Assembly: GCF_011764585.1 (NCBI RefSeq)
Contig: NZ_AP022853.1
Location: 665,501 to 729,500, forward strand
From: Sulfurimicrobium lacus
GTDB taxonomy: Bacteria > Pseudomonadota > Gammaproteobacteria > Burkholderiales > Sulfuricellaceae
Direction of reading: 5' to 3'
DNA length: 64,000 bases
Shown here in pieces: positions 1 to 64,000 of the stretch. The translations under genes and the position numbers were made by a program. Below the pieces are notes generated by a model. It had not been told where the DNA came from. It saw only the letters and a list, made by a program, of their open reading frames with translations, and did no database searches. Position 1 is the stretch's first letter; every line of letters begins with the position of its first letter.

Positions 1-1
1 C

Positions 2-127
2 CTGGCGCGCCTCAGCGGCATGTCCACCGCCCGCGTGCACCAGGCGCTGGAAGGGCGCGGCAGCGATTCTCCCCGCGCTTTCACCGACACGCTGCGGGCC
101 ATACAACAACTGCAACAGCGACTCTAG
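2..127 (+). CDS. C-terminal end of a DUF4350-type protein (partial)
   Basis: An open frame enters from the window edge and ends at TAG 125-127, giving about 41 residues rich in Leu, Arg and Gln. It ends 8 bp before the moxR start. Proteins carrying DUF4350 normally precede MoxR ATPase and DUF58 genes in proteobacteria, and the tail resembles the end of that family. The assignment rests mainly on context because only the tail is visible; nothing can be said about the rest of the protein. Confidence 0.55.
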   Translation: MARLSGMSTARVHQALEGRGSDSPRAFTDTLRAIQQLQQRL

Positions 128-135
128 GAAAAAAC

Positions 136-1113
136 ATGGCAGCTCTCAACGACGAACAGCTCGCGAAAACCTCTTCCCTGCTCAATGCCCTGCGCGCCGA
201 ACTCGGCAAGGCCATGGTGGGCCAGAAAGACGTGGTGGAGGAGGTGCTGATCGGCCTGCTGGCCGCTTCCCACGTGCTGCTCGAAGGCGTGCCCGGGCTC
301 GGCAAGACCCTGCTGGTGAAGGCGCTGGCGCGCACTTTTTCGGGCCAGTTCTCGCGCATCCAGTTCACCCCTGACCTGATGCCGTCGGATGTCACCGGCC
401 ACACCATCTTCGACGCCGCCAGCAGCAGCTTCGTCACGCGCAAGGGGCCGGTGTTCACCCATCTGCTGCTGGCGGACGAAATCAACCGCGCGCCGGCCAA
501 GACCCAGGCCGCGCTGCTGGAAGTCATGCAGGAGTCGCAGGTCACGCTGGAGGGCAAGGCGCTGCCCCTGCCGCAGCCGTTCATGGTGCTCGCCACCCAG
601 AACCCGGTGGAGCAGGAGGGTACCTACCCCTTGCCGGAAGCCCAGCTCGACCGCTTCCTGCTGAAGATTCGCATCGCCTACCCGAGCCGCGAGGAGGAGG
701 CGGCACTGACGCGCCAGGTCACCGAGCGCCGCACCGGCGGCGAGTTGGCGGTGGAGCAGGTGGCCACCGTGGTCGGACCGCAGCACATCGTTTCGCTGCA
801 GACCGCCACCGCCCACGTCGAAGTGGACGACCGGGTGCTCAACTACGCGGTCGCCATCGCCGCCGCCACGCGCGATTTCCCCGGCATCGCGCTCGGCGCC
901 GGGCCGCGCGGCAGCATCTCGCTGGTGCGCGCCGCACGGGGGCGCGCCTTGCTGGCCGGGCGAGCCTTCGCCACGCCGGACGACGTCAAGGCGGTCGCCC
1001 TGCCGGCGCTGCGCCACCGCATTTCTACCACACCCGACGCGGAAATCGAGGGCAAGGATGCCGATGCGCTGCTGCGCCTGCTGCTCGACCAGGTTGTGGC
1101 GCTGCGCGCCTGA
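136..1113 (+). CDS. MoxR family AAA+ ATPase
   Basis: This 325-residue protein has a Walker A motif GVPGLGKT at residues 51-58, a Walker B segment LLLADEINRAP at about 110-120 and a sensor 1 motif ATQNP at 153-157. The C-terminal third fits the AAA lid domain. MoxR ATPases act as chaperones that activate or assemble partner proteins, often ones with von Willebrand factor A-like domains. The next gene, a DUF58 protein, is the usual partner and overlaps this stop codon (TGATG), which suggests translational coupling. The ATG at 136 lies 8 bp after the preceding stop. The family is certain; the client protein is not known. Confidence 0.95.
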   Translation: MAALNDEQLAKTSSLLNALRAELGKAMVGQKDVVEEVLIGLLAASHVLLEGVPGLGKTLLVKALARTFSGQFSRIQFTPDLMPSDVTGHTIFDAASSSFVTRKGPVFTHLLLADEINRAPAKTQAALLEVMQESQVTLEGKALPLPQPFMVLATQNPVEQEGTYPLPEAQLDRFLLKIRIAYPSREEEAALTRQVTERRTGGELAVEQVATVVGPQHIVSLQTATAHVEVDDRVLNYAVAIAAATRDFPGIALGAGPRGSISLVRAARGRALLAGRAFATPDDVKAVALPALRHRISTTPDAEIEGKDADALLRLLLDQVVALRA

Positions 1114-2420
1114 TGATCCCGCACCGCCCGCTGCTGATCGCCGCCTGGGCCTGGCTCGCGCTGGGCCTGCTGGCCGTGATCTGGGCGCAGCTGCTGGCGC
1201 TGTGGCTAGGTGCAGGCGCTGTATTGGCGCTGACGGCGCTGCTGGACGCCGTTCTCGCCCGGCGACGCGGCAACCCGCTGAGTTTCGAGCGCGAAACGAG
1301 CCATAGCTGGCCGGTGGGCCGGCAGCAGAACGTGACGCTCAAGCTCGCCTGCGCCGCACGTCCGGCGGCGGGGTGGATACAGGACCGCCACCCCGACTCC
1401 TTCGAGGCCGAAGGCTTGCCGGCGGCGTTTCGTGTCGCAGCGGGGCAGTGGACCAAGCTGTCCTACCGGGTGCTGCCGGACCAGCGCGGCGTCCACCGCT
1501 TCGGCGCGGCAGAGCTGCGCCTGGTTTCACCGCTGGGTTTCTGGCTCACTCGCCATGCCGTGGGCGAGGGGCAGGCGGTGCAGGTTTACCCCGATTTCGC
1601 CAAAATCTCCCAATACGCGCTGTTTGCTGTCGACAACCGTCTGTCGCAGATCGGCCTGCTGCGCCGGCGGCGGCGCGGCGAGGGGCTGGATTTTCACCAG
1701 CTGCGCGAGTATCGCAGCGACGACTCGCCGCGCCAGATCGACTGGAAGGCGACGTCGCGCATGGGCAAGCTGATCGCGCGCGACTACCAGGACGAGCGCG
1801 ACCAGCAGATCGTGTTCATGCTCGACTGCGGCCAGCGCATGCGCGCGCGCGACGATGCCCTGTCGCACTTCGACCATACCCTCAACGCCATGCTGCTGCT
1901 GGCCTACGTGGCCCTGCGCCAGGGCGACGCGGTGGGGCTTTCAACCTTCGCCCACGATACGCCGCGCTTCTTCGCCCCGCGCAAGTCGCTGGACACCGTG
2001 CAGCGCCTGCTCAACACCGTGTTCGACCTGCAGCCCAGCCTGCGTACCCCGGATTACCGGATAGCGGGCCAGCACCTGGCGGGGCGCCTGACCCGGAGGT
2101 CGCTGATCGTGCTGCTCACCAACCTGCGCGACGAGGACGATGCCACCCTGGCCCCTGCGCTAGCGCAGTTGCGGCGGCGCCACCTGGTGCTGGTCGCCAA
2201 CCTGCGCGAAACCGGGCTGGACCGTATCATGGCCGAGCCGGTGGGCGATTTCGATACGGCCCTGACTTTCGCTTCCGCCACCGATTATCTCAAGGCGCGC
2301 GAGCGCCAGATCAGGATGCTGCAGGCGGCGGGAGCCAGGGTGCTCGACGCGGCCCCGCCGCAGCTGCCGATGGCGCTGGTCAACCGCTACTGGGAGCTGA
2401 AGCGCAGTGGGGTGTTCTGA
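1113..2420 (+). CDS. DUF58 domain protein, MoxR partner
   Basis: A 435-residue protein with two hydrophobic N-terminal helices (about residues 7-45), a middle region of beta character, and the DUF58 signature REYRSDDSPRQIDWKATSR at 198-216. A vWA-like fold follows, starting at FMLDCGQRM. DUF58 proteins are membrane-anchored vWA-like proteins found almost always with MoxR ATPases. The ATG overlaps the moxR stop by one base. The exact role is unknown; a part in envelope or periplasmic protein assembly is inference from the family. Confidence 0.92.
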   Translation: MIPHRPLLIAAWAWLALGLLAVIWAQLLALWLGAGAVLALTALLDAVLARRRGNPLSFERETSHSWPVGRQQNVTLKLACAARPAAGWIQDRHPDSFEAEGLPAAFRVAAGQWTKLSYRVLPDQRGVHRFGAAELRLVSPLGFWLTRHAVGEGQAVQVYPDFAKISQYALFAVDNRLSQIGLLRRRRRGEGLDFHQLREYRSDDSPRQIDWKATSRMGKLIARDYQDERDQQIVFMLDCGQRMRARDDALSHFDHTLNAMLLLAYVALRQGDAVGLSTFAHDTPRFFAPRKSLDTVQRLLNTVFDLQPSLRTPDYRIAGQHLAGRLTRRSLIVLLTNLRDEDDATLAPALAQLRRRHLVLVANLRETGLDRIMAEPVGDFDTALTFASATDYLKARERQIRMLQAAGARVLDAAPPQLPMALVNRYWELKRSGVF

Positions 2421-2452
2421 TTGTTTTTCAACCTGAAAGAAGGAGTCTCACC

Positions 2453-3232
2453 ATGGAACCGACATCATCCTCAAATCCCTTCTCCGCGCCTGCGGCGCGC
2501 GTGTCCGACTACGCTGCCGAGGAGGAGGGCGCGCTGCTGTCCGAACCGGAACGGCTCGACGCCGGCCGCGGCTTCGCCTGGATAGGCGAGGGCTGGGCGC
2601 TGTACCGCGAAGCGCCGGGGATGTGGGCCGGCATCATCCTGGTGCTGGGCATAATCTTCATCGTCATGTCGATGATCCCGCTGGTCAACTTCGTGGTGTC
2701 CATGATCATGCCGGTGTTCGTCGGCGGGCTGATGCTCGGCTGCCATGACCTGGAGCGCGGCGAGCCGCTGGAATTCAGGCACCTGTTCGCCGGCTTTCAG
2801 GAGCATTTCGGCAAGCTGTTCGTTGCCGGCCTGATCTATGCCGTGAGCGCCTTTGTGGTGATGTTCCTGAGCGCGTTCGCGATGATGGGAACGATGGGGA
2901 TGTCCGTGATGACCGGCGGCAACCCCGGTGCGGTCGCGCCGCTTACGATCTTGCTCTGGGTTGCGGTCATGATGGCTCTCCTGGTCCCCCTGCTGATGGC
3001 GATCTGGTTCGCGCCGGCGCTGATCGTCAGGCACGACCTTGGCGCGATTGAGGCGCTCACGCTGAGCTTCAAGGGTTGCCTGCGCAACATGCTCCCCTTC
3101 CTGCTGTACGGCGTTGTCACGCTGGTGCTGGCCTTCGTCGCCACCATTCCGTTGGGTTTGGGCTGGTTGGTGCTGGGGCCGGTGATGGTCGCCGCGCAGT
3201 ACGTCGGCTACCGGGAAATCTTCGTTGGCTGA
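2453..3232 (+). CDS. BPSS1780-type integral membrane protein
   Basis: The ATG at 2453 follows a good ribosome binding site (gaaggag, 2438-2444) and gives 259 residues. About 50 polar N-terminal residues precede roughly five hydrophobic segments (about 58-105, 120-150, 160-190 and 215-250). The Met- and Gly-rich helices and the closing YVGYREIF motif match the betaproteobacterial BPSS1780 membrane family. Function is unknown. The gene lies between DUF58 and RDD genes and its stop overlaps the RDD start, so it is probably part of the same operon. A longer start at 1373 in this frame runs inside the DUF58 gene and is rejected. Confidence 0.85.
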   Translation: MEPTSSSNPFSAPAARVSDYAAEEEGALLSEPERLDAGRGFAWIGEGWALYREAPGMWAGIILVLGIIFIVMSMIPLVNFVVSMIMPVFVGGLMLGCHDLERGEPLEFRHLFAGFQEHFGKLFVAGLIYAVSAFVVMFLSAFAMMGTMGMSVMTGGNPGAVAPLTILLWVAVMMALLVPLLMAIWFAPALIVRHDLGAIEALTLSFKGCLRNMLPFLLYGVVTLVLAFVATIPLGLGWLVLGPVMVAAQYVGYREIFVG

Positions 3233-3953
3233 GCTGTCCGCGCTCGACACCCTCCGGCGCGTGGCGACGCCGGAAGGCTGCGAACTGACCCTGCGCCTGG
3301 CGGGGCCGGTGGTGCGCGCGCGCGCCTGGCTGATCGACGCCGTCGCGCGCTGGATGATCCTGGTCATCGCGCTCGTGGTGCTGAGCAGGCTCGGCGGGTT
3401 CGGCTACGGGCTGGCCGCCATCGCCTATTTCGTCGTCGGAATTCTGTACCCGATCCTGTTCGAGGTGTACTGGAACGGCCAGTCGCCGGGCAAGCGGCTG
3501 TCCGGCCTGCGGGTGCTGCGCGACGACGGCACGCCGATCGACTGGAGTGCCGCCACCGCGCGCAACCTGCTGCGCTTCGTCGATGCGCTGCCGCTCGGCT
3601 ATGCGACAGCCCTCGCGGCGATGTGGATCAATCCGGACGGCAAGCGCCTGGGCGACATCCTGGCCGGCACGGTGGTGACCTACACCGCAAGTGCCAACGG
3701 CAAGACCAAGCCCGTCGAGACGCGGCGCCACGGCATACCCGAAGCACCGCCTTTTCCCCTGACGCAGGAAGAGCAACGCGCCTTGCTGGAGTTCCACCAG
3801 CGCGCCCCGCTGCTGACGGAAGAACGCGCGGAAGAACTGGCGCAGCTGGCGCTGCCGCTGACTGCCGGGCTGGAGGGAGGAGCGGCCCGGGCACGGCTGG
3901 ACCGGATTGCCGAGTATCATATGGGAGTGGCGTTGCGGGAGAGGTCGCAGTAG
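3225..3953 (+). CDS. RDD family membrane protein
   Basis: The predicted 242-residue protein begins at TTG 3225, overlapping the previous stop by 8 bp; the next candidate is GTG 3261. The RDD core is clear: an Arg-Ala-Arg start of helix 1 (VRARAWLIDAVARWMI, about 27-42), a second helix, then NGQSPGKRLSGLRVLRDDG at about 85-103, with GKRLGDILAGTVV further on. The last 75 residues are soluble and rich in Glu and Ala. RDD proteins are small membrane proteins of poorly known function. The start codon is uncertain; the family call is firm. Confidence 0.85.
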   Translation: MAELSALDTLRRVATPEGCELTLRLAGPVVRARAWLIDAVARWMILVIALVVLSRLGGFGYGLAAIAYFVVGILYPILFEVYWNGQSPGKRLSGLRVLRDDGTPIDWSAATARNLLRFVDALPLGYATALAAMWINPDGKRLGDILAGTVVTYTASANGKTKPVETRRHGIPEAPPFPLTQEEQRALLEFHQRAPLLTEERAEELAQLALPLTAGLEGGAARARLDRIAEYHMGVALRERSQ

Positions 3954-4001
3954 GTTTGTGCGCTCGGGTGCGCCAGTCTCGTTCGACGCCCGATTTTTCT
4001 C

Positions 4002-4029
4002 TTGACACATCCATACCGGTCGGTATCTA
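4002..4029 (+). promoter_or_regulatory. Promoter of the TetR gene with an embedded operator
   Basis: TTGACA at 4002-4007 and TATCTA at 4024-4029 are separated by 16 bp and lie just upstream of the TetR ATG at 4038. Between and over them is the inverted repeat ATACCG-GT-CGGTAT (4013-4026). Its placement across the spacer and -10 box would let a bound repressor block RNA polymerase, so autorepression is likely. It equals the operator at 4657-4674 with the central ACCA missing. Confidence 0.7.
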
Positions 4030-4037
4030 ATTCGTCC

Positions 4038-4637
4038 ATGCAATCCAAACAGCCCGACCTCACTCGCGACAAAGTCCTCGAAGCGGCATTCTGCGAAATC
4101 CACCGCAGCGGCTTCCAGGCGGCGAGTATCGCCAACATCCTGGGTAGCACCGGCCTGACCAAGGGCGCGCTGTACCATCATTTCCCCACTAAGCAGGCGC
4201 TGGGTCTGGCGGTGGTGGACGAGGTCATTCGGCCACGGCTGGAGTCGCGCTATTACATTCCCCTGCGGGAAAGCGAGAAACCGCTCGATACCCTGCTGGG
4301 GTTCCTGGAGACCATGGCGGAACGCGCCGATGAACTGGTGCTGCTGGGCTGCCCGCTCAACAACTTGATGCAGGAAATGAGCCCCATCGACGCCGAGTTT
4401 CGCGGTCACCTGTGCGCTGTGATGAATGCCTGGCGCGAGGCGATGGAAACGGCCTTGCGGCGCGCTCAGGCGCAAGGAGATTTGCGCGCCGACGTAAACT
4501 GCGCGGATACCGCGCTATTCATTTTTTCCGCCTGGGAAGGTTGTATCGGCACGGCCAAAAACCTGCAATCCCATGAAGCGTTATTTGTGTGCAGCCGGCA
4601 ACTGCAAGCTTATATCCGCAGCCTGCGCGCCACCTGA
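4038..4637 (+). CDS. TetR/AcrR family transcriptional regulator
   Basis: A 199-residue protein beginning MQSKQPDLTRDKVLEAA. A typical TetR helix-turn-helix lies at about residues 24-54, with the recognition segment TGLTKGALYHHFPTKQAL. The C-terminal ligand domain is of the type seen in regulators of electrophile and quinone stress genes (C in LLGCPLNNL, about residue 106). An upstream TTG start at 4002 is rejected because it would lie on the -35 box. The identical half-site GTCGGTAT occurs in its own promoter and in front of the downstream gene at 4694, so this regulator probably represses itself and the CMD-nitroreductase genes. The ligand is unknown. Confidence 0.9.
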   Translation: MQSKQPDLTRDKVLEAAFCEIHRSGFQAASIANILGSTGLTKGALYHHFPTKQALGLAVVDEVIRPRLESRYYIPLRESEKPLDTLLGFLETMAERADELVLLGCPLNNLMQEMSPIDAEFRGHLCAVMNAWREAMETALRRAQAQGDLRADVNCADTALFIFSAWEGCIGTAKNLQSHEALFVCSRQLQAYIRSLRAT

Positions 4638-4656
4638 AAATTTTTTCCTGCAAACC

Positions 4657-4674
4657 ATACCGACCAGTCGGTAT
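4657..4674 (+). promoter_or_regulatory. TetR-type operator before the CMD-like gene
   Basis: The sequence ATACCGACCAGTCGGTAT is a perfect 8-bp inverted repeat with a 2-bp centre. It lies 19 bp before the ATG at 4694 and 7 bp before the ribosome binding site aaggagg. The half-site matches the one in the promoter of the adjacent TetR gene, making it the likely target of that repressor. Confidence 0.75.
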
Positions 4675-4693
4675 TTACTCAAGGAGGACTACC

Positions 4694-5131
4694 ATGCCGT
4701 TGATCTACACCGTTTCACCCGCCCAGGCGCAAGGCCAGGTGGCCGAGGTTTACCGTCAAAGCGCGGCTATCCTGGGCCATGTTCCCAACGCCTTCCAGAT
4801 GTACAGCGCGAGTCCCGCCCTGCTGGAAACCCAATGGCAGCAAACGGCTTATTTCATGCTCCATCCCAACCTGAGTTTCCCGTTGCTGGCGCTCACGCGC
4901 ATGCTGGTGTCGCAGGATCACCAGTGCGATTACTGCATCGACTTCAACGCCGCCATGCTGATCGAACGCGCCGGCTTTACCCCGGAGCAGATCGCCTCCA
5001 CCAGGCGCGACGCGGCGGCGGCGCCGCTCGACGCCAGGGAAAAGGCCATGCTGCTGTTCGCGCTCAAGGCCACGCGCGCCCCTAAAGAAATCGGCGCCGC
5101 CGATATCGACGACCTGAAAGCGCTCGGCTAG
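4694..5131 (+). CDS. Carboxymuconolactone decarboxylase/AhpD-like protein, truncated by an amber codon
   Basis: The ATG at 4694 follows a strong site aaggagg (4681-4687). The 145 residues contain the CMD/AhpD-like redox motif CDYC (about residues 77-80) preceded by the helix ALTRMLVSQDHQ. The frame stops at TAG 5129-5131 right after DLKALG, yet the same frame continues for 31 more codons that read like the normal end of this family (THAARNMAADVVFNTFKVE). Relatives usually have Trp at this point, so a TGG to TAG change is the simplest reading. The product is probably a peroxidase-like enzyme induced with the nitroreductase. Whether the short form works is unknown; it may be a recent pseudogene. 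Confidence 0.75.
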   Translation: MPLIYTVSPAQAQGQVAEVYRQSAAILGHVPNAFQMYSASPALLETQWQQTAYFMLHPNLSFPLLALTRMLVSQDHQCDYCIDFNAAMLIERAGFTPEQIASTRRDAAAAPLDAREKAMLLFALKATRAPKEIGAADIDDLKALG

Positions 5132-5227
5132 GCCGAGAGCGACATGCTCGACGCGGTCACCCACGCCGCGCGCAACATGGCGGCGGACGTGGTGTTCAAC
5201 ACCTTCAAGGTCGAACGCGACGCGTGA
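5132..5227 (+). pseudogene. Severed C-terminal segment of the CMD-like gene
   Basis: Thirty-one codons in frame with the preceding gene, ending at TGA 5225-5227. They encode an amphipathic helix and the family-typical FNTFKV ending. No start codon with a ribosome binding site precedes it apart from an internal ATG at 5144, so it is best read as the lost tail of the gene at 4694. Confidence 0.65.
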
Positions 5228-5314
5228 CCGCGCACTTTTCAGGAGATGGCCCATGCCTTGCAGTCCGGTAGGGCTGTTTTCACGAACTCATGTAACCAAC
5301 AGGAGGAAACTCTC

Positions 5315-5917
5315 ATGAACGTCAGTCTGGCAATCGAACAACGGCGTGCCGTCAAGGCTTACGACCGCGACCACCGCATGAGCGAGGCGGAGAAGGAAAG
5401 ACTCTTCTCCCTCGCCATGCTTTCTCCTACCGCCTTCAATATCCAGAACTGGCGCTTCGTGGTGCTGGACGATCCCGAGCTGCGCAAGCAGGTCCGCGCC
5501 GCGGCGTGGGACCAGGCGCAGGTGACGGACGCTTCATTGCTGGTGGTGCTCACCGCCGACCTCAAGGCCTGGGAAAAGGAGCCTGCGCGTTACTGGAAGG
5601 ATGCGCCCGAGCCGGTGCGCGACTACCTGGTGCCGGCGATCGACCAGTATTACCGCGGCCGCGAGCAGGTGCAGCGCGACGAGGCCATGCGCTCCTGCGG
5701 CATCGCGGCGATGAACCTGATGCTGGCGGCGAAGGAAATGGGCTACGACTCCTGCCCCATGGACGGCTTCGATTTCGACGAGGTGGGCAGGCTGATCAAC
5801 CTGCCGCCAGACCATGTGATCGCCATGTTCGTGGCGATCGGCAAAGGCACCAGGGAGCCTTACCCGCGCGGCGGGCAACTGCCCATGAGCGAAGTGGTGA
5901 TTCGCGACCGTTTTTGA
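5315..5917 (+). CDS. Nitroreductase family protein
   Basis: The ATG at 5315 lies after aggagg (5301-5306), giving 200 residues; a longer start at 5246 is rejected because it overlaps this site. The N-terminal RRAVKAYD resembles the FMN-binding RRS-like motif, SPTAFNIQNWRF at about residues 37-48 is the phosphate-contacting segment, and GYDSCPMDGFD with the AIGKGTREPYPRGG end completes the nitroreductase fold. Such enzymes reduce quinones, nitro compounds or related electrophiles with NAD(P)H. Position behind the TetR regulator and the CMD-like gene suggests one stress-inducible unit. The substrate cannot be told from sequence. Confidence 0.9.
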   Translation: MNVSLAIEQRRAVKAYDRDHRMSEAEKERLFSLAMLSPTAFNIQNWRFVVLDDPELRKQVRAAAWDQAQVTDASLLVVLTADLKAWEKEPARYWKDAPEPVRDYLVPAIDQYYRGREQVQRDEAMRSCGIAAMNLMLAAKEMGYDSCPMDGFDFDEVGRLINLPPDHVIAMFVAIGKGTREPYPRGGQLPMSEVVIRDRF

Positions 5918-5973
5918 CATCCGGCTGGCGTGCGTGATAAAACGGGCTTTCCCGTTTTCACGAGCGCCCGTCC

Positions 5974-6615
5974 ATGTCCGAATGCTGCGATCACGACAGT
6001 TTCGCCTTCCCGCCCCAGGGCGGCATCGGCATCCCGCGCGCCGGACAGTTCGACGGCGTGGCGTTCGAGAAAGCGGTGAGCGACCTGCTGCTGGCGTGTG
6101 GCGTATCCCCGGATTCGACGCATACCGGCAAGACCGCCAAGCGGGTGCGCGATCTGTGGGAAAAGCGCTTGCTGGGCGGTTACGACCTCGATCCTGCGAC
6201 GGTGCTGGGCGACGGCTTCGAAGACGCCCGCGAAGACATGGTGGTGGTGCGCGGCATCGCGGTGCACGGGGTGTGTCCGCATCATCTCGTGCCGTTTCGC
6301 GGCGTGGCGCACGTGGCCTACATCCCCGGCGGGCGCCTGCACGGCTTCGGGCGCATCGCCCGCCTGGTGGACGCCATCGGCCACCGCTTCACGTATCAGG
6401 AATGGATGACGCGCGACATCGCGGAAGCGCTGGTGAGCTACGGCCATGCCAAGGGCGCAGCGTGCGTGATCGAGGCGGAGCAGTTATGTCTGTTGCTGGG
6501 AGAGGACCGGCGCGGGGATGAGCGTGTTTATACCCAGGCATTCACCGGCTGTTTTCGCGACAGCGACCAGTTGCGCATGGAGTTCCTGCGCGCGGTTCAG
6601 GGGCCGTTGCGGTAG
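5974..6615 (+). CDS. folE: GTP cyclohydrolase I
   Basis: The 213-residue product catalyses GTP to 7,8-dihydroneopterin triphosphate, the entry to folate and, in many bacteria, to queuosine. Zinc ligands fit C101 (in HGVCPHHLVPF), H104 and C172 (in EAEQLCLLLGE). The remaining core (LHGFGRIARLVDAIGHRF, about 122-139, and the closing RMEFLRAV) is canonical. Two changes from the common form stand out: the CEHH motif is CPHH, and the stretch after C172 is divergent. The start is ATG 5974, 56 bp after the nitroreductase. It may be a stress-associated paralogue rather than the main folate enzyme. Confidence 0.88.
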   Translation: MSECCDHDSFAFPPQGGIGIPRAGQFDGVAFEKAVSDLLLACGVSPDSTHTGKTAKRVRDLWEKRLLGGYDLDPATVLGDGFEDAREDMVVVRGIAVHGVCPHHLVPFRGVAHVAYIPGGRLHGFGRIARLVDAIGHRFTYQEWMTRDIAEALVSYGHAKGAACVIEAEQLCLLLGEDRRGDERVYTQAFTGCFRDSDQLRMEFLRAVQGPLR

Positions 6616-6621
6616 CCCAAA

Positions 6622-7041
6622 TCAGGCTGTCGGCCGCACCCGGACAATGATGTCCACGCCTTCGGTGACCAGGCCGGGCGGCAATTGGGGCAGTCCGGTG
6701 AGTCCGATGTCGTCGACGTCTATGTCGGTTAGTTCGCCGGTTGCGACATTGTAGAAATGGTGGTGGAGGTGGGTGTTGGGGTCGTAGAACACCTTGCTTG
6801 GATCCACGATCACTTCGCGGATCATCTTTTTTTCCTGGAACAGGTTGAGCGTGTTGTATACCGTGGCTTTCGATGTTTCGCTGTGCTTGGCATTGACGAT
6901 GGCCATCACCTGATCGGCGCACAGATGCTCCTGGTGCGAGAACAGGGCGAAAGCGATCTCGATGCGCTGGTGGGTGGGGTTGATGCCGTGCTGCCGGAGC
7001 AGGTCGGCCATGTTGTCGCGGGTATAGTCACAGGTATTCAA
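6622..7041 (-). CDS. irr: Irr-like Fur family transcriptional regulator
   Basis: A 139-residue Fur-family protein with a winged helix (TSKATVYNTLNLFQEKKMI, about 57-75) and the metal/heme segment HLHHHFYN at 91-98. The Cys pairs that bind structural zinc in Fur and PerR are missing; NVATGELTDI takes that place, exactly as in the heme-responsive Irr group. Irr regulates iron and heme genes mainly in alphaproteobacteria, and related proteins occur in betaproteobacteria. The start at 7041 is supported by the inverted repeats that lie just upstream. It converges on folE with only 6 bp between stops. Irr-type is likely by motif; heme control is inference. Confidence 0.8.
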   Translation of the reverse strand: MNTCDYTRDNMADLLRQHGINPTHQRIEIAFALFSHQEHLCADQVMAIVNAKHSETSKATVYNTLNLFQEKKMIREVIVDPSKVFYDPNTHLHHHFYNVATGELTDIDVDDIGLTGLPQLPPGLVTEGVDIIVRVRPTA

Positions 7042-7053
7042 AGGAAAATTCTA

Positions 7054-7078
7054 TCCAAACATTTGGAACATGTCTAAT
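7054..7078. promoter_or_regulatory. Candidate Irr/Fur operator in the divergent promoter region
   Basis: Positions 7054-7067 are a perfect inverted repeat TCCAAA-CA-TTTGGA. Overlapping it, TTTGGAACATGTCTAAT (7062-7078) resembles the iron control element recognised by Irr (TTTAGAA..TTCTAAA type), with three differences by my comparison. The site lies 13-37 bp upstream of the regulator gene on the minus strand and upstream of the small gene at 7168, so it could control both. Confidence 0.45.
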
Positions 7079-7167
7079 TTGTTTTGCCATGGATGCTGTC
7101 ATGGACTTGATTTTTGCCAAATTCGCCCCTAACTGGCATAACTGAATCAATTTTTCGGAGATATTCC

Positions 7168-7398
7168 ATGCCCTATTTCGTCTATAAAGTTACGACTTTC
7201 CCTTTCAAGCAATTCGAACTGGCTGCCCAGTTCGACGCCTTCAAGGAAGCGAGCGCGCACGCCAAGGAACTGCGCAAGACAGTCGCGTCCGATGACAAGG
7301 TCGTGGTTAAAGTCATGTTCGGCGAGAATCAATTGCAGGCTGAAGACATCCTGAACCAGGAACGCGAGCCGCAGCCGACAACGGGTGAGGATTACTAG
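7168..7398 (+). CDS. Small conserved hypothetical protein
   Basis: The ATG at 7168 follows tttttcggag; the product has 76 residues and starts MPYFVYKV. It is soluble, with a short beta-like start and a charged middle helix (FDAFKEASAHAKELRKTV). There are no cysteines and no recognisable catalytic motif. It lies divergent from the irr-like gene across shared inverted repeats and 3 bp before the Cys-containing gene at 7402, so the two are probably co-transcribed. Small proteins starting like this occur in sulfur- and iron-oxidising betaproteobacteria, but I cannot assign a function. Confidence 0.7.
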   Translation: MPYFVYKVTTFPFKQFELAAQFDAFKEASAHAKELRKTVASDDKVVVKVMFGENQLQAEDILNQEREPQPTTGEDY

Positions 7399-7401
7399 CC
7401 G

Positions 7402-7842
7402 GTGTTGAACGAGGGCGCATACCAGGACGCATACGATGGCGCGGTGCGGCTTTCCTGCCCCTTCGAGAAGGCCATCCTGAGCCGTTGCGCCGGTTGCGAT
7501 CAGGCGCACGGTTTCAACATCGCCGAGCGCGAGGCGACGGCGTGCAAAGCGCCGGTGGCGCGGGAAAATTGCCTAACGCTGCACGCCCTGCTGCATCAGA
7601 ACGCGGCTTTTACCCTCAAACTCATGCATCCCGGCGAGCCTTTGCCTCATGCCAAGGAACTCAAGATACAGTGCGGCGGTTTGCTTGGAACGCAACAGCT
7701 ATTCGAGCCAGAGACTTCAGTTGTGGTGAATATCCATGGCCTGATCGGGGAAATTCAGCGGCGTTTCGGCAGCATGCAGGATGTGCCCTATCTCGAGGTG
7801 GTCAAGGCCATCTCGGCTTACGAGGCACGTCGCAGGCGTTAG
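7402..7842 (+). CDS. Cysteine-containing protein of unknown function
   Basis: The 146-residue frame begins at GTG 7402; TTG 7405 is an alternative. The N-terminal third has five cysteines: C19, C29, C32, C48 and C57, including a CAGC pair. That spacing would allow a metal or iron-sulfur site. The rest is helical and lacks membrane segments or a signal peptide. It follows the small gene at 7168 by 3 bp. Together with the irr-like regulator next door this suggests a metal-related role, which is inference only. Confidence 0.7.
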   Translation: MLNEGAYQDAYDGAVRLSCPFEKAILSRCAGCDQAHGFNIAEREATACKAPVARENCLTLHALLHQNAAFTLKLMHPGEPLPHAKELKIQCGGLLGTQQLFEPETSVVVNIHGLIGEIQRRFGSMQDVPYLEVVKAISAYEARRRR

Positions 7843-7847
7843 GGTCC

Positions 7848-8039
7848 TTACTTTCGCGCCTGGTAAACGGCCATGATGGACCTGAGTTCGTCGAGGGTCG
7901 CCAGTCTCTCTTCGACCGTTAATTCCAGCGTGTCCGCGACCGGTTCGCCCTGCTCCAGGGCGGCGATGATTTTCGTTACTTCCTCGCAGCCTTTCAGGCT
8001 CAGCGTTTCGACACATTGATGAATTTTTGTCTGGTCCAT
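7848..8039 (-). CDS. Small conserved hypothetical protein
   Basis: A 63-residue acidic, helical protein starting MDQTKIHQ, read from ATG 8039 to TAA 7848. It has two cysteines (C9 and C18) and no known motif. A longer frame to 8420 exists but would run through the tpiA start region, so the short form is chosen. It converges with the gene ending at 7842 and is divergent from tpiA. The function is not recognised. Confidence 0.55.
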   Translation of the reverse strand: MDQTKIHQCVETLSLKGCEEVTKIIAALEQGEPVADTLELTVEERLATLDELRSIMAVYQARK

Positions 8040-8135
8040 GGCTGGCGGGTTCTGGCTGGTTACGGGAGTCGGTGATTTGACCGCTAAGGCTTGAAACGTT
8101 ACCATGCCCCCATTTTGCGAACAAGGGGATTTGGG

Positions 8136-8888
8136 ATGCGCGAAAAACTGGTCGCGGGAAACTGGAAAATGCACGGCAGCCTCGCCGAGAACAAGGCGTT
8201 GCTGGATGCGTTGGTGCCTCAGTTGGCGAGCCTGAAGGGGGCGTCCTGCGCGGTGTGCGTGCCATACCCTTACTTGTTCCAGGCGCAGCAAGCCTTGCAG
8301 GGCGCGAATGTGGCCTGGGGTGCGCAGAATCTGAGTCAGCACGAGAAAGGCGCGTTTACCGGCGAGGTTTCCGCCTCGATGCTGGTGGATTTCGGCTGCA
8401 AATACGCGCTTGTCGGACACTCCGAACGTCGTGCCCTGTACGGCGAGGATGATGCAACGGTAGCGGCGAAATTCGTTGCGGCACAGAAAGCCGGCCTGAC
8501 CCCGATTCTATGCGTGGGTGAAACTCTGGCAGAGCGCGAAGGCAATATCACCGAGCAGGTTGTTGCGCGCCAGTTGGACGCTGTACTGGCAGTTGCCGGT
8601 GTGGCAGGACTGGCAAAAAGCGTCGTGGCCTATGAGCCGGTGTGGGCGATCGGTACGGGCAAAACAGCTTCCCCGGAGCAGGCCCAGGCAGTGCATGCGT
8701 TCATTCGTGCCAAGGTCGCCGAGGCGAGTGCGGACGTTGCTGCGGGTCTGGTTATTCAGTATGGGGGTAGCGTAAAAGCCGCGAATGCGGCACAATTGTT
8801 CTCTATGCCGGATATCGATGGTGGCTTGATCGGCGGCGCTGCCCTCAGTGCCGAAGAGTTTGTGGCGATTTGCCGCGCCGCCCAATAG
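8136..8888 (+). CDS. tpiA: Triosephosphate isomerase
   Basis: The 250-residue product interconverts dihydroxyacetone phosphate and glyceraldehyde 3-phosphate in the cytosol. N9 and K11 (AGNWKM), H94 (VGHSERR) and catalytic E166 ([11 protein letters not shown]) are all present, and the C-terminal phosphate-binding GGSVKAAN and GGLIGGAAL segments are intact. Start ATG 8136 follows aagggg. As in many betaproteobacteria, secG and a leucine tRNA follow. Confidence 0.98.
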
Positions 8889-8919
8889 GGCGAGTGTTTT
8901 TTCGAAGGTTGTTGTGTAA

Positions 8920-9267
8920 ATGGAAACAGTAGTCTGGATTATTCATGTGCTGGCTGCGCTTAGCGTTGTCGGCCTGGTTCTGATGCAGCATGGCAAAGGC
9001 GCCGACATGGGCGCGGCTTTTGGTAGTGGCGCGTCGGGTAGCCTGTTCGGTTCGTCGGGTTCGGCCAATTTTCTGAGTCGTGCCACGGGGATTCTGGCGA
9101 CGGTGTTTTTCATCACCAGCCTGACCCTGGCGTATTTTTCCGGCACCAAGACAAAATCGGCAGGCTTGATGGAAAGCCAGAAGCAGGTGTTGCCGGCAAC
9201 GCAGCCTGCTGCACCCGTAAATCCTCTGGGTGTGCCGGCTTCGAAAGCCAAGGATGTTCCGAACTAA
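8920..9267 (+). CDS. secG: Preprotein translocase subunit SecG
   Basis: A 115-residue membrane protein with two transmembrane helices (about residues 3-21 and 52-75) joined by the Gly/Ser-rich loop [18 protein letters not shown] that is typical of SecG. The C-terminal tail is Pro/Ala-rich and variable. It is part of the SecYEG channel in the inner membrane. It lies 31 bp after tpiA, the usual arrangement. Confidence 0.97.
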
Positions 9268-9313
9268 GAGTTTTGCATGACGTGCTGTATTAAGCGCGTC
9301 ATTAAGTTTCAAA

Positions 9314-9398
9314 GCCGATGTGGTGAAATTGGTAGACACGCTATCTTGAGGGGGTAGTGGCGAAAGCCGTAGCAGTTCGAGTCTGCTCATCGGCACCA
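9314..9398 (+). tRNA. tRNA-Leu (anticodon GAG)
   Basis: The acceptor arms GCCGATG (9314-9320) and CATCGGC (9388-9394) pair fully, followed by A73 and an encoded CCA (9396-9398). The D arm GTGAAATTGGTAGACAC, the anticodon stem CTATC/GGTAG with loop TTGAGGG (anticodon GAG at 9348-9350), a long variable arm and the TTCGAGT T-loop are present. The 85-nt length and long variable arm fit a class II leucine tRNA. It decodes CUC and CUU. Confidence 0.97.
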
Positions 9399-9399
9399 T

Positions 9400-9475
9400 A
9401 ATAAGATAATGTTATAGTTTTATAACTATATTCTATAACATATTGAAAAATAAAAATAAAAAGGTAACGTCCAAG
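9400..9475. repeat. AT-rich inverted repeats downstream of tRNA-Leu
   Basis: A strikingly AT-rich patch in a GC-rich genome. Two competing hairpins can form: ATGTTATAG (9409-9417) with CTATAACAT (9433-9441), and TATAGTT (9413-9419) with AACTATA (9424-9430). An A-rich run follows (9446-9462). It may terminate the tRNA transcript or be an upstream element for the nuo promoter; neither hairpin is followed by a run of T on the plus strand. Confidence 0.55.
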
Positions 9476-9476
9476 C

Positions 9477-9506
9477 TTGACACACAAGGCCTGTCGCGCC
9501 TAAGCT
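9477..9506 (+). promoter_or_regulatory. Candidate promoter of the nuo operon
   Basis: TTGACA at 9477-9482 is a perfect -35 box. A weak -10 (TAAGCT, 9501-9506) lies 18 bp on, about 38 bp before the nuoA ATG. The AT-rich stretch just upstream could act as an UP element. A second TTGACA at 9517 is too close to the start codon to serve nuoA. Confidence 0.4.
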
Positions 9507-9543
9507 TCCTTCTAATTTGACAGACTATTCGCGGAGCTGCGGA

Positions 9544-9900
9544 ATGTTGGAAAACTATTTTCCAATCTTGGTGTTCATAGCAGTTGGCCTCATGGTTGGC
9601 GTGGGGCCGATGGTGGCCGGTTTCGTGCTCGCCCCACACCGTCCCGACACGGAAAAACTCTCTCCTTACGAGTGCGGGTTTGAGGCGTTCGAAGATGCAC
9701 GTATGAAATTTGACGTGCGCTACTATCTCATCGCCATTCTCTTTATCCTTTTTGACCTGGAAATTGCCTTTCTTTTCCCTTGGGCCGTGGTGCTCGGTGA
9801 GATAGGCATGTTCGGCTATGTCGCAATGGTGATATTCCTCGCCATCCTGGTCGTCGGTTTCGTATACGAATGGAAGAAGGGGGCCTTGGAGTGGGAATAG
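9544..9900 (+). CDS. nuoA: NADH-quinone oxidoreductase subunit A
   Basis: The 118-residue membrane subunit of complex I has three transmembrane helices and the family motif [10 protein letters not shown] (about 37-46, whose Cys is near the quinone tunnel). The segment [27 protein letters not shown] is canonical in order and length. ATG 9544 is preferred over an upstream TTG because it gives the usual N-terminus. It opens the 14-gene nuo operon and overlaps nuoB by 10 bp. Confidence 0.97.
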
Positions 9901-10367
9901 AAGGCGTCTTCGAGAAGGGCTTCATCACGACGACCGTCGATACGGTCATCAACTACACCCGCACCGGTTCCTTGTGGCCCATGACTTTCGGCCTGGCTTG
10001 CTGTGCGGTGGAAATGATGCAGGCGGGCGCTTCCCGTTACGACCTCGATCGTTTCGGCATCGTCTTCCGCCCCAGTCCGCGCCAATCCGATGTGATGATC
10101 GTGGCCGGGACGCTGACCAACAAAATGGCACCGGCCTTGCGCAAGGTTTACGACCAGATGGCAGAACCGCGCTGGGTCGTTTCCATGGGTTCCTGCGCCA
10201 ACGGCGGCGGCTATTACCACTATTCATATTCGGTGGTGCGAGGCTGCGACCGCATCGTTCCGGTAGATGTTTACGTTCCGGGATGCCCACCAACGGCGGA
10301 AGCGCTGCTGTATGGCCTGATCCAGTTGCAGAACAAGATCAAGCGTACCAACACCATTGCCCGCTAG
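9891..10367 (+). CDS. nuoB: NADH-quinone oxidoreductase subunit B
   Basis: This peripheral-arm subunit holds the terminal [4Fe-4S] cluster N2, next to the quinone site. Cluster ligands appear in [10 protein letters not shown] (tandem Cys), SMGSCANGG and [14 protein letters not shown] 9891 is chosen as start (158 residues, beginning MGIEGVF) because it gives the family N-terminus and follows aagaaggggg inside nuoA; a longer form from 9870 is possible. Confidence 0.96.
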
Positions 10368-10383
10368 AGAGCCGATTCCACAC

Positions 10384-10977
10384 ATGAATGCTTTTCTCCA
10401 AGGTCTTACCAACTCGCTGAATAATGCGCTGAGCGGAAAAACCTTCGTCCTCAGCGAGCGTCTCGACGAGCTGACGCTGGTAGTGCCGGATGCCGACTGG
10501 GTGGCGGTGGCTCAAATTCTGCGCGATCACCCGGAATTGCACTTCGAGCAGTTGTCGGACGCCTGTGGTATGGATTACAGCAGTTATGGCGATGGATCAT
10601 GGCAGGGCCGGCGTTTCGCCGCGGTTTACCACCTACTGTCGGTCAGTCTCAATCAGCGTTTGCGGGTGCGGGTTTTCGCCCCGGATGACGAGTTCCCGGT
10701 CGTGCATTCCGTTACGCAGGTCTGGCCCGGAGCAGATTGGTACGAGCGCGAAGCATTCGATCTTTATGGCATCGTGTTCGAAGGCCACAACGACCTGCGC
10801 CGCATCCTGACCGACTACGGCTTTATTGGTCACCCGTTCAGGAAGGACTTCCCCCTTTCCGGTAACGTGGAAATGCGCTATGACCCGGACCAGCGCCGCG
10901 TGATTTACCAGCCCGTCACCATTGACGAGCGTGAACTGGTGCCGCGCACCATCCGCGAGGACAGTTACAGTGCCTGA
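10384..10977 (+). CDS. nuoC: NADH-quinone oxidoreductase subunit C
   Basis: A 197-residue hydrophilic subunit of complex I that packs against NuoD. The family signature [12 protein letters not shown] (about 119-130) followed by [26 protein letters not shown] is complete. It is separate from nuoD, not fused as in enterobacteria. Its stop overlaps the nuoD GTG start by 8 bp. Confidence 0.97.
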
Positions 10978-12229
10978 AATCAGAAATTACACCCTTAATT
11001 TCGGACCCCAGCATCCGGCCGCCCACGGCGTGTTGCGCATGGTGCTGGAACTGGACGGCGAAGTCGTGATGCGCGCCGACCCGCATATTGGCCTGCTGCA
11101 CCGCGGCACGGAAAAACTTGCTGAGTACAAGACCTTTCTCCAGTCGGTCCCCTATATGGATCGTCTGGATTACGTGTCCATGATGTGCAATGAGCACGCC
11201 TACGTGATGGCGATCGAAAAGCTGCTCCAGCTCGAAGTGCCGATCCGGGCGCAGTACATCCGCGTCATGTTCGACGAAATCACCCGCATCCTCAACCATT
11301 TGTTGTGGATCGGCGCCCATGCGCTGGACGTCGGCGCGATGACCATGTTCCTCTATGCCTTCCGCGAGCGTGAAGACCTGATGGATTGTTACGAGGCGGT
11401 ATCCGGCGCGCGTCTGCACGCCGCTTACTATCGCCCGGGCGGCGTTTACCGCGATCTCCCGGACAGCATGCCGCAGTATCAGACAGCCAAGATGCCGCGT
11501 CATAGCGAAAGCGACATCAAATTCATGAATGAAAACCGGCATGGTTCGATGCTGGACTTCATTGAAGACTTCACCCAGCGTTTTCCGACCTACGTCGATG
11601 AATATGAGACGCTGCTCACGGATAACCGCATCTGGAAGCAACGCACAGTCGATATCGGCATCATCACGCCCGAGCGCGCATTGGCCAAGGGGCTGACCGG
11701 CCCGATGCTGCGCGGCTCCGGTCTGGCATGGGACATCCGCAAGCAGCAGCCTTATGAAGTGTACGACCGCATGGACTTCGACATCCCGGTGGGCACCAAT
11801 GGCGACTGCTACGACCGTTACCTGGTGCGCATGGAAGAAATGCGCCAGTCGAACCGCATCATGAAGCAATGCGTGGATTGGCTGCGCAAGAATCCCGGTC
11901 CGGTGATTACGGACAATCACAAGGTGGCGCCGCCCAATCGCGAAGCAATGAAGTCCAACATGGAAGAATTGATCCATCACTTCAAGCTGTTCAGCGAAGG
12001 TATGCATGTTCCCGCGGGCGAGGCTTACTGCGCCATCGAGCATCCCAAGGGGGAATTCGGCATCTATCTGGTTTCCGATGGCGCCAATAAGCCATACCGC
12101 CTGAAAATACGCGCACCAGGCTTTGCGCACATGCAGGCCATGGATGAAATGGCACGCGGCCACATGATTGCCGACGTGGTGGCGCTGATGGGCACGATGG
12201 ACATCGTATTTGGGGAGATCGACCGATAA
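10970..12229 (+). CDS. nuoD: NADH-quinone oxidoreductase subunit D
   Basis: A 419-residue 49-kDa-type subunit related to the NiFe hydrogenase large subunit; it forms the quinone-binding pocket with NuoB. GTG 10970 gives the usual N-terminus [20 protein letters not shown], whose HPAAHG contains the quinone-site His. YADRL-like [11 protein letters not shown], and [15 protein letters not shown] near residues 345-360, are conserved. The end ([10 protein letters not shown]) is the normal C-terminus. Confidence 0.97.
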
Positions 12230-12702
12230 TGTTATCGCCCGCATCTCTAGCGAGAATTGATAAAGAAATTACGAAATATCCCGCCGATCAGAAGCAATCG
12301 GCGGTGATGGCGGCCTTGCGCATCGCGCAGGACGAACTCGGCTGGCTGGCTACCGAAACCATGGACTTCGTTGCCGGCTATCTCGGCATGGCGCCGGTGG
12401 CGGTTTACGAAGTAGCAAGCTTCTACAACATGTACGAGCTGGCCCCGGTCGGCAAGTACAAGATCACGGTATGCACCAATCTGTCCTGCACGTTGATGGG
12501 CTCCGACACCATTGCCGGATACTTGAAAAACAAACTCGGCATTGGCTTTGGCGAGACTACCGGCGATGGACGCTTTACGCTGAAGGAAGGCGAGTGCATG
12601 GGCGCCTGTGGTGACGGCCCGTTGTTCCTCATCAACAATAAACGCATGTGCGGCTTTCTCACCAGCGAGAAAGTCGATCAGGTTCTGGCGGAGCTCGAAT
12701 AA
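12229..12702 (+). CDS. nuoE: NADH-quinone oxidoreductase subunit E
   Basis: A 157-residue thioredoxin-like subunit carrying the [2Fe-2S] cluster N1a. The four ligands lie in CTNLSC (about residues 82-87) and GECMGACG (about 122-129). It forms the NADH-oxidising module with NuoF. Start and stop codons overlap both neighbours by one base (TAATG), suggesting coupled translation. Confidence 0.97.
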
Positions 12703-13967
12703 TGGCGAATGAAGTCATCTTCCACTCCATCCATCAGCCCGAATGCTGGAAATTATCCAATTATCTTGCCGGCGGCGGATATGAGACGCTGAAAAAGGTT
12801 GTAACGGAAAAAATTCCAGCGGAAGAAATTATCAGCCAGGTAAAGACGTCCGCCTTGCGCGGTCGTGGCGGGGCGGGTTTTCCCACTGGCCTGAAGTGGA
12901 GCTTCATGCCGCGCCATTTCGAGGGCGACAAATACATCGTCTGCAACACAGATGAAGGCGAACCTGGCACGTTCAAGGATCGCGACATCATCCGCTTCAA
13001 CCCGCACCAGGTCATCGAAGGCATGGCCATCGCCGCCTACACCATGGGCGTGAAAGTGGGCTACAACTATATCCACGGTGAAATCTGGGAAGCCTACGAG
13101 CGCTTCGAAGAAGCGCTGGAAGAAGCGCGCGCCGCCGGCTTCCTGGGTGATAACCTGTTCGGTACCGACTTCTGTTTCAACCTGCACGCTCACCAGGGAT
13201 ATGGTGCTTACGTGTGCGGAGAAGAAACGGCGCTACTGGAATCGATCGAGGGGAAAAAGGGTCAGCCGCGCTTCAAACCGCCGTTTCCGGCGAGTTTCGG
13301 TCTCTATGGCAAGCCCACCACCATCAACAATACCGAAACTTTCGCCAGCATTCCCTACATCATCCGGCATGGGGGGCAAAAGTTCCTCGAACTGGGCAAG
13401 CCGAACAACGGCGGCACCAAGATATTTTCCGTGTCAGGGCATGTTAACAAACCGGGCAATTTCGAGATCGCGATGGGAACGCCCTTTGCAGAGCTCCTCG
13501 AAATGGCCGGTGGGGTTCGCAGCGGCCACAAACTGAAAGCAGTTATCCCCGGCGGTGCTTCCGTGCCGGTGCTGCCGGGCGAAATCATCATGGATTGCAC
13601 CATGGATTACGATTCCCTGGCCAAGGCCGGTTCCTACCTCGGCGCGGGTTCGGTGATCGTGATGGACGAGACGGTGTGCATGGTGAAGGCGCTGGAACGT
13701 CTGTCCTATTTCTATTTCGAGGAATCCTGCGGGCAGTGCACCCCGTGCCGCGAAGGCACCGGCTGGCTGTATCGCGTGATTCACCGCATCGAACATGGGC
13801 AGGGGCGTCCGGAAGACCTCGATCTGCTGGCCAGCGTGACCAACAATATCTCGGGGCGCACCATCTGCGCGTTGGGCGATGCCGCCGCGCTGCCGGTACA
13901 GGGTATGCTCAAGCACTATCGTAATGAATTCGAGTATCACATCGAGCACAAGAAGTGCATGGTATGA
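12702..13967 (+). CDS. nuoF: NADH-quinone oxidoreductase subunit F (NADH-binding)
   Basis: This 421-residue subunit binds NADH, FMN and the [4Fe-4S] cluster N3. The Gly-rich dinucleotide site [13 protein letters not shown] (about 54-66), the FMN segment with [29 protein letters not shown], and cluster ligands [11 protein letters not shown] with a distal Cys in [11 protein letters not shown] are all visible. The start is the ATG overlapping the nuoE stop. A repeat of heptanucleotides follows before nuoG. Confidence 0.97.
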
Positions 13968-13974
13968 ATACAGC

Positions 13975-14052
13975 ACTCAGCCTTCAGCATTCAGTTGTCA
14001 GCAAAACCATGACAACAACGGCTGATCGCGCTGACAACTGATAACTGACAGC
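13975..14052. repeat. Heptanucleotide TCAGCNN inverted-repeat element between nuoF and nuoG
   Basis: TCA triplets recur at exactly 7-nt steps (13977, 13984, 13991, 13998), and the complementary TGA triplets recur at 14032, 14039 and 14046, with a further one at 14023. The two halves form an imperfect inverted repeat around the centre at about 14010. It fills the whole 90-bp nuoF-nuoG gap; no gene is present. The same element type occurs at 44497 and 52914. Confidence 0.85.
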
Positions 14053-14057
14053 TAACT

Positions 14058-16421
14058 ATGGCCCACATCGAAATCGACGGCAGACAGGTAGAAGTAAAAG
14101 ACGGCAGCACCGTAATGGATGCGGCACGTCAGGCGGGAATTTATATTCCGCACTTCTGCTATCACAAGAAACTGTCCATCGCCGCCAATTGCCGCATGTG
14201 CCTGGTGCAGGTGGAGAAGGCCCCCAAGCCCTTGCCAGCCTGTGCGACACCAGTGACCGATGGCATGAAAGTGTTCACGCGTTCAGAGTCTGCTATCCGT
14301 GCGCAAAAAGGGGTGATGGAGTTTTTGCTCATCAACCACCCGCTGGATTGCCCGATCTGCGATCAGGGCGGTGAATGCCAGTTGCAGGATCTGGCCGTCG
14401 GCTACGGCGAGGTGGCATCGCGTTACCAGGAAGAGAAACGGGTAGTCAGCAACAAGGAACTGGGGCCGCTGATTTCCACCGACATGACGCGCTGTATCCA
14501 CTGTACCCGCTGCGTACGCTTCGGCCAGGAAATCGCCGGCATCATGGAACTGGGCCAGGCGGGACGCGGCGAACATTCCGAAATCATGCCGTTCGTCGAG
14601 CGCACGGTGAATTCCGAACTATCCGGCAACATGATCGATCTGTGCCCAGTGGGCGCATTGACCAGCAAGCCGTTCCGTTACTCCGCCCGCTCCTGGGAGT
14701 TGACCCGGCGCGCTTCGGTCAGCCCGCACGACAGCCTCGGCGCCAATCTGGCTGTGCAGGTCAAGGGCAACCGCGTCTATCGCGTCGTGCCGCGCGAGAA
14801 TGAAGCCGTCAACGAGTGCTGGCTGTCCGACAAGGATCGTTTTTCCTACGAAGGCCTGAACTCCGCGCAGCGCCTCACGCAACCCATGATGAAACGTCAT
14901 GGTGAATGGCAGGAATGCAGCTGGCAGACCGCGCTGGAGTATGTGGCGAATGGCCTGAAACGCATTCGCGACGATCATGGCGCCGCCCAGATCGGCGCGC
15001 TTGCGACGCCGCACAGCACGCTGGAAGAGCTTTATCTGCTGCAGAAATTCATGCGCGGGATCGGCAGCGGCAACGTGGATCACCGCACACGCCAGTCCGA
15101 TTTTCGTCTCGATGGCGCCCTGCAGGGCGCGCCATGGCTCGGTCAGAGCATTGCTGTGCTGGCGGAAGTGAAGAGCGCGCTGGTCATCGGCAGCACGCTG
15201 CGCAAGGATCACCCGCTACTCGCACAACGCCTGCGTCAGGCGGTCAAAGCGGGCGCCGAGTTGAACCTGGTGAATCCGGTGGACGACGACCTGCTCACCA
15301 AAGTGGCCAACAAGCTGATCGTGGCCCCTAACGACCTGGTCAATGCCTTGTCCCAAGTGCTGAAAGCACTGGCAGAACTTAAGCAGACTGCAGTTCCCCA
15401 AGCGCTGGCAGGGGTGAGCGTGTCCTCCGCGGCGACGGCCATGGCCGCCAGCCTGTCGGCCGCTCCGACTGCCACGGTGTTGCTGGGCAATCTGGCGCAG
15501 CACCATCCGCGTTACAGCGAACTGCATGGCTTGGCACAGGAAATTGCGCGTCTGTCAGGCGCCACCCTGGGTGTACTGGGTGAAGCCGCCAACAGCGTCG
15601 GCGCCTGTCTTGCCGGAGCTGTCCCTTATGCCGGTCCGCTGGGCAAGGACGTCAGCGCCGGCATGAATGCTGCGGAGATGCTGGCTACACCACGTCTGGC
15701 CTATGTTCTGCTGAATACCGAAATCGAACTCGATAGCCATGATCCGCAACAGGCCATGCAAGCGATGGAACATGCGGAACTGGTGGTGGCGTTAAGCGCT
15801 TACCGCCATCAGGCGCTGAATTACGCCGATGTGCTGCTGCCGATTGCACCGTTTACAGAAACGTCCGGTACCTTCATCAATACCGAGGGCCGGGCGCAAA
15901 GTTTCAACGCCGTGGTCAAGCCACAGGGCGACGCCCGCCCGGCATGGAAAGTGATGCGCGTGCTGGGGAACATGTTCAATCTCAACGGCTTCGATTACAA
16001 CAGTTCGGAAGATGTGCGCGCTGAAATTCTTGCTGCCGGCGCGACGTCCCTGCATGAGGCGTGTAACAACCAGTTGCAGAGTGTTGTGCTGGGCGATGCG
16101 GCGGTCGCTGTTGCGAGCGGCGTGCAACGCATTGCCGAAGTGCCGATTTACCAGGCCGATGCCGTGGTGCGGCGCGCCGATTCCCTGCAATGCAGCCATG
16201 ACGGCGCAGCGCCGGATGCCGTCATGAACGGCGCCCTGCTGCGACAACTGCAAGTGGAGGACGGGGCAATGGTGGTGGTGCACCAGGGTGGCGGCAGCGC
16301 CGTGATGCGCGCCAGACGCGACGACACATTGCCTTTGGGTTGCGCTAGGGTCGCCGTAGGGCACCCCCTGACAGCCGCCCTGGGTTCGATGTTTGGCGAA
16401 ATTGTGGTAGAGAAGGCCTGA
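14058..16421 (+). CDS. nuoG: NADH-quinone oxidoreductase subunit G
   Basis: The 787-residue catalytic subunit carries the N-terminal [2Fe-2S] ferredoxin domain (CYHKKLSIAANCRMC and the later CATP, residues about 34-62), the His-Cys3 cluster motif in HPLDCPICDQGGEC, two tetrads of Cys for [4Fe-4S] clusters (CIHCTRC and CPVGAL) and a molybdopterin-oxidoreductase-like C-terminal domain. It hands electrons from NuoEF to NuoI. No sign of the extra N7 cluster ligands is seen. It follows the repeat element by only a few bases, and the ATG at 14058 lacks a clear purine-rich ribosome binding site. Confidence 0.96.
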   Translation: MAHIEIDGRQVEVKDGSTVMDAARQAGIYIPHFCYHKKLSIAANCRMCLVQVEKAPKPLPACATPVTDGMKVFTRSESAIRAQKGVMEFLLINHPLDCPICDQGGECQLQDLAVGYGEVASRYQEEKRVVSNKELGPLISTDMTRCIHCTRCVRFGQEIAGIMELGQAGRGEHSEIMPFVERTVNSELSGNMIDLCPVGALTSKPFRYSARSWELTRRASVSPHDSLGANLAVQVKGNRVYRVVPRENEAVNECWLSDKDRFSYEGLNSAQRLTQPMMKRHGEWQECSWQTALEYVANGLKRIRDDHGAAQIGALATPHSTLEELYLLQKFMRGIGSGNVDHRTRQSDFRLDGALQGAPWLGQSIAVLAEVKSALVIGSTLRKDHPLLAQRLRQAVKAGAELNLVNPVDDDLLTKVANKLIVAPNDLVNALSQVLKALAELKQTAVPQALAGVSVSSAATAMAASLSAAPTATVLLGNLAQHHPRYSELHGLAQEIARLSGATLGVLGEAANSVGACLAGAVPYAGPLGKDVSAGMNAAEMLATPRLAYVLLNTEIELDSHDPQQAMQAMEHAELVVALSAYRHQALNYADVLLPIAPFTETSGTFINTEGRAQSFNAVVKPQGDARPAWKVMRVLGNMFNLNGFDYNSSEDVRAEILAAGATSLHEACNNQLQSVVLGDAAVAVASGVQRIAEVPIYQADAVVRRADSLQCSHDGAAPDAVMNGALLRQLQVEDGAMVVVHQGGGSAVMRARRDDTLPLGCARVAVGHPLTAALGSMFGEIVVEKA

Positions 16422-16424
16422 TCG

Positions 16425-17453
16425 ATGGAATTTTTTCAATCCTTGCTGGGGCCTTTCTGGCCGATCATCTGGACGCTGGTGAAGATCGTCGTCATCGTCG
16501 GACCGCTGCTTCTGGGTGTGGCCTATGTCACCTACGCCGAGCGCAAGGTGATCGGTTACATGCAGGTGCGCATCGGACCCAACCGGGTAGGCCCCTTGGG
16601 GCTGCTGCAGCCGATCGCGGACGGTCTGAAGCTGATGATGAAGGAAATCATCATTCCCAGCGGCGCCAACAAGAAGCTTTTTCTGCTCGCACCCGTCATG
16701 TGCATGGCGCCGGCCCTGGTCGCCTGGGCCGTGATTCCGTTCACCCCGGAACTGGTCCTGGCCAACATCGATGCCAGTCTGCTGTTCATCATGGCCATTA
16801 CTTCCATGGGCGTGTATGGCGTGGTGCTCGCGGGCTGGTCCTCCAATTCCAAGTATCCTTTCCTCGGCGCAATGCGTTCCGCAGCACAGATCGTGTCGTA
16901 TGAGATCGCCATGGGTTTCGCCCTGGTCGGCGTGTTGATGGCCGCGCAGAGCCTGAACCTGGTCGAGATCGTCAAAGCCCAGCAGGGGGTGTCATTCTTC
17001 AGCTGGTACTGGTTGCCGCTGTTCCCCATGTTCCTGGTATACCTGATTTCATCGGTCGCGGAGATCAACCGCGCGCCGTTCGACGTGGCTGAGGGCGAAT
17101 CCGAAATCGTCGGTTTCCATGCCGAATATTCAGGCATGGCATTTGCCGTGTTCTTTCTCGCCGAATACGCCAACATGATTTTGGTGGCGACCCTGTCTGC
17201 GCTGTTGTTCCTCGGTGGCTGGCTACCCTTGTTCGATTTCGCGCCGTTCACCTGGATTCCCGGTTTCTTCTGGCTGATGGCCAAGATATGTTTCGTGCTG
17301 TTCCTGTTCCTGTGGTTCCGGGCGACCTTCCCCCGTTACCGCTACGACCAGATCATGCGCCTGGGCTGGAAAGTGTTCATTCCGGTGACGCTGGTATGGC
17401 TGCTGTTTATCGGCGGCATGATGCAGACCCCGCTGGGTTATTTGTTCCACTGA
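16425..17453 (+). CDS. nuoH: NADH-quinone oxidoreductase subunit H
   Basis: A 342-residue inner-membrane subunit with eight predicted helices that lines the quinone tunnel. The signature [20 protein letters not shown] (about 37-56) and the acidic loop [20 protein letters not shown] (about 213-232) are intact. It lies 3 bp after nuoG. Confidence 0.98.
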
Positions 17454-17463
17454 GCATGTAGAT

Positions 17464-17955
17464 ATGATGAACCGCCTTAATGCATTCTTCAAAAGTCTGC
17501 TCCTGATCGAACTGCTCAAGGGCATGGCCCTGACCGGACGTTATCTGTTCGCGCGCAAGATCACGGTGCAGTTCCCGGAGGAACGTACTCCCATGTCGCC
17601 GCGCTTCCGCGGCCTGCATGCGCTGCGCCGTTATCCCAACGGCGAAGAGCGCTGCATCGCCTGTAAATTGTGCGAGGCGGTATGCCCGGCGCTGGCGATC
17701 ACCATCGACATGGAAGAACGCGCCGACGGTACGCGCCGTACCACGCGCTACGACATCGACCTGACCAAATGCATTTTCTGCGGTTTTTGCGAAGAGTCCT
17801 GCCCGGTCGACTCTATCGTGGAAACGCGAATTTTCGATTACCACGGTGAAAAACGCGGCGATCTGAACTACAACAAGGCCATGCTGCTGGCCGTGGGCGA
17901 CAAGCATGAAGAACAGATTGCCCGCGACAAGGCTGCAGATGCCCCATACCGTTAA
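17464..17955 (+). CDS. nuoI: NADH-quinone oxidoreductase subunit I
   Basis: A 163-residue 8Fe-8S ferredoxin-like subunit with clusters N6a and N6b. The two binding motifs are [12 protein letters not shown] (about 61-72) and [12 protein letters not shown] (about 100-111). The amphipathic N-terminus attaches to the membrane arm. A tandem ATG at 17464 and 17467 leaves the exact start open by one residue. Confidence 0.98.
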
Positions 17956-17990
17956 TCAAGCAGCGCTAGTCATTTGACAGGATTCGGTTA

Positions 17991-18641
17991 ATGAATTTTG
18001 AAACAATAATATTTTATCTCTTTGCGGCGATCCTGGTGTTTGCCGCAGCACGCGTGGTGACCGCGCGTAACCCGGTGCATTCCGCCCTGTTTCTGGTGCT
18101 GGCTTTTTTTACCGCTGCCGCCCTGTGGATTACGCTGGAGGCTGAGTTCCTGGCAATCACGCTGGTGCTGGTGTACGTGGGTGCTGTGATGGTGTTGTTC
18201 CTGTTCGTGGTGATGATGCTCGATATCAACTACGACCTGCTACGCGAAGGTTTCTGGGAGAATTTTCCCTACGCGCTGACGGTGGCGATATTGATGGGCG
18301 CGGAAATGGTACTGGTACTGGCCGGACGCAATTTCTGGGCGAACGGCAACGGCGGCATGCCGAACGCGCATGGCGCGGGTTATAGCAATATCAAGGAATT
18401 GGGCCGCCTGATTTATACCGACTACGTCTACCCGTTCGAGATCGCCTCGGTCATTTTGCTGGTGGCGATCGTTGCGGCCATCGCGCTTACGCTGCGCCAC
18501 CGCAAAGATACCAAATATCAGGACCCGGCCGCACAGATCGCGGTGCGTCGTAACGATCGTTTGCGCATCATCGCGGTTTCGTCGGATAACAAGTTGAAAC
18601 AACAGGCGGCAGAAGACAGCCCGTCGGCAGAGCAACCTTGA
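17991..18641 (+). CDS. nuoJ: NADH-quinone oxidoreductase subunit J
   Basis: A 216-residue membrane subunit with five helices in the first 165 residues, including the conserved [24 protein letters not shown] region with the pi-bulge helix TM3. The last 45 residues form a charged soluble tail. It belongs to the proton-pumping arm. Confidence 0.97.
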
Positions 18642-18651
18642 GGAGCCACTG

Positions 18652-18957
18652 GTGCTGACACTTTCTCATTATCTGGTTCTGGGCGCGATCCTGTTCGCCA
18701 TCAGCGTGCTGGGGATTTTTCTCAACCGCAAGAACGTCATTGTCATTCTTATGGCGATCGAGTTGATGCTCCTGGCGGTGAACATGAATTTCGTGGCGTT
18801 TTCCCATTATCTCCACGATACGGCGGGGCAGATTTTCGTCTTCTTCATTCTCACCGTGGCCGCGGCCGAAGCTGCGATCGGTCTGGCTATTCTGGTGGTG
18901 CTGTTCCGCAATCTGAGCACGATCAACGTGCAAGACCTGGATCACTTAAAGGGATAA
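18652..18957 (+). CDS. nuoK: NADH-quinone oxidoreductase subunit K
   Basis: A 101-residue three-helix MrpC-like subunit starting at GTG 18652 after aggagcc. The two membrane glutamates needed for proton transfer are in [10 protein letters not shown] (E36 region) and [10 protein letters not shown] (E72 region). Length and sequence are standard. Confidence 0.98.
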
Positions 18958-18992
18958 CAGTCGGTATCACGCGTCGATGACTGAAAAACAAC

Positions 18993-20984
18993 ATGACTGA
19001 AATGCAAAAACTCTATCTGCTCGTGCCACTCGCCCCGTTGGCTGGCGCCTTGATTGCAGGCTTGTTCGGCTGGCTGATCGGACGCGTCCTTTCACACTGG
19101 ATCACGATCATCGGTGTGGCGATATCTTTTGTCGCGTCGGTCCTGATCTTCCAGGACGTGATGGCGGGACACGTATTCAACGGCAGCGTCTACACCTGGC
19201 TGACCTCCGGCGAAACGCGTTTCGAGGTGGGTTTCCTGATCGACCGGCTGTCGGCTTTAATGATGGTGGTGGTGACTTTCGTTTCGCTCATGGTGCATAT
19301 CTACACCATCGGCTACATGGCGGAAGACCCGGGTTACCAGCGTTTCTTCAGCTACATATCGCTGTTCACCTTCTCCATGCTGATGCTGGTGATGAGCAAC
19401 AACTTCCTCCAGCTGTTTTTCGGCTGGGAGGCCGTGGGCCTGGTTTCCTACCTGCTGATCGGTTTCTGGTTCACCCGGCCGACGGCGATTTACGCCAATC
19501 TCAAGGCTTTTCTGGTCAACCGGGTGGGCGATTTCGGCTTCCTCCTTGGCATCGGCATGGTACTGGCTTACTTCGGCACGCTGGATTACGCCGCCGTGTT
19601 TTCCATGGCGCCGGAATTGGCTGGCATGAAGGTAGCCCTGTTGCAGGGGCAAGAGTGGCAGCTGATGTCGGTTATCTGCATCCTGCTGTTTATCGGCGCC
19701 ATGGGCAAGTCGGCGCAGTTTCCGCTGCATGTCTGGCTGCCTGACTCGATGGAAGGCCCGACACCGATCTCCGCACTGATCCACGCCGCAACCATGGTGA
19801 CCGCCGGCATCTTCATGGTGGCGCGCATGTCTCCGCTGTTCGAGCTGTCCGAGACCGCGCTGTCCTTCGTTATCGTGATCGGCTCCATCACCGCGCTGTT
19901 CATGGCGCTGGTTGCCATCGTGCAGACCGACATCAAGCGCGTGGTGGCATACTCCACCCTGTCGCAGCTGGGCTACATGACCGTGGCGCTGGGCGCCTCC
20001 GCTTATTCAGCGGCGATATTCCACCTCATGACCCACGCCTTCTTCAAGGCGGTGCTGTTCCTCGGCGCCGGCTCGGTCATCATCGCCATGCACCACCAGC
20101 AAGACATGCGTTACATGGGCGGGCTGCGCAAGTACATGCCGATCACCTACCTGACCATGCTGATCGGCGCGCTTGCCAACGCCGGTCTGCCGCCGTTTGC
20201 CGGTTTCTTCTCCAAGGACTCGATTATCGAGGCGGTCGGCCTGTCGACCATTCCTGGAGCAGGCTTCGCCTACCTGGCGATTCTCGCCGGTGTGTTCGTC
20301 GGCGGTTTCTACTCTTTCCGCCTGGTGTTCTACACTTTCCACGGCGAGGAACGTTTCCGCCATGCGCCTACTGACGAACATGGCCACCACGACGATCACG
20401 GCCACCACGGGCCTGCCGTGCCGCACGAGTCGCCGTGGGTGGTCACCGTACCCTTGCTGTTGCTGGCGATTCCGTCCGTGGCTGCCGGCTGGCTGATCGG
20501 GCCGATGCTGTTCGGCGGCTACTTCGGCGATGCCATTTTCATCTCGCACGACCATCATGCCTTGGCGCACATGGCCGAAGAGTTTCATGGTATCGGCGCG
20601 ATGATGCTGCATTCTCTGACCACCCTGCCTTTCTGGCTTGCCGCAGGTGGCGCGGGAACGGCCTGGTTCCTGTATATCCGCCGTCCGGAGCTGCCCGCGG
20701 TGATCAAGGCGAAATTCAGCCTGATTTCCACCATCCTGGAGAAGAAATACGGTTTCGACGCTTTCAACGACTTTTTCTTCGCCGGCGGTGCGCGCCTGGT
20801 CGGTCGCAGCTTGTGGCGCGGCGGCGACGTATGGCTGATCGACGGCCTGTTCGTGAATGGCACCGCACGGCTGATCGGCTGGGCCTCCGCGCTGGTCCGT
20901 CATGTGCAGTCCGGTTATATTTACCATTATGCGTTCGCCATGATCATCGGCGTGTTCCTGATGATCTCGCTGTTCGTGAGATGA
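18993..20984 (+). CDS. nuoL: NADH-quinone oxidoreductase subunit L
   Basis: The 663-residue antiporter-like subunit has some 16 helices and a long lateral C-terminal helix. The core motif FFGWEAVGLVSYLLIGFW contains the key Glu, and PLHVWLPDSMEGPTPISALIHAATMV is the second signature. A His- and Asp-rich loop (DEHGHHDDHGHHG, about residues 461-473) separates two membrane helices; such loops vary in betaproteobacterial NuoL. The start is ATG 18993, 35 bp after nuoK. Confidence 0.98.
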   Translation: MTEMQKLYLLVPLAPLAGALIAGLFGWLIGRVLSHWITIIGVAISFVASVLIFQDVMAGHVFNGSVYTWLTSGETRFEVGFLIDRLSALMMVVVTFVSLMVHIYTIGYMAEDPGYQRFFSYISLFTFSMLMLVMSNNFLQLFFGWEAVGLVSYLLIGFWFTRPTAIYANLKAFLVNRVGDFGFLLGIGMVLAYFGTLDYAAVFSMAPELAGMKVALLQGQEWQLMSVICILLFIGAMGKSAQFPLHVWLPDSMEGPTPISALIHAATMVTAGIFMVARMSPLFELSETALSFVIVIGSITALFMALVAIVQTDIKRVVAYSTLSQLGYMTVALGASAYSAAIFHLMTHAFFKAVLFLGAGSVIIAMHHQQDMRYMGGLRKYMPITYLTMLIGALANAGLPPFAGFFSKDSIIEAVGLSTIPGAGFAYLAILAGVFVGGFYSFRLVFYTFHGEERFRHAPTDEHGHHDDHGHHGPAVPHESPWVVTVPLLLLAIPSVAAGWLIGPMLFGGYFGDAIFISHDHHALAHMAEEFHGIGAMMLHSLTTLPFWLAAGGAGTAWFLYIRRPELPAVIKAKFSLISTILEKKYGFDAFNDFFFAGGARLVGRSLWRGGDVWLIDGLFVNGTARLIGWASALVRHVQSGYIYHYAFAMIIGVFLMISLFVR

Positions 20985-21011
20985 TGAGCTACAGAGCAAT
21001 TTAGGGAAGTT

Positions 21012-22496
21012 ATGAGCGAAGGTTCGACATTGTTAAGCTGGGTTATCTGGTTGCCGATCGTGGCAGGTCTGTTGGTGCTCGCCACGGGCAGCGATCGCAA
21101 CGCACCCATTGCCCGCATCATTGCGCTGATAGGCGCGCTGGCCGGTTTTGTTATCAGTATCCCCTTGTATACCGGCTTCAACCGGTTGACCAGCGACATG
21201 CAATTCGTCGAGTACAAGTCCTGGATTCCGGCATTCAATATCCACTACCACCTCGGTGTGGACGGCATCTCGATGCTGTTCATCCTGCTCACCAGTTTCA
21301 CCACGCTGCTGGTGGTGATCGCGGGCTGGAAGGTCATCGAGAAGAATGTCGCGCAATACATGGCAGCTTTCCTCATCATGTCCGGTTTGATGAACGGCGT
21401 GTTTGCCGCGCTCGACGCGATCCTGTTCTACGTGTTCTGGGAAGCGATGCTGATCCCGATGTTCATCGCCATCGGCGTGTGGGGCGGCCCGAACCGGGTT
21501 TATGCCGCGGTCAAGTTCTTTCTCTACACCCTGACCGGCTCCCTGCTGATGCTGGTTGCGCTGATCTACCTGTTCAACAAGTCGGGCGGCAGCTTCAGCA
21601 TTCTCGATTACCACCGCCTGCCGCTCGGTATCGAAGCGCAAATCCTGATTTTCTTTGCTTTTTTTACCGCTTTCGCTGTCAAGGTACCGATGTGGCCGGT
21701 TCATACCTGGTTGCCGGATGCTCACGTGGAAGCGCCCACCGGCGGTTCCGTGGTGCTGGCGGCAATCATGCTGAAAGTCGGCGCCTACGGATTTCTGCGT
21801 TTCTCCCTGCCCATCGTGCCCGATGCCAGCCATGCCCTGTCCGGCTTCATGATTACGCTGTCCCTGATCGCAGTGGTTTATATCGGGCTGGTGGCGCTGG
21901 CGCAGAGCGACATGAAGAAGCTCATTGCCTACTCATCCATTTCCCATATGGGCTTTGTGACTCTGGGCCTGTTCATCTTCAATGAACTGGGCATGGAGGG
22001 CGCCCTGGTGCAGATGGTTTCGCACGGCTTCATTGCCGGTGCGATGTTCCTCTGCGTGGGGGTGATGTACGACCGCATGCATACGCGCAATATTGCCGAT
22101 TACGGCGGTGTGGCCAACAAAATGCCGATATTCGCGGCTTTCTTCATGCTCTTCGCCATGGCTAATTCCGGTTTGCCGGGTACCAGCGGCTTCGTTGGCG
22201 AGTTCATGGTGATCCTGGGCGCCATCAAGGTCAACTTCTGGTATGGATTCCTGGCGGCGACCACCCTGATTTTTGGCGCGGCCTATACGCTGTGGATGTA
22301 CAAGCGTGTAGTGTTCGGCGCCGTGGCCAATTCCCATGTAGAGCACCTGACCGACATCGGCAGCCGCGAATTCCTGGTGCTGGCGCTTCTGGCGGTGGCC
22401 GTGCTGGGTATGGGTCTGTATCCCTTGCCCTTTACCGAAGTGATGCATGCTTCGGTCAACAATCTGCTCACTCACGTGGCGCAAAGCAAGCTGTAA
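21012..22496 (+). CDS. nuoM: NADH-quinone oxidoreductase subunit M
   Basis: A 494-residue MrpD-like antiporter subunit with about 14 helices. The segments FYVFWEAMLIPMFIAIGVWGG (key Glu near residue 144), PVHTWLPDAHVEAPTGGSV and SDMKKLIAYSSISHMGF are hallmark sequences. It follows nuoL by 27 bp, with aagtt just before the ATG. Confidence 0.98.
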   Translation: MSEGSTLLSWVIWLPIVAGLLVLATGSDRNAPIARIIALIGALAGFVISIPLYTGFNRLTSDMQFVEYKSWIPAFNIHYHLGVDGISMLFILLTSFTTLLVVIAGWKVIEKNVAQYMAAFLIMSGLMNGVFAALDAILFYVFWEAMLIPMFIAIGVWGGPNRVYAAVKFFLYTLTGSLLMLVALIYLFNKSGGSFSILDYHRLPLGIEAQILIFFAFFTAFAVKVPMWPVHTWLPDAHVEAPTGGSVVLAAIMLKVGAYGFLRFSLPIVPDASHALSGFMITLSLIAVVYIGLVALAQSDMKKLIAYSSISHMGFVTLGLFIFNELGMEGALVQMVSHGFIAGAMFLCVGVMYDRMHTRNIADYGGVANKMPIFAAFFMLFAMANSGLPGTSGFVGEFMVILGAIKVNFWYGFLAATTLIFGAAYTLWMYKRVVFGAVANSHVEHLTDIGSREFLVLALLAVAVLGMGLYPLPFTEVMHASVNNLLTHVAQSKL

Positions 22497-22527
22497 GCGC
22501 GAAGCAAGCTATTAAAGAGAGAATGCA

Positions 22528-23976
22528 ATGATCGTTGCCATGCCCAACCTGACCCCCGCCCAGCCGGAAATCTTCGTGCTGGCGATGGTTTCGTTGATTC
22601 TAATCGTCGACCTGTTCCTGTCTGCCAAGAACCGGTTCATTACTTATGCCCTGACCCAGCTGACATTGCTCGGTGCGGCCTGGATCACGGTTTCCACGCA
22701 TACTTCCGTGCCATCCTACACTTTCAGCAACATGTTCGTGGACGACGCCATGAGCGACGTGCTCAAGCTGATGAGCTATATCGCTGTCTCCGTGGTGCTG
22801 GTTTATTCGCGCAGCTATATCTACCTGCGCGGCATGTTCCGTGGCGAATTCTTTGCCCTGGCGCTGTTTGCCTTGCTGGGTATGATGGTGATGATTTCCG
22901 CCAATCACTTCCTGGTGCTTTACATGGGGCTGGAACTGATGTCCTTGAGCCTTTACGCCATGGTTGCGCTGAATCGCGATTCTGCCTTGGCGACAGAGGC
23001 AGCCATGAAGTATTTCGTGCTGGGCGCACTGGCTTCCGGCTTGCTGCTGTATGGCATGTCCATGCTCTATGGCGCGACCGGCAGCCTGAACGTCAACCAG
23101 GTGGCGACCGTGATTCAGCATACCAGCGGCAACCATGTGGTGCTGACCTTCGGACTGGTGTTCATCGTCGCCGGCCTGGCATTCAAGCTTGGCGTAGTGC
23201 CGTTCCACATGTGGATTCCGGACGTTTACCAGGGCGCGCCGACCGCGGTGACGCTGTTTATCGGTTCCGCTCCGAAGATCGCCGCGTTTGCCTTCGTCAT
23301 GCGTCTGCTGGTTGAAGGCCTGCATGGTCTGGTGCAAGACTGGCAGGGCATGCTGATCATCATGTCCCTGCTCTCCATGGCGATCGGTAATGTGATCGCC
23401 ATCGCCCAGACCAACATCAAGCGCATGCTGGCGTATTCGACCATTTCCCACATGGGCTTCCTGTTGCTCGGGATACTATCCGGCACGCTGGACGGTTACA
23501 GTTCGTCCATGTTTTACGTCCTGGTCTATGTGCTGATGAGCATGGGCGGTTTCGGCATGATCATGCTGCTTTCACGCAAAGGTTTCGAAGCGGAAAACCT
23601 CGACGATTTCAAGGGGCTTAATCAACGTAGCCCCTGGTACGCTTTCGTGATGCTGCTGCTGATGTTTTCCATGGCAGGCGTGCCGCCGACGGTCGGATTC
23701 TACGCCAAGCTGTCGGTGCTTCAGGCTGCCCTGCAGGCAGGATTCGTCTGGGTGGTGGTGGCCGCCGTGCTGTTCTCGGTGATCGGCGCGTTCTACTACC
23801 TGCGCATCATTAAACTGATGTATTTCGATGCGCCGCTGGATGATACGCCGCTCAAGCCCGAAGGCGACATGGCCATGCTCATGAGCAGCAACGGATTCGC
23901 CGTACTGGCCCTTGGCCTCCTACCGCAGCCGCTGATGGCGCTGTGTGCCTATGCGATCCAGCGCTCCCTGCTGTGA
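22528..23976 (+). CDS. nuoN: NADH-quinone oxidoreductase subunit N
   Basis: The last classical complex I gene of the operon encodes a 482-residue antiporter-like membrane subunit. [17 protein letters not shown] (with the conserved Glu), [18 protein letters not shown] and [18 protein letters not shown] are present. Either ATG 22528 or ATG 22540 could be the start; the first follows aaagagag. Its stop overlaps the DUF2818 gene. Confidence 0.97.
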
Positions 23977-24266
23977 CGCCCGGAACCACGATACTTCTGC
24001 TCCTTACCCTGACTGCGGCGAACCTGCCGTTCCTGGCCGATCGCCTGCTGTTCGTCATTCCGCTCGGCCGTGGTAAACATTTCGGCTGGCACTTGCTGGA
24101 ACTGGTCATTCTCTACTTCGTGGTGGGCGGGGCGAGCATGATGCTCGAAACGCAACTGGGACCGCGCCATGCGCAGGGCTGGGAGTTCTACGCTGTCACA
24201 GGCTGCCTGTTCCTGGTGTTCGCCTTCCCCGGATTCGCCTACCGCTACCTGTGGCGGCAACGCTAA
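23973..24266 (+). CDS. DUF2818 family membrane protein
   Basis: GTG 23973 overlaps the nuoN stop (GTGA) and gives 97 residues with three hydrophobic helices (about 6-20, 34-52 and 70-90). The motif [23 protein letters not shown] and [21 protein letters not shown] are typical of DUF2818. This family follows nuoN in most betaproteobacteria, so a link to complex I is likely, though its role is unproven. No strong terminator is visible in the 51 bp that follow. Confidence 0.9.
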
Positions 24267-24317
24267 GAAGCGTTTCCCTGTCTGATCGCCTGCAGCGCAA
24301 GAACATCAAAAACTGAA

Positions 24318-24890
24318 ATGGCAGCCGACGACCTCACCGAGACACCGCTTTCTTCCCGCAGCGTTTACCGCGGCGGCTTGTTGCATGTAATGGAAGACCG
24401 TGTCGAGCTGCCTAATGGCCGCCAGGCGACGCGCGAATACATCCTGCATCCTGGCGCCGTGGTGGTCATTCCCCTGTTGGCAAGCGGCGAAGTCGTCCTG
24501 GAACGCCAGTTTCGCTACCCGTTGCGGCGCGATATGGTCGAATTGCCGGCCGGCAAGATCGATCCGGGCGAGCCGCCGCTGGTCTGCGGGCAGCGTGAAC
24601 TGCTGGAGGAAACCGGCTATGTCGCGCAGAAATGGCGCTTCGTCGCGACCATCCATCCCTGCATCGGCTATTCCGACGAAACCATGAGCCTGTATCTGGC
24701 CGAGGAACTGACACCCGGGGCCCACAACCGCGATGGCGACGAGTTCCTGGAAATATTCACCCTCCCGCTGGCGGAGGCGCTTGAATGGGTGCGTGACGGC
24801 CGGATTACCGATGTAAAAACGGTGATTGGTCTGTTCTGGGCGGAGAAAATTTCTCAGGGCTGGCAGCCGCCAGAATGTGCATCCCCGTAA
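24318..24890 (+). CDS. NUDIX hydrolase, ADP-ribose pyrophosphatase type
   Basis: The 190-residue product contains a perfect NUDIX box at residues 79-101, starting GKIDPGE and ending RELLEETGY. The preceding VERQFRYPLRRDMVELPAG segment, with Glu before PAGK, is typical of ADP-ribose and ADP-sugar pyrophosphatases. It would cleave ADP-ribose to AMP and ribose 5-phosphate in the cytosol. The exact substrate is inferred. It lies between the nuo operon and the MCE transporter genes, 58 bp before the latter. Confidence 0.9.
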   Translation: MAADDLTETPLSSRSVYRGGLLHVMEDRVELPNGRQATREYILHPGAVVVIPLLASGEVVLERQFRYPLRRDMVELPAGKIDPGEPPLVCGQRELLEETGYVAQKWRFVATIHPCIGYSDETMSLYLAEELTPGAHNRDGDEFLEIFTLPLAEALEWVRDGRITDVKTVIGLFWAEKISQGWQPPECASP

Positions 24891-24947
24891 AACGCTTAGC
24901 CCCTTCTTTTGCTTGATCTTTGACCGCCGTGTGCGCAGAATCAGCCC

Positions 24948-26072
24948 ATGACCGAAACCCAAGTCCAAACCTGCATCGCTTCCGTCGCCGGAGAGAATAC
25001 GGTGCGCTGTCGCGGACTCTGGGTAATGCCTTACATCAATGAAGTGCAACGCGTCCTGGCGGAATTGACCTGGCCGGCGGGAGAGAGCGTGACCATCGAC
25101 TGCGCCCAGGTGGAAAGGATGGATACCGCCGGCGCCTGGTTGCTGTATCGCACGCGGCACACGCTGGAACGTGCTGGGAAGACGCTTACGCTGGTCGGGT
25201 TGAAGCCTGAATTTTCCGCACTCCTCGCCATGGTCGAAGCGCGCGGTGCCGAGGCATCTGTAGTCACTCCCCCGGCCTTCGGCTGGCTCGAACAGCTGGG
25301 ACACAATTTTATCGGCCACCTGCGCCAGGCCAACGGCATGCTGGCGTTCATCGGCGAGGCGGCCATTGCAGCGCTACGGCTCCTTGCCCAGCCTGGCCGC
25401 TTTCGGCCGCGTCCATTGCTCTACAACATTCAGGAGGCGGGCTTCAAGGCCATGCCGATCGTCGGCCTGCTGTCGTTCCTGATGGGGGTGGTCGTTTCTT
25501 ACCAGGGCGCTGAGCAGCTGGCGCGCTACGGCGCGAGCATTTTCGTCGCCGACCTGGTCGGGTTGTCCATGTTGCGCGAAATGGCGCCGCTGCTTACCGC
25601 CATCATCGTGGCGGGGCGCTCGGGGTCGGCGTACACGGCCCAGATCGGCACCATGAAGGTGACCGAGGAAATCGATGCCATGCGTACCATCGGCATCGCG
25701 CCTATGGACTTTCTGGTGTTGCCCAAGATTTTTGCCTTAATGGTGGCAGTGCCGTTGTTGACGGTGTACGCCGATGCCATGGGCGTGCTCGGCGGCATGG
25801 TGATGGCCAAAAGCCTGTTGGGCATCAGCTTCGGGGAATTCGTCGATCGGCTCGACGAAGCCGTCAGCCTGTCTTCCTACCTCGTCGGTATCGGCAAGGC
25901 GCTGGTGTTTGCGACGATAGTCGGCCTGGTGGGCTGCTTCCAGGGATTCCAGGTAAGCGGCAGCGCCGACAGCGTCGGCCAGCAGACAACCGTCAGCGTG
26001 GTGCAGGCGATCTTTCTGGTGATCGTCGTGGATGCGGTGTTTTCCGTGCTTTTCAGCTGGCTGAACATCTGA
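24948..26072 (+). CDS. MlaE-type ABC permease with an N-terminal STAS domain
   Basis: A 374-residue fusion: residues about 1-100 form a STAS domain (VTIDCAQVERMDTAGAWLL) like MlaB, and residues about 115-374 form the MlaE permease with five or six helices (PIVGLLSFLMGVVVSYQGAEQL; REMAPLLTAIIVAGRSGSAYTAQIGTMKVTEEIDAM). Such permeases work with MCE proteins to move phospholipids or other lipids across the periplasm. The last base overlaps the ATPase start (ATGATGG region), showing a tight operon. The transported lipid is not known. Confidence 0.93.
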   Translation: MTETQVQTCIASVAGENTVRCRGLWVMPYINEVQRVLAELTWPAGESVTIDCAQVERMDTAGAWLLYRTRHTLERAGKTLTLVGLKPEFSALLAMVEARGAEASVVTPPAFGWLEQLGHNFIGHLRQANGMLAFIGEAAIAALRLLAQPGRFRPRPLLYNIQEAGFKAMPIVGLLSFLMGVVVSYQGAEQLARYGASIFVADLVGLSMLREMAPLLTAIIVAGRSGSAYTAQIGTMKVTEEIDAMRTIGIAPMDFLVLPKIFALMVAVPLLTVYADAMGVLGGMVMAKSLLGISFGEFVDRLDEAVSLSSYLVGIGKALVFATIVGLVGCFQGFQVSGSADSVGQQTTVSVVQAIFLVIVVDAVFSVLFSWLNI

Positions 26073-26851
26073 TGGCGAATGACCCCATCGTCGAGGTGAG
26101 CAACATCTATACGCGTTTCGGCGCTGCCGTGGTGCACGAGAATGTCAGCCTCAGCGTGCAGCGAGGCGAGATTTTCGCGCTGGCTGGCGGCAGCGGTTGC
26201 GGCAAATCCACGCTGCTGCGCGAAATCATCGCGTTGCAGCCGCCCATCTCCGGTTCGATCAAGGTGTTCGGCCAGGAAGTGCTGGGCCTGGACGATGAAG
26301 CGGCACTGCCGCTGCGCCGCCGCTGGGGTGTAATGTTCGAGCGCGGGGCGTTGTTCAGTTCTCTTACGGTGCTTGAGAATGTCGCCTTGCCGCTGCGCGA
26401 GCACACCGATCTGGAGCGTGGCCTGATCGATGAAATCGCCGCGCTGAAAATCGCGCTCACCGGTCTGCCGTCCAGCGCCGGCGCGAAGTTTCCTAACGAG
26501 CTTTCCGGCGGCATGCGCAAACGCGCCGCGCTGGCGCGTGCTCTGGCGCTCGAGCCTGAGCTGGTATTCCTCGACGAACCCACCGCCGGGCTTGACCCGT
26601 TAAGTGCCAGCGGCTTCGACAAACTTGTGAAAAACTTGAAAGAATCGCTCGGCTTGACCATCATGATGGTCACGCATGACCTCGACCTGCTGTGGCAGGT
26701 CGCGGACAGGGTGGCGGTACTGGGCGAAAACCGGGTGCTGGGCATCGGCACCATGGACGAGTTGTCGCAGGCAGAGCACCCCATCATCCGGGAATATTTT
26801 TATGGCACGCGCGGCCGCGCCGCACGGGAACAGACGTGGAAACAAAAGTAA
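26072..26851 (+). CDS. MlaF-type ABC transporter ATP-binding protein
   Basis: The 259-residue ATPase has Walker A GGSGCGKST (39-47), signature LSGGMRKRAALARAL (about 147-161), Walker B ELVFLDEPTAGLDP and H-loop MVTHDLDLL. It energises the adjacent MlaE permease. The C-terminal end (EREYFYGTRGRAA type) matches MlaF-like proteins. It overlaps the MCE gene start by 16 bp. Confidence 0.95.
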   Translation: MANDPIVEVSNIYTRFGAAVVHENVSLSVQRGEIFALAGGSGCGKSTLLREIIALQPPISGSIKVFGQEVLGLDDEAALPLRRRWGVMFERGALFSSLTVLENVALPLREHTDLERGLIDEIAALKIALTGLPSSAGAKFPNELSGGMRKRAALARALALEPELVFLDEPTAGLDPLSASGFDKLVKNLKESLGLTIMMVTHDLDLLWQVADRVAVLGENRVLGIGTMDELSQAEHPIIREYFYGTRGRAAREQTWKQK

Positions 26852-27756
26852 ACTACACCATCGTTGGGCTGTTTGTGGTCCTGCTCTTCACGGCACTGGT
26901 GGCGGGCATTCTATGGCTTAGCGGCAGCGCCGAATACCGCAAGACATACGACATCTACTTGGCTTATATGAACGAATCGGTCTCCGGACTCAACCTCAAT
27001 GCCCCGGTCAAATACCGCGGCGTCGAGGTGGGCCGGGTGAAAAAGATTTCCCTCGATCGGGGCGAGCGGGTGCGCCTTGAATTGCAGATCGAACGCGGTA
27101 CGCCGATCAAGGAGAACACCATAGCCGTGCTGCGGGTGCAGGGCCTGACCGGGATTGCCCAGGTCGAACTCGCCGGCAACAATCGCGATGCGCCGCCACT
27201 GCAGGCAAAGCCCGGCGAAGAGTACCCGGTGATCAGAACTGGTCCGTCCCTGCTGACGCGCATGGATACGGCAGTGACCGACTTGCTCTCCAGTCTCAAC
27301 CGCGTTTCCAACAGCATCAACGGCGTCCTCGACTCGGAGAACAGGCGCAATTTCAAGAAACTGGTGGCCGACTTGGCAATGCTTTCCGATACCCTGGCGG
27401 CGCGCAAGGGTTCTATCGACACCACTTTGCAGGGGATGGCGCGCACTGCGGACAACACGGCCAAGGCCAGCGCCGAGCTGCCGCGTCTGATGGAGCGCAT
27501 GGCGAAGAGTGCGGAGGCGCTGGAAAAAATGGCGGACAATGCTTCGCGCGCCAGCGCATCGGTGCGCAAAACCATGGGCGGCGTGGATGGCGGCGTGATC
27601 CAGCTAACGGACAGGGTAGTGCCGGAGCTGGACCAGACTCTGAGGGAAATGCGAGAGCTGAGTGCCTCGTTCAAGCGTCTAAGCGAGGAAGTGGGACGCA
27701 ATCCGAATATGCTGTTGCTGGGCAAGCAGCCTGCCGCGCCCGGACCGGGGGAATAG
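26836..27756 (+). CDS. MCE (MlaD) family lipid-binding protein
   Basis: GTG 26836 gives 306 residues starting METKVNYTIVGLF. One N-terminal membrane helix (about 8-28) is followed by the MCE domain (SVSGLNLNAPVKYRGVEVGRV, about 47-67) and a long helical C-terminal part that resembles a coiled coil. It would sit in the inner membrane with the MCE ring facing the periplasm. Longer starts fall inside the ATPase gene and are rejected. It is single-domain, unlike PqiB. Confidence 0.9.
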   Translation: METKVNYTIVGLFVVLLFTALVAGILWLSGSAEYRKTYDIYLAYMNESVSGLNLNAPVKYRGVEVGRVKKISLDRGERVRLELQIERGTPIKENTIAVLRVQGLTGIAQVELAGNNRDAPPLQAKPGEEYPVIRTGPSLLTRMDTAVTDLLSSLNRVSNSINGVLDSENRRNFKKLVADLAMLSDTLAARKGSIDTTLQGMARTADNTAKASAELPRLMERMAKSAEALEKMADNASRASASVRKTMGGVDGGVIQLTDRVVPELDQTLREMRELSASFKRLSEEVGRNPNMLLLGKQPAAPGPGE

Positions 27757-27766
27757 GGGAGTGCGA

Positions 27767-28381
27767 ATGAAGTGGATGCGGGTAATTATCGTGGGTGCTA
27801 TATGGGCGGCGATTGCCGGGTGCAGTGCGCTGCCGCCGGTGCGACAGGAGCAGGCCAACACCTTTGCCCTGGAGGCGCGGGTCGATCGCAGCGCTGCAGT
27901 GCCGTCGCGCGATGCCCCGAATCTGGTGGTGAGTCTTGCGCATGCCCGACCGGGATTCGATAGTCTGCGTATGGTCTATGTCAGGACGCCCCACGAACTG
28001 GAATACTTCGCTAAAAATCAATGGGTCGATACCCCGGCACGGATGTTGACACCGCTGCTGATCCAGGCCGCGGAGTCCAGCGGTGCTTTCGGCGCTGTGG
28101 TTGCGCCCAGCAGCGGGGTGGCGGCGCAGTGGCGGCTGGAGAGCGAAATCGTACGCCTGCAGCAGGAATTCATGGGGGTGCCGAGCCAGGTGCATTTAAT
28201 CTTGCGTGTCCAGTTGATCGATGTCGCGGCCAGGAAAGTGCTGGCGGCACGTGAATTCGATGTGACTGAAAAAGCGCCGAGCGAAGATCCCTACGGCGGC
28301 GTGGTTGCCTCCAACCGTGCCGTGCGCCGTGTGCTGGACGAAGTGAAAGCGTTTTGCGCCGCTCAGGTTAAAGTCCCGTAG
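27767..28381 (+). CDS. ABC-type transport auxiliary lipoprotein (PqiC-like)
   Basis: The 204-residue product starts with a lipoprotein signal ending in IAGCSAL, so C19 is the expected acylated residue. The mature part, with LRMVYVRTPHELEYFAKNQWVDTPARML near the middle, matches the PqiC-like auxiliary component found with MCE transporters. An outer-membrane or periplasmic anchor for the MCE system is likely. GTG 27761 is an alternative start two codons upstream. It converges with the gene ending at 28405; the 23 bp between hold no convincing terminator. Confidence 0.88.
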   Translation: MKWMRVIIVGAIWAAIAGCSALPPVRQEQANTFALEARVDRSAAVPSRDAPNLVVSLAHARPGFDSLRMVYVRTPHELEYFAKNQWVDTPARMLTPLLIQAAESSGAFGAVVAPSSGVAAQWRLESEIVRLQQEFMGVPSQVHLILRVQLIDVAARKVLAAREFDVTEKAPSEDPYGGVVASNRAVRRVLDEVKAFCAAQVKVP

Positions 28382-28404
28382 TTATTGCAATAGGGCGGAT
28401 AGAC

Positions 28405-29910
28405 TCAGCGCCGTCCGCCGAGGATCGACCCCAGCACGCCGCGAATGATCTGGCGCCCCAGTTGCGAACCGATGGCGCGGGCGGCGCTCTTGAGCGCGGT
28501 TTCCGCCACACCCTGGCGACTGCCGCGACTGCCGCCACCCAACATGTCGCCGAGACCGCCGAGCCAGCCGCCGCCTTCAGCGGGTGGGTTTTCTGGTTGT
28601 CCGGGAGTTTGCTTGGTGGAGGCGGCGTTCTGTTCCGCCCGTCCCTTGAGTTTCTCGTAGGCCGATTCACGATCTACCACCTGCTCGTAGTGGCCGTATA
28701 GCACCGACTGCCTGATGATGGACTGACGCTGCTCCGGGGTGATGGGGCCGAGCTGGCTGTGCGGCGGTGCGATCAGCGCGCGTTCCACCGGCATGGGCCG
28801 GCCTTTTTCATCGAGCAGCGAAACCAGCGCCTCGCCTACACCCAGCTCGGTGATGGCGGCTTCCACGTCCAGCCCTGGATTGGGGCGGAAAGTTTCCGCG
28901 GCGGCGCGCACCGCTTTCTGGTCGCGCGGCGTGAAGGCGCGCAAGGCGTGCTGAACGCGGTTGCCGAGCTGCCCCAGCACCTGGTCGGGGATGTCGAGCG
29001 GATTCTGGCTGACGAAGTAAACGCCCACCCCCTTGGAGCGGATCAGGCGCACCACCTGCTCGATCTTGTCCTGCAGCGCCTGGGGTGCGTCGTTGAACAG
29101 CAGATGGGCCTCGTCGAAAAAGAACACCAGCCTGGGCTTGTCCACATCGCCCACCTCGGGCAGCTGCTCGAACAGCTCGGACAGCAGCCACAGCAGGAAA
29201 GTGGCGTAGATCTTGGGCGAGTTCATCAGCTTGTCGGCGGCGAGGATGTTGACCACGCCGCGACCCTGTGCGTCGGTTTGCAGCAGGTCGTCGAGGTTCA
29301 GGGCCGGCTCGCCGAACAGTTGTTCTCCGCCTTCCGTCTCGAGCCCGACCAGACCGCGCTGGATGGCGCCGATGCTGGCGGCGGAGACGTTGCCGTACTC
29401 GGTGGTGAAGGTTTTGGCGTTGTCGCCCACATGCTGCAGCATCGCCCGCAGGTCCTTGAGGTCGAGCAGCAGCAGGCCGTTGTCGTCGGCAATCTTGAAC
29501 ACCAGGTTCAGCACCCCGCCCTGGGTGTCGTTCAGGTTCAGCATGCGCGACAGCAGCAGCGGACCCATTTCGGATACGGTGGCGCGCACCGGGTGCCCCT
29601 GCGCGCCGAAGACATCCCAGAATGCGACCGGGCAGCCTTCGAAGGCAAAGTCGGTAAGCGCTAACTTGGCTACGCGTTCCATGATTTTGGGCTTTTCGGT
29701 GCCGGGCTGGCTGATGCCGGAGAGATCGCCCTTGACGTCGGCCATGAATACCGGCACGCCGATGCGGCTGAAATGCTCCGCCATCACCTGCAGCGACACG
29801 GTCTTGCCGCTACCGGTGGCGCCCGAGATCAGGCCGTGACGGTTGGCGAGCTGGGGCAGCAGGAAGAGTTCGTGGGCATCGTTTTTGGCGATCAGCAGGG
29901 GTGGCGTCAT
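28405..29910 (-). CDS. HerA-like DUF853 ATPase (YjgR type)
   Basis: A 501-residue P-loop ATPase with Walker A GATGSGKT (30-37) and Walker [13 protein letters not shown]. The N-terminal [27 protein letters not shown] and the C-terminal [15 protein letters not shown] are typical of DUF853 proteins, which are related to HerA/FtsK DNA-pumping ATPases. A Gly-rich segment precedes the basic C-terminus. Biological role is unclear. It is divergent from yebC with 83 bp between the starts. Confidence 0.9.
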
Positions 29911-29924
29911 CGGGTGCTCCGGCT

Positions 29925-29954
29925 TTGATTAAAGGGTAGGCGAAATGGTAACAT
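29925..29954 (+). promoter_or_regulatory. Candidate promoter of yebC-ruv operon
   Basis: TTGATT (29925-29930) and TAACAT (29949-29954) are spaced by 18 bp, about 40 bp before the yebC ATG in the divergent gap. The match is reasonable but unsupported by other evidence. Confidence 0.35.
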
Positions 29955-29993
29955 TACGCCTGTTAAAAACAGTACATCGAGATTGAGGAAGTC

Positions 29994-30719
29994 ATGGCCG
30001 GTCACAGCAAATGGGCAAATATCCAGCATCGAAAAGGACGCCAGGACGAGAAGCGAGGCAAGGTTTTTTCGCGACTCTCCAAGGAGATCACCGTTGCCGC
30101 CAAAATGGGCGGTGGCGACTTCAACTTCAACCCGCGTTTGCGGCTGGCCATCGACAAAGCCAAGGAAGTGAACATGCCGGCCGACAACATCGACCGTGCC
30201 GTCAAGAAGGGCACGGGCGAACTGGAAGGCGTGAACTACGAAGAAATTCGTTACGAGGGTTATGGCATCGGCGGAGCCTCGGTGATCGTGGATTGTCTGA
30301 CCGACAACCGTACCCGCACCGTGGCCGACGTACGCCACGCCTTTTCCAAGTTCGGCGGCAACCTCGGTACCGACGGCTCGGTGGCGTTCATGTTCAAGCA
30401 CTGCGGCCAGATCATTTTTGCGCCCGGCACGAGCGAGGACCAGGTGATGGAAGCCGCGCTGGAAGCGGGCGCGGAGGACGTGCTGAGCAATGACGACGGC
30501 AGCGTTGAAGTGATCACTTCCCCCGGCGATTTCATGGCGGTAAAGGATGCGCTGGAAAAGGCCGGGCTCAAGGCCGAGGTCGCCGAAGTGACCATGAAGC
30601 CGGACAACGAGACGGTGTTCGCCGGCGACGAGGCGGTGAAGATGCAGAAGCTGCTGGATGCCCTGGAAAACCTCGATGACGTTCAGGAAATCTATACCTC
30701 CGCCGTCATCGAAGAATAG
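29994..30719 (+). CDS. yebC: YebC/PmpR family protein
   Basis: A 241-residue protein beginning with the family hallmark [25 protein letters not shown]-like [10 protein letters not shown] and the closing [11 protein letters not shown] are typical. YebC proteins were described as transcription regulators, and members have been shown to help ribosomes through proline-rich stalls. It lies directly upstream of ruvC, as in many proteobacteria. The start follows gattgagga. Confidence 0.96.
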
Positions 30720-30730
30720 CGGAGTACGAA

Positions 30731-31249
30731 ATCCTCATCCTTGGTATTGATCCGGGCTTGCGCATCACCGGCTTTGGAGTCGTCGCCAAGGACGGGAACC
30801 GTCTGGACTATGTCGCCAGCGGCTGCATCAAAACCGCCGACGGCGAACTGCCGCAACGTCTCAAGACCATACTCGATTCCATCGGCGAAGTGATCGCCAC
30901 TTACCGGCCGGATCAGGCCGCCATCGAAAAAGTGTTCGTCAACGTCAACCCGCAATCCACGCTGCTGCTGGGGCAGGCGCGCGGCGCCGCGATCTGCGCC
31001 TTGGTGGCGCAGAATTTGCCGGTGGCGGAGTACACTGCGCTGCAAGTGAAACAGGCGGTGGTGGGCAACGGCCACGCCAAGAAAGAACAGGTGCAGGACA
31101 TGGTGCGCCGTCTCCTCAAATTGGAGGGTGTCCCCCAGGCCGATGCGGCGGACGCGCTGGCGTGCGCCATCTGTCATGCACATGGCGGACAGGGGCTGGG
31201 AAATCTGGCGACAGCGGGTTACCGCGTGAAAAATGGGAGACTGGTGTGA
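30731..31249 (+). CDS. ruvC: Holliday junction endonuclease RuvC with a non-canonical AUC start
   Basis: The reading frame between the in-frame stop at 30716 and TTG 30758 has no ATG, GTG or TTG, yet it encodes LILGIDPG with the first catalytic Asp. If ATC 30731 is residue 1, the active-site residues are D7, E66, D138 and D141, the same numbers as in E. coli RuvC, and the length is 172. GGAG at 30721-30724 sits 6 bases before that ATC, a good ribosome binding distance. Starting at TTG 30758 would remove D7. The protein resolves four-way junctions made by RuvAB. Family certain; start inferred. Confidence 0.88.
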
Positions 31250-31827
31250 TCGGAAGATTGAGCGGCAAACTGCTGGAAAAACATCCACCGCAAATCCTGC
31301 TCGACGTGCAGGGTGTGGGCTATGAGGTGGACGTGCCCATGAGCACGTTCTACAACCTCCCTGCGCTGGGAGAGAGCGTGACTTTGCATACCCAGCTGAT
31401 CGTGCGCGAGGACGCGCACCTGCTGTACGGCTTTGCCAGTGACGAGGAACGTCAGACATTCCGCCGCCTGCTCAAGATCACCGGTGTCGGAGCCAAACTG
31501 GCACTGACCATCCTTAGCGGCATGAGCGTGGGCGAGCTGGCGCAGGCGGTGGTGGCGCAGGATGCGGGGCGGCTGACCAGAATTCCCGGTATCGGCAAGA
31601 AAACCGCCGAGCGCCTGCTGCTGGAACTCAAGGACAAGCTGGAAGGAATTACGGCTTCCGGTGTGCCGCTGTCGAGCGTGGCAGCCGGCAGCAGCGACAT
31701 CCTCAATGCGTTGCAGGCGCTGGGCTATAATGACAAGGAAGCAAGCTGGGCGGTGAAGCAACTCCCGGCCGACGCCGGCGTGACTGACGGCATCCGTCAG
31801 GCGCTGAAGTTGTTGTCCAAAGGCTGA
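31246..31827 (+). CDS. ruvA: Holliday junction helicase subunit RuvA
   Basis: GTG 31246 overlaps the ruvC stop and gives 193 residues beginning MIGRLSGKL. It has the N-terminal OB-like domain, the helix-hairpin-helix pairs ([15 protein letters not shown] and [14 protein letters not shown], about 76-90 and 110-124) and the small C-terminal domain III that contacts RuvB ([13 protein letters not shown]). It binds four-way DNA junctions as a tetramer. ruvB does not follow directly: a toxin-antitoxin pair lies between. Confidence 0.97.
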
Positions 31828-31844
31828 ACTCAAGGAGGTCAGGG

Positions 31845-32039
31845 ATGAATACCGCCGAACAGATTTTCGAGCAAGTGAAGGCCCTCCCCGAACCGATGGC
31901 CCGGGAGGTGCTGGATTTTGTCGGCTTTCTCAAAGAGAAGCAGGAGCATTTGAGGATCAAGGATCTGGTGGAAGCTCAGGCCGGAAGCATGAAGGAAATT
32001 TGGGACAACGAAGCCGATGAGGCGTGGAATGAAGCATGA
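31845..32039 (+). CDS. Putative antitoxin (DUF2281-like)
   Basis: A 64-residue acidic helical protein with a good site (aaggagg, 31830-31836). It starts MNTAEQIFEQVKALPEPMAREVLDFVGFL, a pattern typical of small antitoxins of DUF2281 type, followed by a charged tail rich in Glu and Trp. The gene overlaps the MazF-like gene by 11 bp, the classic toxin-antitoxin arrangement. It lies 17 bp after ruvA. Confidence 0.75.
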   Translation: MNTAEQIFEQVKALPEPMAREVLDFVGFLKEKQEHLRIKDLVEAQAGSMKEIWDNEADEAWNEA

Positions 32040-32354
32040 AGCCGGGCGCGTGGTTCTGATCCCGTTTCCATTTTCCGATCCGAAGAGTCAGAAAAAGCGT
32101 CCTGTGTTGATGCTTACGGCCCCGGATGGTTTTGGGGATTTTATCGCTCTTGCCATTACTTCCAAGGGCTATCATGCCAATGCGGTGACCCTGGTGCAGG
32201 ATGATATGGAAGAGGGCGTCTTGCCAAAGCCGAGCTGGATCAGGACTGACAAGGTGTTCACTCTTTCCCACGATTTTATTGTCAGCATGGTAGGGCGGGT
32301 GTCCGGAAAAGTGGTGGAACAAGCAGTCATGGGATTGTGCAACAAGGTCTCTGC

Positions 32355-32358
<4 letters not shown>
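32029..32358 (+). CDS. Putative MazF/PemK-like toxin
   Basis: ATG 32029 gives 109 residues. The start [12 protein letters not shown] (about 6-17) and KKRPVLMLT (about 22-30) are the conserved strands of the MazF/PemK fold, with the Arg-Pro before the third strand. Such toxins are usually ribosome-independent mRNA endonucleases. The stop overlaps the ruvB ATG (ATGA, 32355-32358), so toxin and ruvB translation may be coupled. Whether it is toxic is unknown; it could be a domesticated pair. Confidence 0.78.
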
Positions 32359-33410
<1,052 letters not shown>

Positions 33411-33449
33411 AAGCAATGTGTAAGCCCGATATGCGAGAATGCCGCGCAC

Positions 33450-33860
33450 GTGAAATCTGAGATTTTTTCATGGCCGGTGCGGGTCTATTACGAGGATACC
33501 GACTCGGGCGGGGTGGTGTATTACGCCAATTACCTCAAGTTCATGGAGCGCGCACGGACCGAATGGCTGCGCGCCCACGGCTTTGCGCAGAGCGAGTTGG
33601 CACGCGAGCATGGCGTCATTTTCGTGGTGCGCGACGTGCATATCACTTACCGGCGCCCGGCAGTGTTCGACGACTTGCTGCAGGTAAGCGTGAGCGTCCA
33701 TGCCACGGGCCGCAGCTGGATCGAATTCACCCAGACTGTGGAACGGGTTAACGAAATCTTGACACATGCTAGTGTTAAAATCGTGTGTGTGAACCAATTG
33801 TCATTCAAACCGGTGGAAATTCCTGAGATCATTCGGGAAAAAATGGAAAGCAGAACGTGA
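33450..33860 (+). CDS. ybgC: Tol-Pal associated acyl-CoA thioesterase YbgC
   Basis: A 136-residue hotdog-fold protein starting at GTG 33450. The active-site segment VYYEDTDSGGVVYYANYLKFMERART holds the catalytic Asp, and REHGVIFVVRDV is typical. It hydrolyses acyl-CoA thioesters in vitro and is nearly always the first gene of the tol-pal cluster. Its stop overlaps the tolQ GTG. Confidence 0.95.
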   Translation: MKSEIFSWPVRVYYEDTDSGGVVYYANYLKFMERARTEWLRAHGFAQSELAREHGVIFVVRDVHITYRRPAVFDDLLQVSVSVHATGRSWIEFTQTVERVNEILTHASVKIVCVNQLSFKPVEIPEIIREKMESRT

Positions 33861-34528
33861 ACGTAACGCAGGATTTATCTTTTCTGGGACTCATCACCAA
33901 CGCCAGCGTGGTGGTGCAGCTGGTGATGCTGGGATTGTTGCTGGCCTCCTTCATGTCATGGTGGTACATCTTCCGCAAGATGTTCACCATCAACGTCGCG
34001 AAGCAGATGACCGACAAGTTCGAACGCGATTTCTGGAGCGGGCAGGATCTCAACGCGCTGTACCAGAAAACCTCCAGCCGCGATTCGAGCGGCATGGAAA
34101 TGATTTTCGACGGCGGCTTCAAGGAATTTCTCAAGCTGCGCAAACAGACCGGCATGGATGTCAGCGTGGTGATGGAAAGCACGCGCCGCGCCATGCGGGC
34201 GGCCTACCACCGCGAGCTGGACCTGCTCGAGTCGCACCTGCCGTTCCTCGCCACGGTCGGCTCGGTCAGCCCTTATGTCGGGCTGTTCGGCACCGTTTGG
34301 GGCATCATGAACGCGTTCCGCAGTCTCTCCAGCGTGGGGCAGGCAACCCTGGCCCACGTCGCGCCCGGCATTGCGGAGGCGCTGATCGCCACCGCCATGG
34401 GGCTGTTCGCCGCCATTCCCGCCGTGATCGCCTACAACCGCTATAGCTCGGAAATCGACCGCCTGGCGACGCGTTTCGACAGTTTCATGGAAGAATTCTC
34501 CAACATCCTGCAGCGGCAAGCGAAGTAA
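33857..34528 (+). CDS. tolQ: Tol-Pal system proton channel subunit TolQ
   Basis: The 223-residue inner-membrane protein has three helices (about 15-37, 130-155 and 165-190). The segment ATVGSVSPYVGLFGTVWGIMNAF is the conserved MotA/TolQ/ExbB core. With TolR it uses the proton gradient to move TolA during cell constriction. The start is GTG 33857, overlapping ybgC by 4 bp. Confidence 0.97.
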   Translation: MNVTQDLSFLGLITNASVVVQLVMLGLLLASFMSWWYIFRKMFTINVAKQMTDKFERDFWSGQDLNALYQKTSSRDSSGMEMIFDGGFKEFLKLRKQTGMDVSVVMESTRRAMRAAYHRELDLLESHLPFLATVGSVSPYVGLFGTVWGIMNAFRSLSSVGQATLAHVAPGIAEALIATAMGLFAAIPAVIAYNRYSSEIDRLATRFDSFMEEFSNILQRQAK

Positions 34529-34947
34529 TGAGCCTCCGCCGTCCGCGCAAGTTGATGAATCAGATCAACGTCGTGCCCTATATCGACGTGATGCTGGTGC
34601 TGCTGATCATTTTCATGATCACCGCGCCGCTGGTTAATCCCGGTCAGATCGATCTGCCGCAGGTGGGGCAGTCGCTCAAGCCGCCGGTGGCGCCGCTGCA
34701 AATCACCATCAAGGCAGACAAGCGCCTGCTGCTGCGCGACCTCGACAAGGGCCAGAAGGATCAGGAAGTGTCGCGCGAAGAACTGGTACAGGCGGTGAAG
34801 GACAAGCAGGAGAACAATCCGGAGCAGTCCGTGGTGATCGCCGGGGACAAGAACGTGCGCTACGAAGAAGTGCTGAGCGTGATGGATATCTTGCAGCAGA
34901 ATCAGGTCAGGAAAATCGGTCTGCTGGCGAAGCCGAAGGGTCAGTAA
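34528..34947 (+). CDS. tolR: Tol-Pal system subunit TolR
   Basis: A 139-residue protein with one membrane helix after NQINVVPYIDVMLVLLIIFMIT; D20 is the proton-carrying aspartate. The periplasmic domain ends in MDILQQNQVRKIGLLAKP. The ATG overlaps the tolQ stop by one base. Confidence 0.97.
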   Translation: MSLRRPRKLMNQINVVPYIDVMLVLLIIFMITAPLVNPGQIDLPQVGQSLKPPVAPLQITIKADKRLLLRDLDKGQKDQEVSREELVQAVKDKQENNPEQSVVIAGDKNVRYEEVLSVMDILQQNQVRKIGLLAKPKGQ

Positions 34948-35763
34948 ATGGTTTTCCGTCGGGAAGAGCCGGGCCAGATGAAGGCGGGAGCACTGGCCTT
35001 GCTGGTGCACGCCCTGTTCCTGGGGCTGATGATCTTCGGCGTAAGCTGGCAGAACAAGGAACCGGCGGCAGTCGAAGTGGAGTTGTGGAACTCTTTGCCG
35101 AATGTGGAGTCAAATCGGCCGCAACAGCGCCCGACGCCCAAACCGGAGCCTAAACCGGAGCCTAAACCGGAGCCTAAACCGGAGCCGGAGCCCAAGCCCA
35201 AGGCGGTGAAACCCGAGCCGCAACCGGAGGCAAAGCCGAGCAAGGCCGAGATCGAGCTCAAGGCCAAGGAGGCGCGGCGCAAGGAAGATGAAAAAAAGAA
35301 GCTCAAGGAAGAGGAAATAAAGCAGCAAAAAGAGAAACTCAGGCAGGAACAGGAAAAGCGCGAGCAGGAAAAGAAGCTTCAGCAGGAGACGGCCGAAAAG
35401 ATGCGCCAGCAGCAGGCCCAGGCCGAGGCGGCCAAGGCGCTCAAGGCTCAGGTGGCGGCGCGAAATGCGGCGTCACAAAGCATGGTGGGCGATTTCAAGA
35501 GCCGTATCCAGGCCAAGATCAAGAGCAAGACTATTTTGCCGCCTGACCTGACTGGCAACCCTGCGGCGGAATTCGACGTGACCCTGATGCCAACGGGAGA
35601 AGTGCTGAATTTGAAGCTGACGCGCAGCAGCGGTTCCAGCGCCTACGACAGCGCCGTGGAGCGGGCGATATACAAGGCGCAGCCCCTGCCGTTGCCGCCC
35701 GACCCGACCTTGTTCGGAGAGTTTCGCGAGCTGCACCTGAAATTCAGGTTGCACGAAGATTGA
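34948..35763 (+). CDS. tolA: Tol-Pal system protein TolA
   Basis: A 271-residue protein with a membrane helix (about 13-32), a Pro-Glu-Lys repeat segment (about 65-80), a long Lys/Glu/Gln helical stalk (about 90-165) and a C-terminal TonB-like domain (VTLMPTGEVLNLKLTRSSGSSAYDSAVERAI). It spans the periplasm to Pal. The ATG at 34948 follows tolR directly. Confidence 0.95.
   Translation: MVFRREEPGQMKAGALALLVHALFLGLMIFGVSWQNKEPAAVEVELWNSLPNVESNRPQQRPTPKPEPKPEPKPEPKPEPEPKPKAVKPEPQPEAKPSKAEIELKAKEARRKEDEKKKLKEEEIKQQKEKLRQEQEKREQEKKLQQETAEKMRQQQAQAEAAKALKAQVAARNAASQSMVGDFKSRIQAKIKSKTILPPDLTGNPAAEFDVTLMPTGEVLNLKLTRSSGSSAYDSAVERAIYKAQPLPLPPDPTLFGEFRELHLKFRLHED
35140..35187 (+). repeat. Four 12-bp tandem repeats in tolA
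   Basis: The unit AAACCGGAGCCT, encoding Lys-Pro-Glu-Pro, starts at 35140, 35152, 35164 and 35176; the fourth ends in G. A multiple of three, so copy-number change would lengthen or shorten the stalk without shifting the frame. Confidence 0.95.
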
Positions 35764-35803
35764 TCGCATGGTGGCTGAAAGCCACGCTGCACAAGGAGTT
35801 GAA

Positions 35804-37084
35804 ATGAAAATGCGATTTAAAAAATGGTGTCTGATGTTGCTGCTAGCGATCGCCACGCCGCTGCACGCCGCGCTGACCATCGAAATCACCGGCGGCGCCG
35901 GTAACCAGATTCCGCTGGCGATCGTGCCGTTCGCCGCGGAAAGCATGCTGCCGCAAAGCATGACCGCCATTGTTGGCTCCGACCTGGCGCGCAGCGGGCT
36001 GTTCCGGCTGGTGGACCCGGCGAGCCCGCAGCCGCCGCATGACCCGGCCGAAGTGCGCTATGCGGAGTGGACGGGAAAGGGCGCAGAGGGCCTGGTGATC
36101 GGCAGCATCTCCGCGCGCCCGGACGGCAAGCTCGACGTGCGTTTCCGCTTGATGGACGTGGTCAAGCAGGCGCAACTGGCGGGCTTCAGCTACACCATCA
36201 CCCCGGCCCAGCTGCGTTCCACTGCTCACAAGATCGCCGATGTGATTTATGAAAAGCTGACCGGCGATGTCGGCGTGTTCAGCACGCAGATCGCCTACGT
36301 CGTCAAGAACGGCAAGCGCTTCGAGCTGCAGGTCGCGGACGCCGACGGCTACGGCGCGCAGACCGTCCTGGCTTCTCAGGAGCCGATCCTGTCGCCGGTC
36401 TGGTCGCCGGACGGCACGCGCCTGGCCTATGTTTCATTCGAACAGAAAAAACCGATCGTCTATGTGCAGAATCTGGTGAGCGGCGGACGCAAGCAGCTGG
36501 TCAGCGTCAAGGGCAGCGCCAGCGCGCCGGCCTGGTCGCCTGACGGGCGCAAGCTGGCAATCGCCCTGACGCGGGACGGCAATTCGCAGCTCTACATGGT
36601 CAACGCGGATGGCGGCAACCTGCAGCGCTGGAGCGCCAATTCCATCATCGACACCGAGCCGGATTTTTCGCCTGACGGCAAATGGATCATCTTTACCTCG
36701 GACCGTGGCGGCAGCGCGCAGATTTACCGCATGCCGGCGGTGGGCGGCGCGGCGCAGCGGCTGACCTTCGACGGCAGCTACAACGTTTCGCCCCATTTCA
36801 GCCCGGACGGCAAAAGCTTCGTCTTCATCCAGCGCCAGAGCGGCAAGTTCCATGTCGCCGTGCAGGATCTGGCCACCAGCCAGGTGCAGCTGCTGACCGA
36901 CACGCCACAGGACGAATCGCCCAGCTTTGCGCCTAACGGCAAGATGATTATTTATGCTACGGAAATCAACCGCCGTGGCGTTTTGGCCGCAGTGTCCAGC
37001 GATGGGCGCGTGAAACAGCGGTTGTCAGTGCAGGCAGGAGATGTGCGAGAGCCTGCTTGGGGTCCTTTGTTAAAAAACCAGTAA
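35804..37084 (+). CDS. tolB: Tol-Pal system beta-propeller protein TolB
   Basis: The 426-residue precursor has a signal peptide (cleavage expected after about residue 24, PLHAA) and the N-terminal TolB domain, followed by WD40-like repeats marked by SPDG (SPVWSPDGTRLAYVS, APAWSPDGRKLAIAL and others). Periplasmic TolB binds Pal. ATG 35804 after aaggag is chosen; ATG 35810 is also possible, and a start at 35768 is rejected because it lacks a signal peptide start. Confidence 0.97.
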   Translation: MKMRFKKWCLMLLLAIATPLHAALTIEITGGAGNQIPLAIVPFAAESMLPQSMTAIVGSDLARSGLFRLVDPASPQPPHDPAEVRYAEWTGKGAEGLVIGSISARPDGKLDVRFRLMDVVKQAQLAGFSYTITPAQLRSTAHKIADVIYEKLTGDVGVFSTQIAYVVKNGKRFELQVADADGYGAQTVLASQEPILSPVWSPDGTRLAYVSFEQKKPIVYVQNLVSGGRKQLVSVKGSASAPAWSPDGRKLAIALTRDGNSQLYMVNADGGNLQRWSANSIIDTEPDFSPDGKWIIFTSDRGGSAQIYRMPAVGGAAQRLTFDGSYNVSPHFSPDGKSFVFIQRQSGKFHVAVQDLATSQVQLLTDTPQDESPSFAPNGKMIIYATEINRRGVLAAVSSDGRVKQRLSVQAGDVREPAWGPLLKNQ

Positions 37085-37102
37085 TTCTCAGGAGAGAAAA
37101 AA

Positions 37103-37618
37103 ATGAAAAAAATGTTGTTTAGCGCGATTCTGTTGGGTTTGTTGTCTGCATGTGCAAGTACCGGCGATAAAGGCCAGACTGGCGCAGCGGTGGAAGATAA
37201 GAGCATGGGCCAGAAGGCCGATACACAAGGTGCGCAGCAGTCCACAGTGGCAGCCAATCCGCTTACCGATCCCAGCAACATTCTCTCCAAGCGCAGCACT
37301 TACTTCGATCTCGACAGCTTCAGCGTGAAAGACGAATACAAGCCCATGATCGAAGCGCATGCCCAGTACCTCAAGCAGCACAAAGATGCCAAGGTATTCG
37401 TGCAAGGCAATTGCGACGAGCGCGGCAGCCGCGAATACAACATCGCGCTGGGCCAGAAGCGTGCCGAGGCGGTGAGGAAAATGATGAGCGTGCTGGGCGT
37501 ACCTGACAGCCAGATGGAAACCGTCAGCTTCGGCGAAGAAAAACCCAAGGCCGAAGGTCACGACGAAGCCGCCTGGGCGCAGAACCGCCGTACTGACATC
37601 GTCTACAAGGGCGAGTAA
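37103..37618 (+). CDS. pal: Peptidoglycan-associated lipoprotein Pal
   Basis: A 171-residue lipoprotein with lipobox LLSAC (C17 acylated). The OmpA-like peptidoglycan-binding domain includes YFDLDSFSVKDEYK and NCDERGSREYNIALGQKRA, with the Asp and Arg that bind diaminopimelate. It anchors the outer membrane to the cell wall. A clear ribosome binding site (caggaga) precedes the ATG. Confidence 0.98.
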   Translation: MKKMLFSAILLGLLSACASTGDKGQTGAAVEDKSMGQKADTQGAQQSTVAANPLTDPSNILSKRSTYFDLDSFSVKDEYKPMIEAHAQYLKQHKDAKVFVQGNCDERGSREYNIALGQKRAEAVRKMMSVLGVPDSQMETVSFGEEKPKAEGHDEAAWAQNRRTDIVYKGE

Positions 37619-37620
37619 TC

Positions 37621-38442
37621 GTGCGCAGGCTTGCTCTTTTGCCAGTCTTGCTGCTGGCGGGTGTTTGTCACGCGGGCTTGTTCACCGACGATGAGGCGCA
37701 GGCCAAAATCGTCGAACTGCAGGCCAAGCTGCAAGGCCTGGATGCCCGCGTCGCCAGCCAGGAACAAACCCAGCGCAGCCAGGGTCTGGACATCCTTTCC
37801 CAGATCGAGGCCGTGAAGGGCGAACTGGCCAAACTGCGCGGCCAGCTCGAAGAGCAGGCCCACGACATCGAAACCACCCAGAAGCGCCAGCGTGACCTGT
37901 ATGTGGACCTGGACAGCCGTTTGCGCCTGCTCGAGCAGCGTGCGGCGACTCCGGCTCCTGCCCCAGCCCCCGCCGTGGAAGAAGTGAAACCCGGCAAGGG
38001 GAAAAAACAGGTGGGCAAAACAGCGCCCGTGCCGGTCACGCCGGTTGCTGCTGCTCCGGAAGACCCGGTGGCGGAGGGCAAGGCTTACGACCTGGCTTTC
38101 AACCTTTTCAAGGTGGGTAATTACCAGGGCGCCGTGATGGCGTTCCAGCAGTTCATTCAGGCTTACCCGCAAAGCCCGTTGGCATCCAGTTCGCAGTACT
38201 GGATCGGCAACTCCTACTTCAACCTCAAGGACTTCAAGTCCGCCATCGCCAGCCAGCAGACGCTGATCAGCCAGTATCCGAAAAGCCCCAAGGTGCCGGA
38301 CGCGATGCTGAACATCGCCACCTGCCAGCAAAACATGGGCGACAGTGAAGCGGCGAAGAAATCCCTGGAAGAGCTGGTGGCCAAGTTCCCCTTGAGCGAC
38401 GCGGGGGAGAAAGCCAAGAAACGCCTTGCAGCCGTGAAATGA
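37621..38442 (+). CDS. cpoB: Cell division coordinator CpoB
   Basis: A 273-residue periplasmic protein (also YbgF) starting at GTG 37621. It has a signal peptide cleaved near CHA-G, an N-terminal coiled coil (about 25-105), an Ala/Pro linker, and TPR repeats from about 150 (YDLAFNLFKVGNYQGAVMAFQQFI). It links Tol-Pal with peptidoglycan synthesis. It closes the tol-pal operon two bases after pal. Confidence 0.94.
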   Translation: MRRLALLPVLLLAGVCHAGLFTDDEAQAKIVELQAKLQGLDARVASQEQTQRSQGLDILSQIEAVKGELAKLRGQLEEQAHDIETTQKRQRDLYVDLDSRLRLLEQRAATPAPAPAPAVEEVKPGKGKKQVGKTAPVPVTPVAAAPEDPVAEGKAYDLAFNLFKVGNYQGAVMAFQQFIQAYPQSPLASSSQYWIGNSYFNLKDFKSAIASQQTLISQYPKSPKVPDAMLNIATCQQNMGDSEAAKKSLEELVAKFPLSDAGEKAKKRLAAVK

Positions 38443-38443
38443 C

Positions 38444-39079
38444 GTGCTGAAAGTCAACGAGATTTTCTATTCCCTGCAGGGGGAGACCAGCCGCATCGGG
38501 TTGCCGACGGTGTTCGTGCGCCTTACCGGCTGCCCCCTGCGTTGCGGTTATTGCGATACCGCCTATGCCTTCAACGAAGGCGTCCCGCTGGAAATTCCCG
38601 CCATTCTCGAGCAGGTGGCGAGCTACCGTCCCAGATACGTGACGGTTACCGGCGGCGAACCGCTGGCGCAGAAGGAATGCCCCGCGCTGCTCGCCAGCTT
38701 GTGCGATGCGGGCTATTCCGTTTCGCTCGAAACCAGCGGCGCCCTGGATATCGGCAAGGTCGACGCACGCGTGTCGCGCATCGTGGACATCAAGACGCCG
38801 GCTTCCGGCGAGGTCGACAAGAACCGCTGGGCAAACCTGGCGCTGTTGACGCCGCACGACGAGCTCAAGTTCGTGATCTGCGATGAGGCGGATTACGTAT
38901 GGGCGAAGCAGCAGCTGCTGGAGTGGCGCCTCAACGAGAAATGCCCGGTGCTGTTTTCCCCGGTGGCCGGGGACTTGCGGCCGGCCGATCTGGCGGACTG
39001 GATACTGCGCGACCGGCTCGACGTGAGATTCCAGCTGCAGTTGCACAAGCTGCTGTGGCGCGAGGATCGCGGACGGTGA
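38444..39079 (+). CDS. queE: 7-carboxy-7-deazaguanine synthase QueE
   Basis: A 211-residue radical SAM enzyme of the queuosine and preQ0 pathway. The [4Fe-4S] ligands are C30, C34 and C37 in [15 protein letters not shown] follows (about 66-70) as the SAM-binding GGE motif. It converts carboxytetrahydropterin to CDG. The start is GTG 38444 and the stop overlaps queC by 4 bp. Confidence 0.96.
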
Positions 39080-39744
39080 AGAACGCAGTAGTATTGCTTT
39101 CCGGCGGGCTGGATTCCGCCACTACGCTGGCGATGGCGCGCAGCGAGGGGTTCGACTGCTATTGCCTGAGCCTGGACTACGGCCAGCGCCATCGCTCCGA
39201 ACTGGCGGCGGCGGCGCGCGTGGCGGAGGCATTGGGCGCAAGCGCCCAGCGCACGCTGAAACTGGACCTGACCGTGTTCGGCGGTTCCGCCCTCACCGAT
39301 GCCAGTATCGAGGTGCCGAGCGCCCCGGCATCCGGTATCCCCGTCACCTACGTGCCCGCGCGCAACACCATCATGCTTTCGCTGGCCATGGCCTGGGCGG
39401 AGGTATTGCAGAGCCGCGACATCTTCATCGGCGCCAATGCGGTCGACTACTCAGGCTATCCCGATTGCCGCCCGGAATACATCGCAGCTTTCCAGGACAT
39501 GGCCAACCTGGCCACCAAGGCGGCATTGGAAGGGAATCCCACTACCATCCACGCACCGCTGATCCACCTCTCCAAAGCCGAGATCATCCGCCAGGGCATC
39601 GCGCTCGGGGTGGACTACGCGCTCACCGTCTCCTGCTACCAGGCCGACGCACAGGGGCGTGCCTGCGGGCGCTGCGATTCCTGCCGCCTGCGCAAGGCCG
39701 GCTTCGAACAGGCGGGCGTGCCCGATCCTACCCCTTATCTTTGA
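39076..39744 (+). CDS. queC: 7-cyano-7-deazaguanine synthase QueC
   Basis: GTG 39076 overlaps the queE stop and gives 222 residues. The PP-loop SGGLDS (9-14) binds ATP; zinc ligands are C187, C197, C200 and C203. It turns CDG into preQ0 with ATP and ammonia. Pairing with queE after tol-pal is a common betaproteobacterial order; queD is not in this window. Confidence 0.97.
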
Positions 39745-39781
39745 TTGGTTTCAGTGTGCTGCTTCACGCTAAACGGCACAC

Positions 39782-39797
39782 TAGTACGAATGTACTA
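39782..39797. promoter_or_regulatory. Inverted repeat upstream of the YeeE/YedE gene
   Basis: TAGTAC-GAAT-GTACTA is a perfect 6-bp inverted repeat. It lies about 38 bp upstream of the candidate -35 box of the transporter gene. The 160-bp gap (39745-39904) holds no gene but several short repeats such as ATTCGATT. A regulator-binding site is the likely reading. Confidence 0.45.
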
Positions 39798-39834
39798 ACT
39801 ATCGAATTTAATTGCACTTTTTCGTGTAATTCGA

Positions 39835-39862
39835 TTGTGCTTTGCGTCAATTCGATTAAAAT
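39835..39862 (+). promoter_or_regulatory. Candidate promoter of the YeeE/YedE gene
   Basis: TTGTGC (39835-39840), a 16-bp spacer, and TAAAAT (39857-39862), about 42 bp before ATG 39905. A perfect palindrome CAGACGCGTCTG (39872-39883) lies where transcription would begin and could bind a repressor. A good ribosome binding site (agagga) follows. Confidence 0.5.
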
Positions 39863-39904
39863 TCGCGCTATCAGACGCGTCTGCAATCTAAGAGGATTCA
39901 AGAA

Positions 39905-41089
39905 ATGATTTACGAAAGTTTTGCGCCGGCACAGTCCTTTTTTCTCTGGGCCACATTCGGTATCGCCCTGGTCATGGGTGCGATGGTCAACAAGACCAAT
40001 TTCTGCACCATGGGTGCGATATCCGACTGGGTCAACATGGGCGATACCGGCCGTATGCGCGCCTGGTTGCTGGCGATCGCCATCGCCATGCTGGGCGTGG
40101 TGGTGCTGGAGGCCAACGGCTTGATCAAGGCCGACGCCGCATTCCCGCCGTACCGCGCCAACCAGCTGGTATGGGCGGAAAACCTGCTGGGCGGGCTGAT
40201 GTTCGGCGTCGGCATGACCCTGGCCTCGGGTTGCGGTAACAAGTGCCTGATCCGCATCGGTGGCGGCAATCTGAAATCGATCATGGTGCTCGCCATCATC
40301 GCCGTGATTGCTTATTACATGACCAACCCCTTTCCCAATTCCGACAAGACCCTGTTCACCGTGCTGTTCTACGACTGGCTGCGTCCCCTCGCCGTGACGT
40401 TGCAGACCAAGCAGGACCTGGGTTCGGTGTTTGCCGGCAGCGACAAGGCGACATCGGCGCGCCTCGCCATTGGACTGGTGCTTGGTCTGGGTCTGGCGGC
40501 TTTCGCCTTCAAATCGGAAGATTTCCGCTCCAACTCCGACCACATCCTGGGTGGCCTGGTGGTCGGGATTGCGGTCCTGGCGGCCTGGTACATTACCAGC
40601 AACGTGATGATGAGCGCCGACGGCCAGACCTACTCGTTGCAGAACTACGTGTCGGAGCAGTGGGACATGCTGGCCAAGCCGGAGGACGTCAAGCCGGCCG
40701 ATAGCCGTCCGCTTTCGCCGCAGTCCTTCACCTTCATCAACCCCATGGGTCAGGCCTTCGGATATGTTTCCGCCGGGTTCAAGCCCGTTTCGCTGACTTT
40801 CGGCGTAATGGCCGTGGCCGGGGTGATTCTGGGTTCGCTGCTGTGGTCGTTGATTAGCCGCAGCTTCCGCATCGAGTGGTTCGCCAGCTTCAAGGATTTC
40901 GCCAACCACTTCGTCGGCGCGGTGCTGATGGGGTTCGGCGGCGTGCTGGCGATGGGCTGCACCATCGGCCAAGGGGTGACCGGCATTTCCACCCTGGCGA
41001 TCGGCTCGTTCATCGCCTTTGCCGCGATTGTCGCCGGCAGCGCCGGGACCATGAAATACCAGTACTGGAAGATGATGCGCGAAGCGTGA
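39905..41089 (+). CDS. YeeE/YedE family sulfur transporter
   Basis: A 394-residue membrane protein with about ten helices. It shows the two-fold family repeat: KTNFCTMGAISDW near the N-terminus and GVGMTLASGCGNKCLIR, mirrored by FGGVLAMGCTIGQGVTGISTLA near the C-terminus. The conserved Cys in these motifs relay thiosulfate in the characterised TsuA protein. A role in thiosulfate or other sulfur uptake is therefore likely. The gene stands alone, with its own promoter region and a strong terminator downstream. Confidence 0.88.
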   Translation: MIYESFAPAQSFFLWATFGIALVMGAMVNKTNFCTMGAISDWVNMGDTGRMRAWLLAIAIAMLGVVVLEANGLIKADAAFPPYRANQLVWAENLLGGLMFGVGMTLASGCGNKCLIRIGGGNLKSIMVLAIIAVIAYYMTNPFPNSDKTLFTVLFYDWLRPLAVTLQTKQDLGSVFAGSDKATSARLAIGLVLGLGLAAFAFKSEDFRSNSDHILGGLVVGIAVLAAWYITSNVMMSADGQTYSLQNYVSEQWDMLAKPEDVKPADSRPLSPQSFTFINPMGQAFGYVSAGFKPVSLTFGVMAVAGVILGSLLWSLISRSFRIEWFASFKDFANHFVGAVLMGFGGVLAMGCTIGQGVTGISTLAIGSFIAFAAIVAGSAGTMKYQYWKMMREA

Positions 41090-41106
41090 TAAGCGTGTGA
41101 ACCAAG

Positions 41107-41180
41107 AAGGGCGCGGATACTTTGATGGTCTCCGCGCCCTTTGATGGTCTCCGCGCCCTTTGATGGTCTCCGCGCCCTTT
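41107..41180. terminator. Terminator with a triplicated 3' arm
   Basis: AAGGGCGCGGA (41107-41117) pairs with TCCGCGCCCTT, and that arm occurs three times (41131, 41150 and 41169) within three exact copies of a 19-nt unit TTTGATGGTCTCCGCGCCC (41121-41177). It lies between the transporter gene and the convergent ispH gene, so it may stop transcription from both sides. Confidence 0.85.
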
Positions 41181-41184
41181 GTGT

Positions 41185-42111
41185 TTAAGAGGCCTGCAAT
41201 GCCTTGGGCAGCGGAAAGGAAATGTTTTCCGCTTTCCCGTCCAGTTCCGACACGTTTCCGGCGCCCAGCTCCTTGAGCCGCTCGATCACCTGCTGCACCA
41301 GCACATCCGGAGCCGAGGCGCCGGCCGTCACGCCCACGCATTTCTTGTCCTGCAGCCATGCTGCATCGAGCTGGCCGGCGTTGTCCACCATGTAGGCCGT
41401 TACGCCGATGTTCTGCGCCACTTCGCGCAGGCGGTTGGAATTCGAGCTGTTGGGCGACCCGACGACGATGACCAGGTCGCACGCGGTCGCCAGCGCCTTG
41501 ACCGCATCCTGGCGGTTTTGCGTGGCGTAGCAGATGTCGTCCTTCTTTGGGCCAGTGATGGCGGGGAAGCGCTGCTTGAGCGCGGCGACGACCTTGCCGG
41601 CATCGTCCATGGACAGGGTGGTCTGGGTGACATAGGAGAGGTTGTCCGGGTCGCTCACTTCCAGCCTTGCGACGTCTTCCGGCGTTTCCACCAGGTACAT
41701 GCCGCCTTCCGTCTGCCCCATGGTGCCTTCCACCTCGGGATGCCCCTTGTGCCCGATCATGACGATTTCCCTGCCCTGGGCGCGCATCCGTGCGACCTCG
41801 AGATGGACCTTGGTGACCAGCGGGCAGGTGGCGTCGAACACCTGCAGGCCGCGCGCTTCAGCTTCCGTTCTGACCGCCTGGGACACGCCGTGGGCGCTGA
41901 ATACCAGCGTGCTGCCGGGCGGAACCTCGTCGAGGTTTTCGATGAAAATGGCACCCTTGGCGCGCAGGCATTCCACCACGAACTTGTTGTGCACCACCTC
42001 GTGGCGCACGTAAATCGGCGCGCCGAAGCCCTCCAGCGCGCGCTCGACGATGGCGATGGCGCGATCCACGCCAGCGCAGAATCCGCGCGGATTGGCTAAC
42101 ACGATTTCCAT
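41185..42111 (-). CDS. ispH: 4-hydroxy-3-methylbut-2-enyl diphosphate reductase
   Basis: The 308-residue enzyme makes IPP and DMAPP in the last step of the MEP pathway. Iron-sulfur ligands are C12 (RGFCAGV), C96 ([11 protein letters not shown]) and C194 ([10 protein letters not shown]). ATG 42111 overlaps the fkpB stop (ATGA), the usual order in proteobacteria. The extended frame to 42159 is not needed. Confidence 0.97.
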
Positions 42112-42545
42112 CAGGGCTCCAGAATATCCATGATCTTGACCTCGAAGACGACCGCACAACCGCTCAGCGGGTGATTGAAGTCCACCGTGGCGAAATCCTT
42201 GTTGGCGCTCTTGATCTGCCCGGCCAGCGTCTCGCCGTCGGGCAGTGCGAATTCGACCAGGCTGCCGATTTCGAGTTCCAGGTCGTCGAAGGCGTCGAGC
42301 GGCACGTCCATGACTTGCTCCGGGTTGGACAGGCCGAAAGCCTGCTCGGGCTCGAGGTTGAAGACGTAGCGTCGGCCGACTTCGAGGTCGATGAGGCAGG
42401 ATTCCAGCTTGGCCTCGATTTCGCCCTCGCCCAGCTTGATCGTGACCGGATCGTCAGCGAACGTGTTCATGACTTCGGTGCCGTCGCCGGCGGACAGGCT
42501 GTAGTGCAGGGCGATGGTGTCGCCCCACAGTGCGGTGCGGGTCAT
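42111..42545 (-). CDS. fkpB: FKBP-type peptidyl-prolyl isomerase
   Basis: A 144-residue SlyD/FkpB-like protein: FKBP strands at both ends ([41 protein letters not shown]) and an inserted chaperone-type flap (about 65-120). It lacks the His-rich tail of SlyD, so FkpB is favoured. It folds proline-containing proteins. It overlaps lspA by 4 bp and ispH by one base. Confidence 0.93.
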
Positions 42546-43018
42546 GGTTTTCCGGCTCCGGGTTTGCGCAAGCTATCCCACACCAGCAGGATCACCCCGC
42601 CGGTAATGGCCATGTCGGCGACGTTGAAAGCCGGCCAGTGGTAGTTGCCGTAATAGAAATCGAGGAAGTCCACCACGTAACCCCAGTGGATGCGGTCGAC
42701 CAGGTTGCCCAGCGCGCCGCCCAGCACCAGGCTCAGCGCCAGGCCGAACAGGGTTTGCCGGCCGTGCTTGCGCAGCAGGTGCAGGATCACGGCGGAAGCC
42801 AGTGCCGCGACGGTGATGAAGAACAGGCGCTGCCACCCGCCCGCCGCGGCGAGAAAACTGAACGCGGCGCCGCTGTTGTGGGCCAGCACCAGGTTGAAGT
42901 ACGAAGTGACGGGACTGCTCTCGCCGAAGCTGAAAGCCTGCACGATCCAGTGCTTGGTCAACTGGTCGAGCACGATCACCAGCGCGCTGGGCACCAGCCA
43001 CAGGCGCCAATCACGCAT
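42542..43018 (-). CDS. lspA: Lipoprotein signal peptidase
   Basis: A 158-residue inner-membrane aspartic protease with four helices. The conserved [10 protein letters not shown] motif (17-26) and the catalytic pair D108 (GNLVDR) and D117 (VVDFLDFY) are present. It cleaves prolipoprotein signal peptides such as those of Pal. It overlaps ileS by 8 bp. Confidence 0.97.
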
Positions 43019-45800
43019 GGGAACGCGCCTCGCCCGAGCCGAACAGGTTGGCGTCGCAACGCCCGCACAGGGTCGGGTGTGCGGCGTTCTTGCCCACGTC
43101 GGCGCGGTAGTGCCAGCAGCGCTCGCATTTCTGGTGCGGGCTGGACGCGACCAAGACTTTTTCCTCGGCGGCCTGGACCAGTCTGGCCTGGGAAGTGATC
43201 AGCACGAAGCGCAGGTCGTCGTCCAGGCTCTGCAGCAAGCCAAACAGCTCGCCGCTGACCTGAACCTCGACCTCGGCCTGCAGCGAGGAACCGATCGCAC
43301 CGGAAACCCGCACCGCCTCCAGCTCCTTGGTGACGCGAGCGCGGAAATCACGGATTTGCTGCCATTTCGCCAGCAGTTCGGTGCTTTCGGGAAGCGCCGG
43401 GAAGTCGTGCCAGGTGTGGAAAAACACGCTGTCGTCGGTTTTGCCGGTGAGCGCGCTCCACGCTTCCTCCGCGGTGAAGCTGAGAACCGGCGCCATCAGG
43501 CGCAGCAGGCTGTGGGTGACGTGGTAGAGCGCGTTTTGCGCCGCGCGGCGCGCCCTGGAGTCCTTGCCCGCGGTATAGAGGCGGTCTTTCAGGATGTCCA
43601 GGTAGAAGCCGCCCAGGTCTTCCGAGCAGAAAGCGGTGAGCTTCTGCGCCACCAGGTGGAATTCGTAGCGGCTGTAATCGGCCGCCACATCGTCCTGGAA
43701 CGACTGTGCCAGCGCCAGGGCGTAGCGGTCGATTTCCAGCCAGTCCTCGACCGGCAGGGCGTGCTGCGCCGGGTCGAAGTCCGCCAGGTTGGCGAGCAGG
43801 AAGCGCAGCGTGTTGCGGATGCGGCGATAGCCCTCGGTCACGCGCTTGAGAATCTCGTCGGAGATGGTCAGTTCGCCGGAGTAGTCGGTGCTCGCCACCC
43901 ACAGGCGCAGGATGTCCGCACCCAGCGTGTCCATTACCTTCTGCGGCGCGACCACGTTGCCCTTGGACTTGCTCATCTTGTGGCCGTTGCCATCCACCAC
44001 GAAACCGTGGGTGAGCAGCGCCTTGTAGGGCGCATGGCCGTCGGTGGCGCAGCCGGTGAGGAGCGAGGACTGGAACCAGCCGCGATGCTGGTCGGAGCCT
44101 TCCAGGTACAGGTCGGCGGGGTGGGCCAGGTAGTCGCGCCGTTTCAGCACGCAGGCGTGGCTCGAACCGGAATCGAACCACACGTCGAGGGTGTCGCTCA
44201 CCTTCTTGTAGGTGGCGGCATCGGCGCCCAGCAGTTCTGTAGCGTCGAGGCTGAACCAGGCCTCGATGCCCTGTTGCTCCACGCGCTGGGCCACCTGCTC
44301 CAGCAGTTCCTGGGTGCGCGGGTGCAGCGCGCCCGATTCCTTGTGTACGAACAGCGGCATCGGCACGCCCCAGTTGCGCTGGCGCGACACGCACCAGTCG
44401 GGGCGGTTCTTGATCATGGCCTCCAGCCGGGCGCGTCCCCATGAGGGGAAGAACTCGGTGTTCTCGACGGCTTTCATCGCCGCCTCCCTCAAGGTGGCTG
44501 ACTGACCGCTGACAACTGATCGCTGACGGCTGATATTCATGCCGATGAACCACTGATGCGTGGCGCGGAAAATGATCGGCGTCTTGTGGCGCCAGCAGTG
44601 GGGATAGCTGTGCAGCAGCTTCTCGTTCTTGAGCAGCGAGCCGTTGGTGTTGAGGATTTCCAAGACCGTTTTATTTGCCGCCCAGATGGACTGGCCGCCG
44701 ACCAGCGGGGTGCGCTCGAAGAACTTGCCGTCGTCGCCCACCGGGCAATCGACGGCCAGCTTGTATTTGCTGCCGATCACATAGTCGTCCTGGCCGTGAG
44801 CCGGGGCCGTATGCACCAGCCCGGTACCGGCGTCGAGGGTCACATGTTCGCCGCAGATGATGGGCACAACGCGCTCGTAGAACGGGTGCTGCAACTGCAG
44901 GTGCTCCAGCGCGGCACCCTTGACCACCGCCACCACTTCGACGGCCTCGAAACCATAGCGCTGGATGCAGGCCTCGGCCAGATCGTGCGCCAGGATGAGG
45001 ATGCCTTTCGGCGTCTGGACCAGGTCGTAGTCGAATTCGGGATGGACGGAAACGGCCTGGTTGGCGGGCAGGGTCCATGGCGTGGTGGTCCAGATCACCG
45101 CGTAAACCGGCTGTGATGGGATCTTCATGCCGAGCGCTTGGGCCAGCGCGGCGACATCTTTCACCGCAAAGGCCACGTCGATGGCGGGCGAAGTCTTGTC
45201 CTCGTATTCCACCTCGGCTTCCGCCAGCGCCGAGCCGCAGTCGATGCACCAGTGCACCGGCTTCTGCCCCTGGTAGAGGTAGCCGTTGGCGTGGATGCGT
45301 CCGAGGGTGCGCATGATGTCGGCTTCGAACTTGAAATCCATGGTGCGGTAGGGATCGTCCCACTCGCCCAGCACACCGAGGCGGATGAAGTCGGCCTTTT
45401 GGCGCTCGATCTGCGACTGCGCATAATCGCGGCACAGTTCGCGGAAGCGGGAGGCGGGAATTTCCTTGCCGTGCTGCTTCTCCACCTGCAGTTCGATCGG
45501 CAGGCCGTGGCAGTCCCAGCCCGGCACATAGGGTGCATCGAAACCGGCCAGGGTCTTGGAGCGGACGATGATGTCCTTGAGGATCTTGTTGACCGCGTGG
45601 CCGATGTGGATGTCGCCGTTGGCATAGGGCGGGCCGTCGTGCAGCACGAACTTGGGGCGGCCCGCGCTGGCGGCGCGGATGCGCTGGTAGAGTTTTTTAT
45701 CCTGCCACTGCTTGACCCACGCCGGCTCGCGCTTGGCGAGATCGCCGCGCATCGGGAAGGGCGTGTCGGGCAAGTTCAGTGTGTCTTTGTAATCAGCCAT
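43011..45800 (-). CDS. ileS: Isoleucyl-tRNA synthetase
   Basis: A 929-residue class I synthetase with HIGH at 65-68, KMSKS at 608-612 and a C-terminal zinc-finger motif (CERCWHY and later CGRC). The editing domain lies between. Odd feature: residues about 424-436, after FIGMN and before LREAAMKA, are encoded by a TCAGCNN heptanucleotide repeat that keeps the frame, giving a Ser/Gln/Val-rich stretch. The rest is intact. It ends where lspA begins. Confidence 0.97.
44497..44533. repeat. Heptanucleotide TCAGCNN element read in frame within ileS
   Basis: TGA triplets on the plus strand recur at 44503, 44510, 44517, 44524 and 44531 (7-nt steps), with another at 44499. On the coding strand this reads TCAGCCG, TCAGCGA, TCAGTTG, TCAGCGG and TCAGTCA. 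It is the same unit as at 13975 and 52914 and supplies codons of ileS. Confidence 0.85.
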
Positions 45801-46724
45801 TTATCGGGTTCCAAAATACCGTTTTGCGTTGGCCACGTCGGCTGCGATTTGCGCTGTCAGCGTTTCCAGGTTGGGGAATTTCATTTCGTCGCGCAGCTTG
45901 TGCAGGAAATCCACCCGCACGTGCCGGTTGTAAATCTGCTGGTCGAAGTTGAACAGGTGCACTTCCAGCGTCGGCAAGCCGTTGTTCATCACCGTCGGGC
46001 GCACGCCCAGGCTGGCCGCACCCTGCAGCGCCTGGTCGCCAAGCCCCTCCACCTCGACCGCGAAAATGCCCCACAGCGGCGGACGGTTGTGCTTGAGCTG
46101 GATGTTGGCAGTCGGGAAGCCGATCTTGTGCCCCAGGCTTTCGCCATGCTCCACCCGCCCGCTGATGCTGTAAGGGCGGCCCAGCAGCGCGCGCGCCAGG
46201 TCGAGGTCGCCGCCGGCCAGTGCTTCCCGCACCGCAGTGCTGGAAACGCGCAGACCCGCCGCCATGACGCTGTGCATGGACTCCACTTCAAAACCGAGCC
46301 GGGCGCCGGACGCTTGCAGCAGATCGAAGTCGCCCGCGCGCTTGGCGCCGAAGCGGAAATCGTCGCCGATCAGCGCCCAGCGCGTTTGCAAGCGATGGTG
46401 CAGCATTTCAGTGACGAACTCGCCCGCGTCGATGCTGGCAAAGCGCTTGTTGAAGGGGCAGATGAACACCCGGTCTACGCCGTATTCGGCGAACAGCTGC
46501 AGTTTCTCGCGCAGGCTGGTGAGACGGGTAGGCGCCTGGTCCGGGGTGAAGAATTCGCGCGGATGCGGCTCGAACGTCATCACGCACGCCGGCAGGCCGC
46601 GCTTCCTGGCGGCCTCTTCCATGCGTTCGAGCATCGCCTGATGGCCCAGATGGACGCCGTCGAAATTGCCGATGGTCAGGGCAATCGGCGTCTCGCTGGC
46701 GGGAATTCCTCGGAAAATCAGCAT
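45801..46724 (-). CDS. ribF: Bifunctional riboflavin kinase / FAD synthetase
   Basis: A 307-residue protein. The N-terminal FMN adenylyltransferase domain has IGNFDGVHLGHQAML (about 22-36); the C-terminal kinase domain has VEHGESLGHKIGFPTANIQL (about 196-215). It makes FMN and FAD from riboflavin. It immediately precedes ileS on the minus strand, the standard arrangement. Confidence 0.97.
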   Translation of the reverse strand: MLIFRGIPASETPIALTIGNFDGVHLGHQAMLERMEEAARKRGLPACVMTFEPHPREFFTPDQAPTRLTSLREKLQLFAEYGVDRVFICPFNKRFASIDAGEFVTEMLHHRLQTRWALIGDDFRFGAKRAGDFDLLQASGARLGFEVESMHSVMAAGLRVSSTAVREALAGGDLDLARALLGRPYSISGRVEHGESLGHKIGFPTANIQLKHNRPPLWGIFAVEVEGLGDQALQGAASLGVRPTVMNNGLPTLEVHLFNFDQQIYNRHVRVDFLHKLRDEMKFPNLETLTAQIAADVANAKRYFGTR

Positions 46725-46734
46725 AATCGGTCAA

Positions 46735-46945
46735 ACAAAAGAGGGAATTATACGCACTCCGGGGCTAAATGAAAAAGCGCGGGGCCGTAGAGGCGTGTGT
46801 CGCCTGATTCGATGGGGTGGAATGCGCTTTGCGCATGGTGATTGGGAGCCGGGGCCGCCCGGCAATCAAACACGGTGCGCGGAGCGCATCCAACAGCAAC
46901 TAAATCAAACCATGCGGCGCAATGCCCGTTGGTTATTGCGCCCTA
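46735..46945. repeat. Intergenic inverted-repeat block between ribF and an orphan gene
   Basis: This stretch has no believable gene. It holds ATGCGC-TTT-GCGCAT (46822-46836) next to GGGGTGGA, and a second inverted repeat GGCGCAAT (46916-46923) with ATTGCGCC (46935-46942). Both resemble the short dispersed repeats common in betaproteobacterial intergenic DNA. The second one overlaps the stop codon of the next gene. Confidence 0.6.
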
Positions 46946-47451
46946 CGCGGGCTAGTGGTTGATATGCGACGAAAAATCGCAAACACCAAAGTTGAAAACA
47001 AAAAATAGATGAGCAGCATTCCGATTGCCCTTGCCGGGAAATTTATGTCGATTGGAATATGTCCAGTGTCTGAGGGTAAGCCCGCGAGTTCTGCCCGTGT
47101 CTTTAAGCGAAGAACATCGAGCCAATAAGACAGGTATACAAGTGCCGGCCAAATGAATGTGGAATAAAAAACAATACGAGGGTGGCGGAGCAATTTCATC
47201 AAGTAAGCAACGGCAACTGCCATTAGAAGAGTGTTTGGAACCGCCAAGATAGAAAGCATAGTAGCCGTCACGATGTACTCCGCCCCTATGTTGTAGAGGT
47301 AGGAGTCAATGTCCTTTATGAACGGGATGAGCCATTTGAGATACGTTACGGGCAAAGAAATTATGGGAGCTATCAGAACCAAGTAGCCCAACGACGCACC
47401 AGAAAGCGCAGCGATTAAAGGCCTTAGCAGGCGGTATGCTTGGCTAGACAT
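46933..47451 (-). CDS. Orphan membrane protein of unknown function
   Basis: The 172-residue product starts MSSQAYRLLRPL and has four or five hydrophobic helices (about 9-32, 53-80, 90-110 and 147-166). No family is recognised. Its DNA is clearly richer in A and T than its neighbours, and it separates ribF from murJ. The last codons (TTSPRRAQ) come from the adjacent inverted repeat, so the original C-terminus may have been replaced. A longer frame to 47583 lies across the murJ end and is rejected. Recent acquisition is likely. Confidence 0.6.
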   Translation of the reverse strand: MSSQAYRLLRPLIAALSGASLGYLVLIAPIISLPVTYLKWLIPFIKDIDSYLYNIGAEYIVTATMLSILAVPNTLLMAVAVAYLMKLLRHPRIVFYSTFIWPALVYLSYWLDVLRLKTRAELAGLPSDTGHIPIDINFPARAIGMLLIYFLFSTLVFAIFRRISTTSPRRAQ

Positions 47452-47506
47452 AACGTGATGTGCACTCCGATCGTTTATATACCATCTGACGGTCTGACCT
47501 AGCCCG

Positions 47507-49045
47507 CTATTCCACCGCGCGCTTGACGAAATCCCTGGGGTGTATCCCCACCAGCAACAGCGTGGCGAAATAAGCGCCCGCACCCGCCACTACCACCCAA
47601 GTCAGATGCAGCGCCCGCGACACGATGCCCCCGCTCAACCACGCCGCTTCCGGCCCCATGGCGAACCACAGCGCCGCCCCCATTGCCGCCAGCGCCACAC
47701 CCAGCTTGAGCATGAACACCATCCAGCCCGGCTGCGGCTGGAAGATGTTGTGGCGACGCAGCTGGTAGTACAGCAGGCCGGCGTTGAGGCAGGCGCCGAG
47801 GCCGATCGAGAGTGCCAGCCCGGCGTGGTGCAGTTTCCAGATGAAGGCGAGGTTCATGGCCTGGGTGGCGAGCAGGGTGAAAATGGCGATTTTCACCGGG
47901 GTCTTGATGTTCTGGCGGGAATAGAAGCCAGGCGCCAGCACCTTGACCATGATCAGGCCGAGCAGGCCGGCGCTGTAGGCCATCAGGGCCTCGCGCGTCA
48001 TCCACAGGTCGTGGGCGGTGAACTTGCCGTAGTAGAACAGGGTGGAAATCAGCGGCACGGCGAGTATCGCCAGAGCCAGCGCGGCGGGCAGGGCGAGCAT
48101 CAGCGTCAGGCGCAGGCCCCAGTCGAGCAGGCTGGAGAATTGCTCGGGCGAGTCGTCGGCGTAGTGCTTGGCGAGGGAGGGCAGGAGGATGGTGCCGAGC
48201 GCCACGCCGAGGATGCCGGTGGGGAATTCCATCAGGCGGTCGGCGTAATAGAGCCAGGACACGCTGCCGGTTTCGAGGAAAGAGGCGAAGATGGTGTTGA
48301 TCAGGAGGCTGATCTGGGCGATAGAGACGCCGAACACTGCCGGCCCCATGAGCTTCATGACGCGCCACACGCCCTCGTCGTGCAGGTTGAGGCGGAATCT
48401 CGGGAGGAAGCCGATTTTTGCCAGGTAGGGCAGCTGTACGCCGAGCTGCAGCACGCCGCCGAGTAGCACCGCCACCGCCAGCGCCATGACCGGCGGGTGC
48501 ATGTAGGGCGCCAGCCACAGCGCGCAGGCGATGAAGGACAGGTTGAGCAGCACCGGGGTGAAGGCGGGCACCGAGAACTTGCTGTAGGTGTTGAGCACGC
48601 CGCCGGCCAGCGACACCAGCGAGATGAAGAAGATGTAGGGGAAGATGTAGCGCAGCAGTTGTACCGTGAGGTCGAATTTCTCCGCGTCGGCGGAGAAACC
48701 CGGTGCGCTGATGTAGATCACCGCCGGCGCGGCGAGTATGCCGATCAGGCTGACGCCCACCAGCACCAGCCCGAGAAAGGTTGCCACATGGTCGATCAGG
48801 TCGCGTGTGGCGTCGTGGCCGCGTCGCGTCTTGTACTCGGCGAGGATGGGAACGAAGGCCTGGGAAAAGGCGCCCTCGGCGAACAGGCGGCGCATCATGT
48901 TGGGCAGCTTGAAAGCGACGAAGAAGGCGTCGGTGTAGAGGCCGGCGCCGAAGGCACGGGCGATGATGGTGTCGCGCAGGAACCCGAGAATTCTTGAGAG
49001 CAGGGTCATGCTGCCGATGGTGGCGAGGGCTTTGAGCAGGTTCAT
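47507..49045 (-). CDS. murJ: Lipid II flippase MurJ
   Basis: A 512-residue polytopic membrane protein with 14 predicted helices, starting [33 protein letters not shown]-like residues that define the family. Key charged residues appear in [15 protein letters not shown] (about 52-66) and in [24 protein letters not shown]. It moves lipid II across the inner membrane for cell-wall synthesis. Confidence 0.97.
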
Positions 49046-49097
49046 TATTCAGCAGGCCGCGCGGCGGAATGTTCGCCGGCTTCTAAGGAGAGTAGGT

Positions 49098-49532
49098 TCA
49101 AATGCCGAAACCTTCGGCATCCATGCGGATTTTGAAAGCCTGGGCGATGGCCGGCCCGGTGACGAGGAGAGTGCTTTCCGTGGGCCAGTTGGCCGGCTTC
49201 ATCCGCACGATCCAGCCCGCCCCATAGGGGTCTTGGTTGATCAGGGCGGGGTTGGCTTCCACTTCCTCGTTGATGGCGACGATCTCGCCGCTGATCGGCG
49301 ATTTCATCGAGTCGACCCATTTGCCCGACTCGAGGGTGGCGACCGCGCGGTTGAGCTCGATCTCGCGGCCGGGGCGTTTCGGCATGCACGACACGATTTC
49401 GCCCGCCAGCGCCAGACCGAAGGAAGTCGCGCCCAGCGTGACCGTGCCGTCCGCCTCGAGGCGCGCCCACACGTTGTGTTCGACGCTGTAGAAATAATCG
49501 TCGGGAAAATCGCAGCCGCGGATCGTTGCCAT
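49098..49532 (-). CDS. GcvH-like lipoyl-carrier protein
   Basis: A 144-residue protein with the glycine cleavage H fold. The lipoylation site is K71 in LESGKWVDSMKSPISGE; the common H protein has ESVKA here. It is not next to gcvT or gcvP but follows cysM. GcvH-like lipoate-binding proteins of sulfur oxidisers (LbpA of the sHdr pathway) share the DPYGAGWIVR segment near residue 101. No sHdr genes are in the window, so the role stays open. Confidence 0.8.
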   Translation of the reverse strand: MATIRGCDFPDDYFYSVEHNVWARLEADGTVTLGATSFGLALAGEIVSCMPKRPGREIELNRAVATLESGKWVDSMKSPISGEIVAINEEVEANPALINQDPYGAGWIVRMKPANWPTESTLLVTGPAIAQAFKIRMDAEGFGI

Positions 49533-49539
49533 CGCGTCG

Positions 49540-50427
49540 TTATGCGGGAAACACGCCGGTGGAGAGGTAGCGGTCGCCGCGGTCGCACACGATGGAGACG
49601 ATCACCGCGTTTTCCACCTGGGACGAGACTTCGAGCGCCGCCACCAGGGCGCCGCCGGAAGAGATGCCGGCGAAGATGCCTTCTTCCCGCGCCAGGCGGC
49701 GGGTCATTTCTTCCGCGTCGGTCTGCGAGACTTCGACGATGCGGTCGACGCGGCTGAAATCGCAGATTTTGGGCAGGTAGTCCAGCGGCCATTTGCGGAT
49801 GCCGGGGATCTGCGAGCCGTCGGTCGGCTGGGCGCCGATGATCTGCACGTCCGGGTTCTGCTCCTTGAGGTAGCGCGAGCAGCCCATGATGGTGCCGGTG
49901 GTGCCCATGCTGCTGACGAAATGGGTGATGGTGCCTTGCGTGTCGCGCCAGATTTCCGGCCCGGTACCCTCGTAATGCGCGAGCGGGTTGTCGGGGCTGG
50001 AGAACTGGTCGAGGATGATGCCCTGGCCTTCCGCCCGCATCCGGCTGGCGGTGTCGATGGCCGCTTCCATGCCGCCGGTGCGGGGCGTGAGGACGATTTC
50101 CGCGCCGAAGGCGCGCATCACCTGGCGGCGCTCCACGCTCATGTGCTCCGGCATCACCAGCACCATCCTGTAGCCGCGCATCGACGCCGCCATGGCCAGA
50201 GCGATGCCGGTGTTGCCGCTGGTGGCCTCGATCAGGGTGTCGCCCGGCTTGATCTCGCCGCGCGCTTCGGCGTGCACGATCATGGACAGCGCCGGACGGT
50301 CTTTCACCGAGCCGGCAGGATTGTTGCCTTCCAGTTTGACCAGCACGGTATTGGAGGTGTTGCCGGGAATGCGTTTCAGCTGGACCAGCGGCGTATTGCC
50401 GACGAAATCTTCGATGGTTTTATACAT
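49540..50427 (-). CDS. cysM: Cysteine synthase B
   Basis: A 295-residue PLP enzyme. K42 (NNPAGSVKDR) is the PLP lysine, SGNTGIALAM binds the phosphate-side substrate, and GTTGTIMGCSRYL and the SSGGAL ending are conserved. The C-terminal part resembles CysM, which can use thiosulfate as sulfur donor. ATG 50427 gives the family start MYKTIEDFVGNTPLV; the longer frame is rejected. It overlaps the diguanylate cyclase stop by 8 bp. Confidence 0.95.
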   Translation of the reverse strand: MYKTIEDFVGNTPLVQLKRIPGNTSNTVLVKLEGNNPAGSVKDRPALSMIVHAEARGEIKPGDTLIEATSGNTGIALAMAASMRGYRMVLVMPEHMSVERRQVMRAFGAEIVLTPRTGGMEAAIDTASRMRAEGQGIILDQFSSPDNPLAHYEGTGPEIWRDTQGTITHFVSSMGTTGTIMGCSRYLKEQNPDVQIIGAQPTDGSQIPGIRKWPLDYLPKICDFSRVDRIVEVSQTDAEEMTRRLAREEGIFAGISSGGALVAALEVSSQVENAVIVSIVCDRGDRYLSTGVFPA

Positions 50428-51403
50428 TTTGTTCCTGGATGAAACTCTGGTAGAGGTGATCGCAATCGGCGACGACTCCCGCCATGGCGATGCAGTTCTT
50501 GCCGTGAGACTTGGCATATTTCACGGCGCGACCCGCGCGGGCGTAGTAGGCGTCGCGCTTTTCGTCCGGTTGCAGCAGGGCGACGCCGAAACTGGCGGTG
50601 AGCGGGCGCAACAGGGGCAATATCAGCATGCTCTCGAGGTCCATGCGCAGCCGCTCCGCCACGATCATGGCGCCCATCTCGTTGGTTTCCGGCAGCAGCA
50701 CCGCGAACTCCTGCCCGCCGTAACGCGCTACCAGATCGAGGGTACGCGTTGCGCCGTTGAGAATGGTGGCGACATGCTGCAGCAACTCGTCGCCCACCTT
50801 GCGGCCGAATTCGTCATTGATCTTGCCGAACTCGTCCAGGTCGATCAGTACCAGCGCCAGTGGGCGGCGGTAACGTTCCCAGCGCTGGATTTCCTCGCTC
50901 ACCCGGGCGTCGAGCAATTTCAGGTTGGCCAGGCCGGTGAGACCGTCGTTGCGCTTGAGCGTGGCAATCTCCTCCTGCAGTTTTTCCAGGGTGTGATTGC
51001 GCTTCGAGACCTGCTTGCGGGCGTCGTCCAGTTCCTGGTTGAGGCGTTCGTTGTCGCTGCTGAGCGACTCGAAGGCGGAGATGTCCAGTTCGGCCGCCAG
51101 CAGGAACAACTGGTTGCGGCGGTAGACCGTGCCGGCGAAGGCGCGCGTGATGCCGTGGCCGATGTGCAGGTTGATCAGGCCGGTGTAAACCAGGCCTGTT
51201 TCGTCCGGTTGCATCCTTAGCAGTGCTTCGAAGGTCGGCTCGGCGATGCGTTGCGTTGCGTTGTAGCCAGCCTCAGGACTCAGGGTGAAACGGAACCCTT
51301 CGTTGGCCTCGATCAAATCGCCGTTGCTGTCGAACATGGCGACAGCGACGGCGCGCAGCGGGTCGAGCCAAGGTGGAATGAAAGCAAAACGGGCCGTATT
51401 CAA
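50420..51403 (-). CDS. Diguanylate cyclase-like GGDEF protein
   Basis: A 327-residue cytosolic protein with a PAS-like N-terminal sensor (about 10-105), a coiled-coil linker (about 112-150) and a GGDEF domain. The active-site motif at 229-233 is GGQEF rather than GGDEF or GGEEF; the Glu needed for metal binding is kept. LTGLANLKLLDARVSEEI and LIDLDEFGKINDEFG are typical. No inhibitory RxxD site precedes the motif. It probably makes c-di-GMP in response to an internal signal. Confidence 0.88.
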   Translation of the reverse strand: MNTARFAFIPPWLDPLRAVAVAMFDSNGDLIEANEGFRFTLSPEAGYNATQRIAEPTFEALLRMQPDETGLVYTGLINLHIGHGITRAFAGTVYRRNQLFLLAAELDISAFESLSSDNERLNQELDDARKQVSKRNHTLEKLQEEIATLKRNDGLTGLANLKLLDARVSEEIQRWERYRRPLALVLIDLDEFGKINDEFGRKVGDELLQHVATILNGATRTLDLVARYGGQEFAVLLPETNEMGAMIVAERLRMDLESMLILPLLRPLTASFGVALLQPDEKRDAYYARAGRAVKYAKSHGKNCIAMAGVVADCDHLYQSFIQEQNV

Positions 51404-51479
51404 GTGCGAACGTTCCTTAGTTTGGGTGGCAAAGTCGCAGGCTGTTCATTATGCCCGTTTTTTTTCGGCTTAAATAGAA

Positions 51480-51502
51480 AAGCCCCGCTGTGGGCGGGGC
51501 TT
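51480..51502 (-). terminator. Intrinsic terminator of the ComEA-like gene
   Basis: AAGCCCCGC (51480-51488) and GCGGGGCTT (51494-51502) form a 9-bp perfect stem; on the minus strand a T-rich run (TTTTCTATTT) follows. It lies 19 bp after the stop at 51521. Confidence 0.9.
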
Positions 51503-51520
51503 GGCACGAACGGATGGAGC

Positions 51521-51871
51521 TTACTTGCCGGCTTTATTGGTGCCGGCCTTCACGTCGGCGGCCTTGGTTCCTGCGGCCTTGGCATCCGAGGCTTTTACGT
51601 TGGCGGATTTTGCGCCGCCCACCGTGACTTCGGCGCGCAATTTGTTCACGCTGGGTTTGCCAAACCCGGTCACTTTCTGGAGGTCGTCGACACTTTTGAA
51701 CGGGCCGTTCTTGGTGCGGTACTCGATGATCGCCTTGGCCTTGACCGGGCCGATGCCTTTCACGCTTTCCAGTTGCGCCTGGGTGGCAGCATTAAGATCA
51801 ATCGGGGCGCCGGCGAACGCCAGACCCATGAAGACAAGCCACGCAAACACGACAAGCAGGAATTTTTTCAT
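51521..51871 (-). CDS. ComEA-like helix-hairpin-helix protein with Lys/Ala tail
   Basis: A 116-residue exported protein: signal peptide (cleavage expected near residue 21, AFA-GAP), a ComEA domain with helix-hairpin-helix motifs (LESVKGIGPVKAKAIIEYR and LQKVTGFGKPSVNKL), then a low-complexity tail of repeated KA, SDAKAAGTKAADVKAG. The domain binds DNA non-specifically in competence proteins. The basic tail may add DNA or surface affinity; that is inference. Its role in uptake is not proven by context. Confidence 0.88.
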   Translation of the reverse strand: MKKFLLVVFAWLVFMGLAFAGAPIDLNAATQAQLESVKGIGPVKAKAIIEYRTKNGPFKSVDDLQKVTGFGKPSVNKLRAEVTVGGAKSANVKASDAKAAGTKAADVKAGTNKAGK

Positions 51872-51900
51872 CGTTATCTCCAGATAAGTAAATCGGCCTC

Positions 51901-52893
51901 TTACTTCTGCAGCAGGTAATCGACGTAGCGTTCCACGCCCTGTTCGACGGTGTAGAGCGGCGTGTCGTAGCCGGCGTCGCGCAGCGCCGAAATGTCGGCC
52001 TGGGTGAAGCTCTGGTACTTGCCCTTGAGCGCTTCAGGGAAGGCGACGTATTCGACGATGCCCTGCTGCTGTAGCTGCGCCAGCGTCAGGGCGACTTCTC
52101 CCTTAGCCTTGCGGCAGGCGTTGACGGCGGCCACGGCGACGTCGTTGAACGCCTGGCTACGGCCGGTGCCGAGGTTGAAAATGCCGGACTGGTCGGGGTG
52201 GTCGAGGAACCACATGTTGATCTTGACCACGTCTTCCACCGAGACGAAATCGCGCCGCTGCTCGCCGTTGGCGTAGCCTTCGCAGCCTTCGAACAGCTTG
52301 ACCTTGCCTTCCGCCTGGTACTGGTTGAAGAAGTGGAAGGCCACCGAGGCCATGCGGCCCTTGTGCTGTTCGCGCGGACCGTACACGTTGAAGTAGCGGA
52401 AGCCGACGATCTGGCCGGTCTTTTCCGCCCACATGCGGCGCACGTACTGGTCGAAGAGGAATTTGGAGTAGCCGTAGACGTTGAGCGGGCCTTCGTATTC
52501 GCGCGACTCCTTGAAGATGCTGCCAGCACCGTACACGCTGGCGGAGGAGGCGTAGAGGAAGGGGACTTCCTCGTTCTGGCAGTGTTCGAGCAGGGACACG
52601 GTGTAGCGGTAGTTGTTCTCCATCATGTAGCGTCCGTCGGTCTCCATGGTGTCGGAGCACGCGCCTTCATGGAACACGGCCTGCATGGAGTCGTCGAACG
52701 CCCCGTCCAGCACCGCGTCGAGGAAGTCTTCCTTGTCCATGTAGTCCGCGATTTCGCAGTCCACCAGGTTCTTGAACTTGTCCGCCTTTTTCAGGTTGTC
52801 CACCGCGATGATGTTGGTCTCGCCGCGCTCGTTGAGGGCCTTGACGATGTTGGCGCCGATAAAGCCCATGGCGCCGGTGACGATGTAGTACAT
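51901..52893 (-). CDS. hldD: ADP-L-glycero-D-manno-heptose 6-epimerase
   Basis: A 330-residue short-chain dehydrogenase-like epimerase for the lipopolysaccharide heptose. The NADP site is [12 protein letters not shown] (6-17), and the YGYSK motif (about 139-143) carries the catalytic Tyr and Lys. It acts after the heptose kinase encoded next door at 52977. Confidence 0.97.
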
Positions 52894-52913
52894 GTGTTTA
52901 TCCTTTTTAAGTA

Positions 52914-52976
52914 ATCAGCTATCAGCTGTCAGCAATCAGCTAAACCACCAAAAATCTGATGGCTGACCGCTGATGG
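52914..52976. repeat. Heptanucleotide TCAGCNN inverted-repeat element between hldD and hldE
   Basis: TCA triplets lie at 52915, 52922, 52929 and 52936, and complementary TGA triplets at 52957, 52964 and 52971, all at 7-nt steps. Together they form an imperfect inverted repeat, the clearest copy in the window. It fills the gap between the two heptose genes; no gene is present. Confidence 0.88.
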
Positions 52977-53900
52977 CTACCCAAACAATTCTTCGCGGCT
53001 CACTACTGCCGTGCCCAGCTTGCCGACCACGATACCTGCAGCCTTGTTGGCCATGCGCATCGCTTCCGGCAGGTCGGCACCGGATGCCAGCATCACGCCC
53101 AGGGTGGCGATCACGGTGTCGCCGGCGCCGCTGACGTCGAACACTTCGCGCGCCAGGGCGGGTTCGGTGAGGGCTTCGCCGTCGCGATACAGTGTCATGC
53201 CTTCTTCGCTACGCGTCACCAGCAGGGCCTGGAGGTTGAGTTGCGTGCGCAGTTGCTGCGCCTTGCGCGTCAGTTCCTCTTCGTTTTTCCAACCCCCGGC
53301 AACCTGTCGGAATTCGCCCCGGTTGGGGGTGAGCAGGGTGGCGTTGCGGTAGCGCTCGTAATCCTCGCCCTTGGGGTCGGCCAGGACCGGCTTGCCGGCC
53401 GCGCGCGCCAGTTCGATCATGCGCGCGATGTGGGTCAGGCCGCCCTTGCCGTAGTCGGACAGGATCACCACGTCGGTATCGCCCAGCATGCGCTCGAAAT
53501 CCGCCAGCTTGTTTTGCAGGACTTCATGGCCCGGCCAGGTTTCGAAGTCGATGCGCAGCAGTTGCTGCTGGCGTCCGATGACGCGCAGCTTGATGGTGGT
53601 GTCGAGACCGGCATCGCGGTGCAGCACCACGTTGATGTTTTCGTGCGTCAGCAGGCGCGCGAGGTTGTCGCCCGCCTCGTCGGTGCCCGCTACCGAGAGC
53701 AGCGCCACTTTCGCACCCAAGGCGGCGGCATTGCGCGCCACGTTGGCCGCGCCGCCGGGGCGCTCCTCGGTTTTGCTCACATGGACTACCGGTACCGGTG
53801 CCTCCGGGGAAATGCGGCTGACCTCGCCGAACCAGTAGCGGTCGAGCATGACGTCGCCCACTACCAGGACGCGGGCCTGTTTCAACTCCTCACTCCTCAC
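52977..53900 (-). CDS. hldE: D-glycero-beta-D-manno-heptose 7-phosphate kinase
   Basis: A 307-residue PfkB-family kinase equal to the N-terminal domain (RfaE1) of E. coli HldE; the nucleotidyltransferase half is absent and must be encoded elsewhere. EAPVPVVHVSKTEERPGGAANVARN and FDVSGAGDTVIATL (with the catalytic Asp) are present. The start is GTG 53900, the first possible codon after an in-frame stop, and it lies inside an ACTCCTC heptanucleotide repeat that supplies the first five codons and the GAGG ribosome binding region. Confidence 0.93.
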   Translation of the reverse strand: MRSEELKQARVLVVGDVMLDRYWFGEVSRISPEAPVPVVHVSKTEERPGGAANVARNAAALGAKVALLSVAGTDEAGDNLARLLTHENINVVLHRDAGLDTTIKLRVIGRQQQLLRIDFETWPGHEVLQNKLADFERMLGDTDVVILSDYGKGGLTHIARMIELARAAGKPVLADPKGEDYERYRNATLLTPNRGEFRQVAGGWKNEEELTRKAQQLRTQLNLQALLVTRSEEGMTLYRDGEALTEPALAREVFDVSGAGDTVIATLGVMLASGADLPEAMRMANKAAGIVVGKLGTAVVSREELFG

Positions 53901-53913
53901 CCCTCACTCCTCA
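53886..53913. repeat. Heptanucleotide ACTCCTC repeat at the start of hldE
   Basis: Four units ACTCCTC/ACCCCTC with TCA at 53890, 53897, 53904 and 53911. On the minus strand it reads as GAGGAGT units and provides both the ribosome binding sequence and the GTG start region of hldE. A related array lies at the start of cmk (60486). Confidence 0.85.
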
Positions 53914-53918
53914 ACTAT

Positions 53919-55241
53919 TTACAGTCTTCCAATCGGGAAATATTCCAGTCCCTGCTCGCGCACCATTTTCGGCTCGTACAGGTTGCGTCCGTCGAAGATC
54001 ACCGGAGTCTTGAGGTTGGACTTGATGACGCCGAAATCGGGCGCGCGGAACTCCTTCCATTCGGTGACGATGGCCAGGGCATCCGCATCGGCCAGCGCCG
54101 CAGCGGGGGAGTCCACCAGCTTCAGGCGCGGGTCGTCGCCGTAAATGCGATGCGTTTCTTCCATGGCGGCGGGGTCGTAAGCCGATACTGTCGCGCCCAT
54201 TTTCCACAGGCCTTCGATCAGCACGCGGCTGGGGGCCTCGCGCATGTCGTCGGTGTTGGGCTTGAACGCCAGACCCCACAGCGCGATGCGCTTGCCGGAC
54301 AGGTCGCTGCCGAATTTCTGCGTGATCTTTTTCAGCAGAATGTGCTTCTGCTCGTCGTTGGCATCTTCGACCGCTTTCAAGACCTGCAACTCGACGCCGT
54401 TGGCACGCGCGGTGCGCTGCAGCGCCTGCACGTCCTTGGGGAAGCAGGAGCCGCCGTAGCCGCAACCGGGGTAGAGGAAGTGGTAGCCGATGCGCGGGTC
54501 GGAGCCGATGCCGTGACGCACGTGCTCGATGTCGGCGCCGAGGATTTCCGCCAGGTTGGCGAGCTCGTTCATGAACGAGATGCGCGTGGCCAGCATGGCA
54601 TTGGCGGCGTATTTGGTGAGTTCGGCGGACTTGATGTCCATCACGATCAGGCGTTCGTGGTTGCGCTGGAATGGCGCGTAGAGCGCGCGCATCAGGTCGG
54701 TCGCCTTGGCGTTGTCGGTTCCCACCACGATGCGGTCGGGGCGCATGAAGTCTTCCACCGCCGCGCCTTCCTTGAGGAACTCCGGGTTGGACACCACGCT
54801 GAAATCGAGCTTCGAGCCGCGTTTCTGCAGTTCTTCCTGCACTGCTGCGCGCACGCGGTCCGCAGTGCCGACCGGTACCGTGGATTTGTCCACGATGACC
54901 TTGTATTCGTTCATGTTCTGACCGATGGCGCGTGCCGCGGCGACCACGTATTGCAGGTCGGCGGAGCCGTCCTCGTCGGGCGGAGTGCCCACCGCGACGA
55001 ACTGGATCACGCCGTGGGCAGCGCTTTCCGCCACGTCGGTGGTGAAGCGCAGGCGGCCGGCAGCCTGGTTGCGTTGCACCATGTCTTCCAGACCGGGTTC
55101 GTAAATGGGGATCTGGCCTTGCTTGAGCATGCCGATCTTGCGTTCGTCAAGGTCCAGGCAGACCACATCGTTGCCGACTTCCGCCAGGCAAGTGCCCGTC
55201 ACGAGGCCGACATAGCCGGTTCCAATTATGCTGATTTTCAC
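53919..55241 (-). CDS. ugd: UDP-glucose 6-dehydrogenase
   Basis: A 440-residue NAD-dependent enzyme that oxidises UDP-glucose to UDP-glucuronate for polysaccharides. The nucleotide site is [12 protein letters not shown] (4-15) and the catalytic Cys is in [18 protein letters not shown] (near residue 262). [13 protein letters not shown] and [16 protein letters not shown] are typical. ATG 55241 overlaps the pyrF stop (ATGA). Confidence 0.97.
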
Positions 55242-55951
55242 TTTGAGTCTCCGATGGTTGCAATTTCCTGCCGGATGGCCTGCAGCGCCTGCAGGGGGTC
55301 CGGCGCCTGGGTGATGGGTCGTCCGATCACCAGATAATTCGATCCCGCGCGCAGCGCTTCTGCCGGGGTCATGACGCGGTTCTGGTCGTCTTTTGCCGCG
55401 CTGGCGGGACGGATGCCGGGCGTCACCAGGCAGAAGTCCGGCCCTTGTTCCTGCCGCAACACTGCTGCTTCCTGGGCGGAACAGACTACGCCGTCAAGAT
55501 GACAGCTGTGCGCCAGGCCGGCCAGTCGCCGCACCAGTTGTTGAGGTGCTTCGCTGATGCCCAGGTCGGCCAGGTCATTCGCGCCCATGCTGGTGAGGAC
55601 GGTGACGGCGATCAGCTTGGGGCGGTTGGGCGTGGCATCTATGGCTTCGCGCGCAGCGCTCATCATGGCGCGGCCTCCCAATGCGTGAACGTTGACCATC
55701 CACACGCCGAGAGCGGCCGCCGCCTTGCATGCCTGGGCCACGGTGTGGGGGATGTCGTGAAATTTCAGGTCGAGGAATACGCCGTAGCCCTGTCCGACCA
55801 GGTGCTCCACCCAGGCCGGGCCGGCGGCGGTGAACAGTTCCTTGCCGACCTTCAGTTTGCACAGCTGTGGGTCGAGCCGGGCTACCAGTGCGGATGCCGC
55901 CTCCGTGGTGGCGTAATCCAGCGCCACGATGATTTTCGGGTCGCTTGTCAT
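55238..55951 (-). CDS. pyrF: Orotidine 5'-phosphate decarboxylase
   Basis: A 237-residue enzyme making UMP. The catalytic segment [14 protein letters not shown] (about 58-71) has the Asp-Lys-Asp array, and VTPGIRP with [10 protein letters not shown] close the active site. ATG 55951 overlaps the lapB stop (ATGA). Confidence 0.97.
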
Positions 55952-57120
55952 GTGAGATCCTGATCTTCGGTGCGTTTCGGGGGGAAGCTTTCCCAGCCGC
56001 CGCAAGCGGGGCAGTGCCAATGAAATTGCCGCGCCTTGAAGCCGCAGTTCTCGCAGCGGTAGAGCGCGAGGCGCTGGCTGTGCTGGTGGATGAGGTTCTT
56101 CACCAGGGCAATGTCCTGGCGGCGTTCGGCGGGGGCATCCAGCAGCGCGGCTTCGAGCAGTTTGTCCAGCCCGAGCAGGCTGGGGTTGCGCCGCAGCTCG
56201 TCGCGCACCAGCTCATAGGCGGCGCGCGGACCATCCTGCTCCAGTGCGGCCTGAAATGCAGTGCTTAACAGGTCGATGGAGGGCGCCTGAGCGAGGTAGT
56301 TGCGCAGCAGGGCGAGGCCTTCAGCGTTTTGTCCCAGCGCGCGATAACTGGCCAGCAGGCGTCCCGCTGCCAGCGGCAGGTAAGCCGGATTCTGGGTTTC
56401 GATGAGCTTCCAGAACTGGATGGCCGAAGCGTGGCGGTTGGCTTGCGCCTCCATGTCTCCCAGCATCAGGTTGGCGCGCGCGCAAGCTCGAGCGGTTTGC
56501 AAGGCCTGCTCGAGGTGGCTGCGTGCGGCATCCAGCGCCGAACGGGCGATTTCGCTTGCTGCGAGTTCGCAGTAGAACTGGGCGATTTCGCGCTGGAAAG
56601 AGGTGGGAGAAGTAGCGCTAAGCTGTTGCGCAATGGCAATGGCGTTTTCCCATTCGCGCTCCTGTTCATATATTTCCAGCAGGAACTTGCGTGCCTGTTC
56701 GCCGTAAGCCGACTGGCTCATGCCGCTGAAAACCTGTTCCGCACGGTCCAGCAGGCCGGCCTTGAGATAATCCTGGCCAAGCTCGAAGGTGGCTTTCAGT
56801 TTCTTGTCGGCGTCCAGGTCGGTGCGCGCCACCAGGGTCTGGTGCATGCGGGTGGCGCGCTCCACCTCGCCGCGACGGCGGAACAGGCTGCCCAGGGCGA
56901 AATGCAGTTCCACCGTTTCCGGATCGGCGCGAACCACTTCGATAAACGATTCGATCGCCTTGTCCTGCTGTTCGTTGAGCAGAAAGTTCAGGCCCCTGAA
57001 ATACGAATCCGGCAGGTTGCGGGATTCGGACTGGATGTGCTTGATGTCGATGCGTGCGGCGAGCCAGCCGAGGCTGAAAAACAGCGGTAAGGCAAGCAGC
57101 CACCAGTATTCAAATTCCAT
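55948..57120 (-). CDS. lapB: LPS assembly protein LapB
   Basis: A 390-residue protein (YciM) with an N-terminal membrane helix ([21 protein letters not shown]-like), nine or so TPR repeats, and a C-terminal rubredoxin-type metal site with CENCG and CPACG. It tunes LpxC turnover and LPS synthesis. ATG 57120 follows lapA by overlap, the usual order. Confidence 0.95.
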
Positions 57121-57436
57121 CGTCAGCCTGCCGTGTGGTGAATGCCGGGGTGTTCGTGGCATGCTCGGAAACTTGCGCTTTCACTGGCGCATGCAGGTTG
57201 CGCAATTCGCGCCGCAGTTTGGCTGTTTCGCGCCGTTGCTTGAATATGAATCCGAGCGACGCGGCAATGCCGGCGCCCGCGCCAACGCAGAATACGGTCA
57301 GCACAACCACCACCAAAGGCGCCTGCCACTGGTAGCCGAGAAAATAGTGCAGGGTCACCGGTTCGCTGTTCTTGATGGCAAAGCCTAATGCCAGCATGAA
57401 AAGCACGATGCCGAAAACCCAGGAAAGATAACGCAT
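57110..57436 (-). CDS. lapA: LapA domain protein (DUF1049)
   Basis: A 108-residue membrane protein with two helices (about 5-22 and 40-65) and a charged soluble tail, matching the LapA family that precedes lapB. FAIKNSEPVTLHYFLGYQWQAPL is the family pattern. It overlaps lapB by 11 bp and probably acts with it at the inner membrane. Confidence 0.92.
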   Translation of the reverse strand: MRYLSWVFGIVLFMLALGFAIKNSEPVTLHYFLGYQWQAPLVVVVLTVFCVGAGAGIAASLGFIFKQRRETAKLRRELRNLHAPVKAQVSEHATNTPAFTTRQADDGI

Positions 57437-57542
57437 GTTTTTTTATATGGGCGTTAACAAGCGTGGACAGGAAGCATGGGCCGGCTTCTGTAAAAACTCG
57501 AGAATCATGTTTACCCGTTCAGCTATTCAAATAAAAAAGCGA

Positions 57543-57578
57543 AATAAAAAAGCGGCACAATCTTGCGATAATGCCGCC
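57543..57578 (-). terminator. Terminator downstream of ihfB
   Basis: On the minus strand GCGGCA and TGCCGC (57572-57577 and 57552-57557) form a 6-bp stem with a 14-nt loop, followed by TTTTTTATTT. It lies about 35 bp after the ihfB stop. The rest of the 176-bp gap to lapA shows nothing else certain. Confidence 0.75.
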
Positions 57579-57612
57579 ATCTTAACTTACCGGCAAGCTG
57601 CGCCAGTTAATT

Positions 57613-57897
57613 CTATTCTGGATAGTCTACTCGTTCCCGCAATTCCTTGCCTGCCTTGAAATGCGGAACGAATTTTTCAGGTACGCTGACTTTGCCACCG
57701 GTTTTTGGGTTACGGCCAACACGTGGAGGGCGGTAGTTCAGGCTGAAACTGCCGAAGCCGCGAATCTCGATACGTTCGCCCTGGGCCAAGCTTTCCGCCA
57801 TGGCTTCCAGAACAGTTTTGACCGCGAGCTCCGCATCCTTCGCTACCAATTGCGGATAGCGTGCCGCCAACTTGTTAATCAGTTCTGACTTGGTCAT
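57613..57897 (-). CDS. ihfB: Integration host factor subunit beta
   Basis: A 94-residue DNA-bending protein of the HU/IHF family. The beta-arm signature [22 protein letters not shown] (about 46-67) with the intercalating Pro is canonical. It pairs with IHF alpha for transcription and replication control. It follows rpsA by 60 bp, as in most betaproteobacteria. Confidence 0.97.
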
Positions 57898-57957
57898 GAA
57901 TATTCCCTGCTTGAGTCGGCCGGCCGGGGTGAGCTCCGGCCGGCCTCCGCTCGAACC

Positions 57958-59667
57958 TTACTGGCCGCTGTTTTTGTTGTCCAGCTTGGCTTTCAGCAGG
58001 GCACCCAGGTTGGTCGTACCGGCGCTGGCAGCGCTTTGCTCGCTGGCCATCTTGTGCATCGCGTCGGTCTCGTCAGCCATGTCCTTGGCTTTGATGGACA
58101 GGCTGATGTTGCGGTTCTTGCGGTCCACGCTGATGATCTTGGCCTCGACTTCGTCGCCTTCCTTGAGGTGGCTGCGAATGTCTTCGACGCGATCGCGGGA
58201 AACTTCGGAAGCGCGCAGGTAACCTTCCACTTCTCCGTCCAGGGAGATGGTAGCGCCCTTGGCGTCAATTGCCTTGACCGTGCCCTTGACGATGTCATTC
58301 TTGTCGTGGGTGGAGATGTAGTTGGAGAAGGGGTCACCATCCATCTGCTTGATGCCCAGAGAGATGCGCTCTTTCTCGGCGTCGATGGCCAGAACCACGG
58401 CTTCCACTTCGTCGCCCTTCTTGTAGTTGCGCACAGCTTCTTCGCCGGGCATGTTCCAGGACAGGTCGGAGAGGTGAACCAGGCCGTCGATGCTGCCCGG
58501 CAGGCCGATGAAGATACCGAAGTCGGTGATCGACTTGATCTGGCCGTGCACCTTGTCGCCCTTCTTGTGGCCGGCGGCAAATTCGTCCCATGGGTTGGGC
58601 TTGCACTGCTTCATGCCCAGGGAAATGCGGCGGCGTTCTTCGTCGATTTCCAGAATCATGACTTCGACTTCGTCGCCCAGGCTGACAACCTTGGCGGGGT
58701 GAACGTTCTTGTTGGTCCAGTCCATTTCGGACACGTGAACCAGGCCTTCGATGCCCTGTTCGATTTCCACGAATGCGCCGTAGTCGGTCAGGTTGGTCAC
58801 CTTGCCGAACATGCGGGTGCCTTGCGGGTAGCGGCGGGACAGGTTGACCCACGGATCGTCGCCCAGTTGCTTGATGCCCAGGGAGACGCGGTTCTTTTCC
58901 TGGTCGAACTTGAGGATCTTGGCTTCCACTTCGTCGCCCACGGTCAGCACTTCGGACGGATGCTTGACGCGGCGCCATGCCAGGTCGGTGATGTGCAGCA
59001 GGCCGTCGATGCCACCCAGGTCCACGAATGCGCCGTAGTCGGTGATGTTCTTGACGATACCCTTGACCACTGCGCCTTCTTTCAGGTTTTCCATCAGGGC
59101 CTGACGCTCGGCGCCCTGGCTGGCTTCCAGCACGGCACGACGCGAAACCACCACGTTGTTGCGCTTGCGGTCGAGCTTGATGACCTTGAATTCCATCTGC
59201 TTGCCCTGGTAAGGAGTCGTGTCCTTGACCGGGCGGATGTCCACCAGCGAGCCGGGCAGGAAGGCGCGAATACCGTTCACCGTCACGGTGAGGCCGCCCT
59301 TGACCGAGCCGCTGATCACGCCGGATACCAGCGTGCCTTCTTCCATGGCCTTGTCGAGGTCGTTCCAGGCCGCCATGCGCTTGGCTTTTTCGCGCGACAG
59401 CTTGGTCGAGCCGTAGCCGTCTTCCATGGCTTCGATGCAAACGCTGACGAAATCGCCAACTTTGACTTCGATTTCGCCCATGTCATTCTTGAATTCGTTG
59501 GCGTCGATCACGCTTTCGGACTTGAGGCCGGCGTTGACGATCACCACGTCGTTGTCCACAGACACGACTTCGGCGGTGATCAGTTCACCCGAGCGCATTT
59601 CCTGGCGTTGCAGGCTTTCTTCAAACAGGGCGGCAAAACTTTCGGAGGAGGCGGTAGCAGTAGTCAT
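57958..59667 (-). CDS. rpsA: 30S ribosomal protein S1
   Basis: A 569-residue protein with six S1 domains (repeated [21 protein letters not shown] segments) and the standard start [18 protein letters not shown]. It helps the 30S subunit load mRNAs. ATG 59667 has no clear Shine-Dalgarno site; instead the leader is T-rich (ATTTTATTTTTT), as is common for rpsA, which controls its own translation. Confidence 0.98.
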
Positions 59668-59740
59668 AAAAAATAAAATCCACAAACCCGTAATGAGCCA
59701 CGGGGCAAGTTGTTGAATGTCGGAACCTACAATGTTGCGG

Positions 59741-59790
59741 AAAAAGTTAAACGGCGCATTTGTGCCGGCCGGTTTGCCGGTAAACGCGCC
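59741..59790 (-). terminator. Terminator-like hairpin between cmk and rpsA
   Basis: On the minus strand GGCGCGTTT (59790-59782) pairs with AAATGCGCC (59761-59753), the loop itself containing the stem CCGG/CCGG, and GTTTAACTTTTT follows. It lies 46 bp after the cmk stop and could terminate or attenuate cmk transcription so that rpsA has its own promoter. Confidence 0.55.
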
Positions 59791-59836
59791 GCTTCAGGGT
59801 TCCGCAAAACCTTAATTCCAGACGCCTGGCGGCCGG

Positions 59837-60523
59837 TTATGCCTGATAACGCCTCAGCACCTCGTTGACCGCTGCGGCGATGGTGAGGGTGTCGGTGTCG
59901 AGCAGGCTTGCGTCCGCGCATTTCTGCAGGGGGGCGACGCTGCGTGCGCTGTCGCGCGCATCGCGTTGCTGGAGATCCTGCAAAATCTGCGAAAGATTAG
60001 CACGCATTCCTTTTTCCATCAACTGTTTATAGCGTCGTTCGGCACGTACTTCGGCGCTGGCGGTGAGGAAAATTTTAAGAGTGGCATCGGGAAATACCAC
60101 CGAGCCCATGTCGCGGCCGTCCGCCACCAGTCCCGGAGCCTTGCGGAAGCTGCGCTGGAACGCCAGCAGGGCTGCGCGCAAGCGCGGCAGCGAGGCGATT
60201 TTCGAGGCGGCGTTGCCGGATTCTTCGGTACGCACCGCTTCGCCGACTTGCGTTCCGTCCAGCCAGATTTCGCCGTTGTCGAAACTGACGTCCAGCTTGC
60301 CAGCCAGTTCGGCCAGCGCGTTTTCGTCATCCAGGGCGATGCCGGCGCGTTGCGCCGCGAGGGCGGTGACGCGGTAGATCGCACCGCTGTCGAGGTAATG
60401 GAAGCCTAGTTCTTTGGCCACCAGTGCGGCCACTGTGCCTTTGCCTGAAGCGGAGGGGCCGTCGATGGCGATGACCGGAATTGCAGGTGAGGAGTGAGGG
60501 GTGAGGGGTGAGGAGGCGTTCAT
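59837..60523 (-). CDS. cmk: Cytidylate kinase with a repeat-encoded N-terminal tail
   Basis: A 228-residue enzyme that phosphorylates CMP and dCMP. The P-loop GPSASGKGT (22-30) starts about ten residues later than is usual. The extra residues ([10 protein letters not shown], about 4-13) are encoded by a heptanucleotide ACTCCTC/ACCCCTC repeat. ATG 60523 is the only canonical start in this frame before the P-loop. [13 protein letters not shown] and [13 protein letters not shown] are typical of Cmk. Confidence 0.94.
60486..60515. repeat. Heptanucleotide ACTCCTC repeat encoding the cmk N-terminus
   Basis: TGA triplets at 60488, 60495, 60502 and 60509 mark four 7-nt units of GTGAGGA/GTGAGGG. It is the reverse orientation, relative to its gene, of the array at the start of hldE. 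Confidence 0.85.
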
Positions 60524-60529
60524 TGGTAT

Positions 60530-61864
60530 TTAGGCGTTTTGGGCAATGGATTGCAATTTCGGGAAATAATCGGGGAAGGTCTTGGCCGCGCACTTGGGGT
60601 CGTTGATGCGCAGCGGTACGCTACCCAGCGCGATCAGGCCGAAGCACATGGCCATGCGGTGGTCGTCGTAGGTGTCGATCACGGCGTTGGGCGTCAACGC
60701 GGCTGGGGGGGTGACGCGGATGTAATCCGGGCCTTCCTCCACGGTCGCGCCCACTTTGCGCAGTTCGGTTGCCATGGCAGCGATGCGGTCGGTTTCCTTG
60801 ACGCGCCAGCTGGCGATATTCCTGAGCGTGGTGGTGCCGTCGGCGAACAGGGCGGCCACGGCCAGGGTCATGGCGGCGTCCGGGATGTGGTTGCAGTCGA
60901 GGTCGATGGCCTTGAGCTTGCCGCTGCCGCTGGATTCGATCCAGTTGTCGCCCATGGTGATGTTCGCGCCCATGCTCGCCAGCGCTTCGGCGAAGCGTAC
61001 GTCGCCCTGAATGCTGGATTTTCCCACCCCCTCCACGCGCACCGGGCCCTTGCCGATGGCCCCTGCCGCGAGAAAATAGGAGGCGCTGGAGGCGTCGCCT
61101 TCGACATGGATTTCACCGGGACTGCGGTATTGCTGGCCGGCGCGGATGGTGAATACCTGCCACTCCTGGCGTTCGACTTCGACGCCGAAGCGGCGCATGA
61201 GGTTGAGGGTGATCTCGATGTAGGGCTTGGAAATCAGCTCGCCCACTACTTCGATGTTCACGTCCTGCCCGGCCAGCGGTGCGGCCATCAGCAGGGCGGT
61301 GAGGAACTGGCTGGAAACGTTGCCGCGCACTCTTACCAAGCCGCGTAGCGCTACTCCGTCCCCCTCTCCCGCAAGCGGGAGAGGGCTGGGGTGAGGGAAA
61401 GCCGGCTTGATCGCCAGCGGCGGAAAGCCTTCATTGCCGAGATAGGTGATGTCGGCGCCGAGCTGGCGCAGGGCATCCACCAGGTCGCCGATGGGGCGCT
61501 CGTGCATGCGCGCCACGCCGCTCAGCTGATACGTCCCCTGCGACAGGGCCAGCGCGGCGGTCAGGGGGCGGAAGGCGGTGCCCGCATTGCCCAGGAACAA
61601 GTCACCGTGTTTGACCGGAAATGCGCCGCCCGCACCCTCGACGCGGTAGTCGCGGCTGGCGCCGTGCTGTTGCCAGTTGACGCCGAGCTTGCGCAGCGCT
61701 TCCAGCATGTGGCCGGTGTCGTCGGACGCGAGCAGCGCCTTGACTTCGGTTACCCCCTCGGCCAGTGCCGCGAGCAGCAGGGTGCGGTTGGAAATGCTTT
61801 TCGAGCCGGGCAGGACGACCGTGCCGCTGACCCGGGCGATGGGCGAAAGATCGAGAAATTCCAT
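60530..61864 (-). CDS. aroA: 3-phosphoshikimate 1-carboxyvinyltransferase with an in-frame palindromic insert
   Basis: A 444-residue EPSP synthase, somewhat longer than the usual 425-435. The PGSKSISNR (19-27), GNAGTAFRP (92-100), [10 protein letters not shown] (183-192) and [14 protein letters not shown] segments are intact. Between PPLAIKPA and [12 protein letters not shown] lies [15 protein letters not shown] (156-170), encoded by a perfect GC-rich palindrome at 61355-61400. The insert sits in a surface position just before the substrate-binding VSSQ motif. ATG 61864 gives the usual N-terminus. Confidence 0.95.
61355..61400. repeat. Palindromic repeat inserted in frame within aroA
   Basis: CCCTCTCCCGC (61362-61372) and GCGGGAGAGGG (61375-61385) form an 11-bp perfect inverted repeat around AA, flanked by CTGGGGTGAGGG (61386-61397). 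The same sequence type is widespread as an intergenic repeat in proteobacteria; here it is read as SPLPLAGEG. Confidence 0.88.
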
Positions 61865-61875
61865 GGAATAAGAAC

Positions 61876-62751
61876 CTATTGTGAATCCGGTTTGCCGGCG
61901 AGCCATTCGGCGCGGGCGGTGCGGGCGTGACCAAACACGATTTCCAGCGATTTGCCGTCGCTCTGCTCCAGCATGTCGCGCAGGCGGTCGAGCTGGGCCT
62001 GGTAGGTGTCGACTTCACGAATCAGCGCGTCGCGGTTGGCCAGGCAGATGTCGCGCCACATTTCGGGGTGGCTGCCGGCGATGCGGGTGAAGTCGCGGAA
62101 GCCGCCCGCCGCATAGCTGAACAGTTCCTTTGCGTTGGCGCGGAAGGCGATGTCCTCCACCAGGGCGAAGGCCAGCAGATGGGGCAGGTGGGAAACCGCG
62201 GCGAAAATTTCGTCGTGCTTTTGCGCCGGCATGGTAGTGACGATGGCGCCGCAGGTCTGCCACATGGCAGTAATGCGGGACACGGCAAGCGCGTCGTTTT
62301 CGGGCAGCGGCGTCACGACGACGTTGCGGCCCTGAAACAGATCGGCAAAAGCCGCTGCGGCGCCGCTCTTCTCTGCGCCGGCGATGGGGTGTCCCGGAAT
62401 GAAGCGGGACAGATGGTCCGGCAGGTGTTGCTGGGCGTAGGCGATGACATCGCGCTTGGTGCTGCCGACATCGGTGACGATGGTGTGCGGCGACAGGCAG
62501 GTCGCAAGTTGCGCCAGGGTCGGCTGCATGGCCGCCACGGGCACGGCCAGCACCACCACGTCGGCATCTTTCACCGCGCTGGCCATATCGGTTTCGATAC
62601 GGTCGACGATGCCCAGCGTTCTGGCCGCTTCCAGGTTCTCCCGGCTGCGGCCGAGGCCGACGATTTCCTTAACCGCCCCCGCTTCGCGCAGCGCCAGTGC
62701 AAGCGAGCCGCCGATCAGGCCGACGCCGATGATGACGAGTTTGTTAATCAT
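61876..62751 (-). CDS. tyrA: Prephenate dehydrogenase
   Basis: A 291-residue NAD-dependent enzyme of tyrosine synthesis. The dinucleotide site [12 protein letters not shown] (7-18) and the catalytic [14 protein letters not shown] (around 114) are conserved. It lacks a chorismate mutase domain, as in other betaproteobacteria. ATG 62751 is chosen over a start four codons upstream. Confidence 0.95.
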
Positions 62752-62761
62752 GCAAGAAACC

Positions 62762-62821
62762 AACCACGGAAGACACGGAAGACACGGAAATTTGGTAGGT
62801 TTTTCCGTGTTCTCCGTGGTT
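62762..62821. repeat. Inverted repeat between tyrA and the DAHP synthase gene
   Basis: AACCACGGAAGACACGGAA (from 62762) is mirrored by TTCCGTGTTCTCCGTGGTT (62803-62821) with two mismatches. The left arm has a further 9-nt repeat CACGGAAGA. It fills the 75-bp gap between the two genes; no gene is present. Confidence 0.85.
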
Positions 62822-62826
62822 CACGC

Positions 62827-63843
62827 TCAGATCGACCGGCCGATTGCGCCGGCGATCGCGCCCAGCGAGCCCATCAAGGTCTTCAGCTCATCCGGGGTGA
62901 GGGCCTGGTCGGCGTCGCACCAGGCTTCGCACGGGGTCGGGTGCATTTCCACCAGCAGACCGTCGGCGCCCGCGGCGATGGCGGCGCGGGAGAGCGCCGG
63001 CACCATCCAGGCTTTGCCGCCCGCGTGGGACGGGTCGACGATGACCGGCAGGTGAGTTTCCTTCTTCAGCACCGGAATGGCGGTGACGTCGAGCACGTTG
63101 CGGTAGTAGGTCTCGAAGGTGCGAATGCCGCGTTCGCAGAAAATGATGTTGTGGTTGCCGCCGGCGGCGATGTATTCGGCCGCCATGAGCCATTCCGAAA
63201 TGGTGGCGGACATGCCGCGCTTGAGGATCACCGGCTTGTTGATGGTGCCGACTTCCTTCAGCAGGTCGAAGTTCTGCATGCTGCGCGTGCCGATCTGGAT
63301 CACGTCCACGTCGTGCTTCATGAAGGTGTCCAGCTGGCGCGCATCCATCAGCTCGGTGACCATGGGCAGGTTGTAGCGCTCGGCCGCCTTGCGGAACATG
63401 ACCAGGCCTTCCTCGCCGTGGCCCTGGAAAGCGTAGGGGCTGGTGCGGGGCTTGAAGGCGCCGCCGCGCATGAGGCGGCAACCGGCCTCATGGACGAATT
63501 TGGCGGCCGCGTCCATTTGCGGCTGGGTTTCCACCGAGCACGGGCCGGCGATGATCTGGATCTGGTTGCCGCCGAGCTTGATGCCCTTGATATCGACAAT
63601 GGAATCCTGCTTGTGCCATTCGCGTCCCACGATCTTGTAGGGCTTGACGATGTGCATCGACTGTTCCACGCCGGGCAGGGCATCGAACAGTTCCTGGTCG
63701 AGCTTGCGTTCGTCACCGATGGCGCCGATGACGGTGCGCTCGGTGCCGCGCGACACGTTGGCGTCAAGGCCGTATTCGCGGATCTTTTTGACCACGCCTT
63801 CGATTTGTTCTTCCGTGGCGCCATTGTTCATTACGATGATCAT
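62827..63843 (-). CDS. 3-deoxy-7-phosphoheptulonate synthase (type I beta)
   Basis: A 338-residue DAHP synthase, the first step of aromatic amino acid synthesis. An N-terminal ferredoxin-like regulatory domain (about 1-70, starting [15 protein letters not shown]) precedes the TIM barrel with [24 protein letters not shown] and [11 protein letters not shown]. The short form with an N-terminal domain places it in the beta subgroup known from Thermotoga rather than the AroFGH type. It overlaps the hisC stop (ATGA). Confidence 0.93.
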
Positions 63844-63998
63844 TTTGACTCTCCGAGGGCGATCTCTAGCGCCTGTAAAAATTTGGTGTTTTCCGCCTTC
63901 AGCCCAATGCTGACGCGGAGGTGTTCGGACATGCCGTAGTTGGCGACCGGGCGCACGATGACGCCCTGCTTCAGCAGGCTGTGGTTCACGGCGGCCGC
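63840..63998 (-). CDS. hisC: Histidinol-phosphate aminotransferase, C-terminal end (partial)
   Basis: The last 52 codons of a frame that enters from the window edge on the minus strand. The segment [30 protein letters not shown] is the characteristic HisC tail with the Arg that binds the substrate carboxylate. It converts imidazole acetol phosphate to histidinol phosphate. Its stop overlaps the DAHP synthase start. Confidence 0.9.
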
Positions 63999-64000
63999 AT

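What the first reader, a model, noticed from the sequence alone, without database searches (positions are those of the whole stretch)
13975..60515. Dispersed 7-nt periodic repeats placed in and between essential genes
Five loci carry arrays with an exact 7-nt period in two sequence families: TCAGCNN (13975-14052, 44497-44533, 52914-52976) and ACTCCTC/ACCCCTC (53886-53913, 60486-60515). Two of the TCAGC copies form large inverted repeats. Arrays occur in spacers, at translation starts and inside coding DNA. A period of 7 shifts the reading frame with every unit, so frame is kept only for certain copy numbers. This looks like a mobile or spreading short element tolerated in housekeeping genes, comparable in kind to heptanucleotide STRR arrays of cyanobacteria or the coding palindromic elements of Rickettsia. 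I do not know a described system in this group.
Basis: partly seen in the sequence, partly recalled or inferred. Interest (0 to 1): 0.8.

Follow-up and report, generated by a model that had tools for sequence, protein, structure and literature searches.

The report
Heptamer-armed hairpin elements linked to S23
Short arrays with an exact seven-letter rhythm scattered through this bacterium's genes look like pieces of a spreading hairpin element whose fuller form carries a small gene (S23) known from insertions in ribosomal RNA, which could help explain why seven-letter repeats are common in some bacteria.

Summary
All five arrays are at the stated places, and the genome holds many more: 126 overlapping hits to TCAGCNNx3, 0 for the reversed pattern. 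In 400 kb of evenly spaced genome, lag 7 gives 7 arrays; lags 4, 5, 8, 10, 11, 13, 16 and 17 give none. Of 33 TCAGC clusters listed, 26 are hairpins. Relatives show empty sites, or a different heptamer "dialect" at the same junction.

In this genome one TCAGC element carries, between its arms, a gene of the S23/23S-rRNA-intervening-sequence family (PF05635). Of 45 non-duplicate S23 loci, 30 have period-7 arrays on both sides, against 1 of 170 shifted windows. One lies inside a 23S rRNA gene. ORF-less arrays elsewhere on six S23 plasmids resemble the local S23 arms.

I conclude that the window's arrays are most likely ORF-less copies and single-arm remnants of S23-type elements that change length in 7-nt steps. 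Whether the S23 protein moves them is untested.

The parts
13971..14054 (+). TCAGC-dialect hairpin element in the nuoF-nuoG junction: left arm TCAG(C/T)NN x4 (13977-14004), loop with AAAACC, right arm of (A/G)CTGA units ending GCTAA just before the nuoG ATG
   Evidence: array in G000, G018, G016, G005, none or one unit in 14 of 18 readable family genomes
12648..13967 (+). nuoF, upstream neighbour
   Evidence: Pfam Complex1_51K
14058..16421 (+). nuoG, downstream neighbour
   Evidence: Pfam
44497..44533 (-). single TCAGCNN arm inside the ileS coding sequence, encoding about [12 protein letters not shown] near residue 425, where other family members have shorter stretches or other inserts
43011..45800 (-). 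ileS (IleRS, 929 aa), host gene of the coding array
   Evidence: Pfam tRNA-synt_1
52914..52976 (.). TCAGC-dialect hairpin element in the rfaE1-hldD spacer (left arm x4, loop AAACCACCAAAAATC, right arm)
   Evidence: other genomes have other palindromes, other heptamer dialects or short spacers here
53886..53913 (-). single GTGAGGR/YCCTCAC arm (x4) at the ugd-rfaE1 junction; the GTG taken as rfaE1 start by the ORF list lies in it
60486..60515 (-). single YCCTCAC arm (x4) coding the N-terminal extension [14 protein letters not shown] of Cmk
   Evidence: period-7 array at this place in 9 of 20 family genomes, in several dialects
51901..52893 (-). hldD-like epimerase gene
   Evidence: Pfam Epimerase; name inferred
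52977..53900 (-). rfaE1-like PfkB kinase gene
   Evidence: Pfam PfkB; name inferred
53919..55241 (-). ugd (UDP-glucose dehydrogenase family)
   Evidence: Pfam
59837..60523 (-). cmk (cytidylate kinase)
   Evidence: Pfam Cytidylate_kin

Best explanation
The arrays are ORF-less copies and broken single arms of a dispersed hairpin element. A full copy is an inverted repeat whose two arms are arrays of a 7-nt unit, most often four per arm. In the gene-bearing form the arms enclose a gene for an S23/23S-rRNA-intervening-sequence four-helix-bundle protein (PF05635). In the common short form they enclose a loop of roughly 5-60 nt. Copies spread mainly into gene junctions, arms grow and shrink by whole 7-nt units, and the unit sequence (dialect) differs between lineages. 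Shown: arms, polarity, S23 bracketing, shared dialect on six plasmids, sites with and without arrays. Inferred: that the short form derives from the gene-bearing form, and that copies move by a common machinery. Not shown: which protein moves them. My lean, because S23 resembles Avd of diversity-generating retroelements, is that S23 binds the folded element RNA or DNA and helps copy it.
For: (1) Own genome: at L005 (about G000:C1:292008-292420) a 119-aa PF05635 gene (E 7.2e-38) lies between a TCAGCNN arm and a GCTGA arm in what looks like a pilB-pilC junction (names inferred); sister genome G020 has the ortholog (66% identity) in the same place with arms. (2) 45 non-duplicate S23 loci: inverted arms scoring 20 or more in 33 of 45 against 3 of 170 shifted windows; period-7 arrays on both sides 30 of 45 against 1 of 170; either side 39 of 45. 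Five of the 45 share flanking DNA, so counted as one site the figures are 29 of 41 and 27 of 41. In six plasmid stretches 6 of 6 S23 genes score 20 or more against 0 of 132 other ORFs. (3) Dialects differ between S23 loci, yet 21 other arrays on six plasmid stretches resemble their own replicon's S23 arms: own is the best match for 11 of 21, about 3.5 expected, and of 720 permutations only the true one reaches the observed mean. By eye, G000's S23 arms are of its main dispersed dialect. (4) The Azospirillum copy lies inside LSU rRNA. (5) Fixed polarity in 39 of 39 inverted pairs (6 of the 26 TCAGC ones had been fetched with a pattern that presupposes it); shared loop cores. (6) Same junction, different dialect in sister genomes. 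(7) PMC4990558 (passages): tandem heptameric repeats precede the S23p ORF in the Coxiella 23S IVS. (8) PMC10053308 (passages): PF05635 resembles Avd.
Against: The window genome's own S23 locus scores 17, below the threshold of 20; the G020 ortholog scores 22. 12 of 45 S23 loci miss the threshold, and L559, L565, L566 and L589 have period-8 arms. Only one S23 gene was seen in the part of the G000 DNA that was held and searched, and no S23 gene with GTGAGG-type arms was noticed in G000. The GTGAGG family shows no clear outer end, and in the TCAGC family the end WTAGC is exact in only 27 of 64 arm ends. No target duplication was visible at the two junctions compared by eye. The two arms of one element are not copies of each other in the two variable positions (8 of 82 matches, 8.7 expected). 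One of 34 inverted pairs in the viral contigs has the opposite polarity. In 372 kb from 20 genomes of the class, one of them picked because it had TCAGC hits, period 7 gives 2 arrays and the other lags 0 or 1. No S23 relative was found in the phage collection at E 1e-5. S23 could be mere cargo.
Confidence: 0.57

Rival explanations
1. Pure slippage minisatellites: heptamer arrays arise and grow in place because polymerases slip most easily by seven bases; no element moves.
For: Lag 7 stands out among lags not divisible by 3 in the family and betaproteobacterial samples; long homogeneous arrays exist, such as a TCAGCAG array of about 15 units; the idea is in print (PMC4692102, passages, citing a 2007 study).
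Against: Fixed polarity of inverted pairs 39 of 39 in G000; a shared loop at distant loci and in two genomes; variable positions unrelated between the arms while the pentamer stays; S23 bracketing; one dialect at dozens of loci.
Confidence: 0.1
2. Selected RNA elements: hairpins at operon junctions are kept for a job (coupling, processing, stability, translation control), whatever their sequence.
For: High occupancy of hslV-hslU (14 of 18 by lag test, 15 by eye) despite dialect change, and an array or palindrome visible by eye at ugd-rfaE1 in all 21 family genomes, of which 9 pass the period-7 test; strong folding (12 of 12 elements tested beat all shuffles, z -3.97 to -8.62); a post-transcriptional role was proposed for TAACTGA repeats (PMC4679880, abstract and parts of section 5).
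Against: Other junctions are mostly without arrays (nuoF-nuoG 4 of 18, cmk 9 of 20); junction types are similar to background (25 co-directional, 12 convergent, 8 divergent against 105:47:44, crude gene calls, no test made); variable positions show no pairing constraint; arrays also sit in coding sequence.
Confidence: 0.15
3. S23 is only cargo: the elements are real and mobile, but an unidentified host factor moves them and S23 is a passenger that often sits between the arms.
For: In phage-like contigs L441 and L526 arms about 540 nt apart enclose DNA that by eye reads as other small genes; ORF-less copies far outnumber S23 genes in the G000 DNA held; the Coxiella S23p is probably not made in vivo (PMC4990558, passages).
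Against: S23 is bracketed in plasmids of cyanobacteria, Azospirillum, Gemmatirosa and Riemerella, which is a lot for a passenger; S23 resembles Avd, which is essential to retrohoming (PMC10053308, passages).
Confidence: 0.3
4. Ordinary REP/RAYT (REPIN) elements, or an IS-derived MITE.
For: Palindromes at gene junctions; TCAGC arm ends carry TA at many ends (WTAGC exact in 27 of 64); three Y1 transposase matches exist in the genome.
Against: Two of the three Y1_Tnp loci have no heptamer arrays within 1.5 kb. The third has one about 1.4 kb away and is itself flanked by a different palindrome. No target duplication was visible at two junctions read by eye; arms are tandem arrays of changing sequence rather than fixed ends.
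Confidence: 0.06

Closest known systems
23S rRNA intervening sequences (IVS) with S23/IVP ORF (PF05635)
   Same: S23 ORF between inverted arms forming a long hairpin; heptameric repeats next to the ORF in Coxiella (PMC4990558, passages); an Azospirillum copy inside LSU rRNA.
   Different: The IVSs I read about are in rRNA; here the same layout lies in gene junctions and many copies lack the ORF.
Heptameric SSRs of Xanthomonas (GGGAATC) and Nostoc (GGGGAYT), PMC4692102
   Same: 7-nt units with one or two free positions, intergenic, some in inverted pairs.
   Different: There read as G-quadruplex sequences, with slippage as a possible origin; no link to S23 in the passages I saw.
TAACTGA repeats of Beggiatoaceae, Cyanobacteria and Bacteroidetes, PMC4679880
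   Same: Heptamers close to start codons, also upstream of presumably essential genes, few canonical ribosome sites.
   Different: Described almost only as direct repeats (one inverted set of 170 in the main genome); regulatory reading; mechanism of spread left open.
Rickettsia palindromic elements (recalled; only a search listing)
   Same: Palindromes tolerated in-frame in essential genes.
   Different: No heptamer arms that I know of; recalled, not tested.
REP/REPIN with RAYT transposase (PMC3116915, listing and abstract start only)
   Same: Dispersed short palindromes, non-autonomous copies with a putative helper gene.
   Different: RAYT flanks here are other palindromes; the suspected helper is S23.

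Membership tests
S23/IVS-type element | S23 (PF05635) ORF between inverted arms | tested here: met
   Met for one locus of this genome and its sister (L005, L344), with the caveat that L005 scores 17, under the threshold of 20; the window's own arrays have no ORF
S23/IVS-type element | arms of heptamer arrays next to the ORF | tested here: met
   30 of 45 S23 loci have period-7 arrays on both sides, 39 of 45 on at least one
S23/IVS-type element | location in 23S rRNA with RNase III excision | tested here: inconclusive
   One relative (L563) is in LSU rRNA; the window's copies are in gene junctions or genes; excision not testable
S23/IVS-type element | ORF-less copies share dialect with the S23 copy | tested here: met
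   for six plasmid stretches; only by eye for G000 (TCAGC)
REP/RAYT (REPIN) | same palindrome flanks the RAYT gene | tested here: not met
   2 of 3 Y1_Tnp loci have none within 1.5 kb; 1 of 3 has an array about 1.4 kb away and another palindrome directly at the gene
IS-derived MITE | target site duplication | tested here: inconclusive
   None visible by eye at nuoF-nuoG or the leuB/leuD-like junction; TA at many TCAGC ends
Heptameric SSR / STRR | tandem arrays with a 7-nt unit, intergenic | tested here: met
   45 of 51 clusters intergenic by crude gene calls
TAACTGA repeats (MacGregor 2015) | direct repeats of that unit next to start codons | tested here: not met
   Unit is TCAGCNN or YCCTCAC and mostly in inverted pairs; single ACTGATA units occur in some arms

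The most novel reading that the evidence does not exclude
S23/IVP proteins and heptamer-array hairpins form one widespread class of mobile element, recognised by the rhythm and fold of its arms more than by a fixed sequence. The S23 protein, a relative of the retroelement partner Avd, helps copy the folded element (perhaps through RNA) into gene junctions, rRNA helices and phages. ORF-less copies are a source of the heptameric repeat excess reported in cyanobacteria, Xanthomonas and Beggiatoaceae, and 23S rRNA intervening sequences are just one landing site.
Probability: 0.28. Interest if true: 0.92.

Novelty: new variant of a known kind. Interest (0 to 1): 0.8.

Why it matters
Three loose ends have stood apart: why 7-nt repeats are over-represented in many bacteria, what the S23/IVP protein does, and where 23S rRNA intervening sequences come from. 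A shared element would tie them together and make each testable. It would also explain in-frame inserts in essential proteins (IleRS, Cmk), a changed start codon (rfaE1), and the turnover of operon junctions between sister species. It would add a non-autonomous element family whose arm sequence is free to change while its rhythm is kept.

Tried and rejected
RAYT/REPIN: Y1_Tnp found at three places; their flanks carry other palindromes. Arms as copies of each other by template switching: variable doublets match no more than chance. Terminators only: some loops look like A-run/T-run hairpins (L141, L131), but many do not (by eye). Genome-wide homogenisation of dialect: suggested by cmk and ugd-rfaE1, but single genomes hold several dialects in random stretches, so I do not claim it. 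Junction preference by gene orientation: none apparent (crude ORF-based gene calls). Rfam over the whole window: no match at gathering threshold. S23 in the INPHARED phages: none at E 1e-5. Direct homology of one plasmid Avd to S23 by my own profile is weak (E 0.011 in a search of two sequences), so the Avd link rests on PMC10053308. Literature searches that gave nothing useful. At the looser lag setting some nuoF-nuoG and ugd-rfaE1 windows without a lag-7 array give hits at lags 5, 8, 10 or 11 (6 of 18 and 5 of 21). Rows dropped before counts: duplicate S23 loci (9 of 54); the 6 loci, whose contigs recur; G016's IleRS row, read in a wrong frame; G020 and G013 at nuoF-nuoG, cut or misaligned; G008 at hslV-hslU, no N-terminus; L544 and L545 not scanned. 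Ten of the 30 plasmid records with S23 were not fetched.
Full report
What is there. The window lies in a 3.83-Mb genome held as one contig (G000:C1:665501-729500). By one protein, the nearest named relatives are MAGs labelled Sulfuricellaceae, Gallionella, Sulfuritalea and the like; the closest, 87% identical, is labelled only as a gammaproteobacterial MAG. The five arrays are present at the stated coordinates. Their hosts are the nuoF-nuoG junction, ileS, the hldD-rfaE1 spacer, the ugd-rfaE1 junction and the start of cmk.

Period. Counting 28-nt windows with at least 20 matches at a given lag, 400 kb of evenly spaced G000 sequence gives 7 arrays at lag 7 and none at lags 4, 5, 8, 10, 11, 13, 16 and 17 (1 at lag 14). 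The 80 named loci (1.31 Mb) give 26 at lag 7 and at most 3 at any of those eight lags (8 at lag 14); six relatives in the family give 2 to 8 each at lag 7. A separate test for inverted pairs found 16 at period 7 (some the same element seen from both arms), 2 at period 10 and none at periods 5, 8, 11 and 13 in the 80 loci. The excess is not universal: 372 kb from 20 genomes of the class, one of them (G145) picked because it had TCAGC hits, gave 2 at lag 7 and 0 or 1 at the other lags.

Anatomy. In the G000 loci fetched around the arrays and in the window, 39 inverted pairs were found (26 TCAGC, 13 GTGAGG) and all 39 have the same polarity: TCAGC left with GCTGA right, or GTGAGG left with CCTCAC right. 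Six of the 26 TCAGC loci had been found with a pattern that presupposes that polarity; in viral contigs it is 33 against 1. The TCAGC arms mostly have two to five units, most often four. In TCAGC arms the two spacer bases are free and differ between the arms (8 of 82 in-register matches, 8.7 expected). The unit outside the first TCAG unit is most often WTAGC (exact in 27 of 64 arm ends, from 26 G000 and 6 G020 elements); the GTGAGG family shows no such end. AAAACC or GGTTTT occurs in 11 of 39 loops against 0.34 expected from shuffling. The loop AAACCGGTTCTGCTCTT is shared by L007 and, inverted, L144, and related loops recur in G020. Of 12 elements folded, 12 beat all 200 dinucleotide shuffles. 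Among 51 array clusters placed by crude ORF calls, 45 are intergenic, and for many both neighbouring genes begin or end within about 30 nt.

Spread and turnover. TCAGCNNx3 occurs in 16 of 22 family genomes but in 18 of 274 genomes drawn from the class, G000 included. At nuoF-nuoG, of 18 readable family genomes 4 have an array, 2 a one-unit trace by eye and 12 none. At the cmk start 9 of 20 have an array, in several dialects, and 11 have one unit or none. At hslV-hslU 14 of 18 pass a loose period-7 test (15 by eye, in at least five dialects), 2 have other palindromes and 1 is empty. At ugd-rfaE1 an array or palindrome is visible by eye in all 21 family genomes, of many kinds; 9 of 21 pass the period-7 test. 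At one junction, apparently leuB/leuD (names inferred), G000 carries a GTGAGG hairpin and sister genome G020 a TCAGC hairpin between flanks that align closely. In another pair the similarity ends at the element (L349 against L044). By eye, at least 11 of the 72 named loci with both rfaE1 and hldD hits carry heptamer hairpins of other dialects in that spacer. IleRS shows in-frame inserts near residues 230 and 420 that differ between genomes.

The S23 link. The element at L005 in G000 encloses a 119-aa gene that matches PF05635 (23S rRNA-intervening sequence protein) at E 7.2e-38; G020 has the ortholog, 66% identical, in the same place. I therefore looked at S23 genes elsewhere. A tblastn search of plasmids found 30 records; I fetched 20 of them. 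Two viral-contig scans gave 6 and 32 loci, the second including the contigs of the first. The scored set was 20 plasmid loci, the 32 viral loci, L005 and L344. After removing 9 duplicates of 54, 45 loci remain: 33 have inverted arms scoring 20 or more (3 of 170 shifted windows), 30 have period-7 arrays on both sides (1 of 170), 39 on at least one side. Five of the 45 share flanking DNA and may be one site; counted once, the figures are 29 of 41 and 27 of 41. In six plasmid stretches 6 of 6 S23 genes pass and 0 of 132 other ORFs do. L559, L565, L566 and L589 have period-8 arms, and L564, L590 and L604 show no inverted pair. The G000 locus itself scores 17, below the threshold; G020 scores 22. 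An Azospirillum S23 locus with heptamer arms lies inside a large-subunit rRNA gene, that is, a classical intervening sequence. Twenty-one other arrays on six plasmid stretches resemble their own replicon's S23 arms: own is best for 11 of 21, about 3.5 expected, and only the true assignment of 720 permutations reaches the observed mean.

Literature. I read passages of PMC4692102 (heptameric repeats over-represented; Xanthomonas GGGAATC, some inverted pairs; slippage hypothesis), the abstract and two of five parts of section 5 of PMC4679880 (TAACTGA repeats), passages of PMC4990558 (the Coxiella IVS has tandem heptameric repeats before the S23p ORF, with strain-variable number, and older proposals that IVSs are mobile), passages of PMC10053308 (PF05635 resembles Avd) and passages of PMC6191907. 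In the titles and abstract starts listed by ten library searches I saw no paper that joins S23 to dispersed heptamer arrays; most subscription papers are not held. Solved S23-type structures are 2gsc and 2rld.

How it works, as I read it. Shown: a hairpin element with heptamer arms, a gene-bearing form with S23, a shared dialect on six plasmids, sites with and without arrays. Inferred: ORF-less copies derive from and spread with the gene-bearing form; slippage in 7-nt steps changes arm length; selection removes most insertions inside genes and leaves junctions. Unproven: the moving machinery. The resemblance of S23 to Avd suggests a step with RNA and a reverse transcriptase, which is a lead only.

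Check of this report.

Noticed in passing
L524 (IMGVR_UViG_3300045936_000120), 1-15515; L471 is part of it: A tailed-phage-like head gene cluster (terminase, portal, Mu-F, S78 protease, capsid) has 22 TCAGC array clusters in 15.5 kb, often 4+4 units a few nt after stop codons. Seventeen relatives at about 47-52% portal identity have no lag-7 array.
   Followed up: partly
L441:4857-5425 and L526:3404-3972: In a related phage-like contig the two arms lie about 540 nt apart and enclose DNA that by eye reads as small genes instead of a loop, as if the arms bracket cargo.
   Followed up: partly
L553, L558, L559: S23 genes sit inside CRISPR operons on cyanobacterial plasmids: between cas6 and cas4 beside type I-D genes, and within a Cmr operon.
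   Followed up: no
IleRS near residue 230 in G003, G008, G010, G011, G013, G020; near residue 420 in G010, G012, G021: Other in-frame inserts give peptides such as [13 protein letters not shown] and SPLTPLFQRGGG. That these come from other palindromic repeat families is my recollection, not tested.
   Followed up: no
L559, L565, L566, L589: S23 genes with arms of period 8 instead of 7.
   Followed up: no
L343 (G000 Y1_Tnp locus): A RAYT-like gene flanked by its own palindrome (GTAGGGTGGGCAAAG type), separate from the heptamer elements.
   Followed up: no
window 41120-41181: Perfect 19-nt tandem repeat, 3.3 copies, unit CTTTGATGGTCTCCGCGCC.
   Followed up: no
L605:3044-4540: The Anabaena plasmid that carries an S23 gene also has a reverse transcriptase gene next to avd (diversity-generating retroelement).
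   Followed up: no
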